From Paludibacter sp. (GTDB taxonomy: Bacteria > Bacteroidota > Bacteroidia > Bacteroidales > Paludibacteraceae), in NCBI GenBank assembly GCA_028692715.1, contig JAQUWU010000032.1, forward strand, positions 1 through 58,552: a DNA stretch of 58,552 nucleotides, written 5' to 3'. The position numbers and the translations under genes were made by a program. The notes beneath the pieces were generated by a model. The model saw only the letters and a program-made list of their open reading frames with translations. It made no database searches and had not been told where the DNA came from. Numbering within the stretch: position 1 is the first letter of the stretch; every line of letters begins with the position of its first letter. Below, one piece after another: positions 1 to 58,552 of this stretch.

Positions 1-1
1 T

Positions 2-85
2 GATGAAAAAGAAGAGTGGAATTTTTTTCAACATGCAAAAACTTTGGATGAAGTAAAGACCTATTTTAACAAAAACCCTTGTTGA
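2..85 (+). CDS. 3' end of a truncated unidentified gene
   Basis: An open frame enters from the left edge and ends in TGA at 83-85, encoding the last 27 residues of a protein (DEKEEWNFFQHAK...NKNPC). The composition, rich in Glu, Lys and aromatics, looks like coding sequence, but the fragment is too short to assign a family. No start is visible in the window. It could also be a remnant, because the following 400 bases are not coding in any obvious way. Confidence 0.4.
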   Translation, partial: DEKEEWNFFQHAKTLDEVKTYFNKNPC

Positions 86-453
86 ACATATCTTAAAGTC
101 TTTAGTTAGCCTAAACGTCTTTACTTGGTCGTGGTTAAAAGGAAAAACTCAGTTCTAATTGTTAGCAGCCTAAAAGCTGAATAATTTACTCATGTACATT
201 CAAATATGAGTATAAAATTGCAATATGTACTCATGACATTTTTTTGTTTTTAAAATATCACTGGTGCACTTTGACAACGTCAGACAGTTAATTTTGTGTC
301 TTTTTAATATTCGGTTTGCGTTTCAAAATCTCACGATACTCGCTTACAATAAAGTCTTTGATGCCCACGAAAACTATACTCTGTAACCAAGTGGTATTTA
401 TTGAATTATCTGTTTTGAATGTGAAGTTAATATGCTTTGTAACTTATAATAAG
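86..453. other. Gene-poor stretch with one decayed open frame
   Basis: No complete gene is seen. A 7-bp inverted repeat (TACTCAT/ATGAGTA) lies at 187-212 and TACTCATG recurs near 228-235. The minus-strand frame 288-443 is described separately. The rest shows no convincing promoter, RNA or repeat; it looks like degraded accessory DNA. Confidence 0.4.
288..443 (-). pseudogene. Possible gene remnant without a start codon
   Basis: Reading the minus strand from 443 to the TAA at 288-290 gives 51 codons that look protein-like (for example FKTDNSINTTWLQ and GIKDFIVSEYREILKRK). The frame is closed upstream by TAA at 444-446 and has no ATG; a GTG occurs in the middle. I read it as the 3' part of a gene whose 5' part has been lost. 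It lies beyond the hairpin at 454-482, so it is probably not part of the small-gene cluster. Family unknown, and it may be chance. Confidence 0.3.
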
Positions 454-482
454 AAGCCCTACTATCATTCATAGCAGGGCTT
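454..482 (-). terminator. Hairpin downstream of the small-gene cluster
   Basis: AAGCCCT at 454-460 pairs with AGGGCTT at 476-482, and the stem extends inward (CTAT/ATAG). It sits 17 bases past the stop of the minus-strand 50-aa gene, so it probably ends that cluster. On the plus strand it is also followed by a T-rich run, so it may work both ways. Confidence 0.5.
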
Positions 483-498
483 TGTTTATTAGAAAAAA

Positions 499-651
499 TT
501 ATTGTAATGCTTTAGTTATTTTAATCACTGCAATAATAATTGCTGCACTAACAGCTAATATTTCTAAGATTTTGGCGGTTTCTCCATAAAGGGTAACTCC
601 GATGTTTCCCTGTGATAAAGTTACCTGATTTTTATAGTATTTATTTACCAT
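499..651 (-). CDS. 50-aa small protein with a C-terminal membrane helix
   Basis: ATG at 651 down to TAA at 499-501 encodes 50 residues starting MVNKYYKNQV and ending KITKALQ. Residues about 28-43 (ILEILAVSAAIIIAVI) form one strongly hydrophobic helix followed by a lysine, which fits a single-pass small membrane protein with the N-terminus outside the helix. I do not recognise a family. It is third in a row of tiny minus-strand genes after the 57-aa and 45-aa genes, 72 bases below the zinc-ribbon gene, and a hairpin follows it. That position supports a co-transcribed set, but the reading is inferred from frame and composition only. Confidence 0.5.
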   Translation of the reverse strand: MVNKYYKNQVTLSQGNIGVTLYGETAKILEILAVSAAIIIAVIKITKALQ

Positions 652-723
652 ATAATCTCGTTTTAAATTTAAACTACCCTCTACTCTTGCCCGAGAGGTT
701 TAGGCCAACACTAATTCGTGCTA

Positions 724-861
724 TTAAGCACGTGTCCATCTTGTGTTATGACATTTTGGACATGGTGGTAATGTATCGGTGTCGTCATTCAAATAGATAA
801 CCTCACCACACCTTACACAGCGATAATAGCCCTTTCCGGGCTTTTCACCAGTACTAAACAT
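724..861 (-). CDS. 45-aa zinc-ribbon protein
   Basis: ATG at 861 to TAA at 724-726 encodes 45 residues. The protein opens MFSTGEKPGKG and carries two knuckles, CVRC at residues 15-18 and CPKC at 34-37, separated by an acidic loop (LNDDTDTLPP). This is the pattern of the small rubredoxin-like zinc-ribbon proteins that begin with GEKPGKG and contain DTLPPCPKC, found widely in bacteria without an assigned role. Four cysteines probably bind one zinc. It lies 29 bases downstream of the 57-aa gene on the same strand, so the two are likely co-transcribed. No DNA-binding helix or enzymatic domain is present. Confidence 0.75.
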   Translation of the reverse strand: MFSTGEKPGKGYYRCVRCGEVIYLNDDTDTLPPCPKCHNTRWTRA

Positions 862-890
862 TGTCTGTGATTTTAAATTAATACTCCTTG

Positions 891-1064
891 TTACTTTTCT
901 TTGCGAACACCTTTGTGAGGTTGTCCACCTTTGTTCACGTCAATGATTTGCCCACTATTCGTGTCGCGTTTATACCAATGTCCGTTATCTGGATGTTGGA
1001 ATTGCGAACGATCGCGTACAGCACCATTTCTGTGACCATCTCCGGTTTTTCCGTTAGTTGCCAT
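891..1064 (-). CDS. 57-aa basic conserved hypothetical protein (MATNGK...VRKEK type)
   Basis: The chosen start is ATG at 1064; a frame open to 1088 adds eight residues that do not look conserved. The product begins MATNGKTGDGHRNGAV and ends GGQPHKGVRKEK. It is rich in Gly, Asn, Lys and Arg, has no membrane segment, and includes a tryptophan-containing middle (GHWYKRDTNSG). I recognise this as a widespread family of very small proteins of unknown function, recalled from memory rather than searched. It is the first gene of the small minus-strand cluster. An 8-bp inverted repeat at 1085-1116, just upstream, may regulate it. Confidence 0.7.
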   Translation of the reverse strand: MATNGKTGDGHRNGAVRDRSQFQHPDNGHWYKRDTNSGQIIDVNKGGQPHKGVRKEK

Positions 1065-1084
1065 ATTGAATATGCATTTGCTTT

Positions 1085-1116
1085 TCACAGGTCATTTGAT
1101 ACTGAGGCACCTGTGA
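1085..1116 (-). repeat. Inverted repeat upstream of the small-gene cluster
   Basis: TCACAGGT at 1085-1092 and ACCTGTGA at 1109-1116 are perfect complements with a 16-base spacer. The repeat lies 21 bases upstream of the ATG at 1064. It could be an operator or a leader hairpin; nothing in the sequence decides between the two. Confidence 0.45.
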
Positions 1117-1134
1117 GTAGCCCAAGGAGGGTAA

Positions 1135-1165
1135 TTTGGTAGTAAAAGGAATTTTACTACTTTTG
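1135..1165 (+). promoter_or_regulatory. Bacteroidetes-type promoter for a short RNA
   Basis: TTTG at 1135-1138, then 19 bases, then TACTTTTG at 1158-1165. This matches the TTTG-N19-TAnnTTTG consensus exactly, and no plus-strand protein-coding gene follows. An 8-bp inverted repeat TAGTAAAA/TTTTACTA (1140-1147 and 1152-1159) fills the spacer and touches the -7 element, so it may be an operator. Confidence 0.55.
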
Positions 1166-1167
1166 CA

Positions 1168-1250
1168 TTCGAAAATAAGAGCATCCGCCAAGATTTTTTA
1201 TTTTCGAAATACCCGAAGCTTACTCTCCGTCAGCTTCGGTTTTTTATTTT
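1168..1250 (+). ncRNA. Candidate short RNA of about 80 nt with two hairpins
   Basis: Transcription from the promoter at 1135-1165 would begin near 1170. The RNA would hold an 11-bp perfect stem, TTCGAAAATAA at 1168-1178 with TTATTTTCGAA at 1198-1208, closing a 19-base loop (1179-1197). A GC-rich terminator stem with a T-run follows at 1213-1250. No open frame of useful length lies inside. The unit is convergent to and overlaps the end of the PIN gene on the minus strand. It does not match any RNA family I can recall. An alternative is that the repeats are a recombination site rather than a transcript. Confidence 0.45.
1213..1250 (+). terminator. Rho-independent terminator, plus strand
   Basis: CCGAAGCT at 1213-1220 pairs perfectly with AGCTTCGG at 1232-1239 across an 11-base loop. 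Six T and then ATTTT follow at 1240-1250. The T-run is only on the plus side, so the terminator belongs to the short RNA unit rather than the minus-strand PIN gene, whose stop codon it overlaps. Confidence 0.7.
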
Positions 1251-1741
1251 AGACCATCTATTATCTTCTTAATTTGTTCCACTGGTTGACGAACATTGTC
1301 TTTCACCAACTGCTCCAAGAGTTCTATCGCTCTCATTTTGTCAATTATCCCGTTTTCAACAAATTGTAAAATTATCCAAGCAGTCCCATGAACTTCAATT
1401 TTGTGAAAACTTGCTTCAGTTCGTAAAACCTTATCGCAAGTTAAAAGTGTACATTTTTCTTTTTTAGCTTTCCATAATACAGTCTTATCTGGAAACGACT
1501 TGTTCGGGCGTTTCAACTGCATATTTTGGATTTCAGCTTCTTCTTCAATATTTATTTTTATAATGTTCAGTTTCTTGTCTTTCACGAAACTTTCAAACTC
1601 AACAACCTGTTCTTCTCGTAAAATCTCATTATATACAAAGTTGGTAGTATGTATTTCCCAGTCCAAGCTAAAAAACTCGGGCAGAACCTGTAATTTATAA
1701 AGGTCGAAAAACACACTCACATCTGTAATAACGATTTTCAT
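1244..1741 (-). CDS. PIN-domain protein, second gene of the HTH-peptidase module
   Basis: 165 aa from ATG at 1741, a start that overlaps the stop of the upstream gene by four bases (ATGA); a frame open to 1774 is unlikely to be used. The acidic residues expected of a PIN ribonuclease fold are visible: D7 in VITDVSV, E39 in VYNEIL, D85 in FPDKTVLW and D103 in LLTCDKVLR. The LLTCDK segment is the usual last PIN motif. PIN proteins are metal-dependent RNases, often the toxins of VapBC-type modules; here the partner is an HTH-ImmA/IrrE protein instead of a VapB. Function as a toxin or regulated nuclease is inference. Confidence 0.7.
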   Translation of the reverse strand: MKIVITDVSVFFDLYKLQVLPEFFSLDWEIHTTNFVYNEILREEQVVEFESFVKDKKLNIIKINIEEEAEIQNMQLKRPNKSFPDKTVLWKAKKEKCTLLTCDKVLRTEASFHKIEVHGTAWIILQFVENGIIDKMRAIELLEQLVKDNVRQPVEQIKKIIDGLK

Positions 1742-2823
1742 ACCATTCGATTCAGTTGTGATTGTAATTTCCACGATGACACTCCGGCAAAATAGGCAGC
1801 TTCATTAATACTCAACATCTCTTTACCAAGCCCTACATAAACTAATCGTTCCATGCGTGTTGGTTTTTCATTGCTTCTAAATTGTCCGGGTTCCATATTG
1901 GGTAAGTGATATTTCCTCGAGCGGTATCCGATATTGAAACGTTTGTATACCGAATCATTTATAATTCCCAATTGTAAAGCTCTATTGAATATTGCCGAAA
2001 ACGAAATTCCCCAACGTTGTTTAATAAGCATTAGTTCTCTTTCATAGAAATGAAAACGTCCTTTTTGTAATTCTTTTTGTGCCATTTCGGCTGGATATAA
2101 AAGTGCGCTTGCGAAGGCATGGCATAGTTTCTCTTCCTCTTTATGAGTTATTTCATCTGGAAATTTAAGAGTATGATGTGCTAACTCATGTAATGCCGTA
2201 AATCGTTTGCGTACAACATCATCAGTCTCTTTAGTTTTTCGTAAAACGATAACCTTCTTTTTACCAACATCAGCTTTAAATCCGTCGAATGCACCTAAAG
2301 TTTCAATTTCGACAACTTTATACCCCTTGTCTTCAAGCATTTCTACGACATCCGGAATAGGATCATATCCTAAATTCCACTCTTTCCTTATTGCATTAGC
2401 AGCCATCTCTGCATCATGTGCATTGCAAATCGGCTCGATAAATTTAAAGTACTTAACTTCCTCATTCAAGTTCAACAAACCCTCCAGTTCAAAGTATCGC
2501 TCAAAAACATCCTTTGCTTTTTCCTGAATCGATTCTTCTTCAGTAGGGTTCAATTTAGTCGAATACTTTCTAAAATCAATATTTTCAAAATTGATATTGA
2601 CAGTCGGTTCTATATAAAAATAGTTGACCGGTACATTTAAAGCGTTTGAAATAGCTATTACCAATTCACTTTCAGGTTTCATTTTACCCTGTTCGTACTT
2701 ATTCAACGATTGCTTGGTAACTACATTCTCAAGCTTATCAGCTAAAGCTTGTAACGACATTCCTGCCATTTTCCGAGCAGAAATAAGTCTATTTGCAAAA
2801 TTGTTTTCCATAAGTTCTTTCAT
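1738..2823 (-). CDS. HTH (XRE) regulator fused to ImmA/IrrE zinc metallopeptidase
   Basis: 361 aa from ATG at 2823; an ATG at 2811 (MENNFANR) is the alternative. The longer frame to 2868 would start inside the operator. Residues about 10-65 are an XRE-type HTH (RLISARKMAGMSLQALADKL and an N-x-YE-x-G turn). Residues about 130-270 are the COG2856 peptidase, with HELAH at 212-216 and a downstream EEEKLCHAFASALL segment carrying the likely third zinc ligand. Relatives include ImmA, which cleaves the ICEBs1 repressor, and IrrE. COG2856 proteins with XRE domains are predicted toxin-antitoxin-like regulators. The gene is translationally coupled to a PIN protein and probably autoregulated through the inverted repeat upstream. 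Confidence 0.8.
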   Translation of the reverse strand: MKELMENNFANRLISARKMAGMSLQALADKLENVVTKQSLNKYEQGKMKPESELVIAISNALNVPVNYFYIEPTVNINFENIDFRKYSTKLNPTEEESIQEKAKDVFERYFELEGLLNLNEEVKYFKFIEPICNAHDAEMAANAIRKEWNLGYDPIPDVVEMLEDKGYKVVEIETLGAFDGFKADVGKKKVIVLRKTKETDDVVRKRFTALHELAHHTLKFPDEITHKEEEKLCHAFASALLYPAEMAQKELQKGRFHFYERELMLIKQRWGISFSAIFNRALQLGIINDSVYKRFNIGYRSRKYHLPNMEPGQFRSNEKPTRMERLVYVGLGKEMLSINEAAYFAGVSSWKLQSQLNRMV

Positions 2824-2833
2824 AATATATCTT

Positions 2834-2869
2834 GTTGACAAAAATACTAAATTATTTTTAATTGTCAAC
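2834..2869 (-). promoter_or_regulatory. Promoter and inverted-repeat operator of the HTH-peptidase/PIN operon
   Basis: GTTGACAA at 2834-2841 and TTGTCAAC at 2862-2869 are perfect complements with 20 bases between. On the minus strand the outer half-site carries GTTG as the -33 element. The inner one overlaps the TATTTTTG (-7 element, plus-strand positions 2839-2846), with 19 bases between the two elements. A dimer or tetramer of the XRE protein bound here would cover the whole promoter, which is typical of autorepression. Confidence 0.65.
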
Positions 2870-3259
2870 CAATATTTAAAATTATTTTTTTATTTTTTTA
2901 ATAAACTCAAAAGAAAATCTTTTTAAAGAAGAAAGTAAATGTGTTAGATACTCAACAATTATGTAACATTCGTTCCGCCAAAAATCATTGAATTCAGTTT
3001 AGTTATGGTACAAAATTACTACAATCCTTTTCTAAAAAGACTTAGATGTACTCTGCAACCACTACTACGCAACTATGGGGTGTTTTTTAAAATCAAACTG
3101 TAGAAATGTATTCCTTTATATCAGAATATCTACCTAAAATCAGCAGGTTCAAATAATATGCAGAAGGGAAATAATGAAAATCAAAGCAAAATTTGCTCAA
3201 TAACTTACTCTTAACTACAAATTTTGGAGCAACTTTCGAGCAACCTGCTCTAACAAAGC
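2870..3259. other. Intergenic stretch, nothing clear
   Basis: About 390 AT-rich bases between the operator and the tRNA terminator. I see no open frame, no good TAnnTTTG element and no copy of the tRNA 3' end that would mark an attachment site. It separates the accessory segment from the tRNA-tyrS region. Confidence 0.5.
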
Positions 3260-3299
3260 AAAACACCCTTGATAACCATCAGATTATCAAGGGTGTTTT
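3260..3299 (-). terminator. Terminator of tRNA-Gln(CTG)
   Basis: A perfect 16-bp stem (AAAACACCCTTGATAA with TTATCAAGGGTGTTTT) around an 8-base loop lies just past the 3' end of the tRNA on the minus strand and ends in TTTT. Confidence 0.75.
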
Positions 3300-3310
3300 A
3301 GTTGAAATTG

Positions 3311-3381
3311 TTGTCTTACTAAGATTCGAACTTAGACAGGCAGATCCAGAAACTGCAGTGCTACCATTACACCATAAGACA
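3311..3381 (-). tRNA. tRNA-Gln (anticodon CTG)
   Basis: 71 nt on the minus strand. The acceptor stem TGTCTTA/TAAGACA and the T-arm CTAAG-TTCGAAT-CTTAG are perfect. The anticodon loop TTCTGGA gives anticodon CTG, reading codon CAG. CCA is not encoded. Compared with the neighbouring tRNA-Gln(TTG), the acceptor and T stems differ by compensating pairs, which shows both are functional genes. A T-T mismatch closes the anticodon stem in both. Confidence 0.93.
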
Positions 3382-3440
3382 GTGTTATTATTTCAAGGGT
3401 CAAAAGTATAAAAAAAATTTACTTCCAACAAGTGTTGTTT

Positions 3441-3478
3441 AAAAAAACGGTTGAAATCCTGTGTAGAATTTCAACCGT
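3441..3478 (-). terminator. Terminator between the two tRNA genes
   Basis: ACGGTTGAAAT at 3447-3457 pairs with ATTTCAACCGT at 3468-3478. On the minus strand it is followed by seven T (A-run at 3441-3447). It ends transcription of the upstream tRNA-Gln(TTG). Confidence 0.75.
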
Positions 3479-3492
3479 ATTGGTTGATTGTG

Positions 3493-3563
3493 TTGTCTCA
3501 CCAAGATTCGAACTTGGTCAGGCAGAACCAAAAACTGCAGTGCTACCATTACACCATGAGACA
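3493..3563 (-). tRNA. tRNA-Gln (anticodon TTG)
   Basis: 71 nt on the minus strand with acceptor TGTCTCA/TGAGACA, T-arm CCAAG-TTCGAAT-CTTGG and anticodon loop TTTTGGT giving TTG. CCA is not encoded. It is the first of two tandem Gln tRNAs and has its own promoter about 30 bases upstream. Confidence 0.95.
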
Positions 3564-3591
3564 ATCGTTGGGCTTTATTTCTAAAGCGGTG

Positions 3592-3621
3592 CAAAGATAC
3601 GACTTTTTTCTTTTTCCCAAA
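3592..3621 (-). promoter_or_regulatory. Promoter of the tRNA-Gln pair
   Basis: On the minus strand TTTG (plus positions 3618-3621), 18 bases, then TATCTTTG (3592-3599). Transcription would start about 20 bases before the tRNA-Gln(TTG) 5' end. Confidence 0.65.
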
Positions 3622-3660
3622 ACGTTTTTGGAAAATTATTCGGAAATAGCTAAATTATCC

Positions 3661-4953
3661 TTATTCTACTATCAGTAAATAATAGTTTTTCTTTCCTTTT
3701 TGCACCAATAAATATCTGTTATTGAGTAAGTTTGCGGATGTAATGATTTCATCCTGATTCATCAACTTTTCTTTGTTAATACTAACTCCTCCTGACTGAA
3801 CCAACTTGCGCATTTCTCCTTTAGATGGAAATACTGCCGCACCATCTGTCAGTAAATCAATTGCTTTTATGCCCTGTTCGATAGTCAGTTTAGAAACAAC
3901 GAATTGTGGAACACCATCAAATACTGCCAATAATGTTTCTTCGTCGAGTTTTTTTAGCGCATCGGAAGTAGCGTTCCCAAACAAAATACCTGTTGCCTCT
4001 ACGGCTGCATTGTAATCTTCTTCGGAATGAACCATTACGGTTACTTCTTTAGCCAATCGCTTTTGCAATATACGTAAATGAGGTGCAGCAGCTTGTTCGG
4101 CGGTTAAGCTTTCAATTTCTGCTTTATCCAATGAAGTGAAGATTTTAATATACTTTTCTGCATCAGCATCACTCACATTTAACCAAAACTGGTAAAATTT
4201 GTAGGGTGATGTATATCGACGATCAAGCCACACATTACCGCTTTCGGTTTTACCAAACTTACCGCCATCGGCTTTTGTAATCAAAGGACAAACTAGAGCA
4301 AATGCTTCGCCACCAGTTTTACGACGTATAAGTTCTGTTCCTGTGGTTATGTTTCCCCATTGATCGGAACCTCCCATTTGAAGTTTACAGTTTTTAGTCT
4401 GATACAAATGCAAAAAGTCAAATCCTTGTAGTAATTGATACGAAAATTCTGTAAATGACATTCCCACATTGGAATCATTGCTTAAGCGTTTTTTTACAGA
4501 TTCTTTTGCCATCATGTAATTCACAGTCAGATGTTTTCCAATATCCCTGATAAATTCCAGAAATGAATAATCTTTCATCCAATCGTAATTGTTCACCAAT
4601 TCAGCTGCATTGGGTGCATCCGAAGTAAAATCGAGGAATCTCTCCAGTTGACTTTTAATGCAATCCTGATTGTGACGTAAGGCAGTTTCGTCAAGTAAAT
4701 TTCGCTCAGCCGACTTACCTGATGGATCACCTATCATCCCCGTTGCTCCACCCACCAACGCAATCGGTTTGTGACCGGCCCTCTGGAAGTGTTTCAACAT
4801 CATTATGCTCACCAAGTGACCAATATGAAGTGAATCGGCAGTAGGATCAATTCCGACATAAGCCGATGTCATTTCTTTTGCTAGTTGTTCTTCAGTGCCG
4901 GGCATAATAGTGTGAATCATTCCACGCCATTGTAATTCTTCTATAAAATCCAT
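3661..4953 (-). CDS. tyrS: Tyrosyl-tRNA synthetase
   Basis: 430 aa, the usual length for bacterial TyrRS, charging tRNA-Tyr in the cytoplasm. The start is ATG at 4953 ([11 protein letters not shown]); the frame stays open to 5040, but that region contains the promoter. Class I motifs are clear: HIGH at residues 43-46 after ADSL, and KFGKT (KMSKS equivalent) at 232-236. GGSDQWGN and the NYDWM segment form the tyrosine/tRNA site. The last 70 residues are an S4 RNA-binding domain ([10 protein letters not shown]...). It is transcribed alone toward the tRNA-Gln pair. Confidence 0.96.
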
Positions 4954-4994
4954 CTTATGTTGTGTTAATTTTGTGTTGACATTTTTTGAAGCTG

Positions 4995-5026
4995 CAAAGA
5001 TACAACAATTTAGTTTTTTGCGCAAT
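4995..5026 (-). promoter_or_regulatory. tyrS promoter
   Basis: TATCTTTG on the minus strand (plus 4995-5002), with ATTG (plus 5023-5026) 20 bases upstream as the -33 element. It lies 42 bases upstream of the chosen ATG. Confidence 0.6.
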
Positions 5027-5135
5027 AAAACAAGTACCAACCTATTGTTGTTATCTTATTGTATTTATTAAAATTATTCAGTACTTTCGTATTTGTTTTT
5101 TTTTTTCAATGTAAAATAATAAATTTCATTTCAAA

Positions 5136-5891
5136 ATGAATATTAAAAGACTCTCTTTCTTAGCATTTATAATAGTTTCACTCTCTTCCTGCTCTCATAA
5201 ATCCTGGGTGTTAATTCAAGCTACTTCCACAAAAATTGCCATCGACAGTACCACCGAAAAACTGGCTGACAAACAGTACGAAGCGTACCTTCAGCCGATT
5301 AAACAAAAAATTGACACAGAAATGAATGTGGTTATCGGACGTGCTGCCGAAACGATGAGCGGTCATGCTCCCGAAAGTTTGCTGTCAAATTTTTGTTCGG
5401 ATGTATATAAAATTGCAGCTTCTGATTTTTTGAATGAAAAAATAGATATTTCGATTGTAAATTTGGGCGGTCTACGTACAATAATTCCTGCAGGTGAAAT
5501 CAGAGTAGGAAAAATATTCGAAGTAATGCCTTTTGAAAATGAATTAGTTATTCTATGGCTTAAAGGCGATAAATTATTGGAATTATTGCAATATTTTGCT
5601 CGTGCAGGAGGCGAGGGAGAATCAGGAATCAGAATGATTATTGATAATGGCAAAGCGGAAGATATATCAATAAACGGTGAAATTATAAATCCCGAAAAAC
5701 TGTATAGTATAGCTACCAACGATTATCTTGCCGGAGGTAACGATAAAATGACTCAATTGGCTCAATATAAAAAAAGAATAAATACAGGACTTAAAATTAG
5801 AAATGTATTGATTGATTATATTAAATCCGAAACTGAAAAAGGAAATCTTATCCAATCGAAACTGGATGGGAGAATTACCCCTAACCTCTAA
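5136..5891 (+). CDS. 5'-nucleotidase C-terminal domain lipoprotein
   Basis: 251 aa. Residues 1-19 are a lipoprotein signal (hydrophobic run then SLSSCS lipobox, Cys19). The rest is the substrate-binding C-terminal domain of UshA/CpdB-type 5'-nucleotidases: NLGGLRTIIPAGEI, FEVMPFENELV and IATNDYLAGGNDKM are its typical segments. It contains no metallophosphatase domain; that is supplied by the next gene 67 bases downstream. Together they probably hydrolyse nucleotides at the cell surface or in the periplasm. The stop codon and last residues (ITPNL) fall in the first copy of a dispersed palindromic repeat, which may have replaced the original C-terminus. Confidence 0.85.
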   Translation: MNIKRLSFLAFIIVSLSSCSHKSWVLIQATSTKIAIDSTTEKLADKQYEAYLQPIKQKIDTEMNVVIGRAAETMSGHAPESLLSNFCSDVYKIAASDFLNEKIDISIVNLGGLRTIIPAGEIRVGKIFEVMPFENELVILWLKGDKLLELLQYFARAGGEGESGIRMIIDNGKAEDISINGEIINPEKLYSIATNDYLAGGNDKMTQLAQYKKRINTGLKIRNVLIDYIKSETEKGNLIQSKLDGRITPNL

Positions 5892-6024
5892 GAACCCCTA
5901 GCCCCTAAAGGGGAACTGAAATTAGTATCATCAAAGATAATCTCAATTATAAATTAATATGAAAACTCAAAATAGAAATTTAGGAGACAAAAGTAACTCT
6001 AGTTCCCCTTTAGGGGTTAGGGGT
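5877..6024. repeat. Palindromic repeat doublet 1 (inverted pair)
   Basis: Copy A at 5894-5917 (ACCCCTAGCCCCTAAAGGGG plus AACT) and copy B at 6001-6024 are inverted with one mismatch over 24 bases. A partial third unit lies at 5877-5890. Each copy holds the palindromic core CCCCTAAAGGGG. Copy A abuts the stop of the nucleotidase C-domain gene. Copy B is inside the next gene and is translated as SSPLGVRG. Related doublets occur at 10494-10587, 25198-25329, 53597-53679 and 54888-55005. Confidence 0.85.
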
Positions 6025-6849
6025 CTGTTTTTCATTATTCTCTTTTTTTCTTTTACCGTTTTTGCCGGACAAAAAGTAAAGCTTGTGATACTTCACACCA
6101 ATGATACGCATAGTCAGGTAGAACCAACGGATAAAAACGCATCGAAAAATGCCAATCTGGGTGGTTATGCCCGTCGCATGGGTGAAATAGCGGAAATTCG
6201 CTCCGAAGAAAAAAATGTGTTGCTTCTCGATGCCGGCGATTTTTCGCAGGGAACTCCCTATTTCAATTTTTATAACGGCAGGGTAGAAATGGACGCCATG
6301 AATCGTATGAAATACGATGCTATAACGCTTGGAAATCACGAATTTGATAATGGAATAGATACGTTAGCAACAATACTGAAAAAGGCAAAATTTTCCATTG
6401 TTAGTTCCAATTATACTTTCGAAAATTCTTTTTTAAAGACAAAAGTAAAGCCTTATATAGTAGTGGTTAAAGGAGGTGTCAGAATAGGAATTATGGCCTT
6501 GGATATTAATCCAAAAGGACTTATTATTGAGGATAATTACAAAGGATTGCAGTATGATGATCCAATAGAAACGGCTAACGACATTTCGTCCCTTTTAAAA
6601 CGAAAAGAAAAATGTGATGTTATCATTTGTTTGTCGCATTTAGGTGCTGATACCAATACTCAGGATGTAAACGATTATGAAATTGCTCACAAAACCCGTT
6701 ATATTGATGTTATTATTGGTGGTCATTCGCATAGTATGATTACTGATACAACAGAAAAAAATGCTGCCGGAAGACCGGTAGTTATTGCACAAATGGCGAA
6801 AAGTGGTTTGTATTTGGGGCGAATTGAACTTGAATTTGAGAAAAAATAG
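5959..6849 (+). CDS. Metallophosphatase (5'-nucleotidase N-terminal domain), secreted
   Basis: 296 aa. The calcineurin-like metal-binding motifs of UshA-type 5'-nucleotidases are intact: LHTNDTHSQ, DAGDFSQGT, LGNHEFDNG, CLSHLGAD and GGHSHS. The catalytic domain is separate from the substrate-binding domain, which is encoded just upstream, so the usual order is reversed. The N-terminus is unusual: residues 15-22 (SSPLGVRG) are encoded by a palindromic repeat copy. They are followed by the hydrophobic signal core LFFIILFFSFTVFAG, so the repeat now provides the basic part of the signal peptide. No internal ATG offers an alternative start before the catalytic domain. Confidence 0.88.
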   Translation: MKTQNRNLGDKSNSSSPLGVRGLFFIILFFSFTVFAGQKVKLVILHTNDTHSQVEPTDKNASKNANLGGYARRMGEIAEIRSEEKNVLLLDAGDFSQGTPYFNFYNGRVEMDAMNRMKYDAITLGNHEFDNGIDTLATILKKAKFSIVSSNYTFENSFLKTKVKPYIVVVKGGVRIGIMALDINPKGLIIEDNYKGLQYDDPIETANDISSLLKRKEKCDVIICLSHLGADTNTQDVNDYEIAHKTRYIDVIIGGHSHSMITDTTEKNAAGRPVVIAQMAKSGLYLGRIELEFEKK

Positions 6850-6901
6850 AATGATTATTCGCAACATGTCCTAATCCCTTTTAAAAGAACTCATACAATA
6901 C

Positions 6902-7145
6902 AATAGTTCGTTATAAAATTTTATTTTTCAACGCAAAGGCGCTAAGATGCTAAGCCGCCAAGAAAAACTTCAAGTTTTTCTCTTTGCGTTCTTTGCATAT
7001 ATATTTGAAGTACTGTATATTACAAAATTATTATGCTTAGTGTTCTTTGCGTTTAATTAAAAAAAATATATTTGATATTTTCAAAGGCTTAATCGTTTTA
7101 ATTGCCTGAATACTAAACTAATAAATTGTTTTATAACGAACCATT
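6902..7145. mobile_element. MITE-like element with 17-bp terminal inverted repeats
   Basis: AATAGTTCGTTATAAAA at 6902-6918 and its inverse (AATGGTTCGTTATAAAA) at 7129-7145 differ at one base and bound 244 bp with no gene. Inside are ACGCAAAGGCGCTAAG near 6931, a hairpin GAAAAACTTCAAGTTTTTC, and two CTTTGCGTT-type motifs near 6982 and 7043. These resemble the ACGCAAAG-type repeats common in bacterial intergenic DNA. No obvious target-site duplication is seen, so transposition is inferred from the ends only. Confidence 0.55.
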
Positions 7146-7435
7146 GACAATATAAACTCTTTTTTTTTCTAAATTTAAATATTTTTCATTAAATGTAGAG
7201 CCATAAATTTCACAGATTTATAAAATTATAAACTTGTATTTTAGTCTAATTCGTGGTTTAATAGCAATTTTACATTAAAATATGCCAATTCATTGAATTT
7301 TGAGGTTTAGTGTAACTTTTATTGTTAATTATTAAAAACATAAATTGGTTTAACGATTTGAGCTCGTTCCGTTAAAATCTTGTAAAGTGCAAGTAAGCAA
7401 GCACAACCTATAGTTTATTAATCGTGAAAAAAATC
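7146..7435. other. AT-rich intergenic DNA
   Basis: No gene. TTTCACAGATTTATAAAA near 7208 and CTAATTCGTGGTTTA near 7246 look like eroded dispersed repeat sequence. Only the promoter before the barrel protein at the right end can be supported. Confidence 0.4.
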
Positions 7436-7443
7436 TATCTTTG
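7436..7443 (+). promoter_or_regulatory. -7 element for the barrel protein gene
   Basis: TATCTTTG, 33 bases upstream of the ATG at 7477. No clean -33 element. Confidence 0.5.
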
Positions 7444-7476
7444 CACACAATTAATAAAAAATATCACTGAAATAAC

Positions 7477-8115
7477 ATGAAAAAAACCTTTAGATTCCGG
7501 TTACTTGTTGCATTGTTGGGATTAACGTGCATATTAAATGCACAAACTTATAGACTGGAAGTTGGTTATAACAATCCGGTTAGTTTAGGTCCAAACGTAA
7601 GTGCAACTTATTTCAATGGTATTCGTCTGGGAGGAACGGTTGAATTTGATTTGAAGGATAATTTTAGCTTACTCACCGGCGTTTTATACAATATTGTCTA
7701 TTCTAATAAAATACAGAAATATCCAAATTTGGACACTGTAACCTATAAAACATTGGGACATTATCTCGAAATTCCATTAAGATTAACTTATACTCTACCC
7801 ATTACAAAAAATTTGAAAGTATTTGGTTTTGCCGGGCCTAATATTAGATATGGATTGTCTCTGAATCAGGAAATTATATCAACTATGACCGATGATTTAA
7901 ATACTTTTAATAATATTGACCCAGGTAAAACGGATTTATATAAAAATTCAATTATAAACAGATTGAATCTTCAAATTGGAGCCGGTGGTGGTGTTCAGTG
8001 GAAAAAATATCAGTTGAAAGGTGGATATGATTTTGGAATTACAAATCTTAACAAAATCGATACCGGAAATTTATTCCAAAAGGGCTGGTACGCTACATTC
8101 TCTTATCAATTTTGA
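7477..8115 (+). CDS. Outer-membrane beta-barrel protein (OmpW/PorT-like small barrel)
   Basis: 212 aa with an N-terminal signal peptide ending near LNAQ (residue about 23). The remainder alternates hydrophobic and polar residues in short strands (YRLEVGYNN, FSLLTGVLYNIVY, LQIGAGGGVQWKKYQLKGGYDFGI) and ends in aromatic Phe (YATFSYQF), the usual outer-membrane barrel C-terminus. It resembles the outer membrane beta-barrel families common in Bacteroidetes. No enzymatic motif is visible. It is monocistronic with its own promoter and terminator. Confidence 0.75.
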   Translation: MKKTFRFRLLVALLGLTCILNAQTYRLEVGYNNPVSLGPNVSATYFNGIRLGGTVEFDLKDNFSLLTGVLYNIVYSNKIQKYPNLDTVTYKTLGHYLEIPLRLTYTLPITKNLKVFGFAGPNIRYGLSLNQEIISTMTDDLNTFNNIDPGKTDLYKNSIINRLNLQIGAGGGVQWKKYQLKGGYDFGITNLNKIDTGNLFQKGWYATFSYQF

Positions 8116-8142
8116 AATTATATTATCTAAGAAACAATACTT

Positions 8143-8175
8143 AAAAGCTAAACCAATTCGAGTTTAGCTTTTTTC
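8143..8175 (+). terminator. Terminator after the barrel protein gene
   Basis: AAAAGCTAAAC at 8143-8153 pairs with GTTTAGCTTTT at 8162-8172, followed by more T. Confidence 0.75.
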
Positions 8176-8219
8176 ATTAATATTATAACCATTATACCTT
8201 TATTTCATAGGATTATGAT

Positions 8220-8227
8220 TATTTTTG
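8220..8227 (+). promoter_or_regulatory. murF -7 element
   Basis: TATTTTTG, 34 bases upstream of the murF ATG. The -33 element is weak. Confidence 0.45.
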
Positions 8228-8261
8228 CATAAATTTCTGTTTACAATAATAAATCGTTTCC

Positions 8262-9560
8262 ATGCAATTATATTCCATTTTTCTCAAACATCCCGAAATT
8301 TGTACCGATAGTCGTGTTTGTCCTGAAGGTTCAATATTTTTTGCCCTTAAGGGTGAAAATTTTAATGCGAATGCATTTGCATTATCGGCTGTAGAAAAAG
8401 GTTGTTCGTATGCAGTGGTGGATGAAAAAGAATTTGCCATTGATGAGCGTTTTATATTTGTAGATAATGTGCTGGAAAGCTTACAAAGACTGGCTACTTT
8501 TCACCGTCGACAGCTTGGCACTCCGGTGATAGGAATTACCGGAACAAACGGAAAGACCACAACAAAAGAGCTTATAGCCACTGTTCTGAAAGAAAAATAC
8601 AATATTCTTTTTACTCAGGGGAATTTAAATAATCATATCGGAGTTCCGTTGACTTTGCTTAAACTTAAACCCGAACATGAAATTGCCATTGTCGAAATGG
8701 GGGCAAATCATCCGGAAGAAATCAGAGAATTGTGTGAAATAGCACGACCCAATTTTGGAATTATCACCAATGTAGGTAAAGCACATCTCGAAGGGTTTGG
8801 TTCGTTTGAAGGTGTAAAAAAGACTAAATCAGAATTGTACACTTACATTTTTAGAAACGGGAAAAATATTTTCATCAATAAGGATAACAAGCATTTGGTG
8901 CAAATGGCTATGAATGTCGGTTTCGATTTGGGAAAAGAAAATGTTTGTGATTTTGGTTTTAATCCGGATTATACTGTTTTTGGGAATATAATAAGTTGCT
9001 CACCATTTCTGGAAATGGAATGTATAATAAAACAAACAGAATCTTTCAACATAAAAACGAATCTGATTGGTGCTTACAATGCTGAAAATATATTGACGGC
9101 AGTGGCTATTGGCACTTTTTTTAAACTGAAAAACGAAGATATAAAACGTGGTCTTGAAGATTATATTCCACAAAATAACCGTTCGCAACTAACTATTACT
9201 GAAAAGAATAAACTTGTTGTGGATGCTTACAATGCCAACCCAACCAGTATGAATGCTGCCATTTTAAATTTTGCACAAATGGAAGTGACTCATAAAACAC
9301 TAATTTTAGGTGATATGCTGGAACTGGGCGAACAAAGTGAGATTGAGCACCAAAATGTAGTGGATTTATTACAACAAAAAGACTTTGTAAACGTTTTGTT
9401 GGTAGGAAAACAATTTAAAAATACCAACCATCCATTTCACTGTTTTGAAAATGTTGATGAGTTGATTTCTTTTATCGGACAAAATCCGTTAAAAGATAAT
9501 TATATTTTAATAAAAGGGTCGAGAGGAATTCGACTTGAAAAAGTGATTGCATCACTATAA
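8262..9560 (+). CDS. murF: UDP-N-acetylmuramoyl-tripeptide--D-alanyl-D-alanine ligase
   Basis: 432 aa cytoplasmic Mur ligase that adds D-Ala-D-Ala to the UDP-MurNAc tripeptide in peptidoglycan synthesis. The N-terminal substrate domain has TDSRVCPEGSIFFALKGENF. The ATP-binding loop GITGTNGKTTTKE is at about residues 91-103. NHIGVPLT, EMGANHPGEI-like EMGANHPEEI, and later VVDAYNANPTSMNAA are hallmarks of MurF rather than MurC/D/E. Length is normal. It stands outside a dcw cluster in this window, which is common in Bacteroidetes. Confidence 0.95.
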   Translation: MQLYSIFLKHPEICTDSRVCPEGSIFFALKGENFNANAFALSAVEKGCSYAVVDEKEFAIDERFIFVDNVLESLQRLATFHRRQLGTPVIGITGTNGKTTTKELIATVLKEKYNILFTQGNLNNHIGVPLTLLKLKPEHEIAIVEMGANHPEEIRELCEIARPNFGIITNVGKAHLEGFGSFEGVKKTKSELYTYIFRNGKNIFINKDNKHLVQMAMNVGFDLGKENVCDFGFNPDYTVFGNIISCSPFLEMECIIKQTESFNIKTNLIGAYNAENILTAVAIGTFFKLKNEDIKRGLEDYIPQNNRSQLTITEKNKLVVDAYNANPTSMNAAILNFAQMEVTHKTLILGDMLELGEQSEIEHQNVVDLLQQKDFVNVLLVGKQFKNTNHPFHCFENVDELISFIGQNPLKDNYILIKGSRGIRLEKVIASL

Positions 9561-9605
9561 ATGTGCATTAATTTCGGTTCAATATCCGATTAATAATTCT
9601 TAAGA

Positions 9606-10493
9606 ATGAAAAAAAACACCATATTCATTATTATAACTGTAATAGTATTAATTGCTTTAGCGATTGCTGTAATATATTTTGCAAAACAAAATAAGCAAAA
9701 AGAGCAGGAAATGACCGAAATGGTCGAACAAATGAATTTCGAAAAGGAACAAATTGAAAAAGATTATTCCGATTTAACGCTAGATTACGATGGTTATACT
9801 ACGAACATAAAAAATGACTCCCTAGTTCAATTATTACAGGATCAGAAAAATAAAGTTCAGCAATTACTGGATGAGTTGCGGGTTACAAAATCGACTAATG
9901 CCCGACGTATTGCAGAGTTAAGAAAAGAGTTGGCAACCGTAAGATCGGTTATGATTCAATATGTAAATCAAATTGATTCGCTTAATTCACTGAATAAAGT
10001 ACTGAAAACTGAAAATGTAGAAGTGAAAAAGAAATATCAGGCTGCTACAGAAACAGTTCAGCAATTATCCAAAGAAAAACAATCCTTGAACGAAGTGGTG
10101 AATCGTGCTTCCATACTGGAAATTACAAATTTCAGTATGGTTCCTTTAAATAGTAAAAATAGAAAGACAACATGGTTTTCGCAAACAGCTAATTTGCAAT
10201 TTAATTATACAATTTCAAAGAACATTACGGCTACCCCCGGTGAAAAAATAATTTATTTGAGAATTACCAGACCAGATGATGATGTACTTACTAAAAATCC
10301 GGATAATGTTTTTCGTTACGAAAACAAGGATATAACCTATTCTGCATCAAAAAAAATAGAATATACCGGTGAAGCCATTCACGATGCACTTTACTGGAAA
10401 GTAGGCGAAATTTTACCAAAAGGAAACTATCGAGCAGATTTTTTTGCCGATGGAAACCGTATTGGTAGTTTTAGTTTTGTATTTGAAAAATAA
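9606..10493 (+). CDS. Membrane-anchored coiled-coil protein of unknown function
   Basis: 295 aa. Residues 5-26 form one transmembrane helix (FIIITVIVLIALAIAVIYFA). Residues about 30-165 are a long charged coiled coil with heptad spacing (KQKEQEMTEMVEQMNFEKEQIEK, then RIAELRKELATVR). A C-terminal globular beta domain follows (about 170-295; EITNFSMVPLN, YLRITRPDDDVL, GNYRADFFADGNRIGSFSFVFEK). Similar architecture is seen in uncharacterised Bacteroidetes proteins sometimes labelled SMC-like; there is no ATPase motif. It follows murF by 45 bases and may be co-transcribed with it. Its stop codon touches palindromic repeat doublet 2. Confidence 0.7.
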   Translation: MKKNTIFIIITVIVLIALAIAVIYFAKQNKQKEQEMTEMVEQMNFEKEQIEKDYSDLTLDYDGYTTNIKNDSLVQLLQDQKNKVQQLLDELRVTKSTNARRIAELRKELATVRSVMIQYVNQIDSLNSLNKVLKTENVEVKKKYQAATETVQQLSKEKQSLNEVVNRASILEITNFSMVPLNSKNRKTTWFSQTANLQFNYTISKNITATPGEKIIYLRITRPDDDVLTKNPDNVFRYENKDITYSASKKIEYTGEAIHDALYWKVGEILPKGNYRADFFADGNRIGSFSFVFEK

Positions 10494-10587
10494 ACCCCTA
10501 ACCCCTAAAGGGGAATCTGGTTTGTTTTTTTTAAGGAAATAGAAATAAATAGTTGTAAATTTTAATTCCCCTTTATGGGTTAGGGGT
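10494..10587. repeat. Palindromic repeat doublet 2 (inverted pair)
   Basis: Copy A at 10494-10516 (ACCCCTAACCCCTAAAGGGG plus AAT) and copy B at 10565-10587 (ATTCCCCTTTATGGGTTAGG plus GGT) are inverted with one mismatch. The pair fills the spacer between the coiled-coil gene and lutB and could fold into a long hairpin in the read-through transcript. Confidence 0.85.
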
Positions 10588-10597
10588 AATAGGTTAT

Positions 10598-11974
10598 ATG
10601 TCACAGGCACATAAATTCACTCACGATGCAAATGCAATCGCATTCGATGAACGACATCGGAATACGATTAAATTCAATATTTCGCGTTATAATGCGGCTG
10701 TGAGCAGAGGAATGGCACGTTATAACAACCTTGAAAAGGCCAAGATACAGGCCGCAGCTATTAAGCGTGATGTGCTGGAAAACTGGGGCGATTATTTGCT
10801 CCAATTTGAAAAAAATATCAAAGCGCATGGCGTAGAAGTGCTTTGGGCAAATGATGCCGCTGAAGCAACTTCATATATTGAAAGTATATTAAAAGAAAAT
10901 GATGCAAAATTGCTGGTGAAAAGTAAATCGATGACCACAGAGGAAATTGAATTGAATCACACAGCTGAAAAAAATGGGTGTGAATCGGTAGAAACTGATT
11001 TAGGTGAATTTATAGTACAGCTTGCAGGCGAAAAACCATATCATATCGTTACACCTGCTATGCACAAATCAAAAGGGGATATTGCGAAATTATTCAATGA
11101 AAAATTTGGAACTGCTATTGAAAGTACACCTGAAGAAATGACTGAATATGTTCGTCAGGTTTTGCGAAAAAAATATACTCAGGCCGAAATTGGTGTTACT
11201 GGAGCTAATTTTTTGATTGCAGATATTGGTGGAATTTCGGTTACCGAAAACGAAGGAAATGGGTTAATGTCAACGGCTTTTCCGAAAGTGCATATTGTCA
11301 TTGCCGGAATTGAAAAAATTATTCCAAAAATGAGTCAGTTAGGGTTGTTTTATCCTTTGTTGGCAGCGCACGGTACGGGGCAGCAAATGACTGCTTACAA
11401 TACAATTTTTACTGGTCCAAGGCAATCGAAAGAAGTGGATGGACCTGAAAAAATGATTGTCATTTTGCTCGACAACGGTCGTACAAATGTGTATAAAGAT
11501 GATGAAGCTTACGAATCGTTGGCTTGTATCCGTTGTGGAGCATGTCTGAATGGTTGCCCTGTTTATAAAACAATTGGAGGATATACCTACGATACGACTT
11601 ATAGCGGCCCTATTGGTTCTGTATTGACCCCATTTTTAAGGGGGTTCAAAGATTTTTCTCATTTGAGTTTCGCTTCTTCACTTTGTGGGAAATGTGTAGA
11701 AGTTTGCCCTGTGAAAATTCCTTTGACAGATATTTTATTGAGCAACAGACGAAAAACTGTTGAACAAAATTTACGCCCCCTGTCTGAAAAAATTATAATG
11801 TCTGGATTCAAATTTATTAGTTCAAAAAGAGCAAGATTTGATTTTTTTTCATCGTTAATAAAAAATATTGGAACCTATCCGTTTAATTTTGCCGGTTGGG
11901 GTCCAAAAAGGGAAATGCCTAAATTCGCAAACAATTCTTTTTCAAAACAATATAAAAATAAAACAGAAAAATAA
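10598..11974 (+). CDS. lutB: Lactate utilisation iron-sulfur protein LutB
   Basis: 458 aa. The first ~300 residues are the LUD domain (LLVKSKSMTTEEIELN, GVTGANFLIADIGG, ITVTENEGN-like SVTENEGN). Two ferredoxin-type motifs follow: CIRCGACLNGCP and CGKCVEVCP, giving sites for two 4Fe-4S clusters. LutB works with LutA and LutC in oxidation of L-lactate to pyruvate. Neither lutA nor lutC is in this window, so either they are elsewhere or this protein has a different partner. The start lies 11 bases after palindromic repeat copy 2B. Confidence 0.9.
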   Translation: MSQAHKFTHDANAIAFDERHRNTIKFNISRYNAAVSRGMARYNNLEKAKIQAAAIKRDVLENWGDYLLQFEKNIKAHGVEVLWANDAAEATSYIESILKENDAKLLVKSKSMTTEEIELNHTAEKNGCESVETDLGEFIVQLAGEKPYHIVTPAMHKSKGDIAKLFNEKFGTAIESTPEEMTEYVRQVLRKKYTQAEIGVTGANFLIADIGGISVTENEGNGLMSTAFPKVHIVIAGIEKIIPKMSQLGLFYPLLAAHGTGQQMTAYNTIFTGPRQSKEVDGPEKMIVILLDNGRTNVYKDDEAYESLACIRCGACLNGCPVYKTIGGYTYDTTYSGPIGSVLTPFLRGFKDFSHLSFASSLCGKCVEVCPVKIPLTDILLSNRRKTVEQNLRPLSEKIIMSGFKFISSKRARFDFFSSLIKNIGTYPFNFAGWGPKREMPKFANNSFSKQYKNKTEK

Positions 11975-11995
11975 ATTATATAATAATCAACAAAC

Positions 11996-12460
11996 ATGAA
12001 ACGAACTTCATTTATCACTCTCCTAATTTTATTTTTTACCCTTGTTCTTCCGGCTTGTCAGGAAAATGAATGGGCCGACTGGAAACTTCAAAATGAACAA
12101 TGGCTCGCAACAAATAAAAAAATATCGGGAGTGGTAACTACTGAAAGTGGATTACAGTATAAAGTACTTTATCAGGGCTATAATTTGAATAAAAAACCCA
12201 ATAAAAATAGTCTTATTAAAGTAAGTTATACGGGTAAGTTGATTGATGGTTCTACTTTTGATTGCGACACAAATGCCGTATTTTATATGTCAAGTGTAAT
12301 AGAAGGCTGGAAAGAAGGGATTGCTAAAATGAACGTTAAAGGATCGTATATGTTGTATATCCCAAGTGCTTTAGCTTACGATACTATTTCAACAAATTCG
12401 GCAATTCCACCATATTCCACCCTGATTTTTGAAGTAGATTTAGTTGATTCGTATAATTGA
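11996..12460 (+). CDS. FKBP-type peptidyl-prolyl isomerase lipoprotein
   Basis: 154 aa. A lipoprotein signal peptide ends with LPAC (Cys21). The C-terminal ~95 residues are an FKBP fold: VSYTGKLIDGSTFDCD, IEGWKEGIAKMNVKGSYMLYIPSALAY, and IPPYSTLIFEVDLVD. It probably acts as a proline isomerase or chaperone anchored in the periplasmic face of a membrane. The gene follows lutB by 21 bases and precedes the TPM gene by 55 bases. The central Gly and Tyr residues of the FKBP pocket are present, though the family's usual Asp-Phe pair is partly altered (TFDCD), so activity is not certain. Confidence 0.85.
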   Translation: MKRTSFITLLILFFTLVLPACQENEWADWKLQNEQWLATNKKISGVVTTESGLQYKVLYQGYNLNKKPNKNSLIKVSYTGKLIDGSTFDCDTNAVFYMSSVIEGWKEGIAKMNVKGSYMLYIPSALAYDTISTNSAIPPYSTLIFEVDLVDSYN

Positions 12461-12515
12461 TTTATATTTCAAATTGTTTAAGCTGAATCATTCAGTCAAT
12501 AAAAAAATATCCATA

Positions 12516-13841
12516 ATGAAAAAATTATTATTATTTATTTTATGTTCACTAACCACATTCTCTTTTGCTGTAGAATATACAGTAAAAACAGTTCCAAATG
12601 CAATTACTACTAATGCACATGCGTTTGTAAGTAATCCGGATGGAATTTTGAATTCGGGTGCAGTAGCACAAATGAATAATTTAATTGATTCGCTCAAGTC
12701 ACAAACTGGTGCCGAAATTGCAGTAGTTGCCCTTAATTCAATTGGTTATGCTGATATTAAAAATTTTGCAACAGATCTTTTTGCTGAATGGGGTATTGGT
12801 AAGGCAAAGCAGGATAATGGCTTGTTAGTTCTTTTCGTGATGGATCAGAAAAAAGTTACTTTTGAACCGGGTTATGGTTTGGAAGGTGTTTTACCTGATG
12901 CCATTTGTAACAGAATTCAAACACAGGTCATGATTCCCGAATTTAAAAAGGGTAATATCGATGCCGGAATGATGGCAGGGCTACAACAAATTGGACAATA
13001 TATACGAAAAGAACCAGTTGCGGAAGTAAAACCTGAACCAATAGCATGGAATGAAATATTGCCAACAGCAATTGCTGCATATCTAATATTGATGTTGTTT
13101 AGTTGGTTATGGTTGGGAAGTACGATACAGAAAATCAGGAAGGATACTAAATTAAAAACGAATGTAGAACGCTATAAAGTAATAAAAAGTCAAAAATCCG
13201 GAGTTATTAGTCTGGTTTCCATTATGTTCCCTGTGGTTGGATTTGTAGTGATTCTATTATTTTTTAAGCCAATATTTTTATTATTACTAATCCCTGTTCC
13301 TCTTACCACTATACCTGCAAATATATATGGTAGATTAATGATGTTGAAAATTCGTCGGGAGCCAATTGACTGTAATGAATGTGATGGGAAAATGCATTTA
13401 TTATCAGAAAAAAACGAAGATAAATTTTTAAAATTATCCCAACAATTTGAAGAACAGTTACATGCTGTAGACTACGATGTTTTTGTGTGCGACAAATGTG
13501 CCAACGAGGCAATTTTTACATATGATAAACCGAGTGCTTATTCCGTATGTCCAAAATGTGGAACAAAAGCATTTATATTAAAGGAAAAAAGAACACTCGT
13601 TGCACCAACTTATATTAGTTCAGGCACTCAACGAAGTACCTATCAATGCAAATTCTGTGGTCACGAAGAAAATCATAATGACAATTTACCTCGCTTGACA
13701 CGAAACAGCGGACTTGTAGGCGGTGCTGTAGCCGGAAGCGTATTTAGCGGACGTGGAGGTTTTGGTGGCGGTGGTGGATTTAGTGGTGGAAGTTTTGGTG
13801 GTGGGATGTCTGGTGGCGGTGGTGCAACAAGTGGTTGGTAA
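12516..13841 (+). CDS. TPM-domain protein with zinc ribbons and Gly-rich tail
   Basis: 441 aa from ATG at 12516, where a signal peptide begins (MKKLLLFILCSLTTFSFA); the frame extends upstream to 12444 but lacks signal features there. Residues about 35-165 are a TPM domain (YgcG/Psb32 type: GILNSGAVAQMNNLIDSL, VALNSIGYADIKNFA, FEPGYGLEGVLPDAI). One or two membrane helices follow, then a cytosolic stretch with CNEC, CDKC, CPKC and CKFC knuckles. The protein ends in a Gly/Ser-rich tail (GGFGGGGGFSGG...SGW). TPM proteins pair with LemA, as here 57 bases downstream. Exact role unknown. Confidence 0.85.
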   Translation: MKKLLLFILCSLTTFSFAVEYTVKTVPNAITTNAHAFVSNPDGILNSGAVAQMNNLIDSLKSQTGAEIAVVALNSIGYADIKNFATDLFAEWGIGKAKQDNGLLVLFVMDQKKVTFEPGYGLEGVLPDAICNRIQTQVMIPEFKKGNIDAGMMAGLQQIGQYIRKEPVAEVKPEPIAWNEILPTAIAAYLILMLFSWLWLGSTIQKIRKDTKLKTNVERYKVIKSQKSGVISLVSIMFPVVGFVVILLFFKPIFLLLLIPVPLTTIPANIYGRLMMLKIRREPIDCNECDGKMHLLSEKNEDKFLKLSQQFEEQLHAVDYDVFVCDKCANEAIFTYDKPSAYSVCPKCGTKAFILKEKRTLVAPTYISSGTQRSTYQCKFCGHEENHNDNLPRLTRNSGLVGGAVAGSVFSGRGGFGGGGGFSGGSFGGGMSGGGGATSGW

Positions 13842-13897
13842 ATAAGACCGAGTTGTCACTTTAGAGTAATAAAATATTAAATTAATAAAAAGATAAA

Positions 13898-14479
13898 ATG
13901 AAAAAAAGCACAATTATTATTTTGGTTGCTATTGCAGCCTTGGTACTTTTTGGTATAACTGGCTATAACAAACTAATTTCGTCCGAAGAGGCCGTAAATA
14001 AGCAATGGGCTAACGTAGAAAATCAATACCAACGTCGTGGCGATTTGATCCCAAACTTAGTGGCTACTGTTAAAGGATATGCTACTCATGAAAGTGAAAC
14101 ATTGGAAGGTGTTGTCGCTGCCCGGGCAAAAGCAACTCAGGTAACGGTTGATGCAGATAATCTTACACCTGAAAAGTTACAAAGATATCAAGCTGCACAA
14201 GGGGAATTGAGTTCGGCTTTAGGTAAACTGTTAATGATTACCGAAAATTATCCAGATTTAAAAGCAAATCAAAACTTTTTGGAATTGCAGTCGCAATTGG
14301 AAGGAACTGAAAACCGCATTGCTGTAGAACGTGGACGATTCAACGAGTTAGCAAATGCATTCAATACCTCTATCCGAAAATTTCCAAATAATTTATTTGC
14401 AAGTTCATTCGGTTTTGAGAAAAAACCTTATTTCGAAGCAGAAAAGGGAAATGAAAAAGCACCGGCAGTTCAGTTCTAA
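13898..14479 (+). CDS. lemA: LemA family membrane protein
   Basis: 193 aa. One N-terminal transmembrane helix (residues 5-22, IIILVAIAALVLFGITGY) is followed by the helical LemA domain. Its signature segments are intact: NKLISSEEAVNKQWANVENQYQRR, DLIPNLVATVKGY and ENRIAVERGRFNE. LemA proteins have the N-terminus outside and a cytoplasmic-like helical bundle; their biochemical role is not known. Pairing with a TPM protein is a recurrent arrangement and suggests a joint envelope function. Confidence 0.92.
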   Translation: MKKSTIIILVAIAALVLFGITGYNKLISSEEAVNKQWANVENQYQRRGDLIPNLVATVKGYATHESETLEGVVAARAKATQVTVDADNLTPEKLQRYQAAQGELSSALGKLLMITENYPDLKANQNFLELQSQLEGTENRIAVERGRFNELANAFNTSIRKFPNNLFASSFGFEKKPYFEAEKGNEKAPAVQF

Positions 14480-14782
14480 TATAACTTCAAAGCGTTCGAA
14501 CAAAAACCTCAAGCTAAATCAAAAACCTCAAAGCGTTCGAAGAACCTTTGAGCGTTTTGATTTAATTTAATCCGCAGAAACCTGAACAAATGCTTTCAAC
14601 CCCTGAAACTAGCTTAAAAAACCTCAAAGTTTTTTTAAACCTTTGAGTGTTTAAAAGTGTTTGAAGAAGACTAAAGTTTGCGAATAAACATCAAAGTGTT
14701 CTAACTACTTTTGAGAGTTTGAAAACAAAGCTCTTATTTGAGTTTCTGAAATATATTTTTAAATCACGAAATCCTATATATC
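14480..14782. repeat. Spacer with repeated CTCAAAG/CTTTGAG hairpins
   Basis: About 300 bases between lemA and an aldo/keto reductase gene. CTCAAAG at 14527-14533 pairs with CTTTGAG at 14546-14552, and CTCAAAG at 14623-14629 pairs with CTTTGAG at 14641-14647. Further variants (CATCAAAGTG, CTTTTGAGAG) lie near 14690-14715. The first and second hairpins share AAACCTCAAAG at the left arm. It looks like a short degenerate repeat cluster; one may act as the lemA terminator. No gene is seen. Confidence 0.5.
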
Positions 14783-15784
14783 ATGTCACATTCAAAGTAT
14801 TCTCCTTCAAAAGATCGTTATACTGACTCGGTAGGTTACCGTTATTGTGGAAAAAGCGGATTGCAACTTCCAACTATTTCGTTGGGATTATGGCATAATT
14901 TCGGGGATGTAGATGATGCCGAAGAGGCAGAGAAAATGTTGAAATATGCTTTTGATCAAGGTATTACTCATTTCGATTTAGCCAATAATTACGGAACACC
15001 ATTTGGTAGTGCCGAGAAAAACTTTGGTAAAATGATGAAGGATTTATTTTCTTCACATCGTGACGAAATGATTATAAGTACGAAGGCAGGTCATAACATG
15101 TGGGATGGACCTTATGGTGATGGCGGCTCTCGTAAGTATCTTATTGCCAGTTTAAACCAAAGTCTTAAACGAATGAAACTGGATTATGTTGATATATTTT
15201 ATTCGCACCGTTACGACCCTGAAACTCCTGTTGAGGAAACAATGGGAGCACTTTCGGACATGGTAAAACAAGGAAAGGCATTGTATGTGGGGATTTCAAA
15301 ATATCCAATAGAAAAAGCCCGTGAAGCCTATCGTATTTTGAAGGAAAACGGAACGCCTTGTCTGATTAATCAGGACAGATACAGTATTTTTACGCGCGAA
15401 GTAGAAAATGAAGTTATCCCACTGGCTAAAGAAAATGGTGTGGGATTTATCGCTTTTTCACCCTTGGCTCAGGGATTATTAAGCGATAAATATATGAATG
15501 GTATTCCGGAGAATTCTCGTGCCGCCCATAGTTATGGATTTTTACAAAAAAGTCAAATAACGGCAGAGAAAGTAGAAAAAATAAAAGCGTTAAACAAAAT
15601 GGCAGCACAGCGAGGACAAAGTCTTGCTCAAATGGCTTTAGCGTGGTTGTTGCGGTCAAATGATGTGAATTCGGTGATTGTTGGAACAAGTTCCGTGATT
15701 CAGTTGCAAAATAATATTGATGCGCTAAAAAATATTTCGTTCACTGATGATGAATTATGGAGAATTGGTGAGTTAGGAGTGTGA
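14783..15784 (+). CDS. Aldo/keto reductase, YghZ-like (L-glyceraldehyde 3-phosphate reductase family)
   Basis: 333 aa. It starts with the YghZ-type leader (YRYCGKSGLQLPTISLGLWHNFGDVDD). The catalytic tetrad can be placed: Asp in FDLANNYG, Tyr in the same segment, Lys in STKAGH, and His in YSHRYDP. The NADPH-binding end VIVGTSSVIQLQNNIDAL is normal. The AKR14 relatives reduce L-glyceraldehyde 3-phosphate and methylglyoxal with NADPH, a detoxification role in the cytoplasm. Length is typical. It stands alone in its strand context. Confidence 0.88.
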   Translation: MSHSKYSPSKDRYTDSVGYRYCGKSGLQLPTISLGLWHNFGDVDDAEEAEKMLKYAFDQGITHFDLANNYGTPFGSAEKNFGKMMKDLFSSHRDEMIISTKAGHNMWDGPYGDGGSRKYLIASLNQSLKRMKLDYVDIFYSHRYDPETPVEETMGALSDMVKQGKALYVGISKYPIEKAREAYRILKENGTPCLINQDRYSIFTREVENEVIPLAKENGVGFIAFSPLAQGLLSDKYMNGIPENSRAAHSYGFLQKSQITAEKVEKIKALNKMAAQRGQSLAQMALAWLLRSNDVNSVIVGTSSVIQLQNNIDALKNISFTDDELWRIGELGV

Positions 15785-15789
15785 GTCCA

Positions 15790-15843
15790 GTTTGTAAAGT
15801 AGATAAAGTTTGTAAAGTTAATAAAGTTTGTAAAGTTCAAAAG
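15790..15843 (+). repeat. Three tandem copies of an 18-bp repeat
   Basis: GTTTGTAAAGTAGATAAA (15790-15807), GTTTGTAAAGTTAATAAA (15808-15825) and GTTTGTAAAGTTCAAAAG (15826-15843) are in phase. They fill the gap between the aldo/keto reductase stop and the start of the lipoprotein gene, ending 5 bases before its ATG. Confidence 0.85.
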
Positions 15844-15848
15844 TTTAG

Positions 15849-16340
15849 ATGAAATGCAATTCGGTAAAACAATATATTTTATGCTTTTTACTTGCATTTT
15901 CCTTTTCGGGCTGCGATGATAATTACTATTCATCAATACCCGATGTACCTGTGTATCTAAAATTAAATCTAACCGCCACACATCCAACTTTCAAAAATAC
16001 ACCAAACCAATTTTTACTTTTTGAAAAGGATGAATATTATACTGATTATATCATTGGTTCTGGCTATGGTGGAGTGCTAGTGTATTCAGGATTAAGTCTC
16101 GACGATTCAGGAAATACCGTTTATTATGCATTTGATATGTCTTGTCCTTACGAAGCAGACAAAGATATTAAGGTTTATCCAAAAGAAGATGGATTTGGCG
16201 AAGTAGTTTGCGAAAAATGTGGTTCGATTTATAATCTCGGTTATGGATTTGGAAATCCGACTTCAGGTCCTTCCACTGAGTCTCTTAAACGTTATAAAGC
16301 TAAAACGAGTGGCTACGATTATTTGATTATTACTCGATAG
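15849..16340 (+). CDS. Rieske-fold lipoprotein with altered cluster ligands
   Basis: 163 aa. The lipobox FSFSGC puts the lipidated Cys at 22. The C-terminal half follows a Rieske domain: FDMSCPY at 96-101, VVCEKCGSIYNL at 119-130, then GNPTSGPSTESLKRYK, matching the family pattern of GPA-x-x-PLK-x-Y. The two histidines that bind iron in C-x-H and C-x-x-H are replaced by Tyr101 and Cys124. It therefore cannot bind a classical Rieske [2Fe-2S] centre; it may bind zinc, a different cluster or nothing. The gene abuts the convergent glycosyltransferase with zero bases between stops. Confidence 0.65.
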   Translation: MKCNSVKQYILCFLLAFSFSGCDDNYYSSIPDVPVYLKLNLTATHPTFKNTPNQFLLFEKDEYYTDYIIGSGYGGVLVYSGLSLDDSGNTVYYAFDMSCPYEADKDIKVYPKEDGFGEVVCEKCGSIYNLGYGFGNPTSGPSTESLKRYKAKTSGYDYLIITR

Positions 16341-17435
16341 CTACTTCCATTTTTTAGGTTTAAATAGTATACTTGTAATACCTACAAAAACAATATAAAA
16401 TGGATAAATTATTGATAATGGGATTGAATACAGCCATGTATTTTGCAATTGAAAAAACTTTTTTATTCTGACAAGAAAAAGATTATCGATAAAATACTTA
16501 AATAGAAATAAAGAGCCCAATAGAATTAAAGCAATAATATTGGAAAACGATAGAGCCAATAAAATTAGTTCCCATACACTAATTAGCAAAATCAAACAAG
16601 CAACGTAAATAATGTGCCAATCGTTATAAGCCGGGGATTTTGAAGCCCATCGACGACGTTGATGAATAAACTCACTTACCGATTTTGTAGGTTGAGCAGT
16701 CACAAAAACTGATTCTGATTTTAAAAAAATAATTTCACCCTCTCTTTTCTTTACACTTTGAAGTAAAAAAATATCATCACCGGATATTAATTCCTCATGT
16801 AAATCTTCTCTGCTGTTTAACCAGGTTTGTTTTGTAAATGCCAAGTTTGCAGCATTACATAAAATTGGTATTCCTACGCCTGCAGCTGCAGCTCCTGATG
16901 CAACAAGCGTTGAAAATTCAATGGCTTGTAAATGGGATAAAAAGTTGTCATCAGCCGATAACTTTACCGGACATATAATTAGATCAGCAGGATATTTTTG
17001 TTGATAACAAACAAGGGTCTCTAACCAATGGTATGAGGGGATACAATCTGCATCTGTAGTTACAATAAAATCTGATTTTGCTTTTAAAACGCCTTCTTTA
17101 AGAGCGTTTTTTTTGCCATAACCTTCAGCTTCAATCAACACAATTTTCGGAAAAACAGTCTGTGCATTTTTTATATAGCTTCGGGTTAAATCGGTTGAAT
17201 GATCATTCACCAATATTAATTCAAAGTTCTGATAACTTTGTTGAGCAATAGAAGAAATAAAATGTCGAATATTCTTTGCTTCGTTTCTACAGGGAACAAC
17301 TACTGAAATTGATATTTTTAAATTTTCATTTCCTTTCGGAACAAAGGTAAAAACCCTTTTCCACCCAATAATGAAAACAATAATCAGAGCAAGATATAAT
17401 GTAGAAATAATGATAGTTAATATTGTCAAAAACAT
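16341..17435 (-). CDS. Membrane-associated family 2 glycosyltransferase
   Basis: 364 aa. An N-terminal helix (TILTIIISTLYLALIIVFIIGW) precedes a GT-A domain with VVPCRNEAKNI, LILVNDHSTDLT, the DxD-type TTDADC, and GDDIFLLQ, then the Q-x-x-RW motif as HQRRRWASKS. Two to four C-terminal membrane helices follow. This is the layout of processive or lipid-linked GT2 enzymes in the inner membrane. The substrate is not evident. It lies 78 bases downstream of the BamA-like gene on the same strand and may be co-transcribed. Its stop codon is directly adjacent to that of the convergent lipoprotein gene. Confidence 0.88.
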   Translation of the reverse strand: MFLTILTIIISTLYLALIIVFIIGWKRVFTFVPKGNENLKISISVVVPCRNEAKNIRHFISSIAQQSYQNFELILVNDHSTDLTRSYIKNAQTVFPKIVLIEAEGYGKKNALKEGVLKAKSDFIVTTDADCIPSYHWLETLVCYQQKYPADLIICPVKLSADDNFLSHLQAIEFSTLVASGAAAAGVGIPILCNAANLAFTKQTWLNSREDLHEELISGDDIFLLQSVKKREGEIIFLKSESVFVTAQPTKSVSEFIHQRRRWASKSPAYNDWHIIYVACLILLISVWELILLALSFSNIIALILLGSLFLFKYFIDNLFLVRIKKFFQLQNTWLYSIPLSIIYPFYIVFVGITSILFKPKKWK

Positions 17436-17513
17436 AATTTAGCGGCACAAATTCAGTGTCTGAAAAGAGGATTTAGTTCTAAAAATACAGTTAAACCAAA
17501 CAAGAGTCAAGCA

Positions 17514-18788
17514 TTAGAACAAATAATTCAATCCAATATAAAATCCGGTATTTCCATCCTGGACATTAAATGCTTTACCAAAATCAGCTGAGATAATAAA
17601 ATTCTCGTTCCATCCTACTTTTAATCCAATACCGGCACTTGAATGAAATTTACCAGCCTGATAGTCATTAAAATAAATTGCATTATCAGTAGCCGAAACA
17701 AGTGATAAATCCATATCAATTGGTTTAATTATTAATCCTGAATCAAAAAACACATTTGTTCCAAGATAAAAACTTTGATTCAACCAATCGAAACGAAGAA
17801 ATTTATACCTGAATTCGAAATTACCAAATCCTACAGCATCACCAATTACTCTATTGCGCAAGACTCCGCGTATTGAACTTTTTCCTCCTAGTCCCTGATT
17901 CGAAGCCGCTATCAAATAACTTGTTATAAGCTCCGGTTGTGCATAATAAGGGACTTTGTCATTGCCAAGTGTCATTTGATAATCAAGACGATAAGCAAAC
18001 TGTAAATCTTTTGCTAAAGTAAAATATTGGCGATGAATAACAGCCATTTTTGTGTGAGGAAAATCCTGATTAACCAGCTTTGGAGCAGTTTGAATTACTG
18101 CTTCAGTAAAAATTCCTTTTGTTGGACAAGCCAGCTGGTCGCGAGTATCAAATTTTAGTCCTACTTTAAAATAATTGATGCTTCCACCTGTGGCTTCATT
18201 GGCATCGATTAAACCCCATAAAATATATTTTTGATATAAACTCCCTCCGGGAACAGCTGAACCAAATTTCGTAACATCAACCGTATCCATCTTGAAGTTA
18301 TAGAAAGCATAACCGGCTACCCAACCAAATTTTGACTCACCAAAATAACCCTGAAAATCGGCTTTAATTCTGAACGTATTTTTTTGGTTTTTATAATAAT
18401 TACGATAATCATTGCTGTTTGCTACATCATAAGCACTTTGATACCCGTTAAATCCGTAAAAATCGGACATTTGATCCGGAACATAAGCTATATCCAGTGT
18501 TGATCGAACTTTGGGAATTAGACTTTCTGAATCGTAACGTAAGCGTGCAATTGTAGAACCTTTGGTATAGGTAGATAATTCCATATATAAGGAATGATTA
18601 TATTTCGGATAATTTGTGCCATCGCCATAATCATATAAATTTACCAAAGCCCCATATTGAAAACCCAAATCTGAATCGTAAGAAATGGCAGGTAAAGCGC
18701 CAAAACCAAAACCTTTTTTTGTTTTTTGTTGAGAATAAACGGTGCTTACAGTCAGAATTAAGCTTAGAAGAAGGATACTTTTTCTCAT
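17514..18788 (-). CDS. BamA/TamA-family outer membrane protein (surface antigen domain)
   Basis: 424 aa. A signal peptide (MRKSILLLSLILTVSTVYSQQ) is followed directly by a barrel without POTRA repeats. Barrel features include GFGFGALPAISYDSDLGFQYGALVNLYDYGDG, KVGLKFDTRDQLACPTKGIFTEAVIQ (the D-x-R-x-x-x-P-x-x-G strand turn of the surface antigen family), RGVLRNRVIGDAVGFGNFEFRYKF, and a terminal aromatic strand (YIGLNYLF). It is likely an outer-membrane channel or assembly-type barrel; without POTRA domains it is unlikely to be BamA itself. No substrate can be inferred. Confidence 0.82.
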   Translation of the reverse strand: MRKSILLLSLILTVSTVYSQQKTKKGFGFGALPAISYDSDLGFQYGALVNLYDYGDGTNYPKYNHSLYMELSTYTKGSTIARLRYDSESLIPKVRSTLDIAYVPDQMSDFYGFNGYQSAYDVANSNDYRNYYKNQKNTFRIKADFQGYFGESKFGWVAGYAFYNFKMDTVDVTKFGSAVPGGSLYQKYILWGLIDANEATGGSINYFKVGLKFDTRDQLACPTKGIFTEAVIQTAPKLVNQDFPHTKMAVIHRQYFTLAKDLQFAYRLDYQMTLGNDKVPYYAQPELITSYLIAASNQGLGGKSSIRGVLRNRVIGDAVGFGNFEFRYKFLRFDWLNQSFYLGTNVFFDSGLIIKPIDMDLSLVSATDNAIYFNDYQAGKFHSSAGIGLKVGWNENFIISADFGKAFNVQDGNTGFYIGLNYLF

Positions 18789-19085
18789 GTTTTTATTTAT
18801 TTGTGATTTAACCTCATGAAATCCAATCAGTAAAACAATATCACAGTATTAAAATTAAGTTTTGCCTATTTTGCGAAATACTAAATAATATCAATTGCAC
18901 ATAATATAGTCTTATTTTGACCCTACTTGCTGCAAACAAGTTAATGTCATTGTTCTATTTATACATTCCGATACTCGGAATTTTCGCTTCGATACAATCG
19001 GCATTTACAACAGTACATTTAAAAATAGTTTTGGGCTATTGTATAAATATAGTTGGTATAACATAAAAGTTCGTGCCAAAGATAT
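18789..19085. other. Leader/intergenic region upstream of the BamA-like gene
   Basis: About 300 bases without a gene. A minus-strand TATCTTTG lies at plus 19077-19084, about 290 bases before the ATG, and could give a long leader. A 17-base palindrome ATTCCGA-tac-TCGGAAT sits at 18965-18981 inside it, followed by TTTT on the plus side. Its role is unknown. Confidence 0.4.
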
Positions 19086-19112
19086 AAAAAAAAGTACACC
19101 GTGGCGTACTTT
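19086..19112 (-). terminator. Terminator of the Fur/PerR gene
   Basis: AAAGTAC at 19091-19097 pairs with GTACTTT at 19106-19112. On the minus strand the hairpin is followed by eight T (A-run 19086-19093). Confidence 0.7.
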
Positions 19113-19141
19113 CTATATTTTTTTAAATGTCGGAATTTTTA

Positions 19142-19558
19142 CTAATTTTCTTTACATGAATTGCAAATGCCTGAATAAGAAATCTCTACAGCCTGAATTT
19201 TAAATTTGTCTGATTCGGGAAATTGAAAATATTCCGGATTGACGTTGAACAAATCAAAAACTTTTCCGCAACTATTACACCTGAAATGTGCATGTTTTGA
19301 TATATCTACATCATATCGAGCATTTTTTTCATCGATTGCCAGAGCTTGTACAGCACCTTTTTCAACAAATAAATCAAGGGTGTTGTAAACGGTAGTTTTT
19401 GATAATGTAGGCATATTTGGACTTAACGCCATGTAAATCTCATCAATAGTTGGATGAATTCTGTTGTTTAATAGAAATTCCATAACTGCAGTACGTTGTA
19501 CTGACGGTTTAATGGAAAATTTCAACAGGTAATTGTGTGTTTGAAGTGTTTGGTTCAT
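19142..19558 (-). CDS. Fur-family transcriptional regulator (PerR-like)
   Basis: 138 aa from ATG at 19558 (MNQTLQTHNYLL); the frame to 19588 lies over the promoter. The winged-helix part (SVQRTAVMEFLLNNRIHPTIDEIY and SKTTVYNTLDLFVEKGAV) is typical. The HAHFRCNSCG segment provides a His-rich sensing patch plus CxxC, and the last residues hold the second CxxC (CNSC), so a structural zinc site is complete. The order and spacing suggest PerR (peroxide) rather than iron-sensing Fur, but that is inference. A palindrome matching the 7-1-7 boxes of the family lies about 100 bases upstream. Confidence 0.85.
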   Translation of the reverse strand: MNQTLQTHNYLLKFSIKPSVQRTAVMEFLLNNRIHPTIDEIYMALSPNMPTLSKTTVYNTLDLFVEKGAVQALAIDEKNARYDVDISKHAHFRCNSCGKVFDLFNVNPEYFQFPESDKFKIQAVEISYSGICNSCKEN

Positions 19559-19590
19559 AATCTTTGTATGTATAGGTTGCAAATACAATA

Positions 19591-19598
19591 CAAAGATA
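19591..19598 (-). promoter_or_regulatory. -7 element of the Fur/PerR gene
   Basis: TATCTTTG on the minus strand, 33 bases before the ATG at 19558. Confidence 0.55.
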
Positions 19599-19658
19599 AT
19601 AATTAATTGTAAAATAAATAGCCTAATAGAGGCAAAACTTTAGTATTAAGACAAAATA

Positions 19659-19671
19659 TGTAATAATTACA
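19659..19671. promoter_or_regulatory. Candidate Fur/PerR-family box
   Basis: TGTAAT-A-ATTACA is a perfect 13-base palindrome; with one flanking base on each side it fits the 7-1-7 layout of Fur/PerR boxes (compare TTATAATnATTATAA). It is 60 bases upstream of the regulator's -7 element, so autoregulation is possible, although the distance is large for direct occlusion. Confidence 0.4.
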
Positions 19672-19710
19672 AAAATGTATATAAAGTAATAATTTGTAAA
19701 TTTGCACAAA

Positions 19711-19747
19711 AAAAAGTCGCAATTTATTGTAATTGCGACTTTTTTTA
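19711..19747 (-). terminator. Terminator of mdh
   Basis: A perfect 14-bp stem (AAAAAGTCGCAATT with AATTGCGACTTTTT, loop TATTGT) with T-runs on both sides lies 17 bases past the mdh stop. It would work on both strands. Confidence 0.8.
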
Positions 19748-19763
19748 ATTTTATAGGATTGGA

Positions 19764-20705
19764 TTACAATACCTTGATTTCTTTCAATACATTATTTGTA
19801 GCGCGTACTGCAGCAGCACTTTTTTCAAATAACGCTTTTTCCTCAGTATTTAGTTTATAATCAATAATTTCTTCTACACCATTTTTGCCAATAAGTACGG
19901 GAACACCGATACAAATATCATTTTGACCGTATTCGCCTTCCAAATATACACAGCAAGGAATAATTTTCTTTTGGTCGTGAATAATTGATTCTACCAAATA
20001 AGCAGCAGCAGCTCCCGGAGCATACCATGCTGAAGTCCCAAGCAAACCAGTTAATGTAGCTCCACCAACCATTGTATCAGCAACCACTTTATCAAGTGTT
20101 TCTTTTGCTAAAACATCTGCTATTGGGCGACCTTTATAATTAGCAAAGCGTGTTAATGGAATCATAGTTGTATCACCGTGTCCACCAATAACCATTCCTT
20201 CAACTTCGTTTGGATTTGCATTCAAGGCTTTGCTCAAATAACATTTAAAACGTGAACTATCCAAAGCTCCACCCATGCCAATCACTTTGTTTTTTGGAAG
20301 ACCTGTTGCTTTCAATGCAAGATAAGTCATTGTATCCATTGGGTTGCTCACTACAACGATAATTGCATTTGGTGAAAACTTAAGAATGTTATCAGATACG
20401 TTTTTTACAATACCTGCGTTTACACCAATTAATTCTTCACGAGTCATACCGGGTTTACGGGGGATTCCTGAAGTGATAACAACTACATCGGAATTCGCTG
20501 TTTGAGAATAATCGTTGGTGCAACCAACAATTGTTGAGTCGAAACCTAATAAAGCTGCGGTTTGAGTCATGTCAAGTGCTTTCCCTTCCGAAACACCTTC
20601 TTTGACATCTAACATTACTATCTGGTCAGCTACTTCGTTGAATGCTAATACATTTGCACATGTGGCACCTACATTCCCGGCACCTACTACGGTTACTTTT
20701 GACAT
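19764..20705 (-). CDS. mdh: Malate dehydrogenase
   Basis: 313 aa NAD-dependent enzyme interconverting malate and oxaloacetate. The Rossmann loop VGAGNVGATCA is at residues about 6-16. The substrate-binding Arg pair is in SGIPRKPGMTREEL, and the catalytic Asp/His are supplied by the SNPMDTMTYLALKATG region and GGHGDTTMIP. The GMTREEL signature indicates the LDH-like MDH type common in Bacteroidetes. The Asp ending beta-2 (MLDVKEG) favours NAD over NADP. It is transcribed alone from a TATCTTTG promoter. Confidence 0.95.
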   Translation of the reverse strand: MSKVTVVGAGNVGATCANVLAFNEVADQIVMLDVKEGVSEGKALDMTQTAALLGFDSTIVGCTNDYSQTANSDVVVITSGIPRKPGMTREELIGVNAGIVKNVSDNILKFSPNAIIVVVSNPMDTMTYLALKATGLPKNKVIGMGGALDSSRFKCYLSKALNANPNEVEGMVIGGHGDTTMIPLTRFANYKGRPIADVLAKETLDKVVADTMVGGATLTGLLGTSAWYAPGAAAAYLVESIIHDQKKIIPCCVYLEGEYGQNDICIGVPVLIGKNGVEEIIDYKLNTEEKALFEKSAAAVRATNNVLKEIKVL

Positions 20706-20753
20706 AATTAATCTTTTTTATTTAATGGTTGAAATTCCAATTTTTTTGAGGCA

Positions 20754-20761
20754 CAAAGATA
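20754..20761 (-). promoter_or_regulatory. mdh -7 element
   Basis: TATCTTTG on the minus strand, 49 bases before the mdh ATG. No clear -33 element. Confidence 0.5.
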
Positions 20762-20872
20762 CAAATTTATATTTATTAAAGAAAAATTTCTTTATTATTT
20801 AATCAATATAATTACTACTTATTTTATCAAATTAGTGGGCGTAAATATACAAGATTTATCTAACTTTTTTAG

Positions 20873-20880
20873 TACCTTTG
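20873..20880 (+). promoter_or_regulatory. pgk -7 element
   Basis: TACCTTTG fits TAnnTTTG. It lies about 205 bases upstream of the pgk ATG, implying a long leader. Confidence 0.5.
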
Positions 20881-21085
20881 TGGCTTAAATCAAAGAAATT
20901 GAGCTTTAATTTAACTGCTTGCAAATAAGATAAATATAATTTAAGTAAAAAATATAATTATATGAAAGAACCTGCAAAAAGTTATCTTATTATAGATATG
21001 TTACAAGTAATTAAACATATCTAGGATTTAAAAGTTCAAAAAACTGTTACAAGACAAATTATTAATCACTCAAAATATTAACAGT
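20881..21085 (+). promoter_or_regulatory. Long structured leader of pgk
   Basis: About 200 bases of 5' untranslated RNA. AATAAGATAA (20924-20933) can pair with TTATCTTATT (20982-20991), and AGATATGTT (20994-21002) with AACATATCT (21014-21022). A 20-codon open frame overlaps both right arms (see next entry). This resembles a leader where translation changes RNA folding, but there is no U-run terminator in it, so attenuation is speculative. Confidence 0.35.
20962..21024 (+). CDS. Possible 20-aa leader peptide upstream of pgk
   Basis: ATG at 20962 to TAG at 21022-21024 encodes MKEPAKSYLIIDMLQVIKHI. It overlaps two of the leader's stem-forming segments. No ribosome-binding site stands out, and there is no family to compare with. 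It could be a regulatory upstream frame or chance. Confidence 0.25.
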   Translation: MKEPAKSYLIIDMLQVIKHI

Positions 21086-22345
21086 ATGCAAACTATTGAC
21101 AAATTTAATTTTGCGGGTAAAAAAGCATTCGTTCGTGTTGATTTCAATGTTCCTCTGAACGAAAATGCTGAAATAACAGATGATAACCGTATCCGTGCAG
21201 CATTACCTACCTTAAAAAAGATTTTGGCTGATGGTGGAAGCGTAATTATTGCTTCTCACATGGGTCGCCCTAAAAAAAATCCTGACACAAAGTACTCATT
21301 AAAAGCAATTTTGGCTCATGTATCCGAACTCCTTGGTGTTGATGTGAAATTTGCACCCGATTGTGTTGGAGACGAAGCCGCTAAAATGGCCTCCGAACTT
21401 AAAGCAGGAGAAGCTTTATTATTAGAAAATCTTCGCTTTTATGCTGAAGAAGAAGGTAAACCTCGTGGCGAATTTGCAAACGACGAAGAAAAAGCTGCTG
21501 CCAAAAAAGTAGTAAAAGAAAGTCAGAAAGCATTCACTGCAAAATTAGCTTCTTATGCCGATTGTTACGTAAACGATGCTTTTGGAACAGCGCATCGCGC
21601 TCACGCTTCTACCGCATTAATTGCTAAATATTTCAACGAAGATAGCAGAATGTTCGGTTACTTAATGGAAAAAGAAGTAATTGCAGTACAAAAAGTAATG
21701 ACTGATACGGCTCGTCCTTTTACAGCAATTATGGGTGGATCTAAAGTTTCGTCAAAAATCGAAATTATTGAAAACCTATTGACTAAAGTTGATAATTTGA
21801 TTATTGCCGGTGGCATGACTTACACATTTACCAAAGCAATGGGCGGTAAAATCGGAAATTCAATTTGCGAAAACGATAAATTGGAAATGGCTCTTGATTT
21901 ATTGGAAAAAGCAAAAAAAAATAATGTAAAAATAGTGTTGGCGGTGGATGCAAAAATAGCTGATTCATTCAGTAATGATGCAAAAACAGCATTTGTGCCT
22001 GTGGATGAGATTCCGGATAACTGGCAAGGTTTGGATATCGGTCCTAAAACGGAAAAAATCTTTGGCGACGTAATTAAAGCATCTAAAACCATTCTATGGA
22101 ATGGTCCAACAGGTGTATTCGAATTTGATAACTTTACGCATGGCTCACTTTCAGTGGGCGAAGCAATTGTTGAAGCAACTAAAAATGGAGCATTTTCGCT
22201 TGTAGGTGGTGGTGATTCTGTGGCTTGTGTAAATAAATTTGGTTTGGCCGATGGTGTCTCTTATGTCTCTACAGGTGGTGGCGCATTGCTCGAAGCTATT
22301 GAAGGACGTGTATTGCCCGGAATTGAAGCAATTCGAGGTTTCTAA
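21086..22345 (+). CDS. pgk: Phosphoglycerate kinase
   Basis: 419 aa glycolytic enzyme transferring phosphate from 1,3-bisphosphoglycerate to ADP. The N-domain has RVDFNVPLN (residues about 17-25), the basic patch ASHMGRPKK, and [12 protein letters not shown]; the hinge and C-domain have [27 protein letters not shown] and the nucleotide loop [14 protein letters not shown]. Length and motifs are normal for the family. It has its own long leader and terminator. Confidence 0.97.
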
Positions 22346-22369
22346 TTTTTTTTATAATACTTCCAAAAG

Positions 22370-22406
22370 GCTGTAAGAAATTCATTTTTCTTACAGCTTT
22401 TTTTTT
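22370..22406 (+). terminator. Terminator of pgk
   Basis: GCTGTAAGAAA at 22370-22380 pairs with TTTCTTACAGC at 22387-22397, followed by nine T. Confidence 0.85.
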
Positions 22407-22482
22407 GTTGCTAAAACAAAAAAAAAGTCGTATTTATTGAAAATTTATTTCCATTAAAATGATTTTATTCCGAAATTATTTT

Positions 22483-22501
22483 ATCTTTGCACACGTTTGT
22501 A
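22483..22501 (+). promoter_or_regulatory. Promoter and possible operator of the LacI-type regulator
   Basis: TATCTTTG at 22483-22490 is the -7 element. Its last G begins GCACACGTTTGT (22490-22501), which matches the perfect palindrome GCACACGTGTGC found in front of fucU in 10 of 12 positions. Binding here would overlap the transcription start and suggests autoregulation. Confidence 0.5.
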
Positions 22502-22517
22502 TTTTTTCTTCTGATCT

Positions 22518-23522
22518 ATGAATAAACGAATCACAATAAAAGACATAGCCAAAGAACTGAATATCCATCATTCAACGGTTTCGCGAGCATTACGCAACGA
22601 TCCTAGAGTGAATGAGAAAACGCGTGATGTCGTTTTGGCCTATGCCCGTGAGCACGAATATCAGACCAATATGAACGCTGTGCAACTTCGTGGTACCAGC
22701 AACAACGCTATTGCACTAATTGTCCCAAACATTAACCACTCCTTTTTTGCCGACGTTATTAGTCAACTCACCAATATTGCCTTTCAAAAAGGTTATGTAA
22801 TTTCTGTTTTTCAGTCCAACGAAAAATACGAACAGGAAAAAGAAATTATAAATACCATCATTCAACATAATTTTGCCGGAGTCATTGTTTCAATAGCAAA
22901 AGACACGCAGAAAAGTGATCATTTCCGATTGTTGAAGAAATTTGGAATCCCCTTGGTGTTTTTCGATCGGGTTTGTGAAGATATTATCGCACCAAAGGTT
23001 ATTGTAAATAATTATGATATAACCGCCTCAGCAACTGAATGGCTGATAAAAAAAGGCTATAGTCGTATTGCTCATATTACTGGAACAAATATTATTAATG
23101 TTTTTAGAAACAGAGATCAGGGTTATCAGGATACATTAAATAAGTTCAATCTCGTTTACAAAAATTCGATTGAAATAAAAAAAGATTTTTCCATCGAAAT
23201 TGGAAAAGAAGTATTTCAAAAACTATGGAGCTCAACTCAACGTCCTGATGCCATCATTTCTTCGTCAGTAAATCTTACTTTAGGTATTTTAGTTCAAGCA
23301 AAAATACTGGGCGTAAAAATACCTGAGGAACTGGGACTTATCACATTCGGAAATATGATGACATCTGAAATTTACCAACCTCAGATTACTACTATTGAAC
23401 AACAGGAAACTGAAATTGCTCAGACAACTTTTGAACTGTTAGAAGATATGATTGCAAACAATAACAATCAGATAATTGTTAAAGAAATTAAAGCTCAGTT
23501 GATTCTCAGAGAATCTTGCTAA
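22518..23522 (+). CDS. LacI-family transcriptional regulator of the fucose locus
   Basis: 334 aa. The N-terminal HTH is canonical (ITIKDIAKELNIHHSTVSRALRNDPRVNEKTR) with the hinge helix following near residues 50-60. The rest is a periplasmic-binding-protein-like sensor domain (IALIVPNINHSFFADVISQ, GVIVSIAKDTQ, ELGLITFGN, ITTIEQQETEIA). It is first in a run of same-strand sugar genes and probably senses fucose or a derivative. It likely binds the 12-bp palindrome just downstream of its own stop; that assignment is inference. Confidence 0.88.
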   Translation: MNKRITIKDIAKELNIHHSTVSRALRNDPRVNEKTRDVVLAYAREHEYQTNMNAVQLRGTSNNAIALIVPNINHSFFADVISQLTNIAFQKGYVISVFQSNEKYEQEKEIINTIIQHNFAGVIVSIAKDTQKSDHFRLLKKFGIPLVFFDRVCEDIIAPKVIVNNYDITASATEWLIKKGYSRIAHITGTNIINVFRNRDQGYQDTLNKFNLVYKNSIEIKKDFSIEIGKEVFQKLWSSTQRPDAIISSSVNLTLGILVQAKILGVKIPEELGLITFGNMMTSEIYQPQITTIEQQETEIAQTTFELLEDMIANNNNQIIVKEIKAQLILRESC

Positions 23523-23541
23523 GTAAATATTATATAAACAT

Positions 23542-23553
23542 GCACACGTGTGC
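23542..23553. promoter_or_regulatory. Perfect palindrome between the LacI-type gene and fucU
   Basis: GCACACGTGTGC is a perfect 12-bp palindrome with a central CG, the usual form of a LacI-family operator. It lies 18 bases before the fucU ATG. A related site is at 22490-22501. A ParB-type parS site also has a CACGTG centre, but the outer TGTT/AACA arms are missing here. Confidence 0.55.
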
Positions 23554-23570
23554 TATAAAAATTTAATTAT

Positions 23571-24002
23571 ATGTTAAAAGGAATTTCCCCTTTAATTAGT
23601 CCGGAGCTATTAGCCGTTTTGGCGCGTATGGGTCATGGCGATGAAATAGTTCTTGCCGATGCCCACTTCCCCGGAGAAACATTCAACAATAAGGTTTTGC
23701 GAGCCGATGGACTACGCGTACCCGATTTATTGGCTGCCATTCTTCCATTGTTCGAATTAGATGCTTATGTGCCACATCCATTGGCGATGATGGCAGCGGT
23801 AAAAGGCGATACATTAGATCCGAAAGTAGAAGAATCGTATTTGCAGAGTATTCATATTTCAAATCCGGATGCACCTGCTATTGAGCGTATTGATCGTTTT
23901 GCTTTTTATGAAAGAACTAAGTCGGCATTTGCAGTTGTTATGACTGGCGAAACGGCTAAATATGGAAATATTTTACTAAAAAAAGGAGTAACTCCTTTTT
24001 AA
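23571..24002 (+). CDS. fucU: L-fucose mutarotase (RbsD/FucU family)
   Basis: 143 aa. FucU interconverts the alpha and beta anomers of L-fucose so that the isomerase or dehydrogenase gets its preferred form. Family marks are visible: the catalytic His in [39 protein letters not shown], and the C-terminal [29 protein letters not shown]. The length is that of FucU rather than the slightly shorter RbsD. It is the first structural gene of the fucose locus, behind a candidate operator. Confidence 0.9.
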
Positions 24003-24052
24003 ATAAAGGGTTATTGGTTAATATTCTTTTGTAGCGTTTTCTCAGTTTCACT

Positions 24053-24124
24053 ACTAATCAACCAATCAACCAATTAACTAATCAACCAATTAATCAATCA
24101 GCTAATCAAGTAATCAACCAAATA
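24053..24124 (+). repeat. Nine in-phase copies of a degenerate 8-bp repeat
   Basis: Starting at 24053 the sequence reads in units of eight: ACTAATCA, ACCAATCA, ACCAATTA, ACTAATCA, ACCAATTA, ATCAATCA, GCTAATCA, AGTAATCA, ACCAAATA. The consensus is AC(C/T)AATCA. The array ends three bases before the alcohol dehydrogenase ATG, so it occupies the ribosome-binding region of that gene. A change in copy number would alter the leader. Confidence 0.85.
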
Positions 24125-24127
24125 ACA

Positions 24128-25189
24128 ATGACAATTAAATCAAAAGCAGCTTTTTTGCCGGGAAATAGCACAGTAGTAATAAAAGAGGTAGAATTCCCTA
24201 TGCCCGGACATGGTGAAGTTCTTATCAAAATGAAATCGTCCACCATTTGTGGAAGCGATATTCGTGCCATTTATCGTGAACATTTAGGTAAAGGCCCAGA
24301 AGGTTATCAAAATAAAATTTGCGGTCACGAACCTTCCGGTCAGATTATTTCATGTGGCCCGGGAATGAGACGATTTAAAGAGGGTGACCGTGTGGTAGTA
24401 TACCATATTTCAGGTTGTGGTTGTTGTAACGACTGTCGTCGTGGCTATATGATTTCCTGTAAAAGTCCATCTCGTGCAGCTTACGGTTGGCAACGCGATG
24501 GTGGTATGGCAGAATACATGGTGGCCGAAGAAAAAGATCTTGTTCTATTGCCAGACAGCCTGACTTATACCGATGGTGCGCAGATTGCCTGTGGTTTTGG
24601 AACTGTTTATGAAGGATTGGAAAAAATTGGAATTAGTGGAAACGATGCTGTGTTGGTGACAGGTTTAGGCCCTGTTGGTTTAGCTGCTTTGATGCTTGCT
24701 AAAGCTATGGGTGCAGAAAGGTTGATTGGAGTTGATACAGTTGCTGAACGTTGTGAGATTGCGAAAAAATTAGGATTAGCCGACGAAGTTTACGTTTCAG
24801 GTGATGATACGCTGGAAAAAGTAATGGCAGAAACAAATGGAAGGGGATTTGAAAAAACGGTTGATTGTTCAGGGCATACGCTGGCTCGTCAACTTTGCAT
24901 TCGGGCTACTCGTCAATGGGGAAAAATGGTTATGATTGGCGAAGGTGGTACAGTGGAATTTAATCCAAGTCCTGACATTATTCACGATCAAAAAACGATA
25001 TATGGTTCATGGGTAACTTCAATATGGAAAATGGAAGAATTGGTTGAACGGATTGTTCGCTGGGGTATACATCCAGAGGATTTGGTTACACATCGCTTTA
25101 CCCTGGATCATGCTCCCGAAGCTTTTGCTTTAATGGCAGAAGGTAAATGTGGTAAAGTGGCAGTTGTATTTGACGAAGAAATTAAATAA
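24128..25189 (+). CDS. Zinc-dependent medium-chain alcohol dehydrogenase
   Basis: 353 aa. Catalytic zinc ligands are in TICGSDIR (Cys about 38) and CGHEPSG (His about 65). The structural zinc site is complete as CGCCNDCRRGYMISC. The NAD(P)-binding loop GLGPVGLAALMLAKAMGA is in the middle. It is a sorbitol/threonine dehydrogenase-type MDR enzyme. Its position between fucU and fucP suggests it oxidises fucose or reduces or oxidises a C3 product such as lactaldehyde; the sequence does not choose between these. Translation start is directly behind an 8-bp tandem array. Confidence 0.85.
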   Translation: MTIKSKAAFLPGNSTVVIKEVEFPMPGHGEVLIKMKSSTICGSDIRAIYREHLGKGPEGYQNKICGHEPSGQIISCGPGMRRFKEGDRVVVYHISGCGCCNDCRRGYMISCKSPSRAAYGWQRDGGMAEYMVAEEKDLVLLPDSLTYTDGAQIACGFGTVYEGLEKIGISGNDAVLVTGLGPVGLAALMLAKAMGAERLIGVDTVAERCEIAKKLGLADEVYVSGDDTLEKVMAETNGRGFEKTVDCSGHTLARQLCIRATRQWGKMVMIGEGGTVEFNPSPDIIHDQKTIYGSWVTSIWKMEELVERIVRWGIHPEDLVTHRFTLDHAPEAFALMAEGKCGKVAVVFDEEIK

Positions 25190-25197
25190 AGAAAGCG

Positions 25198-25329
25198 CAC
25201 TAACCCCTAAAGGTGGAAATTAATATTAGTATTGACTATTTTAATAAAATATTTATATAATGATGAAGAAAGAAAAGAATAAACCAGACGATGGTGACTT
25301 TAACTCTCCCTTTAGGGGGGTGGGGGGCC
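25198..25329. repeat. Palindromic repeat doublet 3 (diverged)
   Basis: Copy A at 25198-25221 (CACTAACCCCTAAAGGTGG...) and copy B at 25302-25329 (AACTCTCCCTTTAGGGGGGT...) are inverted relative to each other and share the CCCTAAAGG-type core, but have diverged more than doublets 1 and 2. Copy B lies inside the aldo/keto reductase gene. Confidence 0.65.
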
Positions 25330-26336
25330 ATTTGCAAACAATAAATCCTTCATTTGTACCTTTTAAAACCCTTTATACCGGCGCAAAAATCCCGGTAATT
25401 GGTTTAGGTACATTTGGTTCCGATAATTACGATGCAGAAACCATTGCGCAAGCGGTTAAAACGGCTATCAAAATGGGCTATCGTCATATCGATTGTGCTT
25501 CGGTGTATGGAAATGAGAAAGAAATCGGTCTGGTTTTAAAAGAAGTTATATCTGAAGGAATTGTGACACGCGATGAACTTTGGATTACTTCTAAAGTTTG
25601 GAACGACAAACACAAAAAAGTAGTTGAATCCTGCAAACAAACGCAGGAAGATTTACAACTCGATTATTTGGATTTGTATCTGGTTCACTGGCCTTTTCCA
25701 AACTTTCATCCACCTAAATGCGATGTAAATACTCGTCAGGATGATGCTGTGCCTTATATTCACGAAAATTACATGAACACATGGCGACAAATGGAAAGTT
25801 TGGTTGCAAATGGTTTGGTGAAAAATATTGGAACCTCAAACATGACCATTCCTAAAATGAAATTGTTACTTCGTGATTGTAAGATAAAACCTGTTTTGAA
25901 TGAAATGGAGATTCACCCTCATTTTCAACAAACCGAATTATATAATTTTATGAAAGAAAACGGTATAGAAGTGATTGGTTATAGTCCTATTGGCTCTCCG
26001 GGTCGTCCTGAACGTGACCGTACTCCGGAAGATACTGTTGACATGGAAGACCCTGTTATTGTTGCTGCAGCTGAGCGACTTGGTGTTCATCCTGCCGTGG
26101 TTTGTCTGAAATGGGCTGTTCAGCGTGGACAAATCACTATCCCTTTTTCTGTCAAAACGGACAAAATGTATAATAATTTAAAAGGCATTACCGAAGGTCC
26201 GCTTACAAATGCAGAAATGTTGGCAATTTCAAAAATTGATAAAGGTTGTCGCTTAATAAAAGGTCAGGTTTTCTTATGGAATGAAGCAAAAAATTGGGAA
26301 GATCTTTGGGACTTGAATGGAGAAATAACTGCCTAG
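25260..26336 (+). CDS. Aldo/keto reductase with a repeat-encoded N-terminal extension
   Basis: 358 aa. The AKR core starts near residue 35 (FKTLYTGAKIPVIGLGTFG). The catalytic tetrad is visible: Asp and Tyr in HIDCASVYGNE, Lys in WITSKVWND and His in YLVHWPFP. The cofactor end (ITIPFSVKTDKMYNNL) is present. It resembles aldose/xylose-type reductases using NADPH. The ~34 residues before the core contain NSPFRGVGGH (residues 15-24), encoded by a palindromic repeat copy. No internal ATG precedes the core, so the insert is probably translated. It belongs to the fucose locus; the substrate is unknown. Confidence 0.83.
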   Translation: MMKKEKNKPDDGDFNSPFRGVGGHLQTINPSFVPFKTLYTGAKIPVIGLGTFGSDNYDAETIAQAVKTAIKMGYRHIDCASVYGNEKEIGLVLKEVISEGIVTRDELWITSKVWNDKHKKVVESCKQTQEDLQLDYLDLYLVHWPFPNFHPPKCDVNTRQDDAVPYIHENYMNTWRQMESLVANGLVKNIGTSNMTIPKMKLLLRDCKIKPVLNEMEIHPHFQQTELYNFMKENGIEVIGYSPIGSPGRPERDRTPEDTVDMEDPVIVAAAERLGVHPAVVCLKWAVQRGQITIPFSVKTDKMYNNLKGITEGPLTNAEMLAISKIDKGCRLIKGQVFLWNEAKNWEDLWDLNGEITA

Positions 26337-26392
26337 TAATCAATGCTTCCAATGTTAAACCTATTAAATCTTATACAAATTAAATCACACAA

Positions 26393-27778
26393 ATGAATAA
26401 CACGAACAAAAATACACTTTTAAAAGACGCCGATGGAAGGAATTACCTTGTTCCTTTTATCCTTGTTACTTCTCTTTTCTTTTTTTGGGGTGTGGCCAAT
26501 AACATGACCGACACCTTATTGGCAGCATTTAAGAATATTATGGAAATGAATGATTTTCAAACATCATTTATTCAAATAGCATTCTATGGTTCTTATGCCA
26601 TTTTTGCAATTCCGGCAGCTTTACTCATTCGGAAATTTAGTTTTAAAACCGGGATTCTTGTTGGATTAGCAATGTATTCGATAGGAACTTTTTTATTTTA
26701 TCCGGCAAGTCAGATGGCTTCGTATGGTTTTTACCTTTTTGCCATTTATATTATGGCCGGCGGATGTTCAATTCTTGAAACAACTGCTAACCCCTATATT
26801 TTGACTATGGGTAGACCCGAAACAATGACTCGTCGATTGAACTTTGCGCAATCTTTTAATCCGCTGGGTTCAATATCAGGAATTATTCTGAGTCAGATGT
26901 TTATTTTGTCTCAATTAAGTGCCAATAAAGCCGAAATGTCAGCACCCGATTTGTTGGCTGCACAACACAAAGAATTATCAGCCGTAACGCTTACTTACAT
27001 TGGAGTTGGTGTACTTCTACTTGTGGTATTTGGAATAATTGCTTCTTACAAAAAAATGCCTACAGCAAAAGATGTTTCAACCTTGAGTTTTGGACAGACT
27101 ACGCGGGAATTATTTAAGCGAAAACATTATTCTTTTGGTGTAATTGCACAATTTTTTTATGTTGGAGCGCAAATAGGAGTGTGGTCATACACCATTCGTT
27201 ACGTAATGTCAGCTCTGAATTTAGTAGATGCAGTTTCCGATACAATTATTATTGAAAATGTAAAAGCATTTATTGCAGATCACACACTATGGAGTTCTGT
27301 TTGGCAATTTGATGCCGCAACAACAGCTGAAAATATCGGAAACTCCTTTTATCTGACGTCTATCTTACTGTTTACAGTATCACGGTTTATCTTTACAGCA
27401 TTAATGCGTTATTTCCGTCCTGGAATATTACTTGCAATTGCAGCTTCAGGTGCGCTTGTTTCAGCTTTGATAGCAATTCTGGCTACGGGCATGACAGGAG
27501 TGTTAGGATTGGTGGCTATCTCATTTTTCATGTCATTGATGTTCCCAACCATTTATGGAATTGCCTTGGAAGGTCTTACAGACAGTCAGGCAAAAGTAGG
27601 TGGATCCTATTTGGTAATGGCAATTTTAGGTGGTGCATTACTCACTTCGATGCAAGGATTGCTTTCGACAAATTTTGGAAGTATAAACGTATCTTACTGG
27701 ATTCCGGTAGTTTGTTTTGTAATTGTTGCTTTATATGGTTTGTTTGCAAATAAGGATGAACAAAAACTAAATTATTGA
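26393..27778 (+). CDS. fucP: L-fucose:H+ symporter
   Basis: 461 aa MFS transporter of the FHS (fucose-galactose-gluconate) family with about 12 membrane helices. Typical segments are LVTSLFFFWGVANNMTDTLLAAFKNIM near the N-terminus, with the Asn/Asp pair used in proton coupling, MAGGCSILETTANPYILTMGRPE, and RLNFAQSFNPLGSISG. It imports L-fucose across the inner membrane. Its place between the two oxidoreductases and fucI supports this substrate. Slightly longer than the E. coli protein. Confidence 0.92.
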   Translation: MNNTNKNTLLKDADGRNYLVPFILVTSLFFFWGVANNMTDTLLAAFKNIMEMNDFQTSFIQIAFYGSYAIFAIPAALLIRKFSFKTGILVGLAMYSIGTFLFYPASQMASYGFYLFAIYIMAGGCSILETTANPYILTMGRPETMTRRLNFAQSFNPLGSISGIILSQMFILSQLSANKAEMSAPDLLAAQHKELSAVTLTYIGVGVLLLVVFGIIASYKKMPTAKDVSTLSFGQTTRELFKRKHYSFGVIAQFFYVGAQIGVWSYTIRYVMSALNLVDAVSDTIIIENVKAFIADHTLWSSVWQFDAATTAENIGNSFYLTSILLFTVSRFIFTALMRYFRPGILLAIAASGALVSALIAILATGMTGVLGLVAISFFMSLMFPTIYGIALEGLTDSQAKVGGSYLVMAILGGALLTSMQGLLSTNFGSINVSYWIPVVCFVIVALYGLFANKDEQKLNY

Positions 27779-27820
27779 TAGTATTAAAATAGTTCTTTCA
27801 TCTTGTTTATATTTTTAGTT

Positions 27821-28711
27821 ATGGCACTAGTCGATTTAAATTCTGAATTTAAAAATATTGTTATCGATGATAACAATATAAATTTTGGACTTACGATAAA
27901 CTCGGTGGGCTACAAAACAATTTTACAAAACGAAAAACTTGATGGAATAAATATAGAGAAGTTTAAATTTCATTATAAAAAAGGCAAGATATCAAACGAA
28001 TATAAACTGATATATATCACGAGTGGATCCGGTTTTGTTTGTTTTGAAAATTCGACTGAAATAGAAATTTCGAAGGGGAAAATTCTTCTGATAAATCCAA
28101 ATCAGAAATATACTTATTATCATTTGAACGATAATGATTGGAATGAGTATTTTATGCGTTTCGAAACGGATCTTGCATTTAGTATATTGATGAAAAAATT
28201 CTTTCCGGCCGAGAATATTATTATTGATGTTGGATTTAATGAAGAATTGGTAAAGCTGTTTCAACGAGCCATAGATGTGGTAAGGAATGGGTTGAAATCT
28301 TCTCAGGTGTATTTATCAGGCATGCTTTTTCATATTTTAGGACTCATTATCTCTGAGTCGAAAAACAAAAAACTTGAGAAAAAAGAGCTTCAATATATTG
28401 AACAGGTAAAAGTGATAATGAATGAGAATATTTACAATGAAATTTCTATGCAGGATATTGCAGGCAAAATAAATATCAGTTATTCGTTGTTTCGAAAGAA
28501 CTTTAAAAAACATACGGGGGAAACTCCGGCAAAGTATTTTTACGATCTCAAATTGGAAAAATCAAGACAATTATTGCTCGAATCAGCTTATTCAATCAAA
28601 GAAATCTCTTTTATGTTGCAATTCTCGTCAAATGAGCATTTTTCTATAGCATTTAAAAAAATGTATGGGCTTTCGCCCAGAAATCTTAGGTTAAAGGAAT
28701 TAAAAAAGTAA
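27821..28711 (+). CDS. AraC-family transcriptional regulator
   Basis: 296 aa from ATG at 27821 (MALVDLNSEF); an ATG at 27803 adds six residues that look less likely. The N-terminal half is a cupin-type sensor domain (YIYITSGSGFVCFENSTEIEISKGKILLINPNQ-like). The C-terminal ~100 residues hold two HTH motifs: ISMQDIAGKINISYSLFRKNFKKHTGETPAKY and YSIKEISFMLQFSSNEHFSIAFKKMYGLSPRN. Located between fucP and fucI, it is a second regulator in the locus besides the LacI-type protein, and probably activates fuc genes in response to the sugar. Confidence 0.88.
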   Translation: MALVDLNSEFKNIVIDDNNINFGLTINSVGYKTILQNEKLDGINIEKFKFHYKKGKISNEYKLIYITSGSGFVCFENSTEIEISKGKILLINPNQKYTYYHLNDNDWNEYFMRFETDLAFSILMKKFFPAENIIIDVGFNEELVKLFQRAIDVVRNGLKSSQVYLSGMLFHILGLIISESKNKKLEKKELQYIEQVKVIMNENIYNEISMQDIAGKINISYSLFRKNFKKHTGETPAKYFYDLKLEKSRQLLLESAYSIKEISFMLQFSSNEHFSIAFKKMYGLSPRNLRLKELKK

Positions 28712-28732
28712 TACAATATAAATTTTAAAATC

Positions 28733-30520
28733 ATGAAAACAGGAAGATTACAGGGTGAAAATCCAAAAATTGGTATTCGCCCAACAATTGACGGACGCCA
28801 AGGTGGTGTACGTGAATCCCTAGAAGACCAAACAATGAATATGGCTAAAAGTTTAGCTAAATTTATTAGCTCATCTTTAAAATACAGCGATGGAACATCC
28901 GTTGAATGCGTTATTGCTGATACAACTATTGGACGCGTAGATGAGGCAGCAGCATGTGCAGAAAAATTCAAAAAAGAAGGTGTTGATATAACCATTACAG
29001 TCTCGCCATGTTGGTGTTATGGTAGCGAAACCATTGATATGGATCCACATACTATCAAAGCAGTTTGGGGTTTCAACGGAACTGAACGTCCGGGAGCAGT
29101 ATATTTGGCTGCAGCATTGGCTGGTCATAATCAAAAAGGATTGCCTGCCTTTGGAATTTATGGTCGTGATGTACAGGATAATAATGATACTTCAATTCCG
29201 GCTGATGTTCAGGAAAAAATATTGCGTTTTGCTAAAGCAGGTATTGCTGCTGCAACATTGAAAGGCAAATCATATTTGTCAATCGGCTCAGTTGCTATGG
29301 GTATTGCAGGATCTATTGTTGATCCAAATTTCTTTCAGGAATATCTAGGAATGCGCAACGAATCTGTAGATATGAGCGAAATACTTCGTCGTGAAAAATT
29401 GGGTATTTTTGATCCTGTAGAATTTGAAAAGGCGATGGCTTGGACAATTAAAAATTGTAAAGTAAATGAAGGTCCAAATACAAATCCACCTCATAAGATT
29501 AAAACACGTGAAGTATTAGATCAGGAATGGGAATTTGTTGTGAAAATGACAATTATCATTCGCGATTTAATGATTGGTAATCCTCGTTTACGCGAACTTG
29601 GTTTTGCTGAAGAAGCACTGGGTCATAACGCTATTGCTTCAGGCTTCCAGGGTCAACGTCAATGGACTGACTTTATGCCAAATGGAGATTTCTCAGAAGC
29701 AATTCTAAATACATCATTTGATTGGAACGGAATTCGTGAGGCATTTGTTGTGGCAACTGAAAACGATTCGTTGAATGGTGTTGCCATGTTATTTGGTAAA
29801 TTGTTGACCAATACGGCACAGGTTTTTGCCGATGTTCGTACTTATTGGAGCGCTGAAGCGGTTGAACGTGTTACAGGATATAAACTGGAGGGATTGGCTG
29901 CAAATGGGTTGATTCATTTAATCAATTCTGGTTCTGCTGCATTAGATGGAAGTGGTGAACAAACAATTGATGGAAACCCTGTAATGAAACCTTTCTGGGA
30001 AATTACTGAAGAAGAAGTTAAACAAACATTAGATATTACCACATGGTATCCTGCCTCAGGTGAATATTTCCGTGGTGGTGGCTATTCTTCAAATTTTCTT
30101 ACAAAAGGAGGAATGCCGGTAACAATGATGCGTGTCAATATAATTAAAGGTCTTGGACCGGTTCTTCAGTTAGCTGAAGGTTGGACTGTGGAGATTCCAG
30201 CTGAAGTTCACAAAGTGTTGAATGATCGTACAGACAAAACATGGCCAACGACTTGGTTTACTCCACGTCTTACAGGTAAAGGTAATTTTGCAGATGTATA
30301 TTCAGTAATGAATAATTGGGGAGCAAATCACGGAGCATTCAGTTTCGGACATATTGGAGCCGATTTGATTACATTGGCTTCTATGTTACGGATTCCAGTT
30401 TGTATGCACAATGTGGAAGAATCTAAAGTTTTCCGTCCAAGCGCATGGGCTGCTTTCGGAATGGATAAAGAAGGTTCGGACTATCGCGCTTGTCAAACTT
30501 ACGGAGCACTGTACAAATAA
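28733..30520 (+). CDS. fucI: L-fucose isomerase
   Basis: 595 aa, close to the 591 aa of E. coli FucI, converting L-fucose to L-fuculose with Mn2+. The metal-binding residues of the family can be placed: Glu343 in VATENDSLN, Asp367 in FADVRTYWS and His533 in [10 protein letters not shown]; the 24-residue gap between Glu and Asp equals that in E. coli. The enzyme forms hexamers in the cytoplasm. The gene follows the AraC-type regulator by 21 bases and ends the locus. No fuculokinase or fuculose-phosphate aldolase gene is in the window. Confidence 0.96.
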
Positions 30521-30621
30521 AAACTTCACCCCAACTCTCTCTATTGGAGAGTGAGTGAGCTTAAATTAAAAGATATTTTTACTTTATTAGTAAGTGTTTT
30601 TTTTAGAAATTTAGGATTATG

Positions 30622-30668
30622 AATCAGGTAATGGATTTGCAATTTGCAAGTCATTACCTGATTTTTTT
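30622..30668 (+). terminator. Terminator after the fucose locus
   Basis: AATCAGGTAATG at 30622-30633 pairs with CATTACCTGATT at 30652-30663, with extra internal pairing (TTGCAA), followed by a T-run on the plus strand. A weaker CTCTC/GGAGAG hairpin lies at about 30535-30550. Confidence 0.8.
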
Positions 30669-30681
30669 ATTGACTTGAATT

Positions 30682-31392
30682 TCAAAAAAAAGATTCAATT
30701 ATTGGGATTAAAAAAGCAGTCATAATGCCCATAATCCCGATAGCCAGTCCGCTGATGGCACCTTCAATAGCACCCATTTCAATGGCTCTGGCAGTTCCCA
30801 TGGCATGTGAGGCCGATCCCATTGCCAGCCCTTTGGCAATTTTACTTTTTACGCCAATAACTCGAAGAATTATCGGACCAATAAATCCTCCAAAAATTCC
30901 ACATATAACAACAAAAGTAGCGGTTAAAGCGGGAATACCACCACTTTTCTCTGACAGACTCATGGCTATGGGCGTTGTGACCGATTTTGGAGCCAATGAG
31001 GAAACAAGCAGTTGATTGGCTCCAAATAGTTTTGCAATTAAGATTACACTTAAAATTCCCACTATGCTTCCAATAAAAACAGAGGTAAGAATGGATGTTA
31101 CATTACCTTTTAAATGCTCAATTTGTTCGTAAAGCACATAACCTAACGCTACTACACTTGGACCAAGCATGAAATTCAAAATCTGCGTTTGTTCGTAAAA
31201 AGTTTTATATTCTATTCCTGTAATTTTTAAAAATGGAATGATAATAAACATTGAAATCAGTAGGGGCTGCAATAAAGAAATTTTGGTTCGTTTATACAGA
31301 TAAACCCCTAGTAGAAAGGTGCCCAGAGCCAACATTAAAAGAAAAACTTCTCCCGAAAATATTGGTTTTAATTGTTCTATCAATTGATTCAT
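30682..31392 (-). CDS. lrgB: LrgB/CidB (YohK) family membrane protein
   Basis: 236 aa with about 6-7 membrane helices. Family segments include PLLISMFIIIPFLKITGIEYKTF, FMLGPSVVALGYVLYEQ, LLVSSLAPKSVTTPIAMSLSEKSGG, and GSASHAMGTARAIEMG. LrgB works with LrgA in a holin-like or carboxylate (glycolate, pyruvate) transport complex of the inner membrane. Its ATG overlaps the last four bases of lrgA (31389-31392), so the two are translationally coupled. Confidence 0.92.
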   Translation of the reverse strand: MNQLIEQLKPIFSGEVFLLMLALGTFLLGVYLYKRTKISLLQPLLISMFIIIPFLKITGIEYKTFYEQTQILNFMLGPSVVALGYVLYEQIEHLKGNVTSILTSVFIGSIVGILSVILIAKLFGANQLLVSSLAPKSVTTPIAMSLSEKSGGIPALTATFVVICGIFGGFIGPIILRVIGVKSKIAKGLAMGSASHAMGTARAIEMGAIEGAISGLAIGIMGIMTAFLIPIIESFF

Positions 31393-31748
31393 TTTTTGAT
31401 GTCTACTTTATTTCGTTGTTTCTCAAATCGTTCCTGAATTAACGCAACAGTTATTATAGTCAGAATAGTACTAATTCCTATTGCAAATACGATAGCCATT
31501 AATGACTCAGTTAATAAACCGGCGTAAGCCATTAAGCCCACTGCTACAGGAACAAAAAATAAAGCCATATTTTTTGTGATAACAGTGGCAGTGTTTTTTA
31601 CGGATTCGGGGTTTATTATTTTAAAGAAAAGACTTAAGAATAATAATATCATCCCGATAACGCTTCCGGGTATAAATCCGTTAATAAGAATACTGACGAA
31701 CTCTCCCAGAAAATAAAAAAGAAGTATAAAAAACGAACCTTTTATCAT
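31389..31748 (-). CDS. lrgA: LrgA/CidA (YohJ) family membrane protein
   Basis: 119 aa with four hydrophobic helices (FILLFYFLGEFVSILI, IPGSVIGMILLFLSLFFKI, MALFFVPVAVGLMAYAGLL, VFAIGISTILTIITVALI). The PGSVIGMILLF and LFFVPVAVGLM segments are the family's signature. Partner of the overlapping lrgB gene. Length is normal. Confidence 0.9.
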   Translation of the reverse strand: MIKGSFFILLFYFLGEFVSILINGFIPGSVIGMILLFLSLFFKIINPESVKNTATVITKNMALFFVPVAVGLMAYAGLLTESLMAIVFAIGISTILTIITVALIQERFEKQRNKVDIKK

Positions 31749-31770
31749 AATTAAAATTTATATAAATTAA

Positions 31771-32661
31771 TCAAACTAATTTTACAGTTCTTGTTTTTCG
31801 TTTATTAACCAGATAAATGCCAATTAAAACCACAGCTGCTCCTCCAATTTCCTGAATAGTAAGTATTTCACCCAATATCGGTATTGAAAACAAGGCTGTA
31901 AAAACGGATTGGCTCAATAAACTAACCGATGCAACTGCCGGATGGATATGTCCCAATGCTTGATTTATTGACAGCCAACCGACAACTTGAGGAATTAAAC
32001 CTAATGTTCCCAGAGCAATCCAGGTAGAGGCATTAAATCCCCAAAGTGGAGTAGATGTTATCAGACAAATAATACCCAGAATAATCGTACTGGTAATCAT
32101 AGAAATAGTGGTAAACGAAAAAGTATCCAACGAATTTCTCCCTTTGCGTACTGTAATTAGATATGCACCATAAAACATACTAGCGAGTATGGCCAACATA
32201 TTTCCAAAATTCATGTTTGCCTCCATTACCTCCTGAATGCCAATAATAAGAGCTACTCCAACCATGGCAATGGCAGTTCCAATCCAGAAAATTTTATTCG
32301 GTTTTTCTTTCATGAAAAGCAATGCACCCAAACCTACCCAAACAGGTGCAAGGTTGGCTAATAATGTTGAAATACTCGCTTTTGAGAGCATAATAGAAGA
32401 ATTCCATGTTGCAATATCAAATGCGAAAAGTACGCCACAAATAATCGCAATTCTCACACCGTGCTTGTCAGTGATTGGCTTTTTAAAATAAAGCCAAATG
32501 GGAATAATAAAGATAGTACCAAAAAATAAACGGTAAAATCCTGATCCAAACCCGCTGATATTAGCAATTTTAACGAGTATTGCCGACCATGAAATGCACA
32601 AAACACCAATAAAAAGCAATATGTAATGTATCCAGGGATGGTTTTTGTGCAATATTTTCAT
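31771..32661 (-). CDS. EamA/DMT-family exporter
   Basis: 296 aa with about ten helices in two EamA repeats (first about residues 15-145, second about 155-290). Typical segments are FSWSAILVKIANISG-like CISWSAILVKIANISG, SILLANLAPVWVGLGALLF-like ISTLLANLAPVWVGLGALLF and SLLSQSVFTALFSIPILGE. Such proteins move small metabolites across the inner membrane; the substrate is not predictable. The gene lies 22 bases upstream of lrgA on the same strand and may be co-transcribed. Confidence 0.88.
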   Translation of the reverse strand: MKILHKNHPWIHYILLFIGVLCISWSAILVKIANISGFGSGFYRLFFGTIFIIPIWLYFKKPITDKHGVRIAIICGVLFAFDIATWNSSIMLSKASISTLLANLAPVWVGLGALLFMKEKPNKIFWIGTAIAMVGVALIIGIQEVMEANMNFGNMLAILASMFYGAYLITVRKGRNSLDTFSFTTISMITSTIILGIICLITSTPLWGFNASTWIALGTLGLIPQVVGWLSINQALGHIHPAVASVSLLSQSVFTALFSIPILGEILTIQEIGGAAVVLIGIYLVNKRKTRTVKLV

Positions 32662-32718
32662 GCAATTATAATGTTGTTGATAAATGAGTTTGTGTAAGTT
32701 GTTTTAAACGTATTCATA

Positions 32719-32760
32719 ATAAAATAGTTTACTGAAATGATATTCAATAAACTATTTTAT
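32719..32760 (-). terminator. AU-rich hairpin after rubrerythrin
   Basis: A perfect 13-bp inverted repeat (ATAAAATAGTTTA with TAAACTATTTTAT) lies 24 bases past the rubrerythrin stop on the minus strand. It may terminate that gene. Confidence 0.55.
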
Positions 32761-32783
32761 TTAGCTAAAAGAAAATGTCGGTA

Positions 32784-33362
32784 TTAGTAATTTTCTTTTT
32801 CTACTTCGAAATAGGCTTGTGGATGAGCACAGGTTGGACAGGCTTTAGGCGCATTTTTACCTATATGAATATGACCACATTCGCGACATTGCCATACTGT
32901 TTGTTCATCTTCCCGAGAGAATACCGTTCCGTTTTCAACTCTTTTCTGTAAACGACGATAACGTTTTTCGTGCTGAGCTTCCACGGCTGCAATTTTACGC
33001 CAGGTTGCTGCAATATTTGCAAAGCCTTCTTTTTCTGCAATGTCGGCAAACATAGGATACAGTTCAGTCCATTCTTCGTTTTCGCCATCGGCTGCAGCTT
33101 TCAGATTTTCGGCAGTAGTCGATAAAATTCCGGCAGGATACGAGGCGGTAATTTCAACCATTCCACCTTCAAGATAGTTGAAGAACTTTTTTGCATGTTG
33201 TTTTTCCTGATCGGCAGTTTCTGCAAAAATGGCGGAAATTTGTTCAAAACCTTCTTTTTTTGCGATTTTTGCGAAGTAATTGTAACGCATACGTGCCTGA
33301 CTTTCACCGGCAAACGATTTCAACAGATTTTGTTCTGTTTGTGTTCCTTTTAGAGATTTCAT
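32784..33362 (-). CDS. rbr: Rubrerythrin
   Basis: 192 aa non-haem peroxidase. The first ~150 residues are the ferritin-like diiron domain with its E-x-x-R/H ligands in AGESQARMRYNYFA, ETADQEKQHAKKFF and AAVEAQHEKRYRRL. A C-terminal rubredoxin domain has CRECG and CPTC holding a single iron. It reduces hydrogen peroxide in anaerobes and oxygen-sensitive bacteria. The presence suggests an anaerobic or microaerobic lifestyle and is consistent with control by the PerR-like regulator, although no PerR box is evident near it. It has a leader of about 180 bases if the upstream TATCTTTG is its promoter. Confidence 0.95.
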   Translation of the reverse strand: MKSLKGTQTEQNLLKSFAGESQARMRYNYFAKIAKKEGFEQISAIFAETADQEKQHAKKFFNYLEGGMVEITASYPAGILSTTAENLKAAADGENEEWTELYPMFADIAEKEGFANIAATWRKIAAVEAQHEKRYRRLQKRVENGTVFSREDEQTVWQCRECGHIHIGKNAPKACPTCAHPQAYFEVEKENY

Positions 33363-33543
33363 AATTGAAAATGTTTTTTTAAGTGAGTTTTATATTTTAA
33401 TGTATGAGTTAGCGACTTATTAACTCTCGATTTGTCTGCTAACTGAAAAGTTGGAATATATTTTTTAAACATCCACAGTGCAATTAAACAAAAAGCAATT
33501 GGCGTCTTAATATAAAGAAAATCATAAATGCTTTCACATTCCA

Positions 33544-33584
33544 CAAAGATAGAAAAAAGGGTTGAGAAAAAAGCCCTATCTTTG
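33544..33584. promoter_or_regulatory. Divergent promoters of rubrerythrin and the ABC-F gene
   Basis: A minus-strand TATCTTTG (plus 33544-33551) points toward rubrerythrin and a plus-strand TATCTTTG at 33577-33584 points toward the ABC-F gene. The elements are 25 bases apart, so each lies in the other's -33 zone; simultaneous polymerase binding would clash. Confidence 0.5.
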
Positions 33585-33601
33585 CGTAAAATATTAAGTT
33601 T

Positions 33602-35488
33602 ATGATTAGTTATTTACAAGTAGAAAGCCTCACCAAATCTTTTGGCGATAATCTGCTTTTTGAAAATATTTCTTTCGGTATAGCCGACAACCAACGGGTA
33701 GCATTAATTGCCAAAAACGGAACAGGAAAAACCACTTTGCTGAATATTCTTGCAGGAAACGAAGATTATCAGGGTGGTACCATTTCATTCCGCAGGGATT
33801 TACGCATCGGTTATCTCGACCAAAATCCTGATTTCCCCAAGGAGCTTTCGGTGATCGATGCCTGTTTGCAAACCGATAATGAAGCTGTGAGAACCATTGC
33901 TGCGTATGAGCATTGCATGTTGACACAGAATCATGAGGATTTGGATGAAATTATCAATCAAATGGATTTGCACAAAGCCTGGGATTATGAAACCCGCATA
34001 ACACAAATTCTTGGCAAACTAAAAATTACCAATCTCGAACAATTGATAGGAGAACTCTCGGGTGGTCAGTTAAAACGCGTGGCACTGGCAAATGTGTTGA
34101 TTTCAGAACCCGATTTGTTGATCCTTGATGAGCCTACCAATCACCTTGATCTTGAAATGGTAGAATGGCTCGAAGATTTTTTGAAACGTTCTAGCATGGC
34201 TTTATTGATGGTGACGCACGACCGTTATTTTCTCGATCGGGTTTGTACAAATATTATGGAAATAGATCATCAGGGATTGTTCCAATATAATGGAAATTAT
34301 ACCTATTATCTTGAAAAACGTCAGGAACGAATTGAAAATTTTAATGCTGAATCAGAACGAACCATAAATCTTTATCGCAAGGAGCTGGATTGGATGCGAC
34401 GTCAGCCACAGGCACGTTCACATAAATCAAAATCAAGAGTTGAACGTTTCAGTGATATTGAAGAACGTGCTAAACTTCGTCGGAATAACGATTCGGTACA
34501 ATTGGATGTAAAAGCAAGTTATCTTGGCTCAAAAATTTTTGAAGCTAAATATGTTTCGAAAGCGTATGGCGATTTAAAAATTCTGGATAATTTTTATTAC
34601 AATTTTGCCCGTTTCGAAAAGATGGGAATTGTAGGTAAAAATGGAACTGGAAAATCTACTTTTCTGAAGATGTTGTTGGGCGAAGTGAAACCTGACAGCG
34701 GTTCGTTTGATATTGGCGAAACGGTGGTTTTTGGCTATTACAGTCAGGATGGACTGGCTTTCGACGAACAGATGAAAGTGATTGATGTAGTGCAGAATAT
34801 TGCAGAAGAGGTGAATTTGGGAAATGGCAAGAAAATGTCGGCATCCCAATTTTTACAACACTTTCTGTTTACGCCCGAAACACAATATAATTACGTATAC
34901 AAACTCAGTGGCGGTGAAAAGCGTCGGTTGTATCTTTGTACAGTATTGATGAAAAACCCGAATTTTTTGGTACTTGATGAACCAACAAACGATTTGGATA
35001 TTGTAACTCTGAACATTTTAGAAGATTATCTGCAATCGTTTAAGGGTTGTGTTATTGTGGTAAGTCACGATCGTTATTTTATGGATAAAGTGGTTGATCA
35101 TTTGATGGTTTTCAAAGGCGATGCCGAGCTAAAAGATTTCCCGGGAAATTATACCGATTACAGGGAGTGGAACGAATTGATGGAAGAACAGGAAAAGGAA
35201 GAAAAAAGTAAGAATCAAGAATCACGGACTAAGAATCAGGATAAAAATATTGAATACGAAACGAAAAACGAAGAAAGTCGTAAGATGACTTTCAAAGAAA
35301 AAAAAGAATTTGAAGCTTTGGAGAGCGAAATTCCTAAACTTGAAGCTGAAAAAGCTGAAATTGAAAGTCAACTCTCTACGGGAATACTAAGTAGCGATGA
35401 AATAATCAAAGCTTCTGAGCGTTTTTCGGAACTTACTGATTTGATTGACGGAAAAACCATGAGATGGCTGGAATTGAGTGAGATATAA
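33602..35488 (+). CDS. ABC-F family ATPase (Uup-like)
   Basis: 628 aa soluble protein with two ATPase domains and no membrane helices. The first Walker A is AKNGTGKTT (residues 37-45), signature LSGGQLKR, Walker B LLILDEPTNHLD; the second domain has GKNGTGKST, LSGGEKRR and FLVLDEPTNDLD. The linker between domains (about 230-300) is the ribosome-binding arm type. A C-terminal coiled coil (about 560-628) resembles that of Uup. ABC-F proteins act on ribosomes or, for Uup, affect DNA repair. The charged stretch near residues 535-560 (KEEKSKNQESRTKNQDKN) is low complexity. Confidence 0.93.
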   Translation: MISYLQVESLTKSFGDNLLFENISFGIADNQRVALIAKNGTGKTTLLNILAGNEDYQGGTISFRRDLRIGYLDQNPDFPKELSVIDACLQTDNEAVRTIAAYEHCMLTQNHEDLDEIINQMDLHKAWDYETRITQILGKLKITNLEQLIGELSGGQLKRVALANVLISEPDLLILDEPTNHLDLEMVEWLEDFLKRSSMALLMVTHDRYFLDRVCTNIMEIDHQGLFQYNGNYTYYLEKRQERIENFNAESERTINLYRKELDWMRRQPQARSHKSKSRVERFSDIEERAKLRRNNDSVQLDVKASYLGSKIFEAKYVSKAYGDLKILDNFYYNFARFEKMGIVGKNGTGKSTFLKMLLGEVKPDSGSFDIGETVVFGYYSQDGLAFDEQMKVIDVVQNIAEEVNLGNGKKMSASQFLQHFLFTPETQYNYVYKLSGGEKRRLYLCTVLMKNPNFLVLDEPTNDLDIVTLNILEDYLQSFKGCVIVVSHDRYFMDKVVDHLMVFKGDAELKDFPGNYTDYREWNELMEEQEKEEKSKNQESRTKNQDKNIEYETKNEESRKMTFKEKKEFEALESEIPKLEAEKAEIESQLSTGILSSDEIIKASERFSELTDLIDGKTMRWLELSEI

Positions 35489-35516
35489 ATAATAATCTGA
35501 GAATCAAATAAAAGAA

Positions 35517-36005
35517 ATGAGAATTAAAATCTTCAATTTTTTCATTTGTTGTGGACTATTTACTGCATTAGTAAGCTGCTCTTCGTTTCTATTAACGGAA
35601 ACGAGCTTTCAAGAGCATGAAAACTATGTTGTTTCAGATAATAATACTTTAAATGATACGATTTTAAGCATGGAATGTAGCTTGTTATCTATCAAAACAA
35701 GTGCTTTTGAAAATTTATCTTTTCCAATAAATAACAAAAAGCCAAGCTTGACTTTTATAAATAATGGAAGCTTCAAAGGTTTTGCTCTTTGCAATAGTTT
35801 CTTTGGAAAATATTCAAAAAGAGGAAATTCTATAAAATTTCGAAATAGTATGATGACACGGGTTAACTGTGGGGCAAATGACATTGAGAGTCTGATTACA
35901 GGAACTTTATCGGATGTTAATAACTACTCAATAAAAAATAATCAGTTGTTTTTAAAAAGAGGATCAGATGTTTTGATGGTATTTCAAATTGAAAGTTCCA
36001 ATTGA
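35517..36005 (+). CDS. META-domain (HslJ-like) lipoprotein
   Basis: 162 aa. The lipobox ALVSC places the lipid Cys at 21. The C-terminal ~90 residues match a META/HslJ fold: FKGFALCNSFFGKYSKRGNSIKF, MMTRVNCGAND-ES, and NYSIKNNQLFLKRGSDVLMVFQI. META proteins are small secreted or anchored beta proteins, some linked to stress resistance; function here is unknown. It follows the ABC-F gene by 28 bases. The similarity is by pattern rather than strict motif. Confidence 0.65.
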   Translation: MRIKIFNFFICCGLFTALVSCSSFLLTETSFQEHENYVVSDNNTLNDTILSMECSLLSIKTSAFENLSFPINNKKPSLTFINNGSFKGFALCNSFFGKYSKRGNSIKFRNSMMTRVNCGANDIESLITGTLSDVNNYSIKNNQLFLKRGSDVLMVFQIESSN

Positions 36006-36156
36006 ATGAAAGTTTGGTTTATTTGAATGGCAAAAAAAGTACATGGTTTCAAACCCCTCTAATTCTAGCTCATTAACATAAGAAGTATAGCTCATTTTGG
36101 ATAAAAATTGAGCAGCATTCAATAAGAATGTAAGTCATAAGTATCAATCTTTGTCC

Positions 36157-37839
36157 CTACCTTGTGTATTTTCTTTTTCTCAGCATCTGATAACCAATCC
36201 CGAAAATTATCAAAAACACTATTGGTAATAATACATTTATAATTTGCCAAAACGTTCTGTCACTTTGAGTAATTTTTTTATTCAACAATCGAAGTTGAAT
36301 TGTACGCGAACGTAATTGCATCCAACCATCGTTGTCGGTTAAATAGAGTACCGCATTCTGAATGAAATCTTTATTGCCGAATTGCTGATTCATATATCGG
36401 TCGAAGCCCAATGGAAAGGTCGTGCTATCACTGGCGATACCGTTTGTTTCGTTGCGAATGATATCTCCATCAGCTACAAAAATTTGTCTCGTTTTTACAC
36501 TTTCATTTCTGAAAGGGAGTTTGTTTGTGATTTCGGTGGGTAAAATACGGTTACTGAAATTTGATGGGAAAATACCATTTATCTCTACAGCCACCGGCAC
36601 AAAACTTAAATTGAAATAAGCTTTATCGGTTGGTTTCGGTATTTCATTTAAATTTATAGTAGCTGGAGTTCCAACAATATGAGTGTTGTCCGATGTGGCT
36701 AGTAAAAGGTTGAAATTTAGATTCGCATTTTCTCCTACTATGTCGATTCCCGAACAAAAATCAGCTTTCACTTCTGTAATATTTCTAGTTACAGTACTTT
36801 TTGGTGAGGTCAAAAGCAAAGGTCCATAATACCAGGGCGTTGGTTCAAATTGAGGAGTTGCATTTGCCGGAGCAATGTTAACCGGTACTGAAACACATTG
36901 AACATCTTGCAATAAAATAGGATTAATGCGAACTCCATATTTAAACAACTGATCGTTTAAATTCACATCCAATTCCATCGCTGGTGACATTCCTGTTGTG
37001 GATAAATTTTCTTTTGCCACTCTTACGCCGTCCAATAACCAAAGTACCCGACCACCATTCATTATGTACTGATCAATAATGAATTTTTCGTTTTCGCTAA
37101 AAGGCTGTTGTGGCTTTGCTATGATAATCGCTTTGTAGTCGTTTAATATTGAAGCGTCGGTACCAATTTTTCCACGGTCAATTTGAAAATAACGACTTAG
37201 CGATTTACTAATGTCATAGGTCTGGGCTTCATTCAATTCGCCATGTCCTTCGATAAAAGCAATTTTATTCACTATTTTGTTTGTCAATTGTCGAATGGCA
37301 TCGGTAATTTCAAACTCAAGATTTTCAATGGAGATATTCAGATTTTCTTCGCCGGAATTACCGCGGATATTTTTTAATAAACATACAGGAATCGTTTTCC
37401 CATTATATGAAATCTCAATCCATGGAAAAATAATTTTCTGTATGGATTTTCCCTCTTTATCACGCTCGTACACTTCAGTAGGGATTAATCCTTTTGATTG
37501 CAGCTCAGTATATTTTTTCTCTCGTTGCTCTGTGTTATCTGCCATTGATGGGTTGACATAACGAATGTTGATTGGTTTCTTGCTGTAAACCGAAAGTTCT
37601 TCTAATAGTTCTGTAGTCGATTTTTTCAAACGAAGAAATCCCGGATTCAGATCGCCCTCGAGATATACAACTATATCCAATGGAGCTGCAACATTTTTCA
37701 TCAAATCTTTGGTTTGAGTGGAAATGCTGTATCTTTTGTCCGAAGTCAGATCAATGCGAAAAAAATCGAAAAATGTTATGCTTACCAATGCCAGTAAACA
37801 CACAAAAAGGATGATATTTTTATAATTTTTAAATTTCAT
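36157..37839 (-). CDS. gldG: GldG, auxiliary component of the gliding ABC transporter
   Basis: 560 aa. A membrane helix at each end (ILFVCLLALVSITFFDFF and VLLPIVFLIIFGIGYQML) brackets a large extracytoplasmic DUF4350/ABC_transp_aux-type domain. GldG hallmarks are DKRYSISTQTKDLMKNV, PLDIVVYLEGDLNPGFLRL, KIAFIEGHGELNE, and YIMNGGRVLWLLDGV. In Flavobacteria GldF (permease) and GldG act with GldA. No gldF flanks it here; a CotH-type gene is upstream instead. Many non-gliding Bacteroidales carry GldG, so gliding cannot be concluded. Confidence 0.88.
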   Translation of the reverse strand: MKFKNYKNIILFVCLLALVSITFFDFFRIDLTSDKRYSISTQTKDLMKNVAAPLDIVVYLEGDLNPGFLRLKKSTTELLEELSVYSKKPINIRYVNPSMADNTEQREKKYTELQSKGLIPTEVYERDKEGKSIQKIIFPWIEISYNGKTIPVCLLKNIRGNSGEENLNISIENLEFEITDAIRQLTNKIVNKIAFIEGHGELNEAQTYDISKSLSRYFQIDRGKIGTDASILNDYKAIIIAKPQQPFSENEKFIIDQYIMNGGRVLWLLDGVRVAKENLSTTGMSPAMELDVNLNDQLFKYGVRINPILLQDVQCVSVPVNIAPANATPQFEPTPWYYGPLLLTSPKSTVTRNITEVKADFCSGIDIVGENANLNFNLLLATSDNTHIVGTPATINLNEIPKPTDKAYFNLSFVPVAVEINGIFPSNFSNRILPTEITNKLPFRNESVKTRQIFVADGDIIRNETNGIASDSTTFPLGFDRYMNQQFGNKDFIQNAVLYLTDNDGWMQLRSRTIQLRLLNKKITQSDRTFWQIINVLLPIVFLIIFGIGYQMLRKRKYTR

Positions 37840-37895
37840 AAATTGCTGTAAATCTATAAATTATTTTTGAGTTTATAAAATAGTTTTTGTAACCG

Positions 37896-39269
37896 TTAAT
37901 TTGGAATATTTGCGGCTCTAATCTTGAAATAATTATTGTTTGTTTCTAACAAACGATAAAAATCACAATTTCCCCAGTTTGCCGGTTTGTCTATTATTTC
38001 AGTATCTTCATTCGTGTCATTGTTTACAAAACCAGAAATTTTATTTTGCCAGTTAATAATGCGAGTCATACTTTTATCCGCCTGAAATAAATCATTATTA
38101 CTATCGCATAGCTCTTTAATATATTGAATATAAAGTGCTTTGTATTCCGGAATAGAAATGATTTTTTTTACCAGAGGTTGTGTGTCTTTTCCCCAGTTTA
38201 AAACATCCTGAGTTCCAGAATCAGATATTATTTCTGATGTCCCCAAGGTATTGTCGTAGTCGTATGGAATAAAATAAAATTTACCTGCAGAATCAAAATA
38301 AAAATAATAATTATTCTGATTAACCCAGTAATCGTCCCACATGCCACACATAACATTCACAGCATAGGTTCTCAGGAACAGCTCAATATCCATTTTTGAC
38401 GAAATCCAGTTTTTAAAATCATCGTCGGTTTTATTGTTCAGGTTAGTAATAAAATCGACTAGCTGAGATTTTGCCGTCTCAAGTTGCAACTCGTTGGTCT
38501 TCAAATCATAAACAGGTGTGTAAGTTTGTTCTAGCGTAACATTCTCAAGTCCCATTCTGGATTTATCAGAATTGCTTAAATCGGCTCCCCAGGCAGCTTT
38601 CCAAAGATTTCCCTTTGTGTCAGCAAATTTATCTTTACGGTTTTTGAGAAACTCTTCATCTACGGGTTCAACCATTTCGTAAACACCATAATATGCAGTT
38701 GTTGCATCTTCCTTTATTTTGATGCTTAACCTGCAATAACTTGATTGAGGAGCTGTCCAAACACCAAATCGTTCAAATAAATCGTAGCAATATATTTCAC
38801 GAACGTACATTGCATCGTCTTTGAACCATTTCAGATTGATTTTTTCGGCACCGGCTAATCGTTGAGCATTATTGAATTTTTTTAAATTCACCGAAAAACT
38901 GGCATGATGCCAAACGGGGTTAGTCGAATTATGAACTTCAGCAGTTGAACCTTCCGGTCTTCTCCGACTGGTATTTCCACGGATATGAATTCCTACATCC
39001 TGTAATGAAATTGTATGCCCGTCTTTTGTGAAACTAAAATCACTTTTTACATATTCTTCGTTATTCTTATTTGTATCAAAATCCAGTAATAGCTTATTCC
39101 ATTGTTCTGTAGAAACTTCCAATTTTATTTCAGGAATGACATCAATGTCATATATATATGTCGTCCCTAATGCTGTAATACTGTCGTTAAAATCTTGTTG
39201 CTCAGGCGGAACGATTAAATTACACGAAGCAAAAAGAATAACAATAATTATTAAGTAGGCGTATTTCAT
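37896..39269 (-). CDS. CotH-kinase-family lipoprotein
   Basis: 457 aa from ATG at 39269; the frame to 39308 lies past the promoter. The signal peptide MKYAYLIIIVILFASC gives a lipid Cys at 16. The CotH domain is seen in FSVNLKKFNNAQRLAGAEKINLKW, YGVYEMVEPVDEEFLKNR, and the acidic FYFIPYDYDNTLGTSE. CotH proteins are atypical protein kinases in spore-forming and many other bacteria. This one would face the cell exterior. Its adjacency to gldG (56 bases) suggests co-transcription; the meaning is unclear. Confidence 0.85.
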   Translation of the reverse strand: MKYAYLIIIVILFASCNLIVPPEQQDFNDSITALGTTYIYDIDVIPEIKLEVSTEQWNKLLLDFDTNKNNEEYVKSDFSFTKDGHTISLQDVGIHIRGNTSRRRPEGSTAEVHNSTNPVWHHASFSVNLKKFNNAQRLAGAEKINLKWFKDDAMYVREIYCYDLFERFGVWTAPQSSYCRLSIKIKEDATTAYYGVYEMVEPVDEEFLKNRKDKFADTKGNLWKAAWGADLSNSDKSRMGLENVTLEQTYTPVYDLKTNELQLETAKSQLVDFITNLNNKTDDDFKNWISSKMDIELFLRTYAVNVMCGMWDDYWVNQNNYYFYFDSAGKFYFIPYDYDNTLGTSEIISDSGTQDVLNWGKDTQPLVKKIISIPEYKALYIQYIKELCDSNNDLFQADKSMTRIINWQNKISGFVNNDTNEDTEIIDKPANWGNCDFYRLLETNNNYFKIRAANIPN

Positions 39270-39295
39270 TTTAAACTTTAGAGTTTTTAGAATTG

Positions 39296-39303
39296 CAAAG
39301 ATA
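39296..39303 (-). promoter_or_regulatory. -7 element of the CotH gene
   Basis: TATCTTTG on the minus strand, 26 bases before the chosen ATG. It supports the start at 39269 rather than 39308. Confidence 0.55.
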
Positions 39304-39418
39304 ATCATTTTATGTTGATTGGTATTTTATGTCATTCCTGTGAAATAGGGTGTTTAAAGCTGATTTTTTTGTTTCTGGTTGTAATTAAATATTATTAATT
39401 TTTACAATAATAATGTCT

Positions 39419-39450
39419 GTTGAGTGGGTGGATTTATTTTATTATCTTTG
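39419..39450 (+). promoter_or_regulatory. parAB promoter
   Basis: GTTG at 39419-39422, 20 bases, then TATCTTTG at 39443-39450. It lies about 297 bases upstream of parA. Confidence 0.5.
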
Positions 39451-39747
39451 CGAATCAGTTGTAAAAATGAGTGGTGAATACTAATATTGATGGCAATCAG
39501 AGCGTTGTGAAAAATACCCTTATTACTATTAAAGAAAGCGTTTGAAGATAAGTTGAAATGTAGTGTGACGAGGATTATTGGTAGTTGTTTTTTGTAAAAC
39601 AAACAAACGGAAAACAATAAATATTTATTATTTAAGTTAGCATCTACGTGTCGATAAGGTTTGTAAGCTCTTGAAAAATAATTGATAAAAGCTAAAAATT
39701 ATTCATTTTTCATAAAGTTTTAAATTTATAAAATCAATTCCTATAAT
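39451..39747 (+). other. Long leader or spacer before parA
   Basis: About 300 bases with no open frame of note. A small hairpin TTGTTTT/AAAACAA sits near 39585. It could hold an RNA element but I see no terminator or strong structure. Confidence 0.35.
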
Positions 39748-40515
39748 ATGGGTAAAATAATCTCGTTAGCTAATCAAAAGGGTGGTGTAGGTAAAACCAC
39801 AACAGCTATTAATTTGGCTGCATCATTAGCTACTTTGGGTAAAAAGGTTCTTTTGGTAGATGCCGATCCACAAGCCAACGCATCATCTGGTCTTGGTATC
39901 GACATCCGCAGCCTTGAATTTACTATTTACGAATGTTTGATTGATAACGTGCCTACAAAACAAGCAATTCACCCTACAGAAGTAGAGAATTTGTTTATTT
40001 TGCCATCACATATCGATTTAGTTGGTGCAGAAATTGAAATGTTGAATATGGAGAATCGTGAGCGTGTTATGCTGGGAATACTCAAACCATTGAAAGATGA
40101 ATATGATTATTTGTTGATTGATTGTTCGCCATCGTTGGGATTGATTACGGTAAACGCACTAACTGCTTCCGACTCAGTGATTATTCCGGTTCAATGTGAA
40201 TATTTTGCATTAGAAGGTATTAGCAAATTGTTGAATACCATTAAAATAATTAAAAGCAAATTAAATCCTGGCCTGGAAATTGAAGGATTCCTGCTGACTA
40301 TGTACGATAACCGTTTACGTTTGGCAAATCAGGTATATGCCGAAGTGAAAAAACATTTTCAGGGAATGGTTTTCGAAGCTGTAATCTGCAGAAATGTACG
40401 ATTAAGTGAAGCCCCAAGCTATGGAAAACCTGTTTTATTATATGATGCTGATTCAAAAGGATCGTCAAACTATATGGATATGGCAAAGGAATTAATTTCG
40501 AAAACCACTAAATAA
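39748..40515 (+). CDS. parA: Chromosome partitioning ATPase ParA/Soj
   Basis: 255 aa, length of the chromosomal (Soj) type. The deviant Walker A KGGVGKTT is at residues 11-18 with the signature Lys first; ADPQANASSGLG and LLIDCSPSLGLITVNAL (Walker B) follow, then PVQCEYFALEGIS. It binds DNA non-specifically as an ATP dimer and moves the ParB-parS complex during chromosome segregation. parB follows by 47 bases. Confidence 0.95.
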   Translation: MGKIISLANQKGGVGKTTTAINLAASLATLGKKVLLVDADPQANASSGLGIDIRSLEFTIYECLIDNVPTKQAIHPTEVENLFILPSHIDLVGAEIEMLNMENRERVMLGILKPLKDEYDYLLIDCSPSLGLITVNALTASDSVIIPVQCEYFALEGISKLLNTIKIIKSKLNPGLEIEGFLLTMYDNRLRLANQVYAEVKKHFQGMVFEAVICRNVRLSEAPSYGKPVLLYDADSKGSSNYMDMAKELISKTTK

Positions 40516-40525
40516 AAAACATTTT

Positions 40526-40540
40526 GCCCGATTATCGGGC
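40526..40540 (+). repeat. 15-base palindrome in the parA-parB spacer
   Basis: GCCCGAT-T-ATCGGGC is a perfect 7-1-7 palindrome located 11 bases after the parA stop. It is not the parS consensus (TGTT-x-CACGTG-x-AACA). A T-rich stretch (TTTC) follows weakly, so it may be an attenuator, an mRNA-stability hairpin or a protein site. Confidence 0.5.
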
Positions 40541-40562
40541 TGAGTTTCTTCGATAAAACAAT

Positions 40563-41438
40563 ATGATAAAAAATACAGGATTAGGTAGAGGTTTGGGTGC
40601 ATTGATTGATACAGAAAACATCACTACAAGTGGCTCATCGTCTATCAACGAAGTGGAGATGAGTTTGATTTTTGCAAATCCAAACCAACCACGAAGTCAC
40701 TTTGACGAGGAGGCATTGACCGAACTTGCATCTTCAATCAGAGAATTAGGTGTGATTTCGCCTATCACATTGCGTCAGAATGATGACGGAACGTATTTGA
40801 TTATTGCCGGTGAACGTCGTTTCAGAGCCTCGAAATTGGTGGGATTGAAAACGATTCCTGCCTATGTGAAAACAGCTGCTGATGAGCAGGTTATGGAGAT
40901 GGCGTTGATTGAAAATATTCAACGAGAGGATTTAAATGCTATTGAAATTGCACTGACTTTTTATCGTTTGATGGAAGAATACAAATTGACTCAGGAGCGA
41001 TTGAGCGAACGCGTAGGGAAGAAGCGTGCTACTATTGCAAATTATTTACGTTTATTACGTTTGCCTGCCGAAATTCAAATGGGCCTAAAAGATAAAAAAA
41101 TTGACATGGGACATGCCCGTGCCATTTTAGGGTTGAGTGAAGCTGCTGATCAGTTACATTTGTACGAATTGATTGTTGCAAATGAATATACTGTACGGAA
41201 AGTTGAAGAGTTGGTACGACAATTTGCCGAAATAGGAAGTTTTGATGTTAAAACAAAACCTATTCCAAATCCGGTAAAAGGACTTCAGGAATTCGATGAC
41301 TTAAAAGAGCAACTAAGTAAGGTCTTTAATACGAAAATTCAGTTTAGTTGTAATCCCGAAGGAAAAGGAAAAATAACCATTCCATTTTCAAACGATGAAG
41401 AATTGACACGTATTATGGAATTATTTGATAAAATTTAA
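40563..41438 (+). CDS. parB: Chromosome partitioning protein ParB/Spo0J
   Basis: 291 aa. The N-terminal CTPase motifs are visible: NPNQPRSHFDEEALTELASSI (box I type) and IAGERRFRASKLVG (GERRxRA). The central HTH includes LTQERLSERVGKKRATIANYLRLLRLP. The C-terminal dimerisation region is short, ending MELFDKI. ParB spreads from parS as a CTP-bound clamp. The operon continues with a DUF5683 gene 12 bases downstream. Confidence 0.95.
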   Translation: MIKNTGLGRGLGALIDTENITTSGSSSINEVEMSLIFANPNQPRSHFDEEALTELASSIRELGVISPITLRQNDDGTYLIIAGERRFRASKLVGLKTIPAYVKTAADEQVMEMALIENIQREDLNAIEIALTFYRLMEEYKLTQERLSERVGKKRATIANYLRLLRLPAEIQMGLKDKKIDMGHARAILGLSEAADQLHLYELIVANEYTVRKVEELVRQFAEIGSFDVKTKPIPNPVKGLQEFDDLKEQLSKVFNTKIQFSCNPEGKGKITIPFSNDEELTRIMELFDKI

Positions 41439-41450
41439 TATTATGTTTTT

Positions 41451-42116
41451 GTGAAACGAATCTTAAATATAATTATTATTTTTTTGTTTATTCTGATGAC
41501 TTTGAGTGCTCAGAATCAAATAAATAAAGAGAAGCCCCAGTTTTTAAAAGATTCAGTTTCTGGAATGCTATATAATGCTGATACGTTAAATACAACGGAA
41601 ATAGCAGCAAAGCAAGAATTTAAACCCGATCCGATTAAAGTGGTATGGATGGGTGCCATTATTCCCGGTTACGGTCAAATAATGAACAGAAAGTATTGGA
41701 AGCTCCCCATCGTTTATGGTGGTTTTTTGGGTTGTGCGTATGCTATCTCGATAAATTCAAGCATGTACGAAACATATAAAACAGCTTACAGGGATATTAT
41801 TGACACAGATCCTACAACAAGTAGTTTTTATGATATTTTACCTGAAGGGTATACTGTTGAAAATATTGGAGGAATAGATACTTATACCAGTATTTTGAAA
41901 ACTGGTCAGAATAGTTATAAACGTTATCGCGATTTAAGTATTATTGTAACGATAGGATATTATGCTATGACATTAGTTGATGCATTTGTTGATGCTCAAT
42001 TGTACGATTTTGATATAAGTCCCGATTTGTCAATGCGTTTTCAACCTACATTGATGGAAAATAACTATGGGTTTAAAAAGACGCTAGGCTTACAATGTAG
42101 TTTTAGATTAAAATAA
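41451..42116 (+). CDS. DUF5683 membrane protein
   Basis: 221 aa starting with GTG at 41451; the nearby ATG frame closes at once. A signal peptide (MKRILNIIIIFLFILMTLSAQ) is followed by the DUF5683 core, KVVWMGAIIPGYGQIMNRKYWKLPIVYGGFLG, then a second hydrophobic stretch near DLSIIVTIGYYAMTLVDAFVDA. DUF5683 genes often sit just behind parAB in Bacteroidetes, as here. Function unknown. It could be linked to the cell envelope through the next gene, a lytic transglycosylase. Confidence 0.85.
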   Translation: MKRILNIIIIFLFILMTLSAQNQINKEKPQFLKDSVSGMLYNADTLNTTEIAAKQEFKPDPIKVVWMGAIIPGYGQIMNRKYWKLPIVYGGFLGCAYAISINSSMYETYKTAYRDIIDTDPTTSSFYDILPEGYTVENIGGIDTYTSILKTGQNSYKRYRDLSIIVTIGYYAMTLVDAFVDAQLYDFDISPDLSMRFQPTLMENNYGFKKTLGLQCSFRLK

Positions 42117-42143
42117 AAATTTTCACTAAATATAATTTCTATA

Positions 42144-43430
42144 ATGAATTTTAAAAACCTACTGACAATTGGGTTGTTTCTTTTTTTGAATTATTTGCCT
42201 GTAAATGCGCAGGTTCTAGATACAACTTCAGTAGATTTATCTGAAGATGCCATTGATGCCATCATTGATACTACACTTTCTGCTCCACAGGATTTTGATA
42301 ACACACTTGATTATATGCTCCGTTCGTGGATCATTCAACGATCAGATAGTTCAGACTGTTTTTCATCTTCAGATCCGATGATAGTATCAGACTCGATTTA
42401 TAAATTACGCCTTTCTCAAATGCCCTGCATTATGGAAATGCCTTTTAATTCTGCAGTTCGTTCCTTTATTGATTTGTATTCTGTAAAAAAACGACGTCAA
42501 GTTGAATTTATGATGGGAATGAGTGAGTATTATTTCCCGATTTTCGAAGAGGTTTTGGGTGCATATAATTTGCCATTGGAATTGAAATATTTACCTATTA
42601 TTGAGTCTGCGCTTAATACAACCGCTATGTCACGTGTGGGGGCAGCAGGTTTATGGCAATTTATGATTGCTACCGGAAGAATGTACGGTTTGGAAATAAA
42701 CAGTCTTGTTGATGAACGATTGTCACCATTAAAAGCAACGAAAGCAGCAGCTATGTTTTTAAAAGATTTATATTCCATTTATGGTGATTGGCATTTGGTT
42801 ATTGCTGCATATAACTGTGGCCCCGGAAATGTAAACAAAGCGATTCGTCGTTCGGGAGGGAAAAGAGATTATTGGGCAATTTACCCCTATCTTCCAAAAG
42901 AAACCAGAGGTTATGTGCCTATTTTTATTGCAGCGAATTACGTCATGACCTACGCTGCCGAACATAATCTGTGTGCAGCAAAAGTAAATATGCCGATCAT
43001 TACCGATACAGTACATGTTCATCAACGTATCCATTTAGAACAAATTGCGGATGTTTTGGAAATTCCAATTGGAGAAATAAAATTGTTAAATCCGCAATAC
43101 AGAAGAGATATAGTCCCGGGTAATATAAAATCATATTCTATTTGTTTGCCACTCAGATATGCAAATACTTTTATTGATAGGTATGATGAAATTGTAGCTT
43201 ATAAAGCTGATTCATTGATTAATAACCGTAGAAATGAAATTGAAATTGCTCAGGCTACACCGATTTCGTTTGGAGGCTCGGGAAAAGTAATTTATCACAA
43301 AGTTACAAAAGGTCAAACATTAGGCGGAATAGCTGCTAGGTATGGAGTTTCGTTGACGAAATTAAAAAAATGGAATCATATAAGTGGTTCCAAAATAAAA
43401 ATTGGTCAACGATTGAAAATTATCAAATAG
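42144..43430 (+). CDS. Membrane-bound lytic murein transglycosylase D-like protein
   Basis: 428 aa with a signal peptide ending VNAQ. The SLT domain (residues about 110-260) carries the catalytic Glu in LPIIESALNTTAMSRVGAAGLWQFM, then GLEINSLVDERLSPLKATKAAAMFL and WHLVIAAYNCGPGNVNKAI. At least one LysM repeat ends the protein (YHKVTKGQTLGGIAARYGVSLTKLKKWN), with a second degraded one before it. It cleaves peptidoglycan in the periplasm with formation of 1,6-anhydro ends. Operon with parAB-DUF5683 is typical of Bacteroidetes. Confidence 0.93.
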   Translation: MNFKNLLTIGLFLFLNYLPVNAQVLDTTSVDLSEDAIDAIIDTTLSAPQDFDNTLDYMLRSWIIQRSDSSDCFSSSDPMIVSDSIYKLRLSQMPCIMEMPFNSAVRSFIDLYSVKKRRQVEFMMGMSEYYFPIFEEVLGAYNLPLELKYLPIIESALNTTAMSRVGAAGLWQFMIATGRMYGLEINSLVDERLSPLKATKAAAMFLKDLYSIYGDWHLVIAAYNCGPGNVNKAIRRSGGKRDYWAIYPYLPKETRGYVPIFIAANYVMTYAAEHNLCAAKVNMPIITDTVHVHQRIHLEQIADVLEIPIGEIKLLNPQYRRDIVPGNIKSYSICLPLRYANTFIDRYDEIVAYKADSLINNRRNEIEIAQATPISFGGSGKVIYHKVTKGQTLGGIAARYGVSLTKLKKWNHISGSKIKIGQRLKIIK

Positions 43431-43473
43431 AAATGATATTCTATTTAAACCTTTAAGTCAGAATTATTAAACT

Positions 43474-43794
43474 ATGCAAAAGCTTTATTATTCAATTTCA
43501 GAAGTCGCAGAAATGTTTCAGGTGAATCAATCCAACCTGAGATTTTGGGAAATGGAATTTACTCAACTTAAGCCCAAAAGAAATGATAAGAAAACGAGGT
43601 TTTATACCCTTGAAGATATTCAGATAATTAAACAAATTATTTTTCTGATTAATGATCAGAAGCTAACATTAGAGGGAGCAAAGAAAAAATTAAACCAAAA
43701 AAAGGGAACGGTTGAAAAACAACAGGAAATTGCTGAAAGACTCAGGAACATTAGACAAGAGTTAGTTGGCATTGTTAAATCGTTTTCTGAATAA
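43474..43794 (+). CDS. MerR-family transcriptional regulator
   Basis: 106 aa: a MerR-type winged HTH (YYSISEVAEMFQVNQSNLRFWEMEF, then RFYTLEDIQIIKQIIFLI) and a helix with a short coiled coil (KKKLNQKKGTVEKQQEIAERLRNI). There is no C-terminal effector domain or metal-binding cysteine. Such short MerR proteins in Bacteroidetes have no known ligand. It is between the transglycosylase and an alkaline phosphatase, 11 bases from the latter. Confidence 0.88.
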   Translation: MQKLYYSISEVAEMFQVNQSNLRFWEMEFTQLKPKRNDKKTRFYTLEDIQIIKQIIFLINDQKLTLEGAKKKLNQKKGTVEKQQEIAERLRNIRQELVGIVKSFSE

Positions 43795-43805
43795 TAAATT
43801 TTAGA

Positions 43806-44870
43806 ATGGAAAAAAAATATTTTAAATTGATCAGTCTTTTGTTGATATTATCTATTTTTGGTTTTGCTCAAAAAGCACCCAAAAATGTGATTTTTATGAT
43901 TGGAGATGGAATGGGAATAGCACAAGTTTATTCTGCAATGGTGGCAAATGGAAATAAGTTGGCATTAGAACAATGTACCTACAGTGGCTTTTCGAAAACC
44001 TATTCTAACGATAATTTCACAACTGATTCGGGTGCCGGCGGTACTGCATTGGCGTGTGGTGTAAAAACAAAGAATGGTATGATTGGCATGAACCCCGATT
44101 CTGTTGCGGTTGAGTCAATTCTCGAAAAAGCAGAGAAAAATCATCTTGCTACCGGAATTGTTGTTGCTTGTGCTGTAACACATGCTACACCGGCAACATA
44201 TATTGCCCATCAGGTGAATCGTAATATGTACGAGGAAATTGCAGCAGATTATTTGAAAACTGACATAGATGTTTTTATTGGAGGCGGAAGAAAGTATTTT
44301 GAGGACAGATCAGATGGCAAAAATCTGACAAATGAGCTGAAAGCCAAAAATTATAAAATTGCATATAATCTGGCAGATGTAAAAACAACAACATCCGGAA
44401 AACTTGCAGGCTTACTTTATGACGATCAAAATCCGGGTATGCCCGAACGGGGTGACCAATTACCCGAATCAACTGAAGCTGCTATCAATATACTAAAAAA
44501 TAATGCGAAAGGATTTTTCTTAATGGTTGAAGGCTCACAAATTGACTGGGCATGTCATGCAAACGATGCGAATAAAACGATAAAGGAAATGCTGGACTTT
44601 GATAAAACAATTGCCAAAGTGCTTGATTTTGCAGAAAAAGATGGAAATACCTTGGTTATTATTACTGCTGATCATGAAACAGGTGGTATGACAATTGTAA
44701 ACGGGAAAATGGGTACAGATAGTTTGACGGTTTTTTATTCAACAAAAGGACATTCAGGAGTGCCTGTTCCCGTCTTTTCTTATGGTCCGGGTGCTGAGAA
44801 TTTTAGTGGCTTTATGGAAAATACAGATTTTAAACAAAAGATTGAAAAACTTTTGAAATTAAAGAAGTAG
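43806..44870 (+). CDS. Alkaline phosphatase
   Basis: 354 aa with a signal peptide (MEKKYFKLISLLLILSIFGFAQ). Metal and catalytic motifs of the PhoA superfamily are seen: FMIGDGMGIAQV, TDSGAGGTALACGVKTKNG (catalytic Ser in the TDSGAG segment), ATPATYIAH, EGSQIDWACHAND and ITADHETGGM. The final HSGVPVPVFSYGPGAENF provides the last His ligand. It hydrolyses phosphate monoesters in the periplasm. It is somewhat short compared with classical PhoA, as is common in Bacteroidetes. Confidence 0.92.
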   Translation: MEKKYFKLISLLLILSIFGFAQKAPKNVIFMIGDGMGIAQVYSAMVANGNKLALEQCTYSGFSKTYSNDNFTTDSGAGGTALACGVKTKNGMIGMNPDSVAVESILEKAEKNHLATGIVVACAVTHATPATYIAHQVNRNMYEEIAADYLKTDIDVFIGGGRKYFEDRSDGKNLTNELKAKNYKIAYNLADVKTTTSGKLAGLLYDDQNPGMPERGDQLPESTEAAINILKNNAKGFFLMVEGSQIDWACHANDANKTIKEMLDFDKTIAKVLDFAEKDGNTLVIITADHETGGMTIVNGKMGTDSLTVFYSTKGHSGVPVPVFSYGPGAENFSGFMENTDFKQKIEKLLKLKK

Positions 44871-44910
44871 GATTTTCAATAAATTAGCCTGAAAGGCCAA
44901 AATAATTTAG

Positions 44911-44937
44911 CTCAAGGTGAAATCCTTGGGTTTTTTT
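44911..44937 (+). terminator. Terminator after the alkaline phosphatase gene
   Basis: CTCAAGG at 44911-44917 pairs with CCTTGGG at 44924-44930 (one G-U pair), followed by seven T. Confidence 0.7.
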
Positions 44938-44956
44938 AATGCCGGAAGAAATATAA

Positions 44957-45256
44957 ATGGGAAAAATCGATTCAGAAAAAAAGGTGATACAGAATATGAT
45001 TCGTCTCTATTGTCGTAAAAAACATAAAGGTGAAGAGTTGTGTGATGAGTGTAATATTTTGCTGAATTATGCTACAGATCGATTGACAAAGTGTCCGTTT
45101 AAAGATGAAAAACCGGCTTGTGCCGATTGTAAAGTACATTGTTATAAAACGGAAATGCGTGAAAAAATTCGTAGAGTAATGCGTTTTTCAGGTCCGAGAA
45201 TGATCATTTATTATCCGAAGGATTTCTTTATTCACATATTAAAAAAATCACATTAA
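44957..45256 (+). CDS. Nitrous oxide-stimulated promoter (YgbA-like) family protein
   Basis: 99 aa with many cysteines: LYCRKKH, CDECNILL, CPF, ACADCKVHCYK. The pattern, followed by REKIRRVMRFSGPRMIIYYPKDFFIH, is that of the nitrous-oxide-stimulated promoter family (YgbA in E. coli, in an NsrR/NO-related context). The cysteines probably bind zinc or iron. There are 12 bases to the next gene, so both are likely in one transcript. Confidence 0.8.
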   Translation: MGKIDSEKKVIQNMIRLYCRKKHKGEELCDECNILLNYATDRLTKCPFKDEKPACADCKVHCYKTEMREKIRRVMRFSGPRMIIYYPKDFFIHILKKSH

Positions 45257-45268
45257 ATATTCAAAAAA

Positions 45269-45751
45269 ATGGAATTAAACGCTCATAACAAGAATGAATA
45301 TCCTCCAATGCATACAGCTGAACATATATTGAATCAAACTATGATCAGAATGTTTGGATGCAAAAGATCAAAAAATAGTCATATAGAACGGAAAAAAAGT
45401 AAATGTGATTATTTTTTATCATCAGAACCCACTGCAGAACAAATTGCCAAAATTGAATCGGAAGTGAATAAAGTTATTGCCCAAAATCTTACAGTCTCGG
45501 CTGACTTTATACCTAGAAATGAAGTTCCTGAAACAATTGATACCAGCAAACTTCCAGCTGATGTAAGCCAGACCTTGCGATTGGTTTATGTTGGTGATTA
45601 TGATATTTGTGCTTGCATTGGAGTGCATGTTCAAAACACAAATGAAATAGGGACTTTTAAAATTTTGAACTGTGATTTTACCGAAGGTAGACTAAGAATA
45701 AGATTTAAGTTGGAAGATTGCCCTTTTATTGAAAATGTTCTTGCAAATTGA
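45269..45751 (+). CDS. Stand-alone tRNA-editing-type (AlaX/SAD) domain protein
   Basis: 160 aa. Residues H15 and H19 in MHTAEHIL and a Cys/His in CACIGVHV form the zinc site of the second additional domain (SAD) found in AlaRS, ThrRS and AlaX. In AlaX proteins this domain deacylates mischarged Ser- or Gly-tRNA-Ala. Length matches short AlaX forms. The specificity and even the tRNA-editing role are not proven by the sequence; it sits behind a YgbA-like gene. Confidence 0.75.
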   Translation: MELNAHNKNEYPPMHTAEHILNQTMIRMFGCKRSKNSHIERKKSKCDYFLSSEPTAEQIAKIESEVNKVIAQNLTVSADFIPRNEVPETIDTSKLPADVSQTLRLVYVGDYDICACIGVHVQNTNEIGTFKILNCDFTEGRLRIRFKLEDCPFIENVLAN

Positions 45752-45868
45752 TCGTACAGTGTCCTGACTTTAGTGTATTTTTTTGCATACGACTTAATGA
45801 ATTTTGTTTTTCAAGCTTTAATAACCTTTACAGTTCAACTTCTTACAATTTAATTAGTTCTTTTTTTG

Positions 45869-45876
45869 TACCTTTG
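45869..45876 (+). promoter_or_regulatory. -7 element of the DUF5063 operon
   Basis: TACCTTTG, 74 bases before the ATG at 45950. Confidence 0.5.
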
Positions 45877-45949
45877 TAGCTTGTGTTATTTAATTGAATG
45901 AATGATGCAATAATAAATTAAATTTTAGTTTTCAAAATAGTCCGTAAAA

Positions 45950-46591
45950 ATGGATACTGACCAATTACCCGATCATATTGTATATAGTAAAAAAGTAATC
46001 GAATTTGTTACTGTTGCGGCTGAAACTTGTCTGTTTTTAGAACATGCTACTGATTTTTCAAATCAAGATTTTGTTGACAAATCAGTTAAGATTCTTCCTC
46101 TTTTGTATCTCAATGCTTCTTTAATTGAAATTCCACAGGCTGTATATGAAGAAGGAACAGAACGGTTTGTAAACGAAGAAGATTATGTCTTTGTCAAAGA
46201 GCAAGTGGAACAGATTATGGGCAAGGATGATTCTTATTTAGAGGTTTTTCATCCTGACATGGCTTTGAGTGATACGCCTATAGCTGCTTTTATATCAGAG
46301 AATTTAGCGGATATTTATCAGGAATTAAAAGATTTTGCAGCAAATTATCAGTTGGGTGATATCGATATCATGAACGATGCTTTGGTCATTTGTCTGGAGG
46401 CTTTTAGAGAACACTGGGGACAAAAATTACTTAACGCTCTAAGAGCATTACATTCAATACGGTTTAGTGAAGGTTTTGGATCAGAAGAATCTTCAAACGA
46501 ACCCATCAATAAAAATAAAATCGACCGAAATGCATTTCTTCAGTTTCTACACGAAGATGAGGATGAAGAATTGGATAATTTGTTGAAATAA
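45950..46591 (+). CDS. DUF5063 domain protein
   Basis: 213 aa, soluble, mostly helical and acidic. Segments such as KVIEFVTVAAETCLFLEH, VKILPLLYLNASLIEIP and HWGQKLLNALRALHSIRF fit the DUF5063 family. The function is unknown. It is followed after only 4 bases by an RNase D-like exonuclease and then an rRNA methyltransferase, an arrangement common in Bacteroidales, which suggests a role in RNA metabolism. Confidence 0.82.
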   Translation: MDTDQLPDHIVYSKKVIEFVTVAAETCLFLEHATDFSNQDFVDKSVKILPLLYLNASLIEIPQAVYEEGTERFVNEEDYVFVKEQVEQIMGKDDSYLEVFHPDMALSDTPIAAFISENLADIYQELKDFAANYQLGDIDIMNDALVICLEAFREHWGQKLLNALRALHSIRFSEGFGSEESSNEPINKNKIDRNAFLQFLHEDEDEELDNLLK

Positions 46592-46595
46592 GTGT

Positions 46596-47294
46596 ATGTT
46601 TAAAACAAAAATCACGAAAGAAGAAGTAAATTTATTACCCCTTATAGTTTTTGAAGGAAAAATAACCCTGGTGGACGATATAAGTATGGTACAATCGGCT
46701 ATCAATGAGTTGCGGAAATCAAAAGTAGTCGGCATTGATACTGAGACTAAACCCTCATTTACAAGGGGAACTCATTATAAAGTTTCGCTGGTTCAAATTT
46801 CAACACTCGATCATTGCTTTTTATTTCGATTAAATAAAATTGGATTTCCACCCGAATTATCTGAATTTCTTGCCGACGAAAAAGTAAAAAAAATTGGTCT
46901 TTCATTAAGGGACGATTTGTCAGGATTAAATAAACATCAAAAATTTAACCCCGGTAACTTCGTTGATATTCAGACTATTGCACAAAATTATGGGATTTTG
47001 GAACTTAGTTTGCAGAAAATTTACGCCATCCTTTTCGAAAAGAAAATCTCAAAATCTCAACGTTTGTCAAATTGGGAAAATCCTGAACTATCAGAACTTC
47101 AACAGCGATATGCTGCTACAGATGCCTGGACCAGTTTACAGATTTACCTGCAATTGATGAAAGAAAATAAACTCACTAAAAAGCAAATTCAGAAAATAGT
47201 AATGCAAGATACGATGGAACAGCGTGAAAAACAAGCTCAGCGTATGTTGCAAAACAAACCGGAAGAAATTCAAACATCTAACCCTGAACTCTAG
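46596..47294 (+). CDS. 3'-5' exonuclease (RNase D-like)
   Basis: 232 aa DEDDy-type nuclease: Exo I GIDTETKPSF (D and E), Exo II LRDDLSGLN (D), and Exo III RYAATDAWTSLQIY (Y-x-x-x-D). It has no HRDC domain, so it is shorter than RNase D and closer to WRN-type or KlenTaq-like 3'-5' exonuclease proteins of Bacteroidetes. The gene follows DUF5063 by 4 bases and precedes the rRNA methyltransferase by 27. Confidence 0.9.
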   Translation: MFKTKITKEEVNLLPLIVFEGKITLVDDISMVQSAINELRKSKVVGIDTETKPSFTRGTHYKVSLVQISTLDHCFLFRLNKIGFPPELSEFLADEKVKKIGLSLRDDLSGLNKHQKFNPGNFVDIQTIAQNYGILELSLQKIYAILFEKKISKSQRLSNWENPELSELQQRYAATDAWTSLQIYLQLMKENKLTKKQIQKIVMQDTMEQREKQAQRMLQNKPEEIQTSNPEL

Positions 47295-47321
47295 AAACCA
47301 AATAAACGCAAAATTCGAAAC

Positions 47322-48506
47322 ATGATAACCATACAACTCAAGCCAAAAAAAGAAGAAAGTTTACAACGTTTTCACCCTTGGTTATTTTCTGGCGCAATTC
47401 AAAAAATTGAAGGTAACCCAACTGAAGGAGAATTAGTAAAACTTGTGGATAAAAATGGTGATTTTCTGGCATTGGGTCATTATCAGATTGGTAGTATTGC
47501 TGTAAGAGTTGTTAGCTTTCAAAACGAAAAAATTGATGACGCATTTTGGAGTCGAAAAATTCGTCTCGCTTATGAAATGCGTAAATCGTTGGGATTGGTC
47601 ACAGCGAAAAATAATACTTATCGTTTAATTCATGGTGAAGGCGATACATTGCCGGGCTTAATAGTTGATATATACGATGATACTGCTGTTATGCAGGCAC
47701 ATTCCATTGGGATGCACGAAATAAGAGAAACATTGGCAAAGGCTATTGTTGAGAATGTTCCGGATGTGAAAAATGTTTATTATAAATCCGAAACAACATT
47801 GCCGTTTAAGGCAGCTATTGAACCTGAAGACGGTTATTTAATCGGAAAGGAAACCGAACAAATTGATGCGATTGAGAATGGGTTGAAGTTTCAAGTAGAT
47901 TGGCTACGGGGTCAAAAAACCGGCTTTTTTGTAGACCAACGTGAAAACCGTTCCTTGTTGGAGAGATATTCAAACGGAAAGTCAGTATTGAATATGTTTT
48001 GTTACACTGGCGGATTCTCTGTTTATGCTATGCGTGGCGGTGCCGAATTGGTTCATTCTGTTGATAGTTCTGCAAAAGCAATTGATTTGACCAACAAAAA
48101 TGTTGAAATAAATTTTCCGGGTGACCCACGTCACACGGCTTATGCCGAAGATGCGTTTAAATACTTGAATAATTTACAAGAATTAGAACAGAAATATGAT
48201 GTGATAATTCTTGATCCGCCTGCATTTGCCAAACACAGGGAAGCGTTGCGTAATGCTTTAAAAGGTTATAAAAGGTTGAATGCTAAAGCTTTCGAACAAA
48301 TAAAACCCGGAGGAATATTATTTACTTTTTCTTGCTCGCAAGTGGTAAGCAAAGAACAATTCCGCTTAGCTGTCTTCAGTGCTGCTGCTGAAAGTAAGCG
48401 TCATGTACGTATTCTTCACCAACTATCTCAACCCGCCGATCATCCTATCAGCATTTATCATCCCGAAGGAGAATATCTGAAAGGATTGGTTTTATGGGTG
48501 GAGTAG
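47322..48506 (+). CDS. rlmI: Class I SAM-dependent rRNA methyltransferase (RlmI/RlmK-like)
   Basis: 394 aa. An N-terminal PUA domain (QLKPKKEESLQRFHPWLFSGAI, NGDFLALGHYQIG) precedes a Rossmann methyltransferase with FVDQRENR, VLNMFCYTGGFSVYAMRGGA (SAM loop), VHSVDSSAKAI, and the catalytic ILDPPAFAKHR. The NPPY-type motif is DPPAF, and SCSQVVS follows with the catalytic Cys. RlmI methylates C1962 in 23S rRNA of E. coli; the exact target here is inferred. It ends the DUF5063 operon. Confidence 0.92.
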   Translation: MITIQLKPKKEESLQRFHPWLFSGAIQKIEGNPTEGELVKLVDKNGDFLALGHYQIGSIAVRVVSFQNEKIDDAFWSRKIRLAYEMRKSLGLVTAKNNTYRLIHGEGDTLPGLIVDIYDDTAVMQAHSIGMHEIRETLAKAIVENVPDVKNVYYKSETTLPFKAAIEPEDGYLIGKETEQIDAIENGLKFQVDWLRGQKTGFFVDQRENRSLLERYSNGKSVLNMFCYTGGFSVYAMRGGAELVHSVDSSAKAIDLTNKNVEINFPGDPRHTAYAEDAFKYLNNLQELEQKYDVIILDPPAFAKHREALRNALKGYKRLNAKAFEQIKPGGILFTFSCSQVVSKEQFRLAVFSAAAESKRHVRILHQLSQPADHPISIYHPEGEYLKGLVLWVE

Positions 48507-48790
48507 TGTTAAAGTACAATTAACACTGTAATGTTTGGTTTAATAAGATTTTTAATTTAACGTGTTGAAATTCAGAGATGTAAACAATGTTGAATTTGAA
48601 TTGTTATAGTTAAAAATAATTACAATATATATATTTCAACTTAACGAGCCGTTTTATTGCAATAATTTAGCAAAAAAATTTTTTCTTTTCAATACAATCG
48701 TTATATTTGCAGTCTAAACATTTCAATTATCCACTTAAAATTTTAAAAGCCTATTGTTGAAAATTACTTTAAACCTCAAAATTCAAAGTA
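48507..48790. other. Intergenic region with the sigma factor promoter
   Basis: About 285 bases. TATATTTG at 48702-48709 is a probable -7 element, giving a leader of about 75 bases before the ATG at 48791. Nothing else recognisable. Confidence 0.45.
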
Positions 48791-49384
48791 ATGGAAAATC
48801 TAAATCAATTAACCGATGACGAATTGGTGAAATTGTATGGACAAGGAAATAATCAGGCGTTTGAAATTTTATTGATACGTTATAAGTCCAAAGTATATAC
48901 ATATATATACTTAATTGTTCGTAACAGAGAACTCACCGAAGATATTTTTCAAGACACCTTTATTAAAGCAATTGCTACCATTCAACAGGGACGTTACGTT
49001 GAGTCAGGTAAGTTTGTGGCATGGATTAACCGCATCGCACACAACCTGATTATCGATTATTTCCGTAGGGAAAAAAACGAAAATACATTCTCGGCAGATG
49101 CTGTTGATTATGATATAGTGAATAATGCAAAACTCTCGGAAAAGAGCATCGAGGATACTATGTCGAACGAACAGGTACTGGCCGATGTTGTACATTTGAT
49201 TGATTTGTTGCCCATTTCACAGCAAAAGGTGATTCGTATGCGCTATTTCGAAGATTTAAGTTTTAAGGAAATTGCCGAACGAACAAATGTAAGCATTAAT
49301 ACGGCTTTAGGGCGAATGCGTTATGCATTGCTCAATATGAGACGCATTGCTGTCGAAAATAACGTTTATCTTGAAATAAAATAA
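48791..49384 (+). CDS. ECF-type RNA polymerase sigma factor
   Basis: 197 aa with region 2 (LIRYKSKVYTYIYLIVRNRELTEDIFQDTFIKAI) and region 4 (LPISQQKVIRMRYFEDLSFKEIAERTNVSINTALGRMRYAL). There is no region 1 or 3, and no anti-sigma factor gene with a membrane helix next to it, so it may be an ECF of the kind regulated by its own promoter. A small gene follows 127 bases downstream and may be its partner. Confidence 0.9.
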   Translation: MENLNQLTDDELVKLYGQGNNQAFEILLIRYKSKVYTYIYLIVRNRELTEDIFQDTFIKAIATIQQGRYVESGKFVAWINRIAHNLIIDYFRREKNENTFSADAVDYDIVNNAKLSEKSIEDTMSNEQVLADVVHLIDLLPISQQKVIRMRYFEDLSFKEIAERTNVSINTALGRMRYALLNMRRIAVENNVYLEIK

Positions 49385-49511
49385 ATAAAAAATCCATTAA
49401 CAAACAAAAGGTTAATTAGTTAGAAGTAGAAAAAATATTTTTGTGCATATATACTATTTTTTAAACTTATACGTTTTATAAATATCACTATAAAAAAATT
49501 ATAAGTTGCCT

Positions 49512-49691
49512 ATGCAAAAAAATTCTACTTTATTAAAAAAAACTGATTTGTTGACTGAAAAAAAAACACTTGAAATAAACGCTGATTTGCAACCAAGTGC
49601 AAATACTATTCAGAATATACTCCAATTTGCCTCTTCTTACAGAGCACAAAAAATAGCAAATAATCAGTTCGTTGAATGGTTTGTAAATTAA
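49512..49691 (+). CDS. 59-aa conserved small protein next to the sigma factor
   Basis: ATG at 49512 (the frame has a TTG two codons upstream). The product begins MQKNSTLLKKTD and ends IQNILQFASSYRAQKIANNQFVEWFVN. Its C-terminus resembles short proteins encoded downstream of an ECF sigma factor in other Bacteroidales (P-s-a-x-T-I-x-x-I-L-x-F-A-x-S-Y pattern, from memory). It is soluble, without cysteines or membrane helices. A terminator follows. It may be an unrecognised regulator or partner of the sigma factor. Confidence 0.7.
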   Translation: MQKNSTLLKKTDLLTEKKTLEINADLQPSANTIQNILQFASSYRAQKIANNQFVEWFVN

Positions 49692-49692
49692 A

Positions 49693-49729
49693 AAAAAAGA
49701 CTTCAGGATTATCTGAAGTCTTTTTTTAT
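49693..49729 (+). terminator. Terminator after the 59-aa gene
   Basis: AAAAAAGACTTCAG pairs with CTGAAGTCTTTTTT across a 6-base loop, ending in T; A- and T-runs on both sides make it able to act in both directions. Confidence 0.85.
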
Positions 49730-49772
49730 TATATTTGCATATTAAAAAAAACATTCAAAAAAAATATAGATT

Positions 49773-50423
49773 ATGACTCGTATCATCTCTCCATCTTTAT
49801 TATCTGCCGATTTTGGAAACCTGAAGGCCGATTGCGAAATGATTAATTCCAGCGAAGCAGAATGGTTACACATTGATGTTATGGATGGAAGTTTTGTCCC
49901 TAATATTTCTTTTGGTTTTCCTGTTATGGAAGCGCTAAAAATGCATTGTACAAAACCGCTTGATGTGCATTTAATGATTGTACATCCCGAAAAATATATT
50001 AAACGTTTTGCCGAAGCAGGGGCGGGGATTATTACTTTTCATTACGAAACGGTTGATAATCCATTAGAAGTCATTGAGATGATTAAAGCGGAAGGAGTAA
50101 AAGTGGGGATTACAATTAATCCGGATGTGCCTGTTAGTGTTCTCGAACCTTTTGTCGACAAAGTAGATTTGGTGCTTTTAATGACTGTTTTCGCCGGTTA
50201 TGGAGGACAAAAATTTATTGAAGAAAGTTATTCTCGAATTGCAGAGCTAAGAAAAATGATCGATCAAAAAAATGCTCATTGTGTGATTGAAGTGGATGGT
50301 GGCGTAAATATAAATAATGCCCGCAAACTTTTTGATACGGGAGTAAATGTGTTGGTAGCCGGTAGCGCTGTTTTTAAAGCAGAAAATCCTACGAAAATGA
50401 TACATGATATGCTAAACACCTAG
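49773..50423 (+). CDS. rpe: Ribulose-phosphate 3-epimerase
   Basis: 216 aa TIM barrel. Typical segments: SPSLLSADFGNL, HIDVMDGSFVPNISFG (metal-binding His/Asp), DVHLMI, ITFHYE, LLMTVFAGYGGQKFI and VDGGVNINNARKLFDTGVNVLVAGSAVF. Converts ribulose 5-phosphate to xylulose 5-phosphate in the pentose phosphate pathway. comEC starts 3 bases after its stop, so they are co-transcribed. Confidence 0.96.
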   Translation: MTRIISPSLLSADFGNLKADCEMINSSEAEWLHIDVMDGSFVPNISFGFPVMEALKMHCTKPLDVHLMIVHPEKYIKRFAEAGAGIITFHYETVDNPLEVIEMIKAEGVKVGITINPDVPVSVLEPFVDKVDLVLLMTVFAGYGGQKFIEESYSRIAELRKMIDQKNAHCVIEVDGGVNINNARKLFDTGVNVLVAGSAVFKAENPTKMIHDMLNT

Positions 50424-50426
50424 CCT

Positions 50427-52487
50427 ATGAATTTTCTGCAACGAACTCCTTTTTTCAGATTGTTGTTGCCGTTGGTTATTGGCATCATTTTATACCGATA
50501 CTTCGATTTATTCCCTTGGAGTCAGATGTCTATGCTGATTTTATCGGTTTTAATATTTGCTGTAAGTTTTGTTCTTCAACGTTCAAAATTGCAATTTAAA
50601 TTTCGCTGGCTTTATGGCAGTGGAATTTTTTTGTTTCTAGTAATTATCGGCTATTCTATTTCTAATCAGAACGCAACAAAAAGTAATTTTGATAACATCG
50701 AAATTCCCGGAATCTTTAGTGTCGAACTTACAGAGTCGCCCATTGAAAAAGAAAATTCCTTTTTGTGCCGGGTGAAAACACTTCAATATTTTGAAAAGGA
50801 TAAATCCACAAATTCTGTTGGTAGAGCATTAGTATACATCCAAAAAGATAGTTTGTCGCAGAAATTAAAATCGGGTGATCAGTTATTGATTGAAACTACT
50901 TTTAACAAACCCGATGGTGTTATAAACCCAGCTGGGTTCAATTATAAGGAATATCTAAAAAGGCAAGGTATTGCTGCAACAACTTATATCCCGGGTTATA
51001 AGTGGACTAAAATCGGCACAAACAAAGAATTCTCTGTTTTTCGTTTAGCCGAAGAATATCAGAAAAAACTGTTGGATATTTATAAGCATTTTGGAATTGA
51101 CGGGGATGAGTTTGCAGTTTTAGCAGCATTGACCCTGGGAAGTAAAGATGCTTTACACCCTGAGTTAAGACAAAACTATACAACCAGTGGTGGAATGCAT
51201 ATTTTGGCCGTAAGTGGTTTGCATGTGGGAATTATTTATATGGTATTGAGTCTGTTACTTTCAGTTTTAGACAAAAACAAACATACTAAAATTTTGAAAG
51301 TCATATTGATAATTCTACTCCTGTGGATATATGCATTTATAACCGGGCTTCCGCCTTCTGTGGTTCGAGCAACAATTATGTTTTCGATGATTGCTTTAGG
51401 GAATGGATTGAATCATAAAAGTGAAATTTACAATACTATTTTTGCTTCAGCTTTTTTAATGTTGCTCTTCAATCCCGATTTCCTTTTTGATGTCGGATTT
51501 CAATTGAGTTATTGTGCTGTTTTAAGCATTGTATATTTTCAACCCAAAATATCAAAAGGTTTATATTTCAAGAATAAATTGTTGAAGTGGAGTTGGGATC
51601 TGACAGCTGTTTCATTGGCTGCTCAAATAGGAACAGCTCCGCTAACATTGTTTTATTTTCATCAATTTGCAAATTATTTCGTAATTACGAACTTTGTAGC
51701 CATTCCTTTTGCAACCATTATTCTTTATACAGCAATACTTTTAATTATTGTTTCGCCGATTGCATTCGTTTCAACTGCTGTTGCATTCGTATTGAAATGG
51801 ATATTAAGAATATTGAATACAAGCATTGAATTTATTCATGATATGCCATTTTCAGTGACTTTTACAACTATCAATGCCATTCAGGTGTTATTGTTCTTTG
51901 GTATAGTAATTCTGATAGCCTATTATTTTCACAGCAAAAAATATTTTGCAATTTTCAGTGCGTTTTCATTGTTGCTATTCTTTTTGATCATCAATTTGAC
52001 CATCAATTATAAAACCTTAAATTCAACACAATTTATAGTTTATTCAGATTATCAAAATACTCATATAGATTTTATTGCAGGGAAAAATCACGCAGTATTA
52101 ACAACTGATAGTGTAGCTCTTAATAAAGTCGCTCAAAATTATTGGTTAAAAAATAAATTAAATTATAAAAAGGAGGTTCTTTCAGCCTGTATCCTCTCAA
52201 ACGGATTTATCGATTTTCAGGGGAAACGGTTTTGTATATTGCTTGATGAATCGCTAAAAGGAAAAATATCCGAAAATCCAATAGATGTTGATTATCTGAT
52301 TATCGCAAATCATGTTAAACCACATTTTGATAAATTATTGGAAAGTATCCATCCGCAAAAGGTGGTAGTAGATAAAAGCATTTCAAAATGGTATGCTGAC
52401 AATATTGAGCAAACATGTGTTGAGAAAGGAATAAGATATTATTCGGTTGCCCAAAAAGGAGCTTTTATCTTGAATCTTAAAGATTAA
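50427..52487 (+). CDS. comEC: ComEC/Rec2-family DNA uptake channel protein
   Basis: 686 aa with many membrane helices. The N-terminal DUF4131 (about 45-190) is followed by the competence domain, with the characteristic MHILAVSGLHVGIIYMVLSLLL and ITGLPPSVVRATIMFSM. The last ~170 residues are soluble but lack clear metallo-beta-lactamase motifs, as is usual in Bacteroidetes versions. ComEC forms the inner-membrane channel for DNA uptake; natural competence is not implied by this gene alone. Confidence 0.9.
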   Translation: MNFLQRTPFFRLLLPLVIGIILYRYFDLFPWSQMSMLILSVLIFAVSFVLQRSKLQFKFRWLYGSGIFLFLVIIGYSISNQNATKSNFDNIEIPGIFSVELTESPIEKENSFLCRVKTLQYFEKDKSTNSVGRALVYIQKDSLSQKLKSGDQLLIETTFNKPDGVINPAGFNYKEYLKRQGIAATTYIPGYKWTKIGTNKEFSVFRLAEEYQKKLLDIYKHFGIDGDEFAVLAALTLGSKDALHPELRQNYTTSGGMHILAVSGLHVGIIYMVLSLLLSVLDKNKHTKILKVILIILLLWIYAFITGLPPSVVRATIMFSMIALGNGLNHKSEIYNTIFASAFLMLLFNPDFLFDVGFQLSYCAVLSIVYFQPKISKGLYFKNKLLKWSWDLTAVSLAAQIGTAPLTLFYFHQFANYFVITNFVAIPFATIILYTAILLIIVSPIAFVSTAVAFVLKWILRILNTSIEFIHDMPFSVTFTTINAIQVLLFFGIVILIAYYFHSKKYFAIFSAFSLLLFFLIINLTINYKTLNSTQFIVYSDYQNTHIDFIAGKNHAVLTTDSVALNKVAQNYWLKNKLNYKKEVLSACILSNGFIDFQGKRFCILLDESLKGKISENPIDVDYLIIANHVKPHFDKLLESIHPQKVVVDKSISKWYADNIEQTCVEKGIRYYSVAQKGAFILNLKD

Positions 52488-52560
52488 CACCGGAATGGGT
52501 TAACTCCAATTAGAATTCTTTTTTTTTTGTTACTTTTGCATTCAATTTAAACCCAGATAA

Positions 52561-53589
52561 ATGATTTCAAAAATTATTCCGGAAGAACTAATTCATAAGG
52601 TTCAAAAACATATTTCAAATGCAGAACGTATAGTTATTGTTGTTCATGTAGGACCTGATGGAGATGCTATGGGATCTTCACTCGGATTATGGCATTATTT
52701 AATGACTTTGAATAAGGAGCCTGTAATTATAGTTCCAACTGCTTATCCTGATTTTTTATCGTGGATGCCAGGGTCGGAATGTGTAATGGTTTATGAAGAA
52801 AATAAAGAAACATCTGAAGAATTTCTCGCAGGTGCAGATTTAATTTTTGCATTGGATTTTAATGATCCAAAACGAATGGGTAATTTGTCTGATGCTGTTA
52901 TGGCAACCACAGTGCCTAAGATTTTGGTAGATCACCATTTACATCCTTCCGATTTTGCAGATGTTGTGATTTCTCTTCCTGAGTTGTCTTCTACGAGTGA
53001 GTTAATCTTTCGGTTAATCTGTCGATTGGGCGATTTTTCCAAAATCAATCTTGCCGGAGCTGAATGTATTTATACAGGAATGATGACTGATACGGGTGGT
53101 TTTACATATAATTCCAACAAACAGGAAATTTATACTATTATCTCCGAATTAATAAAACTTGGTGTTGATAAAGACGATATATATCGTAAGGTTTTCAATA
53201 CCTATTCGGCTGACAGATTGCGTTTAATGGGTTTCTGTCTGTATAAAAAAATGAAAATTTATCCAGAATACAAGGCTGCTTTAATTACACTTACGGCAAA
53301 AGAATTGTCCATGTTTAATTTTAAAAATGGTGATTCTGAGGGGTTTGTGAATATTCCATTGTCAATTGAAGGAGTTGATTTCTCGGTATTTATGCGTGAA
53401 GATAATGAGAGAATTAAATTATCATTCCGTTCACAAGGAACTTTTCCGGCCAACAAAGTAGCTACAGACTTGTTTAATGGAGGCGGACATTTAAATGCAG
53501 CAGGAGCTGAGAGTTCTGCTTCCATGTCAGACACGGTAGCTAAATTCGAAGACGCACTGGAAAATTATAAAGATTTTCTTGAAAAATAA
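52561..53589 (+). CDS. nrnA: DHH-family phosphoesterase, NrnA-type oligoribonuclease/pAp phosphatase
   Basis: 342 aa. DHH motifs: VVHVGPDGDAMGSSLGL (motif I), ALDFNDPKR (II), ILVDHHLHPSDF (III, DHH) and GMMTDTGGF (IV). The C-terminal DHHA1 domain ends with FNGGGHLNAAGAESS. NrnA degrades short RNA oligonucleotides and pAp using Mn2+. The stop codon is 7 bases before a palindromic repeat copy. Confidence 0.93.
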   Translation: MISKIIPEELIHKVQKHISNAERIVIVVHVGPDGDAMGSSLGLWHYLMTLNKEPVIIVPTAYPDFLSWMPGSECVMVYEENKETSEEFLAGADLIFALDFNDPKRMGNLSDAVMATTVPKILVDHHLHPSDFADVVISLPELSSTSELIFRLICRLGDFSKINLAGAECIYTGMMTDTGGFTYNSNKQEIYTIISELIKLGVDKDDIYRKVFNTYSADRLRLMGFCLYKKMKIYPEYKAALITLTAKELSMFNFKNGDSEGFVNIPLSIEGVDFSVFMREDNERIKLSFRSQGTFPANKVATDLFNGGGHLNAAGAESSASMSDTVAKFEDALENYKDFLEK

Positions 53590-53596
53590 TGACCCA

Positions 53597-53679
53597 AAAC
53601 CCCTAATAGGGCTTTAAGAGGTTATTTACATATTTTTATTTACAATATAAAACAAATCCCCCTTTAGGGGTTAGGGGTT
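53597..53679. repeat. Palindromic repeat doublet 4
   Basis: Copy A at 53597-53621 (AAAACCCCTAATAGGGCTTT...) is a diverged unit, and copy B at 53655-53679 (AATCCCCCTTTAGGGGTTAG...) is a good match to the family in inverted orientation. Copy B ends at the base immediately before the ATG of the apgM-like gene, so it replaces the normal ribosome-binding region. Confidence 0.75.
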
Positions 53680-54885
53680 ATGAAATACTTAATTATACTT
53701 GGTGATGGAATGGCCGATGAGCCTATTGCGTCACTTGGAAATAAAACTTGCCTACAGGCAGCTAATAAACCAAACATTGATAAAATTGCGGCTTTAGGTC
53801 GCAGTGGTTTGCTCGATACAATTCCCGAAGGTTTTGCTCCGGGAAGTGAAATAGCAAATCTAAGTGTTATGGGTTATGATGTGCCAAAAGTTTTCGAGGG
53901 TCGTGGATCATTAGAAGCAGCAAGCATGGGCGTGAAAATTGAACCGGGAGAAATGGCTATGCGCTGTAACCTGATTTGCATTGAAAATAGTAAAATAAAG
54001 AACCATTCCTCTGGACATATCAGTAATGAAGAAGCCGAAGAACTGATTCTTTTTTTGCAAAAAGAACTTGCTAACGACATAGTTAGCTTTTATCCCGGTG
54101 TCTCGTACCGTCATTTGCTAAAAATGAAGGGTGGCAATAAAAGTTTAATCTGCACACCTCCGCATGATGTTACAGGGACTCCATTTGCTGATGTAATGAT
54201 TCAAGCGTCAACACCCGAAGCTCAGGAAACGGCCGATTTGTTGAATGCTTTAACGTTGAAATCACAGCATTTGCTTGAAAACCATCCGGTAAATCTTAAA
54301 CGTGCAGTTGCAGGTAAAGATAAAGCAAACAGTATTTGGTTATGGTCGCCGGGTTACAAACCTGATATGAAGACACTTTTAGAACTTTACAATTTGAAAA
54401 GTGGAGCAGTGATATCGGCGGTAGATTTAATTAAAGGAATTGGCGTATATGCAGGACTAAAGGTGATAGAAGTAGAAGGAGCAACCGGACTTTACAATAC
54501 AAATTACGAAGGGAAAGCTCAAGCAACTATTGATGCATTGCGCGAAAATGATTTTGTTTATCTGCATATTGAAGCCAGCGACGAAGCCGGACACGAAGGT
54601 GATGTAGAATTGAAAATTAAAACGATAGAATATCTAGATTATAGAGTAGTAAGACCAATTTTTGATGAAGTGTCAACATGGGACGAACCGGTTACTATTG
54701 CCATTCTGCCCGATCATCCAACGCCTTGTGTATATAAAACACATACAAGGTCTCCAATTCCATTTGTAATTTATCGTCCGGGTGTGTCTCCCGATGCAGT
54801 AACCGTTTATGACGAATTTGCAGCCGAAAAAGGAAGTTATGGTTTGTTGAAGGGAATGGAGTTCATGAAAGAATTGATAAAATAA
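53680..54885 (+). CDS. ApgM-like phosphoglycerate mutase superfamily protein, probable homoserine kinase analogue
   Basis: 401 aa of the archaeal-type cofactor-independent phosphoglycerate mutase (alkaline phosphatase superfamily). Metal and nucleophile motifs: LGDGMADEPI at the start, PGSEIANLSVMGYD (nucleophile Ser), YLHIEASDEAGHEGD and LPDHPTP. In Bacteroidetes lacking ThrB, this gene is regularly next to thrC and is predicted to be a functional analogue of homoserine kinase. thrC follows here, separated by repeat doublet 5. A true glycolytic role is an alternative. Confidence 0.85.
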   Translation: MKYLIILGDGMADEPIASLGNKTCLQAANKPNIDKIAALGRSGLLDTIPEGFAPGSEIANLSVMGYDVPKVFEGRGSLEAASMGVKIEPGEMAMRCNLICIENSKIKNHSSGHISNEEAEELILFLQKELANDIVSFYPGVSYRHLLKMKGGNKSLICTPPHDVTGTPFADVMIQASTPEAQETADLLNALTLKSQHLLENHPVNLKRAVAGKDKANSIWLWSPGYKPDMKTLLELYNLKSGAVISAVDLIKGIGVYAGLKVIEVEGATGLYNTNYEGKAQATIDALRENDFVYLHIEASDEAGHEGDVELKIKTIEYLDYRVVRPIFDEVSTWDEPVTIAILPDHPTPCVYKTHTRSPIPFVIYRPGVSPDAVTVYDEFAAEKGSYGLLKGMEFMKELIK

Positions 54886-54887
54886 TA

Positions 54888-55005
54888 CAGCCACTAAAGG
54901 GGTATTGGGCAAGTTTCGTCTCTTATATCTTCCAATTTGATTAAATGAAATAGATTATTGAAATTATTAAAAACTAACTTAGTTCCCTTCTAGGGGCTAG
55001 GGGTT
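54888..55005. repeat. Palindromic repeat doublet 5
   Basis: Copy A at 54888-54910 (CAGCCACTAAAGGGGTATTG...) is a diverged unit; copy B at 54981-55005 (AGTTCCCTTCTAGGGGCTAG...) is in inverted orientation and ends 5 bases before the thrC ATG. Confidence 0.7.
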
Positions 55006-55010
55006 ATCAT

Positions 55011-56330
55011 ATGAAATATTACAGTACAAACAAAAAAGTTTCAGGCGTTAGTTTAGAAGACGCCGTAGTTAAGGGTTTGGCCGAAGACAAAGGCTTATAT
55101 ATGCCTGACAGCATTAAAAAGTTACCAAAAGAGTTTTTTGACACAATTGAGAATTTATCATTTCAGGAAATAGCCTATACAGTAGCCGATGCTTTTTTCG
55201 GTGAAGATGTGGAGGCCGAGGCGTTGAAAAAAATTGTTTACGATACTTTGAATTTTGATGTGCCGTTGGTACATGTAAACGAAAATATTTATAGTCTTGA
55301 ATTGTATCATGGTCCAACTTTGGCTTTTAAAGATGTTGGCGGACGATTTATGTCACGATTGTTGGGCTATTTTATACAGAAACACAAGACCGAAAAACAG
55401 GTAAATGTGTTGGTCGCTACTTCGGGTGATACCGGAAGTGCTGTGGCTAATGGATTTTTGGGAGTTAAAGGAATTCATGTCTATGTTTTGTATCCCAAAG
55501 GATTGGTGAGTCCAATTCAGGAATGTCAGTTTACAAGTTTAGGACAGAATATTACGGCACTTGAAGTGGATGGAACATTTGATGATTGTCAGGCTTTAGT
55601 AAAATCAGCCTTTATGGATAAAGAATTGAATGCTAAACTCAAACTCACATCTGCAAATTCAATTAATGTCGCTCGCTTTCTGCCACAATCTTTTTATTAT
55701 TTTTATGCCTATGCACAAATGAAATCAATGCATCCAAAACTTTCAAAAGAAGAATTGGAAATGGTGTTTTGTGTGCCTAGTGGGAACTTTGGAAATATTA
55801 CTGCCGGACTTTTTGCTATGAAAATGGGATTGCCTGTAAAGCGATTTATTGCAGCCAATAATCGAAACGATATATTCTTACAATATCTTCAAACAGCTGA
55901 ATATAAACCTCGTCCTTCAATTTCGACTATTGCAAATGCTATGGATGTAGGCGACCCAAGTAACTTTGCACGCGTATTGGATTTGTACAAACATTCTCAT
56001 AAAGAAATTGCTTCTGAAATTAGTGGTGTAAGTTACACCGACGAACAAATTTCTGAAACCTTGAAAACTTGCTTTTCTGAAACTGGATATTTATTGGATC
56101 CTCATGGTGCTGTAGGTTATCGGGCTTTGAAAGAAATGTTGCATGAAACAGAAAACGGCATTTTCTTAGAAACAGCACATCCGGCTAAATTCCTTGAAAC
56201 GGTTGAAAAAATTATCGGAGAAAAAGTGGAAATTCCTCAAAAGCTGCAGGAGTTCATGAAGGGAGAAAAGAAAAGTCTTCCTCTGTCGAAAAACTTTTCC
56301 GCATTTAAAAATTATTTGTTGACAATATAA
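55011..56330 (+). CDS. thrC: Threonine synthase
   Basis: 439 aa PLP enzyme making L-threonine from O-phosphohomoserine. The PLP Lys is in GPTLAFKDVGGRFM; ATSGDTGSAVANGF is the phosphate cup; SVRNKL-like TSANSINVARFLPQ and VPSGNFGNITAGLFAKMG-like segments follow. The length is that of the Bacteroidetes/yeast class. It lies behind the apgM-like gene, and together they would convert homoserine to threonine. Confidence 0.95.
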   Translation: MKYYSTNKKVSGVSLEDAVVKGLAEDKGLYMPDSIKKLPKEFFDTIENLSFQEIAYTVADAFFGEDVEAEALKKIVYDTLNFDVPLVHVNENIYSLELYHGPTLAFKDVGGRFMSRLLGYFIQKHKTEKQVNVLVATSGDTGSAVANGFLGVKGIHVYVLYPKGLVSPIQECQFTSLGQNITALEVDGTFDDCQALVKSAFMDKELNAKLKLTSANSINVARFLPQSFYYFYAYAQMKSMHPKLSKEELEMVFCVPSGNFGNITAGLFAMKMGLPVKRFIAANNRNDIFLQYLQTAEYKPRPSISTIANAMDVGDPSNFARVLDLYKHSHKEIASEISGVSYTDEQISETLKTCFSETGYLLDPHGAVGYRALKEMLHETENGIFLETAHPAKFLETVEKIIGEKVEIPQKLQEFMKGEKKSLPLSKNFSAFKNYLLTI

Positions 56331-56376
56331 TTATTTTGGTAAAATACAAATCCCTTTCCAAACTAATCAGATAATT

Positions 56377-57510
56377 ATGAGTAAAAAAGTTTTTGTAAGT
56401 GGTTGTTACGATATGTTACACAGTGGTCATGTCGCTTTTTTTGAGGAAGCAGCTCAACATGGTGATTTATATGTCGGTATTGGTTCAGATAAAACAATAA
56501 ATGAATTAAAAGCCAGAAAAACAATTAATTCGGATGCTGAAAGATTGTATATGGTTAAATCCCTGAAAGTCGTTAAGGACGCTTGGATAAATCAGGGAAG
56601 TGGATTGCTTGATTTTTTGGACGAATTTAAAGCGTTAAGACCCGATATTTTCTTTGTAAATGTAGACGGACATACTGCAGCAAAAGAAGCTTTGTGTAAT
56701 GAAATGGGGATTCAGTATTTGGTTAGTAAACGAATTCCACACGGCAACTTACCTGCACGTTCAACGACAGCATTGCGCAGTGAGTGCAGAATTCCTTACC
56801 GGCTGGATTTGGCCGGAGGATGGCTCGATCAACCTTATGTAAGTAAATATGCAAGCGGATCGGTAATTACAATTTGTATAGAACCCGATTTCGAGTTTAA
56901 TGACCGAAGTGGGATGTCTACGAGCAGTCGCCGAAAAGCTATTGAACTTTGGCAAACAGATATCCCTGATGGTGATAAAGAAAAATATGCCAAAACACTT
57001 TTCTGTTTTGAGAATCCACCCGGAACTGAATATGTGAGTGGTTCACAAGATTCCTTGGGAATAACTATGCCCGGTTTGAATAAGTTTTATTACGAAGGTG
57101 GTTATTGGCCTAGCGACATGAAACAAATACTTGATGTAGATATCCTCGATTGGATTGAAAAAAATATTTGGATGATTCCGCTTTATCCACGACATGCAGA
57201 TTACGATGTGCTTTCCGAAGTCAATATCGATGAAGTGGCTGCGAAAAGACTCAGTGAAGCTACCGATGATTGTTGGAAAGCTTTATTGGAAAAAGATGCA
57301 ACAGTTTTTGGTCAGGCAATGATCAGAAGTTTTGAAGCTCAAATTGCGATGTTCCCACATATGATATCTCCCGACATTCTTGAACAGATAAATAATTACA
57401 AGAATGATGTTGCAGGTTACAAAGTAAGTGGTGCCGGAGGAGGTGGATATTTGATTTTCTTTAGCGAAAAACCTATTGAAAACGCTATTCAGATAAGAAT
57501 TAGAAGGTAA
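56377..57510 (+). CDS. Nucleotidyltransferase-GHMP kinase fusion
   Basis: 377 aa. Residues 1-125 are a cytidylyltransferase-type domain with the nucleotide-binding GCYDMLHSGHVAFFEEA (HSGH at 15-18) and ERLYMVKSL. From residue about 138 on it is a GHMP kinase: RIPYRLDLAGGWLDQ, the phosphate loop variant SGMSTSSRRKA near 178-188, and GYKVSGAGGGGYL near the end. The combination recalls HddA/HldE-type sugar phosphate kinase-nucleotidyltransferases or fucokinase-type enzymes, so a nucleotide sugar pathway is likely, but neither substrate nor nucleotide is identified. Confidence 0.8.
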   Translation: MSKKVFVSGCYDMLHSGHVAFFEEAAQHGDLYVGIGSDKTINELKARKTINSDAERLYMVKSLKVVKDAWINQGSGLLDFLDEFKALRPDIFFVNVDGHTAAKEALCNEMGIQYLVSKRIPHGNLPARSTTALRSECRIPYRLDLAGGWLDQPYVSKYASGSVITICIEPDFEFNDRSGMSTSSRRKAIELWQTDIPDGDKEKYAKTLFCFENPPGTEYVSGSQDSLGITMPGLNKFYYEGGYWPSDMKQILDVDILDWIEKNIWMIPLYPRHADYDVLSEVNIDEVAAKRLSEATDDCWKALLEKDATVFGQAMIRSFEAQIAMFPHMISPDILEQINNYKNDVAGYKVSGAGGGGYLIFFSEKPIENAIQIRIRR

Positions 57511-57514
57511 ATAC

Positions 57515-58072
57515 TCATTCATCCAGTTTTTTTAGAAAAGCATCCCAATCCATATTCCATGGGTCGGTTTTTCGTCCGGGTGCAATGTCGTTGTGTCGAA
57601 GAATGAATTTGATATCATATCTTGACTTTATATCATTTACCAACAACGTTAAAGCATCAATTTGTTCATCTGTTGGTGACTCATCAAACGAAGTCATTAT
57701 TTCGATACCAATTGAACATGTATTTACGGCTGTTCTTCCATCAGGCAACTGGCTTTTCCCGGCATGATAGGACACATTTTGTTCTTTTACTAATTGATAA
57801 ACTGTTCCATCGCGACCAATAACATAATGTGAACTAACTCCATAACTGGAAAACTGTTTAATGACCAAATCAATATCATATTTTTCTCCTCCAGAATTAT
57901 TGAAAGTAGAATGAACGATTATAGCATCAATAGACCTGTTATTTGCTTCACGCATACCAAAACTGACTGTTTTGTCCACAATTTTTAATTCTCCCTGACT
58001 CCAAATGCTTGAAATCCCTGTGAATAATAGAAAAATAGGGAGTATTATATAATTATAAAAAGTTGATCTCAT
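57515..58072 (-). CDS. N-acetylmuramoyl-L-alanine amidase (Amidase_2/AmpD type), secreted
   Basis: 185 aa with a signal peptide (MRSTFYNYIILPIFLLFTGISSIWSQ). The amidase domain has the zinc ligands in IIVHSTFNNS (His), RHNDIAPGRKTDPW (His and Asp) and the SSHYVIGRDGTVYQLV strand. It cleaves the bond between MurNAc and L-Ala in the periplasm. It is convergent with the kinase fusion gene, with four bases between stops. Confidence 0.92.
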   Translation of the reverse strand: MRSTFYNYIILPIFLLFTGISSIWSQGELKIVDKTVSFGMREANNRSIDAIIVHSTFNNSGGEKYDIDLVIKQFSSYGVSSHYVIGRDGTVYQLVKEQNVSYHAGKSQLPDGRTAVNTCSIGIEIMTSFDESPTDEQIDALTLLVNDIKSRYDIKFILRHNDIAPGRKTDPWNMDWDAFLKKLDE

Positions 58073-58392
58073 GTGTTTAATTTTTAGTAATATGAATAAA
58101 GAGTCAAGAACAAAGCCACATAATCATATTTTTGATTGTGAATAGGTTTGTCATGTTCATTTAATCTGGATCTGAATTATTGTTCGTCTAAAATTGATTT
58201 AACTGCAATTGTTTCATTCTCAACTTTTTTTATTTAAAACTGAGAAGTCAAATTTGTGTCCCTTTGCAAGTATTATAAATCTGATATTTAATTATTGGGA
58301 ATACTTAAGTAAATGGAACAAATTAATGTACCATTTAGAAACATTAATAGAACGCTGATTTTCGCTGATTTATCGGAAAATGAAGGATAAAA
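58073..58392. other. Intergenic DNA with a short tandem repeat
   Basis: About 320 bases without a gene. CGCTGATT occurs twice in tandem at 58353-58371 (CGCTGATTTTCGCTGATT), a unit typical of short dispersed intergenic repeats. The rest is AT-rich with no clear promoter. Confidence 0.4.
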
Positions 58393-58438
58393 CAAAACGG
58401 ATTTTTCTTGCCATCGGCAAGATGATTAACCCGTTTTG
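58393..58438 (-). terminator. Nested hairpin, probable terminator
   Basis: The outer stem CAAAACGG/CCGTTTTG (58393-58400 and 58431-58438) encloses an inner stem CTTGCC/GGCAAG (58407-58412 and 58416-58421). It lies 3 bases past the stop of the minus-strand gene at the right edge, and a T-rich run (TTTTATCC) follows on that strand. Confidence 0.65.
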
Positions 58439-58441
58439 CAG

Positions 58442-58552
58442 CTATCCGTTCATAAAGTTATAAATTTCAGCGACATCATTTTTTTGAATTTGTGGTTTGG
58501 GCACTACAGATTTTTTTCGGATAAAGGGTGCATATTTATATTTCAAAGCATC
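58442..58552 (-). CDS. 3' end of a gene cut by the window edge
   Basis: The minus-strand frame runs from the edge to TAG at 58442-58444 and encodes the last 36 residues (DALKYKYAPFIRKKS...EIYNFMNG). It looks coding because the hairpin is well placed behind it. Not enough sequence to name the family. Confidence 0.5.
   Translation of the reverse strand, partial: DALKYKYAPFIRKKSVVPKPQIQKNDVAEIYNFMNG

Follow-up and report, generated by a model that had tools for sequence, protein, structure and literature searches.

In REPIN/BIME systems, as described in the parts of PMC3733652 drawn on here, REP sequences are paired in inverted orientation 20–100 bp apart, and the dimer is of a fixed type. The ERIC and RU elements of enterobacteria are mobile intergenic inverted repeats of ~100–170 bp, some of which give open frames fused to genes (PMC2759123, in excerpt), and the Rickettsia palindromic elements (RPE) are palindromic repeats that form in-frame segments within unrelated proteins (PMC10969869, in excerpt). 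An extract of PMC6006769 describes, for Bacteroidetes, palindromes of Y1 subclass 2.6, phylum-typical atypical secondary structures that are dispersed in the genome and flank their transposase gene. A sequence-only reading of a 58,552-nt contig of Paludibacter sp. (the whole stretch analysed, hereafter the window) had proposed five inverted doublets of a REP/BIME-type repeat between genes. All five doublets exist, their arms being located by core pattern or profile (Table 1), and the interpretation placed on them is supported in part only.

Table 1. Repeat elements and adjoining genes in the window (gene starts and boundaries as predicted by a simple gene caller)
Feature	Position	Strand	Description
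Gene upstream of element 1	5136..5891	+	Stop codon 3 nt ahead of element 1
Element 1	5894..6024	+	Full, sense, profile 87.5 bits; arms 5895-5913 and 6005-6023; spacer ATG at 5959
Metallophosphoesterase gene	5959..6849	+	Pfam Metallophos, residues 43-259
Element 2	10494..10587	-	Arms 10495-10513 and 10568-10586; profile favours antisense, 41.8 bits
Element 3	25197..25326	+	Sense, 75.7 bits; arms 25197-25215 and 25307-25325; spacer ATG at 25260
Aldo/keto reductase gene	25260..26336	+	Predicted leader MMKKEKNKPDDGDFNSPFRGVGG from element 3
Element 4	53593..53678	-	Decayed left arm 53593-53611 (4 mismatches); perfect right arm 53659-53677
Element 5	54889..55004	-	Profile 41.4 bits, spacer antisense; right arm 54985-55003 (3 mismatches)

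The left copies had been placed at or just beyond an upstream stop codon, and they indeed start 3, 1, 7, and 3 nt past the stop in the four window doublets measured; the left arm of element 2 lies 1 nt past the stop at 10493, and that of element 5, too decayed for the pattern search, is just past the stop at 54885. The right copies likewise sit close to or inside the next gene: the right arm of element 2 is 11 nt ahead of the ATG at 10598, that of element 4 ends 2 nt ahead of the ATG at 53680, and those of elements 1 and 3 fall within the next predicted gene. For element 4, the profile detects 53628-53678 only, in antisense (27.8 bits). The first 22 predicted residues of the metallophosphoesterase (MKTQNRNLGDKSNSSSPLGVRG) derive from element 1, and the 20 codons after this leader contain no ATG, GTG, or TTG. 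Orthologues of the aldo/keto reductase begin ATG CAA AC. (among the rows listed), and the same place here reads TTG CAA ACA. The spacer of element 3 also occurs in the element at G000:C37:101994, whose flanks are unrelated.

The repeat unit is enriched genome-wide. The 4.85-Mb genome contains 294 matches to the 19-nt core at three or fewer mismatches, and the reversed control none; at the same threshold, there are seven matches in the window and none in 100 dinucleotide shuffles. The other genomes of the genus (n = 35) carry 0–513 core sites each. The unit is short, palindromic, of high copy number, and mainly intergenic, with a single dominant inverted-doublet type; of the earlier interpretation, a dispersed family of REP/BIME (REPIN)-like architecture, its strong enrichment, the fixed inverted arm order, and anchoring at stop codons are supported. 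An Rfam search of the window at the gathering score returned two tRNAs only, and the repeat matches no known RNA family. Topic and sequence-letter searches of the open-licence literature (papers from the letter search being judged by title) found no description of this Bacteroidota repeat family.

Each doublet is a single asymmetric element, in which two inverted, REP-like arms (consensus ACCCCTAACCCCTAAAGGGGAA) enclose an asymmetric, A/T-rich spacer, with a core-to-core length of 74–189 bp (medians 112 and 105). When successive cores at most 250 nt apart were scored in this genome and its relative G016, the arm order was +- in 100 pairs, -+ in 1, ++ in 14, and -- in 10 (61, 0, 9, and 8 in 1.39 Mb of the own genome; 39, 1, 5, and 2 in 0.58 Mb of G016), a non-random sample because the stretches were picked on contigs with listed core matches. 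The element is copied whole: at least three pairs carry alike spacers at unrelated places, with spacer alignment scores of 47, 38, and 38, compared to a shuffled maximum of 21 and to 7–9 for the unrelated flanks. Column counts of 91 doublets give ACCCCTAACCCC at the outer end, with no GTAG (or CGTC) end tag. Because the arms are symmetric, the direction of an element can be read from its spacer only, and in the profile search this direction was sense-biased genome-wide without being fixed. Non-seed elements at 15 bits or more numbered 15 sense vs 2 antisense (p = 0.002; control 1 to 0), lower thresholds gave a weak bias (55 to 21), and 22 of 118 full-length matches were antisense to both neighbours; in the window, two of the five elements were called sense and the three weaker ones antisense. 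Arm order is fixed, as the sequence-only reading proposed. That reading had overlooked that arms and spacer form one element, which can furnish the next gene with a start codon and the protein with an N-terminal leader.

Placement was scored relative to predicted genes. In 76/91 co-directional doublets, the first arm falls between -30 and +15 nt of the stop codon of the preceding gene, and where gaps are wide the doublet is closer to the stop in 32/39 (19/23 and 13/16, p = 7e-5). The second arm is either ahead of the next gene or 42–130 nt inside it, and crosses the predicted start in 0/91. Counted per copy, those at stops are mostly in the C-rich sense (77 vs 6 and 42 vs 4) and those at starts mostly in the G-rich sense (81 vs 2 and 26 vs 2); 39/205 and 32/106 copies are distant from every predicted gene boundary. 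Same-strand placement, which had been claimed for the window, describes most doublets with known flanks, 57/59 in the own genome and 34/39 in G016. As a strong rule it is rejected: ordinary 50–250-nt gaps are co-directional in 395/465 and 151/179 cases, respectively, and the preference is weak because Fisher p is 0.014 in the own genome and 0.81, that is, absent, in G016. Two further ideas were discarded. The trp operon in L217 had hinted that elements cluster at successive joints of an operon, but the 701 kb analysed held three adjacent marked pairs vs 1.9 expected, a non-significant excess (p = 0.28). TAnnTTTG is used as a promoter motif; a sense promoter in the spacer was rejected, since this motif occurs 6 times in sense, 11 in antisense, and 3.4 in shuffles.

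In 29/91 co-directional copies, the spacer carries an ATG whose open frame continues into the downstream gene, so that by sequence the repeat would be read as part of unrelated proteins, with predicted leaders such as MNNDKNIQDNSNSNSPLGVRG in which the right arm would read SPLGVRG or VPLQGLGV. Domain searches show that the named protein families start downstream of the leader. Within the next 20 codons, 20/29 leader genes have no ATG, and only 9/29 lack ATG, GTG, and TTG alike. The frame is open through the right arm in 42/91 doublets, which is no test because open upstream frames are common: in 282/675 element-free gaps the frame stays open for at least 60 nt ahead of the called start, and the open frame was therefore rejected as proof of coding. 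Judged from the spacer ATGs, about a third of the elements examined appear to provide the downstream protein with its start codon and N-terminal residues.

Comparison among genomes bears on the same point. Of 30 trpA genes, each from a different genome, 25 begin MNRI and five have a leader and no native Met (G000, G002, G026, G034, and G030); in one of the five (L391), the native ATG has become ATA. G030 sits apart from the other leader genomes on a two-gene tree, which includes trpA itself. Among the rows listed, the thrC junction is a 0-nt ATGA overlap without an element in L123, L126, and L138, and holds a doublet in L127, L129, L135, and L142. Junction rows were covered in full for nuc and downstream-apgM, as first rows for aldo/keto, and as end rows for upstream-apgM, with locus 10712 left out.

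Taken together, the computations show whole-element copying, junction placement, a C-rich arm at the upstream stop, a sense-biased spacer, and in-frame spacer ATGs in 29/91 copies. The doublet is probably a copy of a dispersed, non-coding-sized element of mobile type, located at gene joints and able to supply start codons. Such an element may insert in frame just upstream of a start codon; its ATG would then take over initiation, the native ATG, no longer needed, would be free to mutate, and the element would become permanently built into essential genes (trpE/G/C/A, leuC, nadA, pstB, murI). It may spread as a REPIN-like unit through a trans-acting single-strand (HUH Y1) transposase. A bolder version, which we hold only tentatively and with considerable doubt, is that a joint-specialised, stop-anchored mobile element seizes translation starts with its own ATG and shared leader, that the host would depend on it once the native start decays, and that many of the genus's core enzymes had their N-termini rewritten in this way, at some sites repeatedly (trpA).

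How the element moves can be approached through candidate enzymes and target sites. The Y1 genes found in 33/40 genomes of the genus would accord with a REPIN family whose cognate RAYT (Y1) transposase is still alive in the genome, as would the correlation of element and Y1 density across 36 genomes (Spearman 0.45, p = 0.006); however, element counts also track genome size (0.61), and G021 and G032 have 71 and 56 core sites without a Y1 match. Y1 searches gave 154 matches in 40 genomes, and loci were examined for 7/7 matches in the own genome and for part of those elsewhere. These 56 loci (~181 kb) held eight distinct core matches, about the genome-wide rate, and at none do arms bracket a Y1 gene, which speaks against the dedicated mobilising enzyme suggested earlier. 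Several subclass 2.6-like Y1 genes are instead bracketed by different inverted repeats, e.g. CCCCTCGTTTGCAACGAGGGGTTAATGGT. The apgM loci, where 122 kb held 36 core matches, are joints rich in elements and do not serve as a neutral control for the Y1 loci. No target-site duplication was found among 98 doublets at any tested offset, the best signal among many combinations being 3/98 vs 0.5 expected for k = 4. HUH enzymes are expected to leave no such duplication, in agreement with a RAYT; on balance, we regard a living cognate RAYT as unlikely. The missing duplication counts against a MITE descended from a DDE insertion sequence and mobilised in trans, for which terminal inverted repeats, the ~110-bp size, and copying as a unit would argue, as would in-frame fusions like those of other MITEs (PMC10969869, in excerpt); the search for a parent element covered Y1 genes only, and this origin seems to us improbable. 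Because no duplication and no bracketed enzyme gene were found, transposition of the start-supplying element is something that we can only infer.

The sequence-only reading had also pointed to long hairpins in operon mRNA, and the potential is real: 91/91 doublets fold arm to arm, with a mean z of -5.06. In the classical REP/BIME (REPIN) explanation, such a hairpin stabilises or cleaves the mRNA or couples translation, and selection for pairing retains the arms; the left arm is within reach of the terminating ribosome, the right arm is near the start codon, and cores occur at 31/338 co-directional, 2/42 convergent, and 0/25 divergent junctions of <400 nt, class differences that rest on small numbers. 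However, the arms do not covary. Arm likeness was 16.77/19 within vs 16.61 between doublets in the own genome (4% of shuffles as high) and 17.00/19 vs 17.00 in G016 (54% of shuffles as high), likeness over the inner 30 nt is lower within doublets (11.0) than between them (11.9), and transitions preserving RNA pairing by way of G-U do not outnumber those disrupting it (62 vs 64). On these grounds, and with some arms well inside genes, RNA pairing as a selected trait is rejected and the hairpin explanation is very doubtful.

If the start-supplying element is real, core biosynthetic genes would have come to start translation within a selfish repeat, and mobile palindromes would be tied directly to start-codon evolution and lineage-specific N-terminal extensions. 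The same gene with and without the element within one genus would offer natural paired loci for measuring REP-like effects on expression. SPLGVRG- or VPLQGLGV-type leaders annotated in these genomes should be suspected of being repeat-derived.

Compared to known systems, the family resembles REPIN/BIME with RAYT in its short palindromic arms, set as inverted pairs at gene junctions, in its high copy number, and in its fixed dimer type; unlike them, it has no GTAG tag, brackets a Y1 gene at 0/56 loci, and is often used in frame as a putative N-terminal leader. The Y1 subclass 2.6 palindromes, as excerpted, are similar in being atypical secondary structures, typical of the phylum and scattered through the genome, whereas the present family was not found flanking a transposase gene at the Y1 loci examined. 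With ERIC and RU, on the portion of their description used here, it has in common the size class, inverted repeats between genes, and open frames joined to genes; its sequence is unrelated, and its fusions are N-terminal and recurrent at start codons, with the native Met lost in trpA. An RPE, according to the excerpt, interrupts a protein, whereas this element sits at the gene joint and would begin one. The family thus appears to be a variant of REPIN/MITE-like palindromes in which the supply of start codons, as predicted from open frames, is the new part.

The sequence-only reading had described a dispersed repeat family whose arms keep a fixed inverted orientation, with the left copy at the upstream stop codon and the right copy near or inside the next gene, and all three features held on a wider scale. 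The 19-nt core, CCCCTAACCCCTAAAGGGG, matched seven times in the window (58,552 bases, contig C33 of the 4.85 Mb, 122-contig Paludibacter genome G000) versus zero in 100 shuffles, and 294 times in the whole genome at up to three mismatches versus zero with the reversed pattern. The nearest named relatives of the G000 apgM protein are from Paludibacter and other Bacteroidales metagenome assemblies (85–88% identity). Core matches were present in 43 of 60 genomes searched, G000 included. The other 35 genomes of the genus carried 0 to 513 sites each, with at least one in 34 of them; the order-level set had matches in 8/24 genomes (maximum 16), and the phylum-wide set (296 genomes, up to two mismatches) in 17, with no more than nine each except in G000. 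Because genomes outside the genus show few or no matches, the expansion is mainly confined to this genus. Searches of open-licence papers found no description of this element family.

The doublet, two arms plus spacer, is one element. Arm order was scored in G000 (1.39 Mb) and its relative G016 (0.58 Mb), a non-random sample since the stretches were picked for core hits; successive cores up to 250 nt apart were +- 61, -+ 0, ++ 9, and -- 8 in G000, and +- 39, -+ 1, ++ 5, and -- 2 in G016. Flanks were known for 98 doublets of the two genomes combined (two more at stretch ends were excluded), and at 91 of these the flanking genes were co-directional. Whole spacers were common to sites with unrelated flanks (alignment scores 47, 38, and 38; shuffled sequences scored at most 21 and the flanks 7–9), and the third window doublet belongs to a pair scoring 38; other spacer pairs scored 63, 58, and 54, but their flanks are somewhat similar. 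At one locus, two elements 15 kb apart (L259:2459 and L259:17527) have a nearly identical first spacer half, a candidate recent copy.

Relative to the stop codon of the upstream gene, the left arm was positioned between −30 and +15 nt in 49/57 (G000) and 27/34 (G016) doublets, and at wide joints the doublet was closer to the stop than to the start in 19/23 and 13/16, respectively. The right arm fell 0–25 nt ahead of the predicted start in 21 (G000) and 16 (G016) doublets and within the downstream gene in 16 and 3; it spanned the predicted start codon in none of the 91 co-directional doublets. The placement rule also holds for each copy taken alone: single copies were in the C-rich sense at stops (77:6 in G000, 42:4 in G016) and in the G-rich sense at starts (81:2 and 26:2). 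The nearest predicted gene boundary was over 80 nt away for 39/205 and 32/106 copies. Among joints shorter than 400 nt on five contigs, the core occurred at 31/338 co-directional, 2/42 convergent, and 0/25 divergent ones.

The element is predicted to supply start codons to downstream genes. The downstream frame was open through the right arm in 42/91 co-directional doublets, and 29/91 had a spacer ATG in that frame, giving a predicted N-terminal leader. An open frame was ruled out as proof of coding use and by itself proves nothing, because 282/675 element-free gaps are also open for 60 nt. Evidence for use of the element ATG comes from what became of the native start: 20/29 leader genes had no ATG in the first 20 codons past the element, and 9/29 had none of ATG, GTG, and TTG there. 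In 5/30 genomes (loci L387, L389, L391, L393, and L410) the trpA leader ran directly into NRIN without Met, L391 having ATA where others have ATG; in the remaining 25, trpA started with MNRI. The aldo/keto reductase gene of the window has TTG, which could still act as a start, in place of the native ATG. Leader-bearing trpA, trpC, trpG, leuC, nadA, pstB, and murI each passed the score cut-off for one or more NCBIfam models that start at or after the leader, and leader-bearing trpE scored under that of its model; one trp operon (L217) has leaders on trpE, trpG, trpC, and trpA. In the window metallophosphoesterase, the right arm precedes a hydrophobic stretch, read as a putative signal peptide; among 30 loci, this layout recurred in L301, L307, and L315 and was decayed in L299. 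Elsewhere, the peptide sequences LTPGPSPKGEG and SPLTPLLEERGKERGK, in coding stretches at L031 and L036, resemble additional in-frame repeat families.

Element direction is biased, not absolute. The same-sense minus opposite-sense spacer score was 1.54, versus 0.13–0.54 in five control draws from ordinary gaps. Fifteen sense-oriented seeds served to build a profile, which called the remaining 76 co-directional doublets 55:21 (sense:antisense) when no score limit was set, 15:2 when ≥15 bits were required, and 11:1 when ≥20 bits were required, versus 38:38, 1:0, and 0:0 with swapped spacers. Relative to both neighbours, 84 of 118 full-length hits were sense and 22 antisense; in the window, the two strong elements were sense and the three weaker ones antisense.

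The proposed hairpin stood only in part. Arm-to-arm pairing was predicted in 91/91 doublets (mean z −5.06), but nothing shows it to be selected: arm identity within doublets was at the shuffled level (p 0.04 in G000, 0.54 in G016), and 62 transitions kept pairing versus 64 that broke it. Inner sequences were less alike within doublets than between them. The arms are well conserved, at 1.2–1.4 mismatches of 19, a similarity also used to find them.

Joints differed between genomes. The apgM-thrC joint was a bare ATGA overlap in L123, L126, and L138, and carried the full doublet in L127, L129, L135, and L142 and a right arm in L118 and L137. On a 26-genome tree of apgM and trpA, thus not independent of trpA and with low support on several branches, leader-bearing trpA occurred in G000, G002, G026, and G034, with G030 placed apart. 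In other species, other palindromes (CCTCCCC..GGGGAGG type) sit at the same joints, upstream of apgM (L135) and trpA (L397, L400, and L404); that of L397 contains a similar AAACTAACTT stretch. The tRNA genes of the window are tandem and similar, with a flanking repeat 86% identical.

Individual features with coordinates in G000
Feature	Position	Strand	Remark
tRNA gene	window 3311-3381	-	Rfam tRNA, 58.1 bits
tRNA gene	window 3493-3563	-	Rfam tRNA, 54.2 bits
Metallophosphoesterase gene	window, start 5959		Right arm ahead of hydrophobic stretch
Imperfect array of 8-nt direct repeats (ACTAATCA/ACCAATCA)	window 24053-24132		Immediately upstream of gene at 24128
Subclass 2.6-like Y1 gene	L037:1195-2180 (G000:C43 ~135200-136200)		Bracketed by own palindrome CCCCTCGTTTGCAACGAGGGGTTAATGGT

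Y1 genes were found in 33/40 genomes of the genus (154 matches). The suggestion of a dedicated REP-type (Y1) enzyme was not borne out: among 56 Y1 loci (~181 kb, all seven G000 matches included), none was bracketed by the core, which had eight distinct hits there. Several Y1 genes had other inverted repeats on both sides. The CCCCTCGTTTGCAACGAGGGGTTAATGGT palindrome represents a separate family of repeats, apparently with its own cognate enzyme, and comparable brackets surround Y1 genes in L281, L285, L289, and L295. Across 36 genomes, element density correlated with Y1 density (0.45) and element count with genome size (0.61). The element thus probably spreads through a putative trans-acting enzyme; no target duplication was found in 98 doublets.

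Classical REPs have a GTAG tag and a flanked Y1 gene, and MITEs a target duplication; none of the three was found for the element (Y1 genes at the 56 loci), which places it outside any single named family. Its closest kinds are REPIN/BIME dimers, ERIC/RU, and RPE (PMC3733652; PMC6006769; PMC12306157; PMC10969869; PMC2759123), and we call it a novel form of palindromic mobile repeat.
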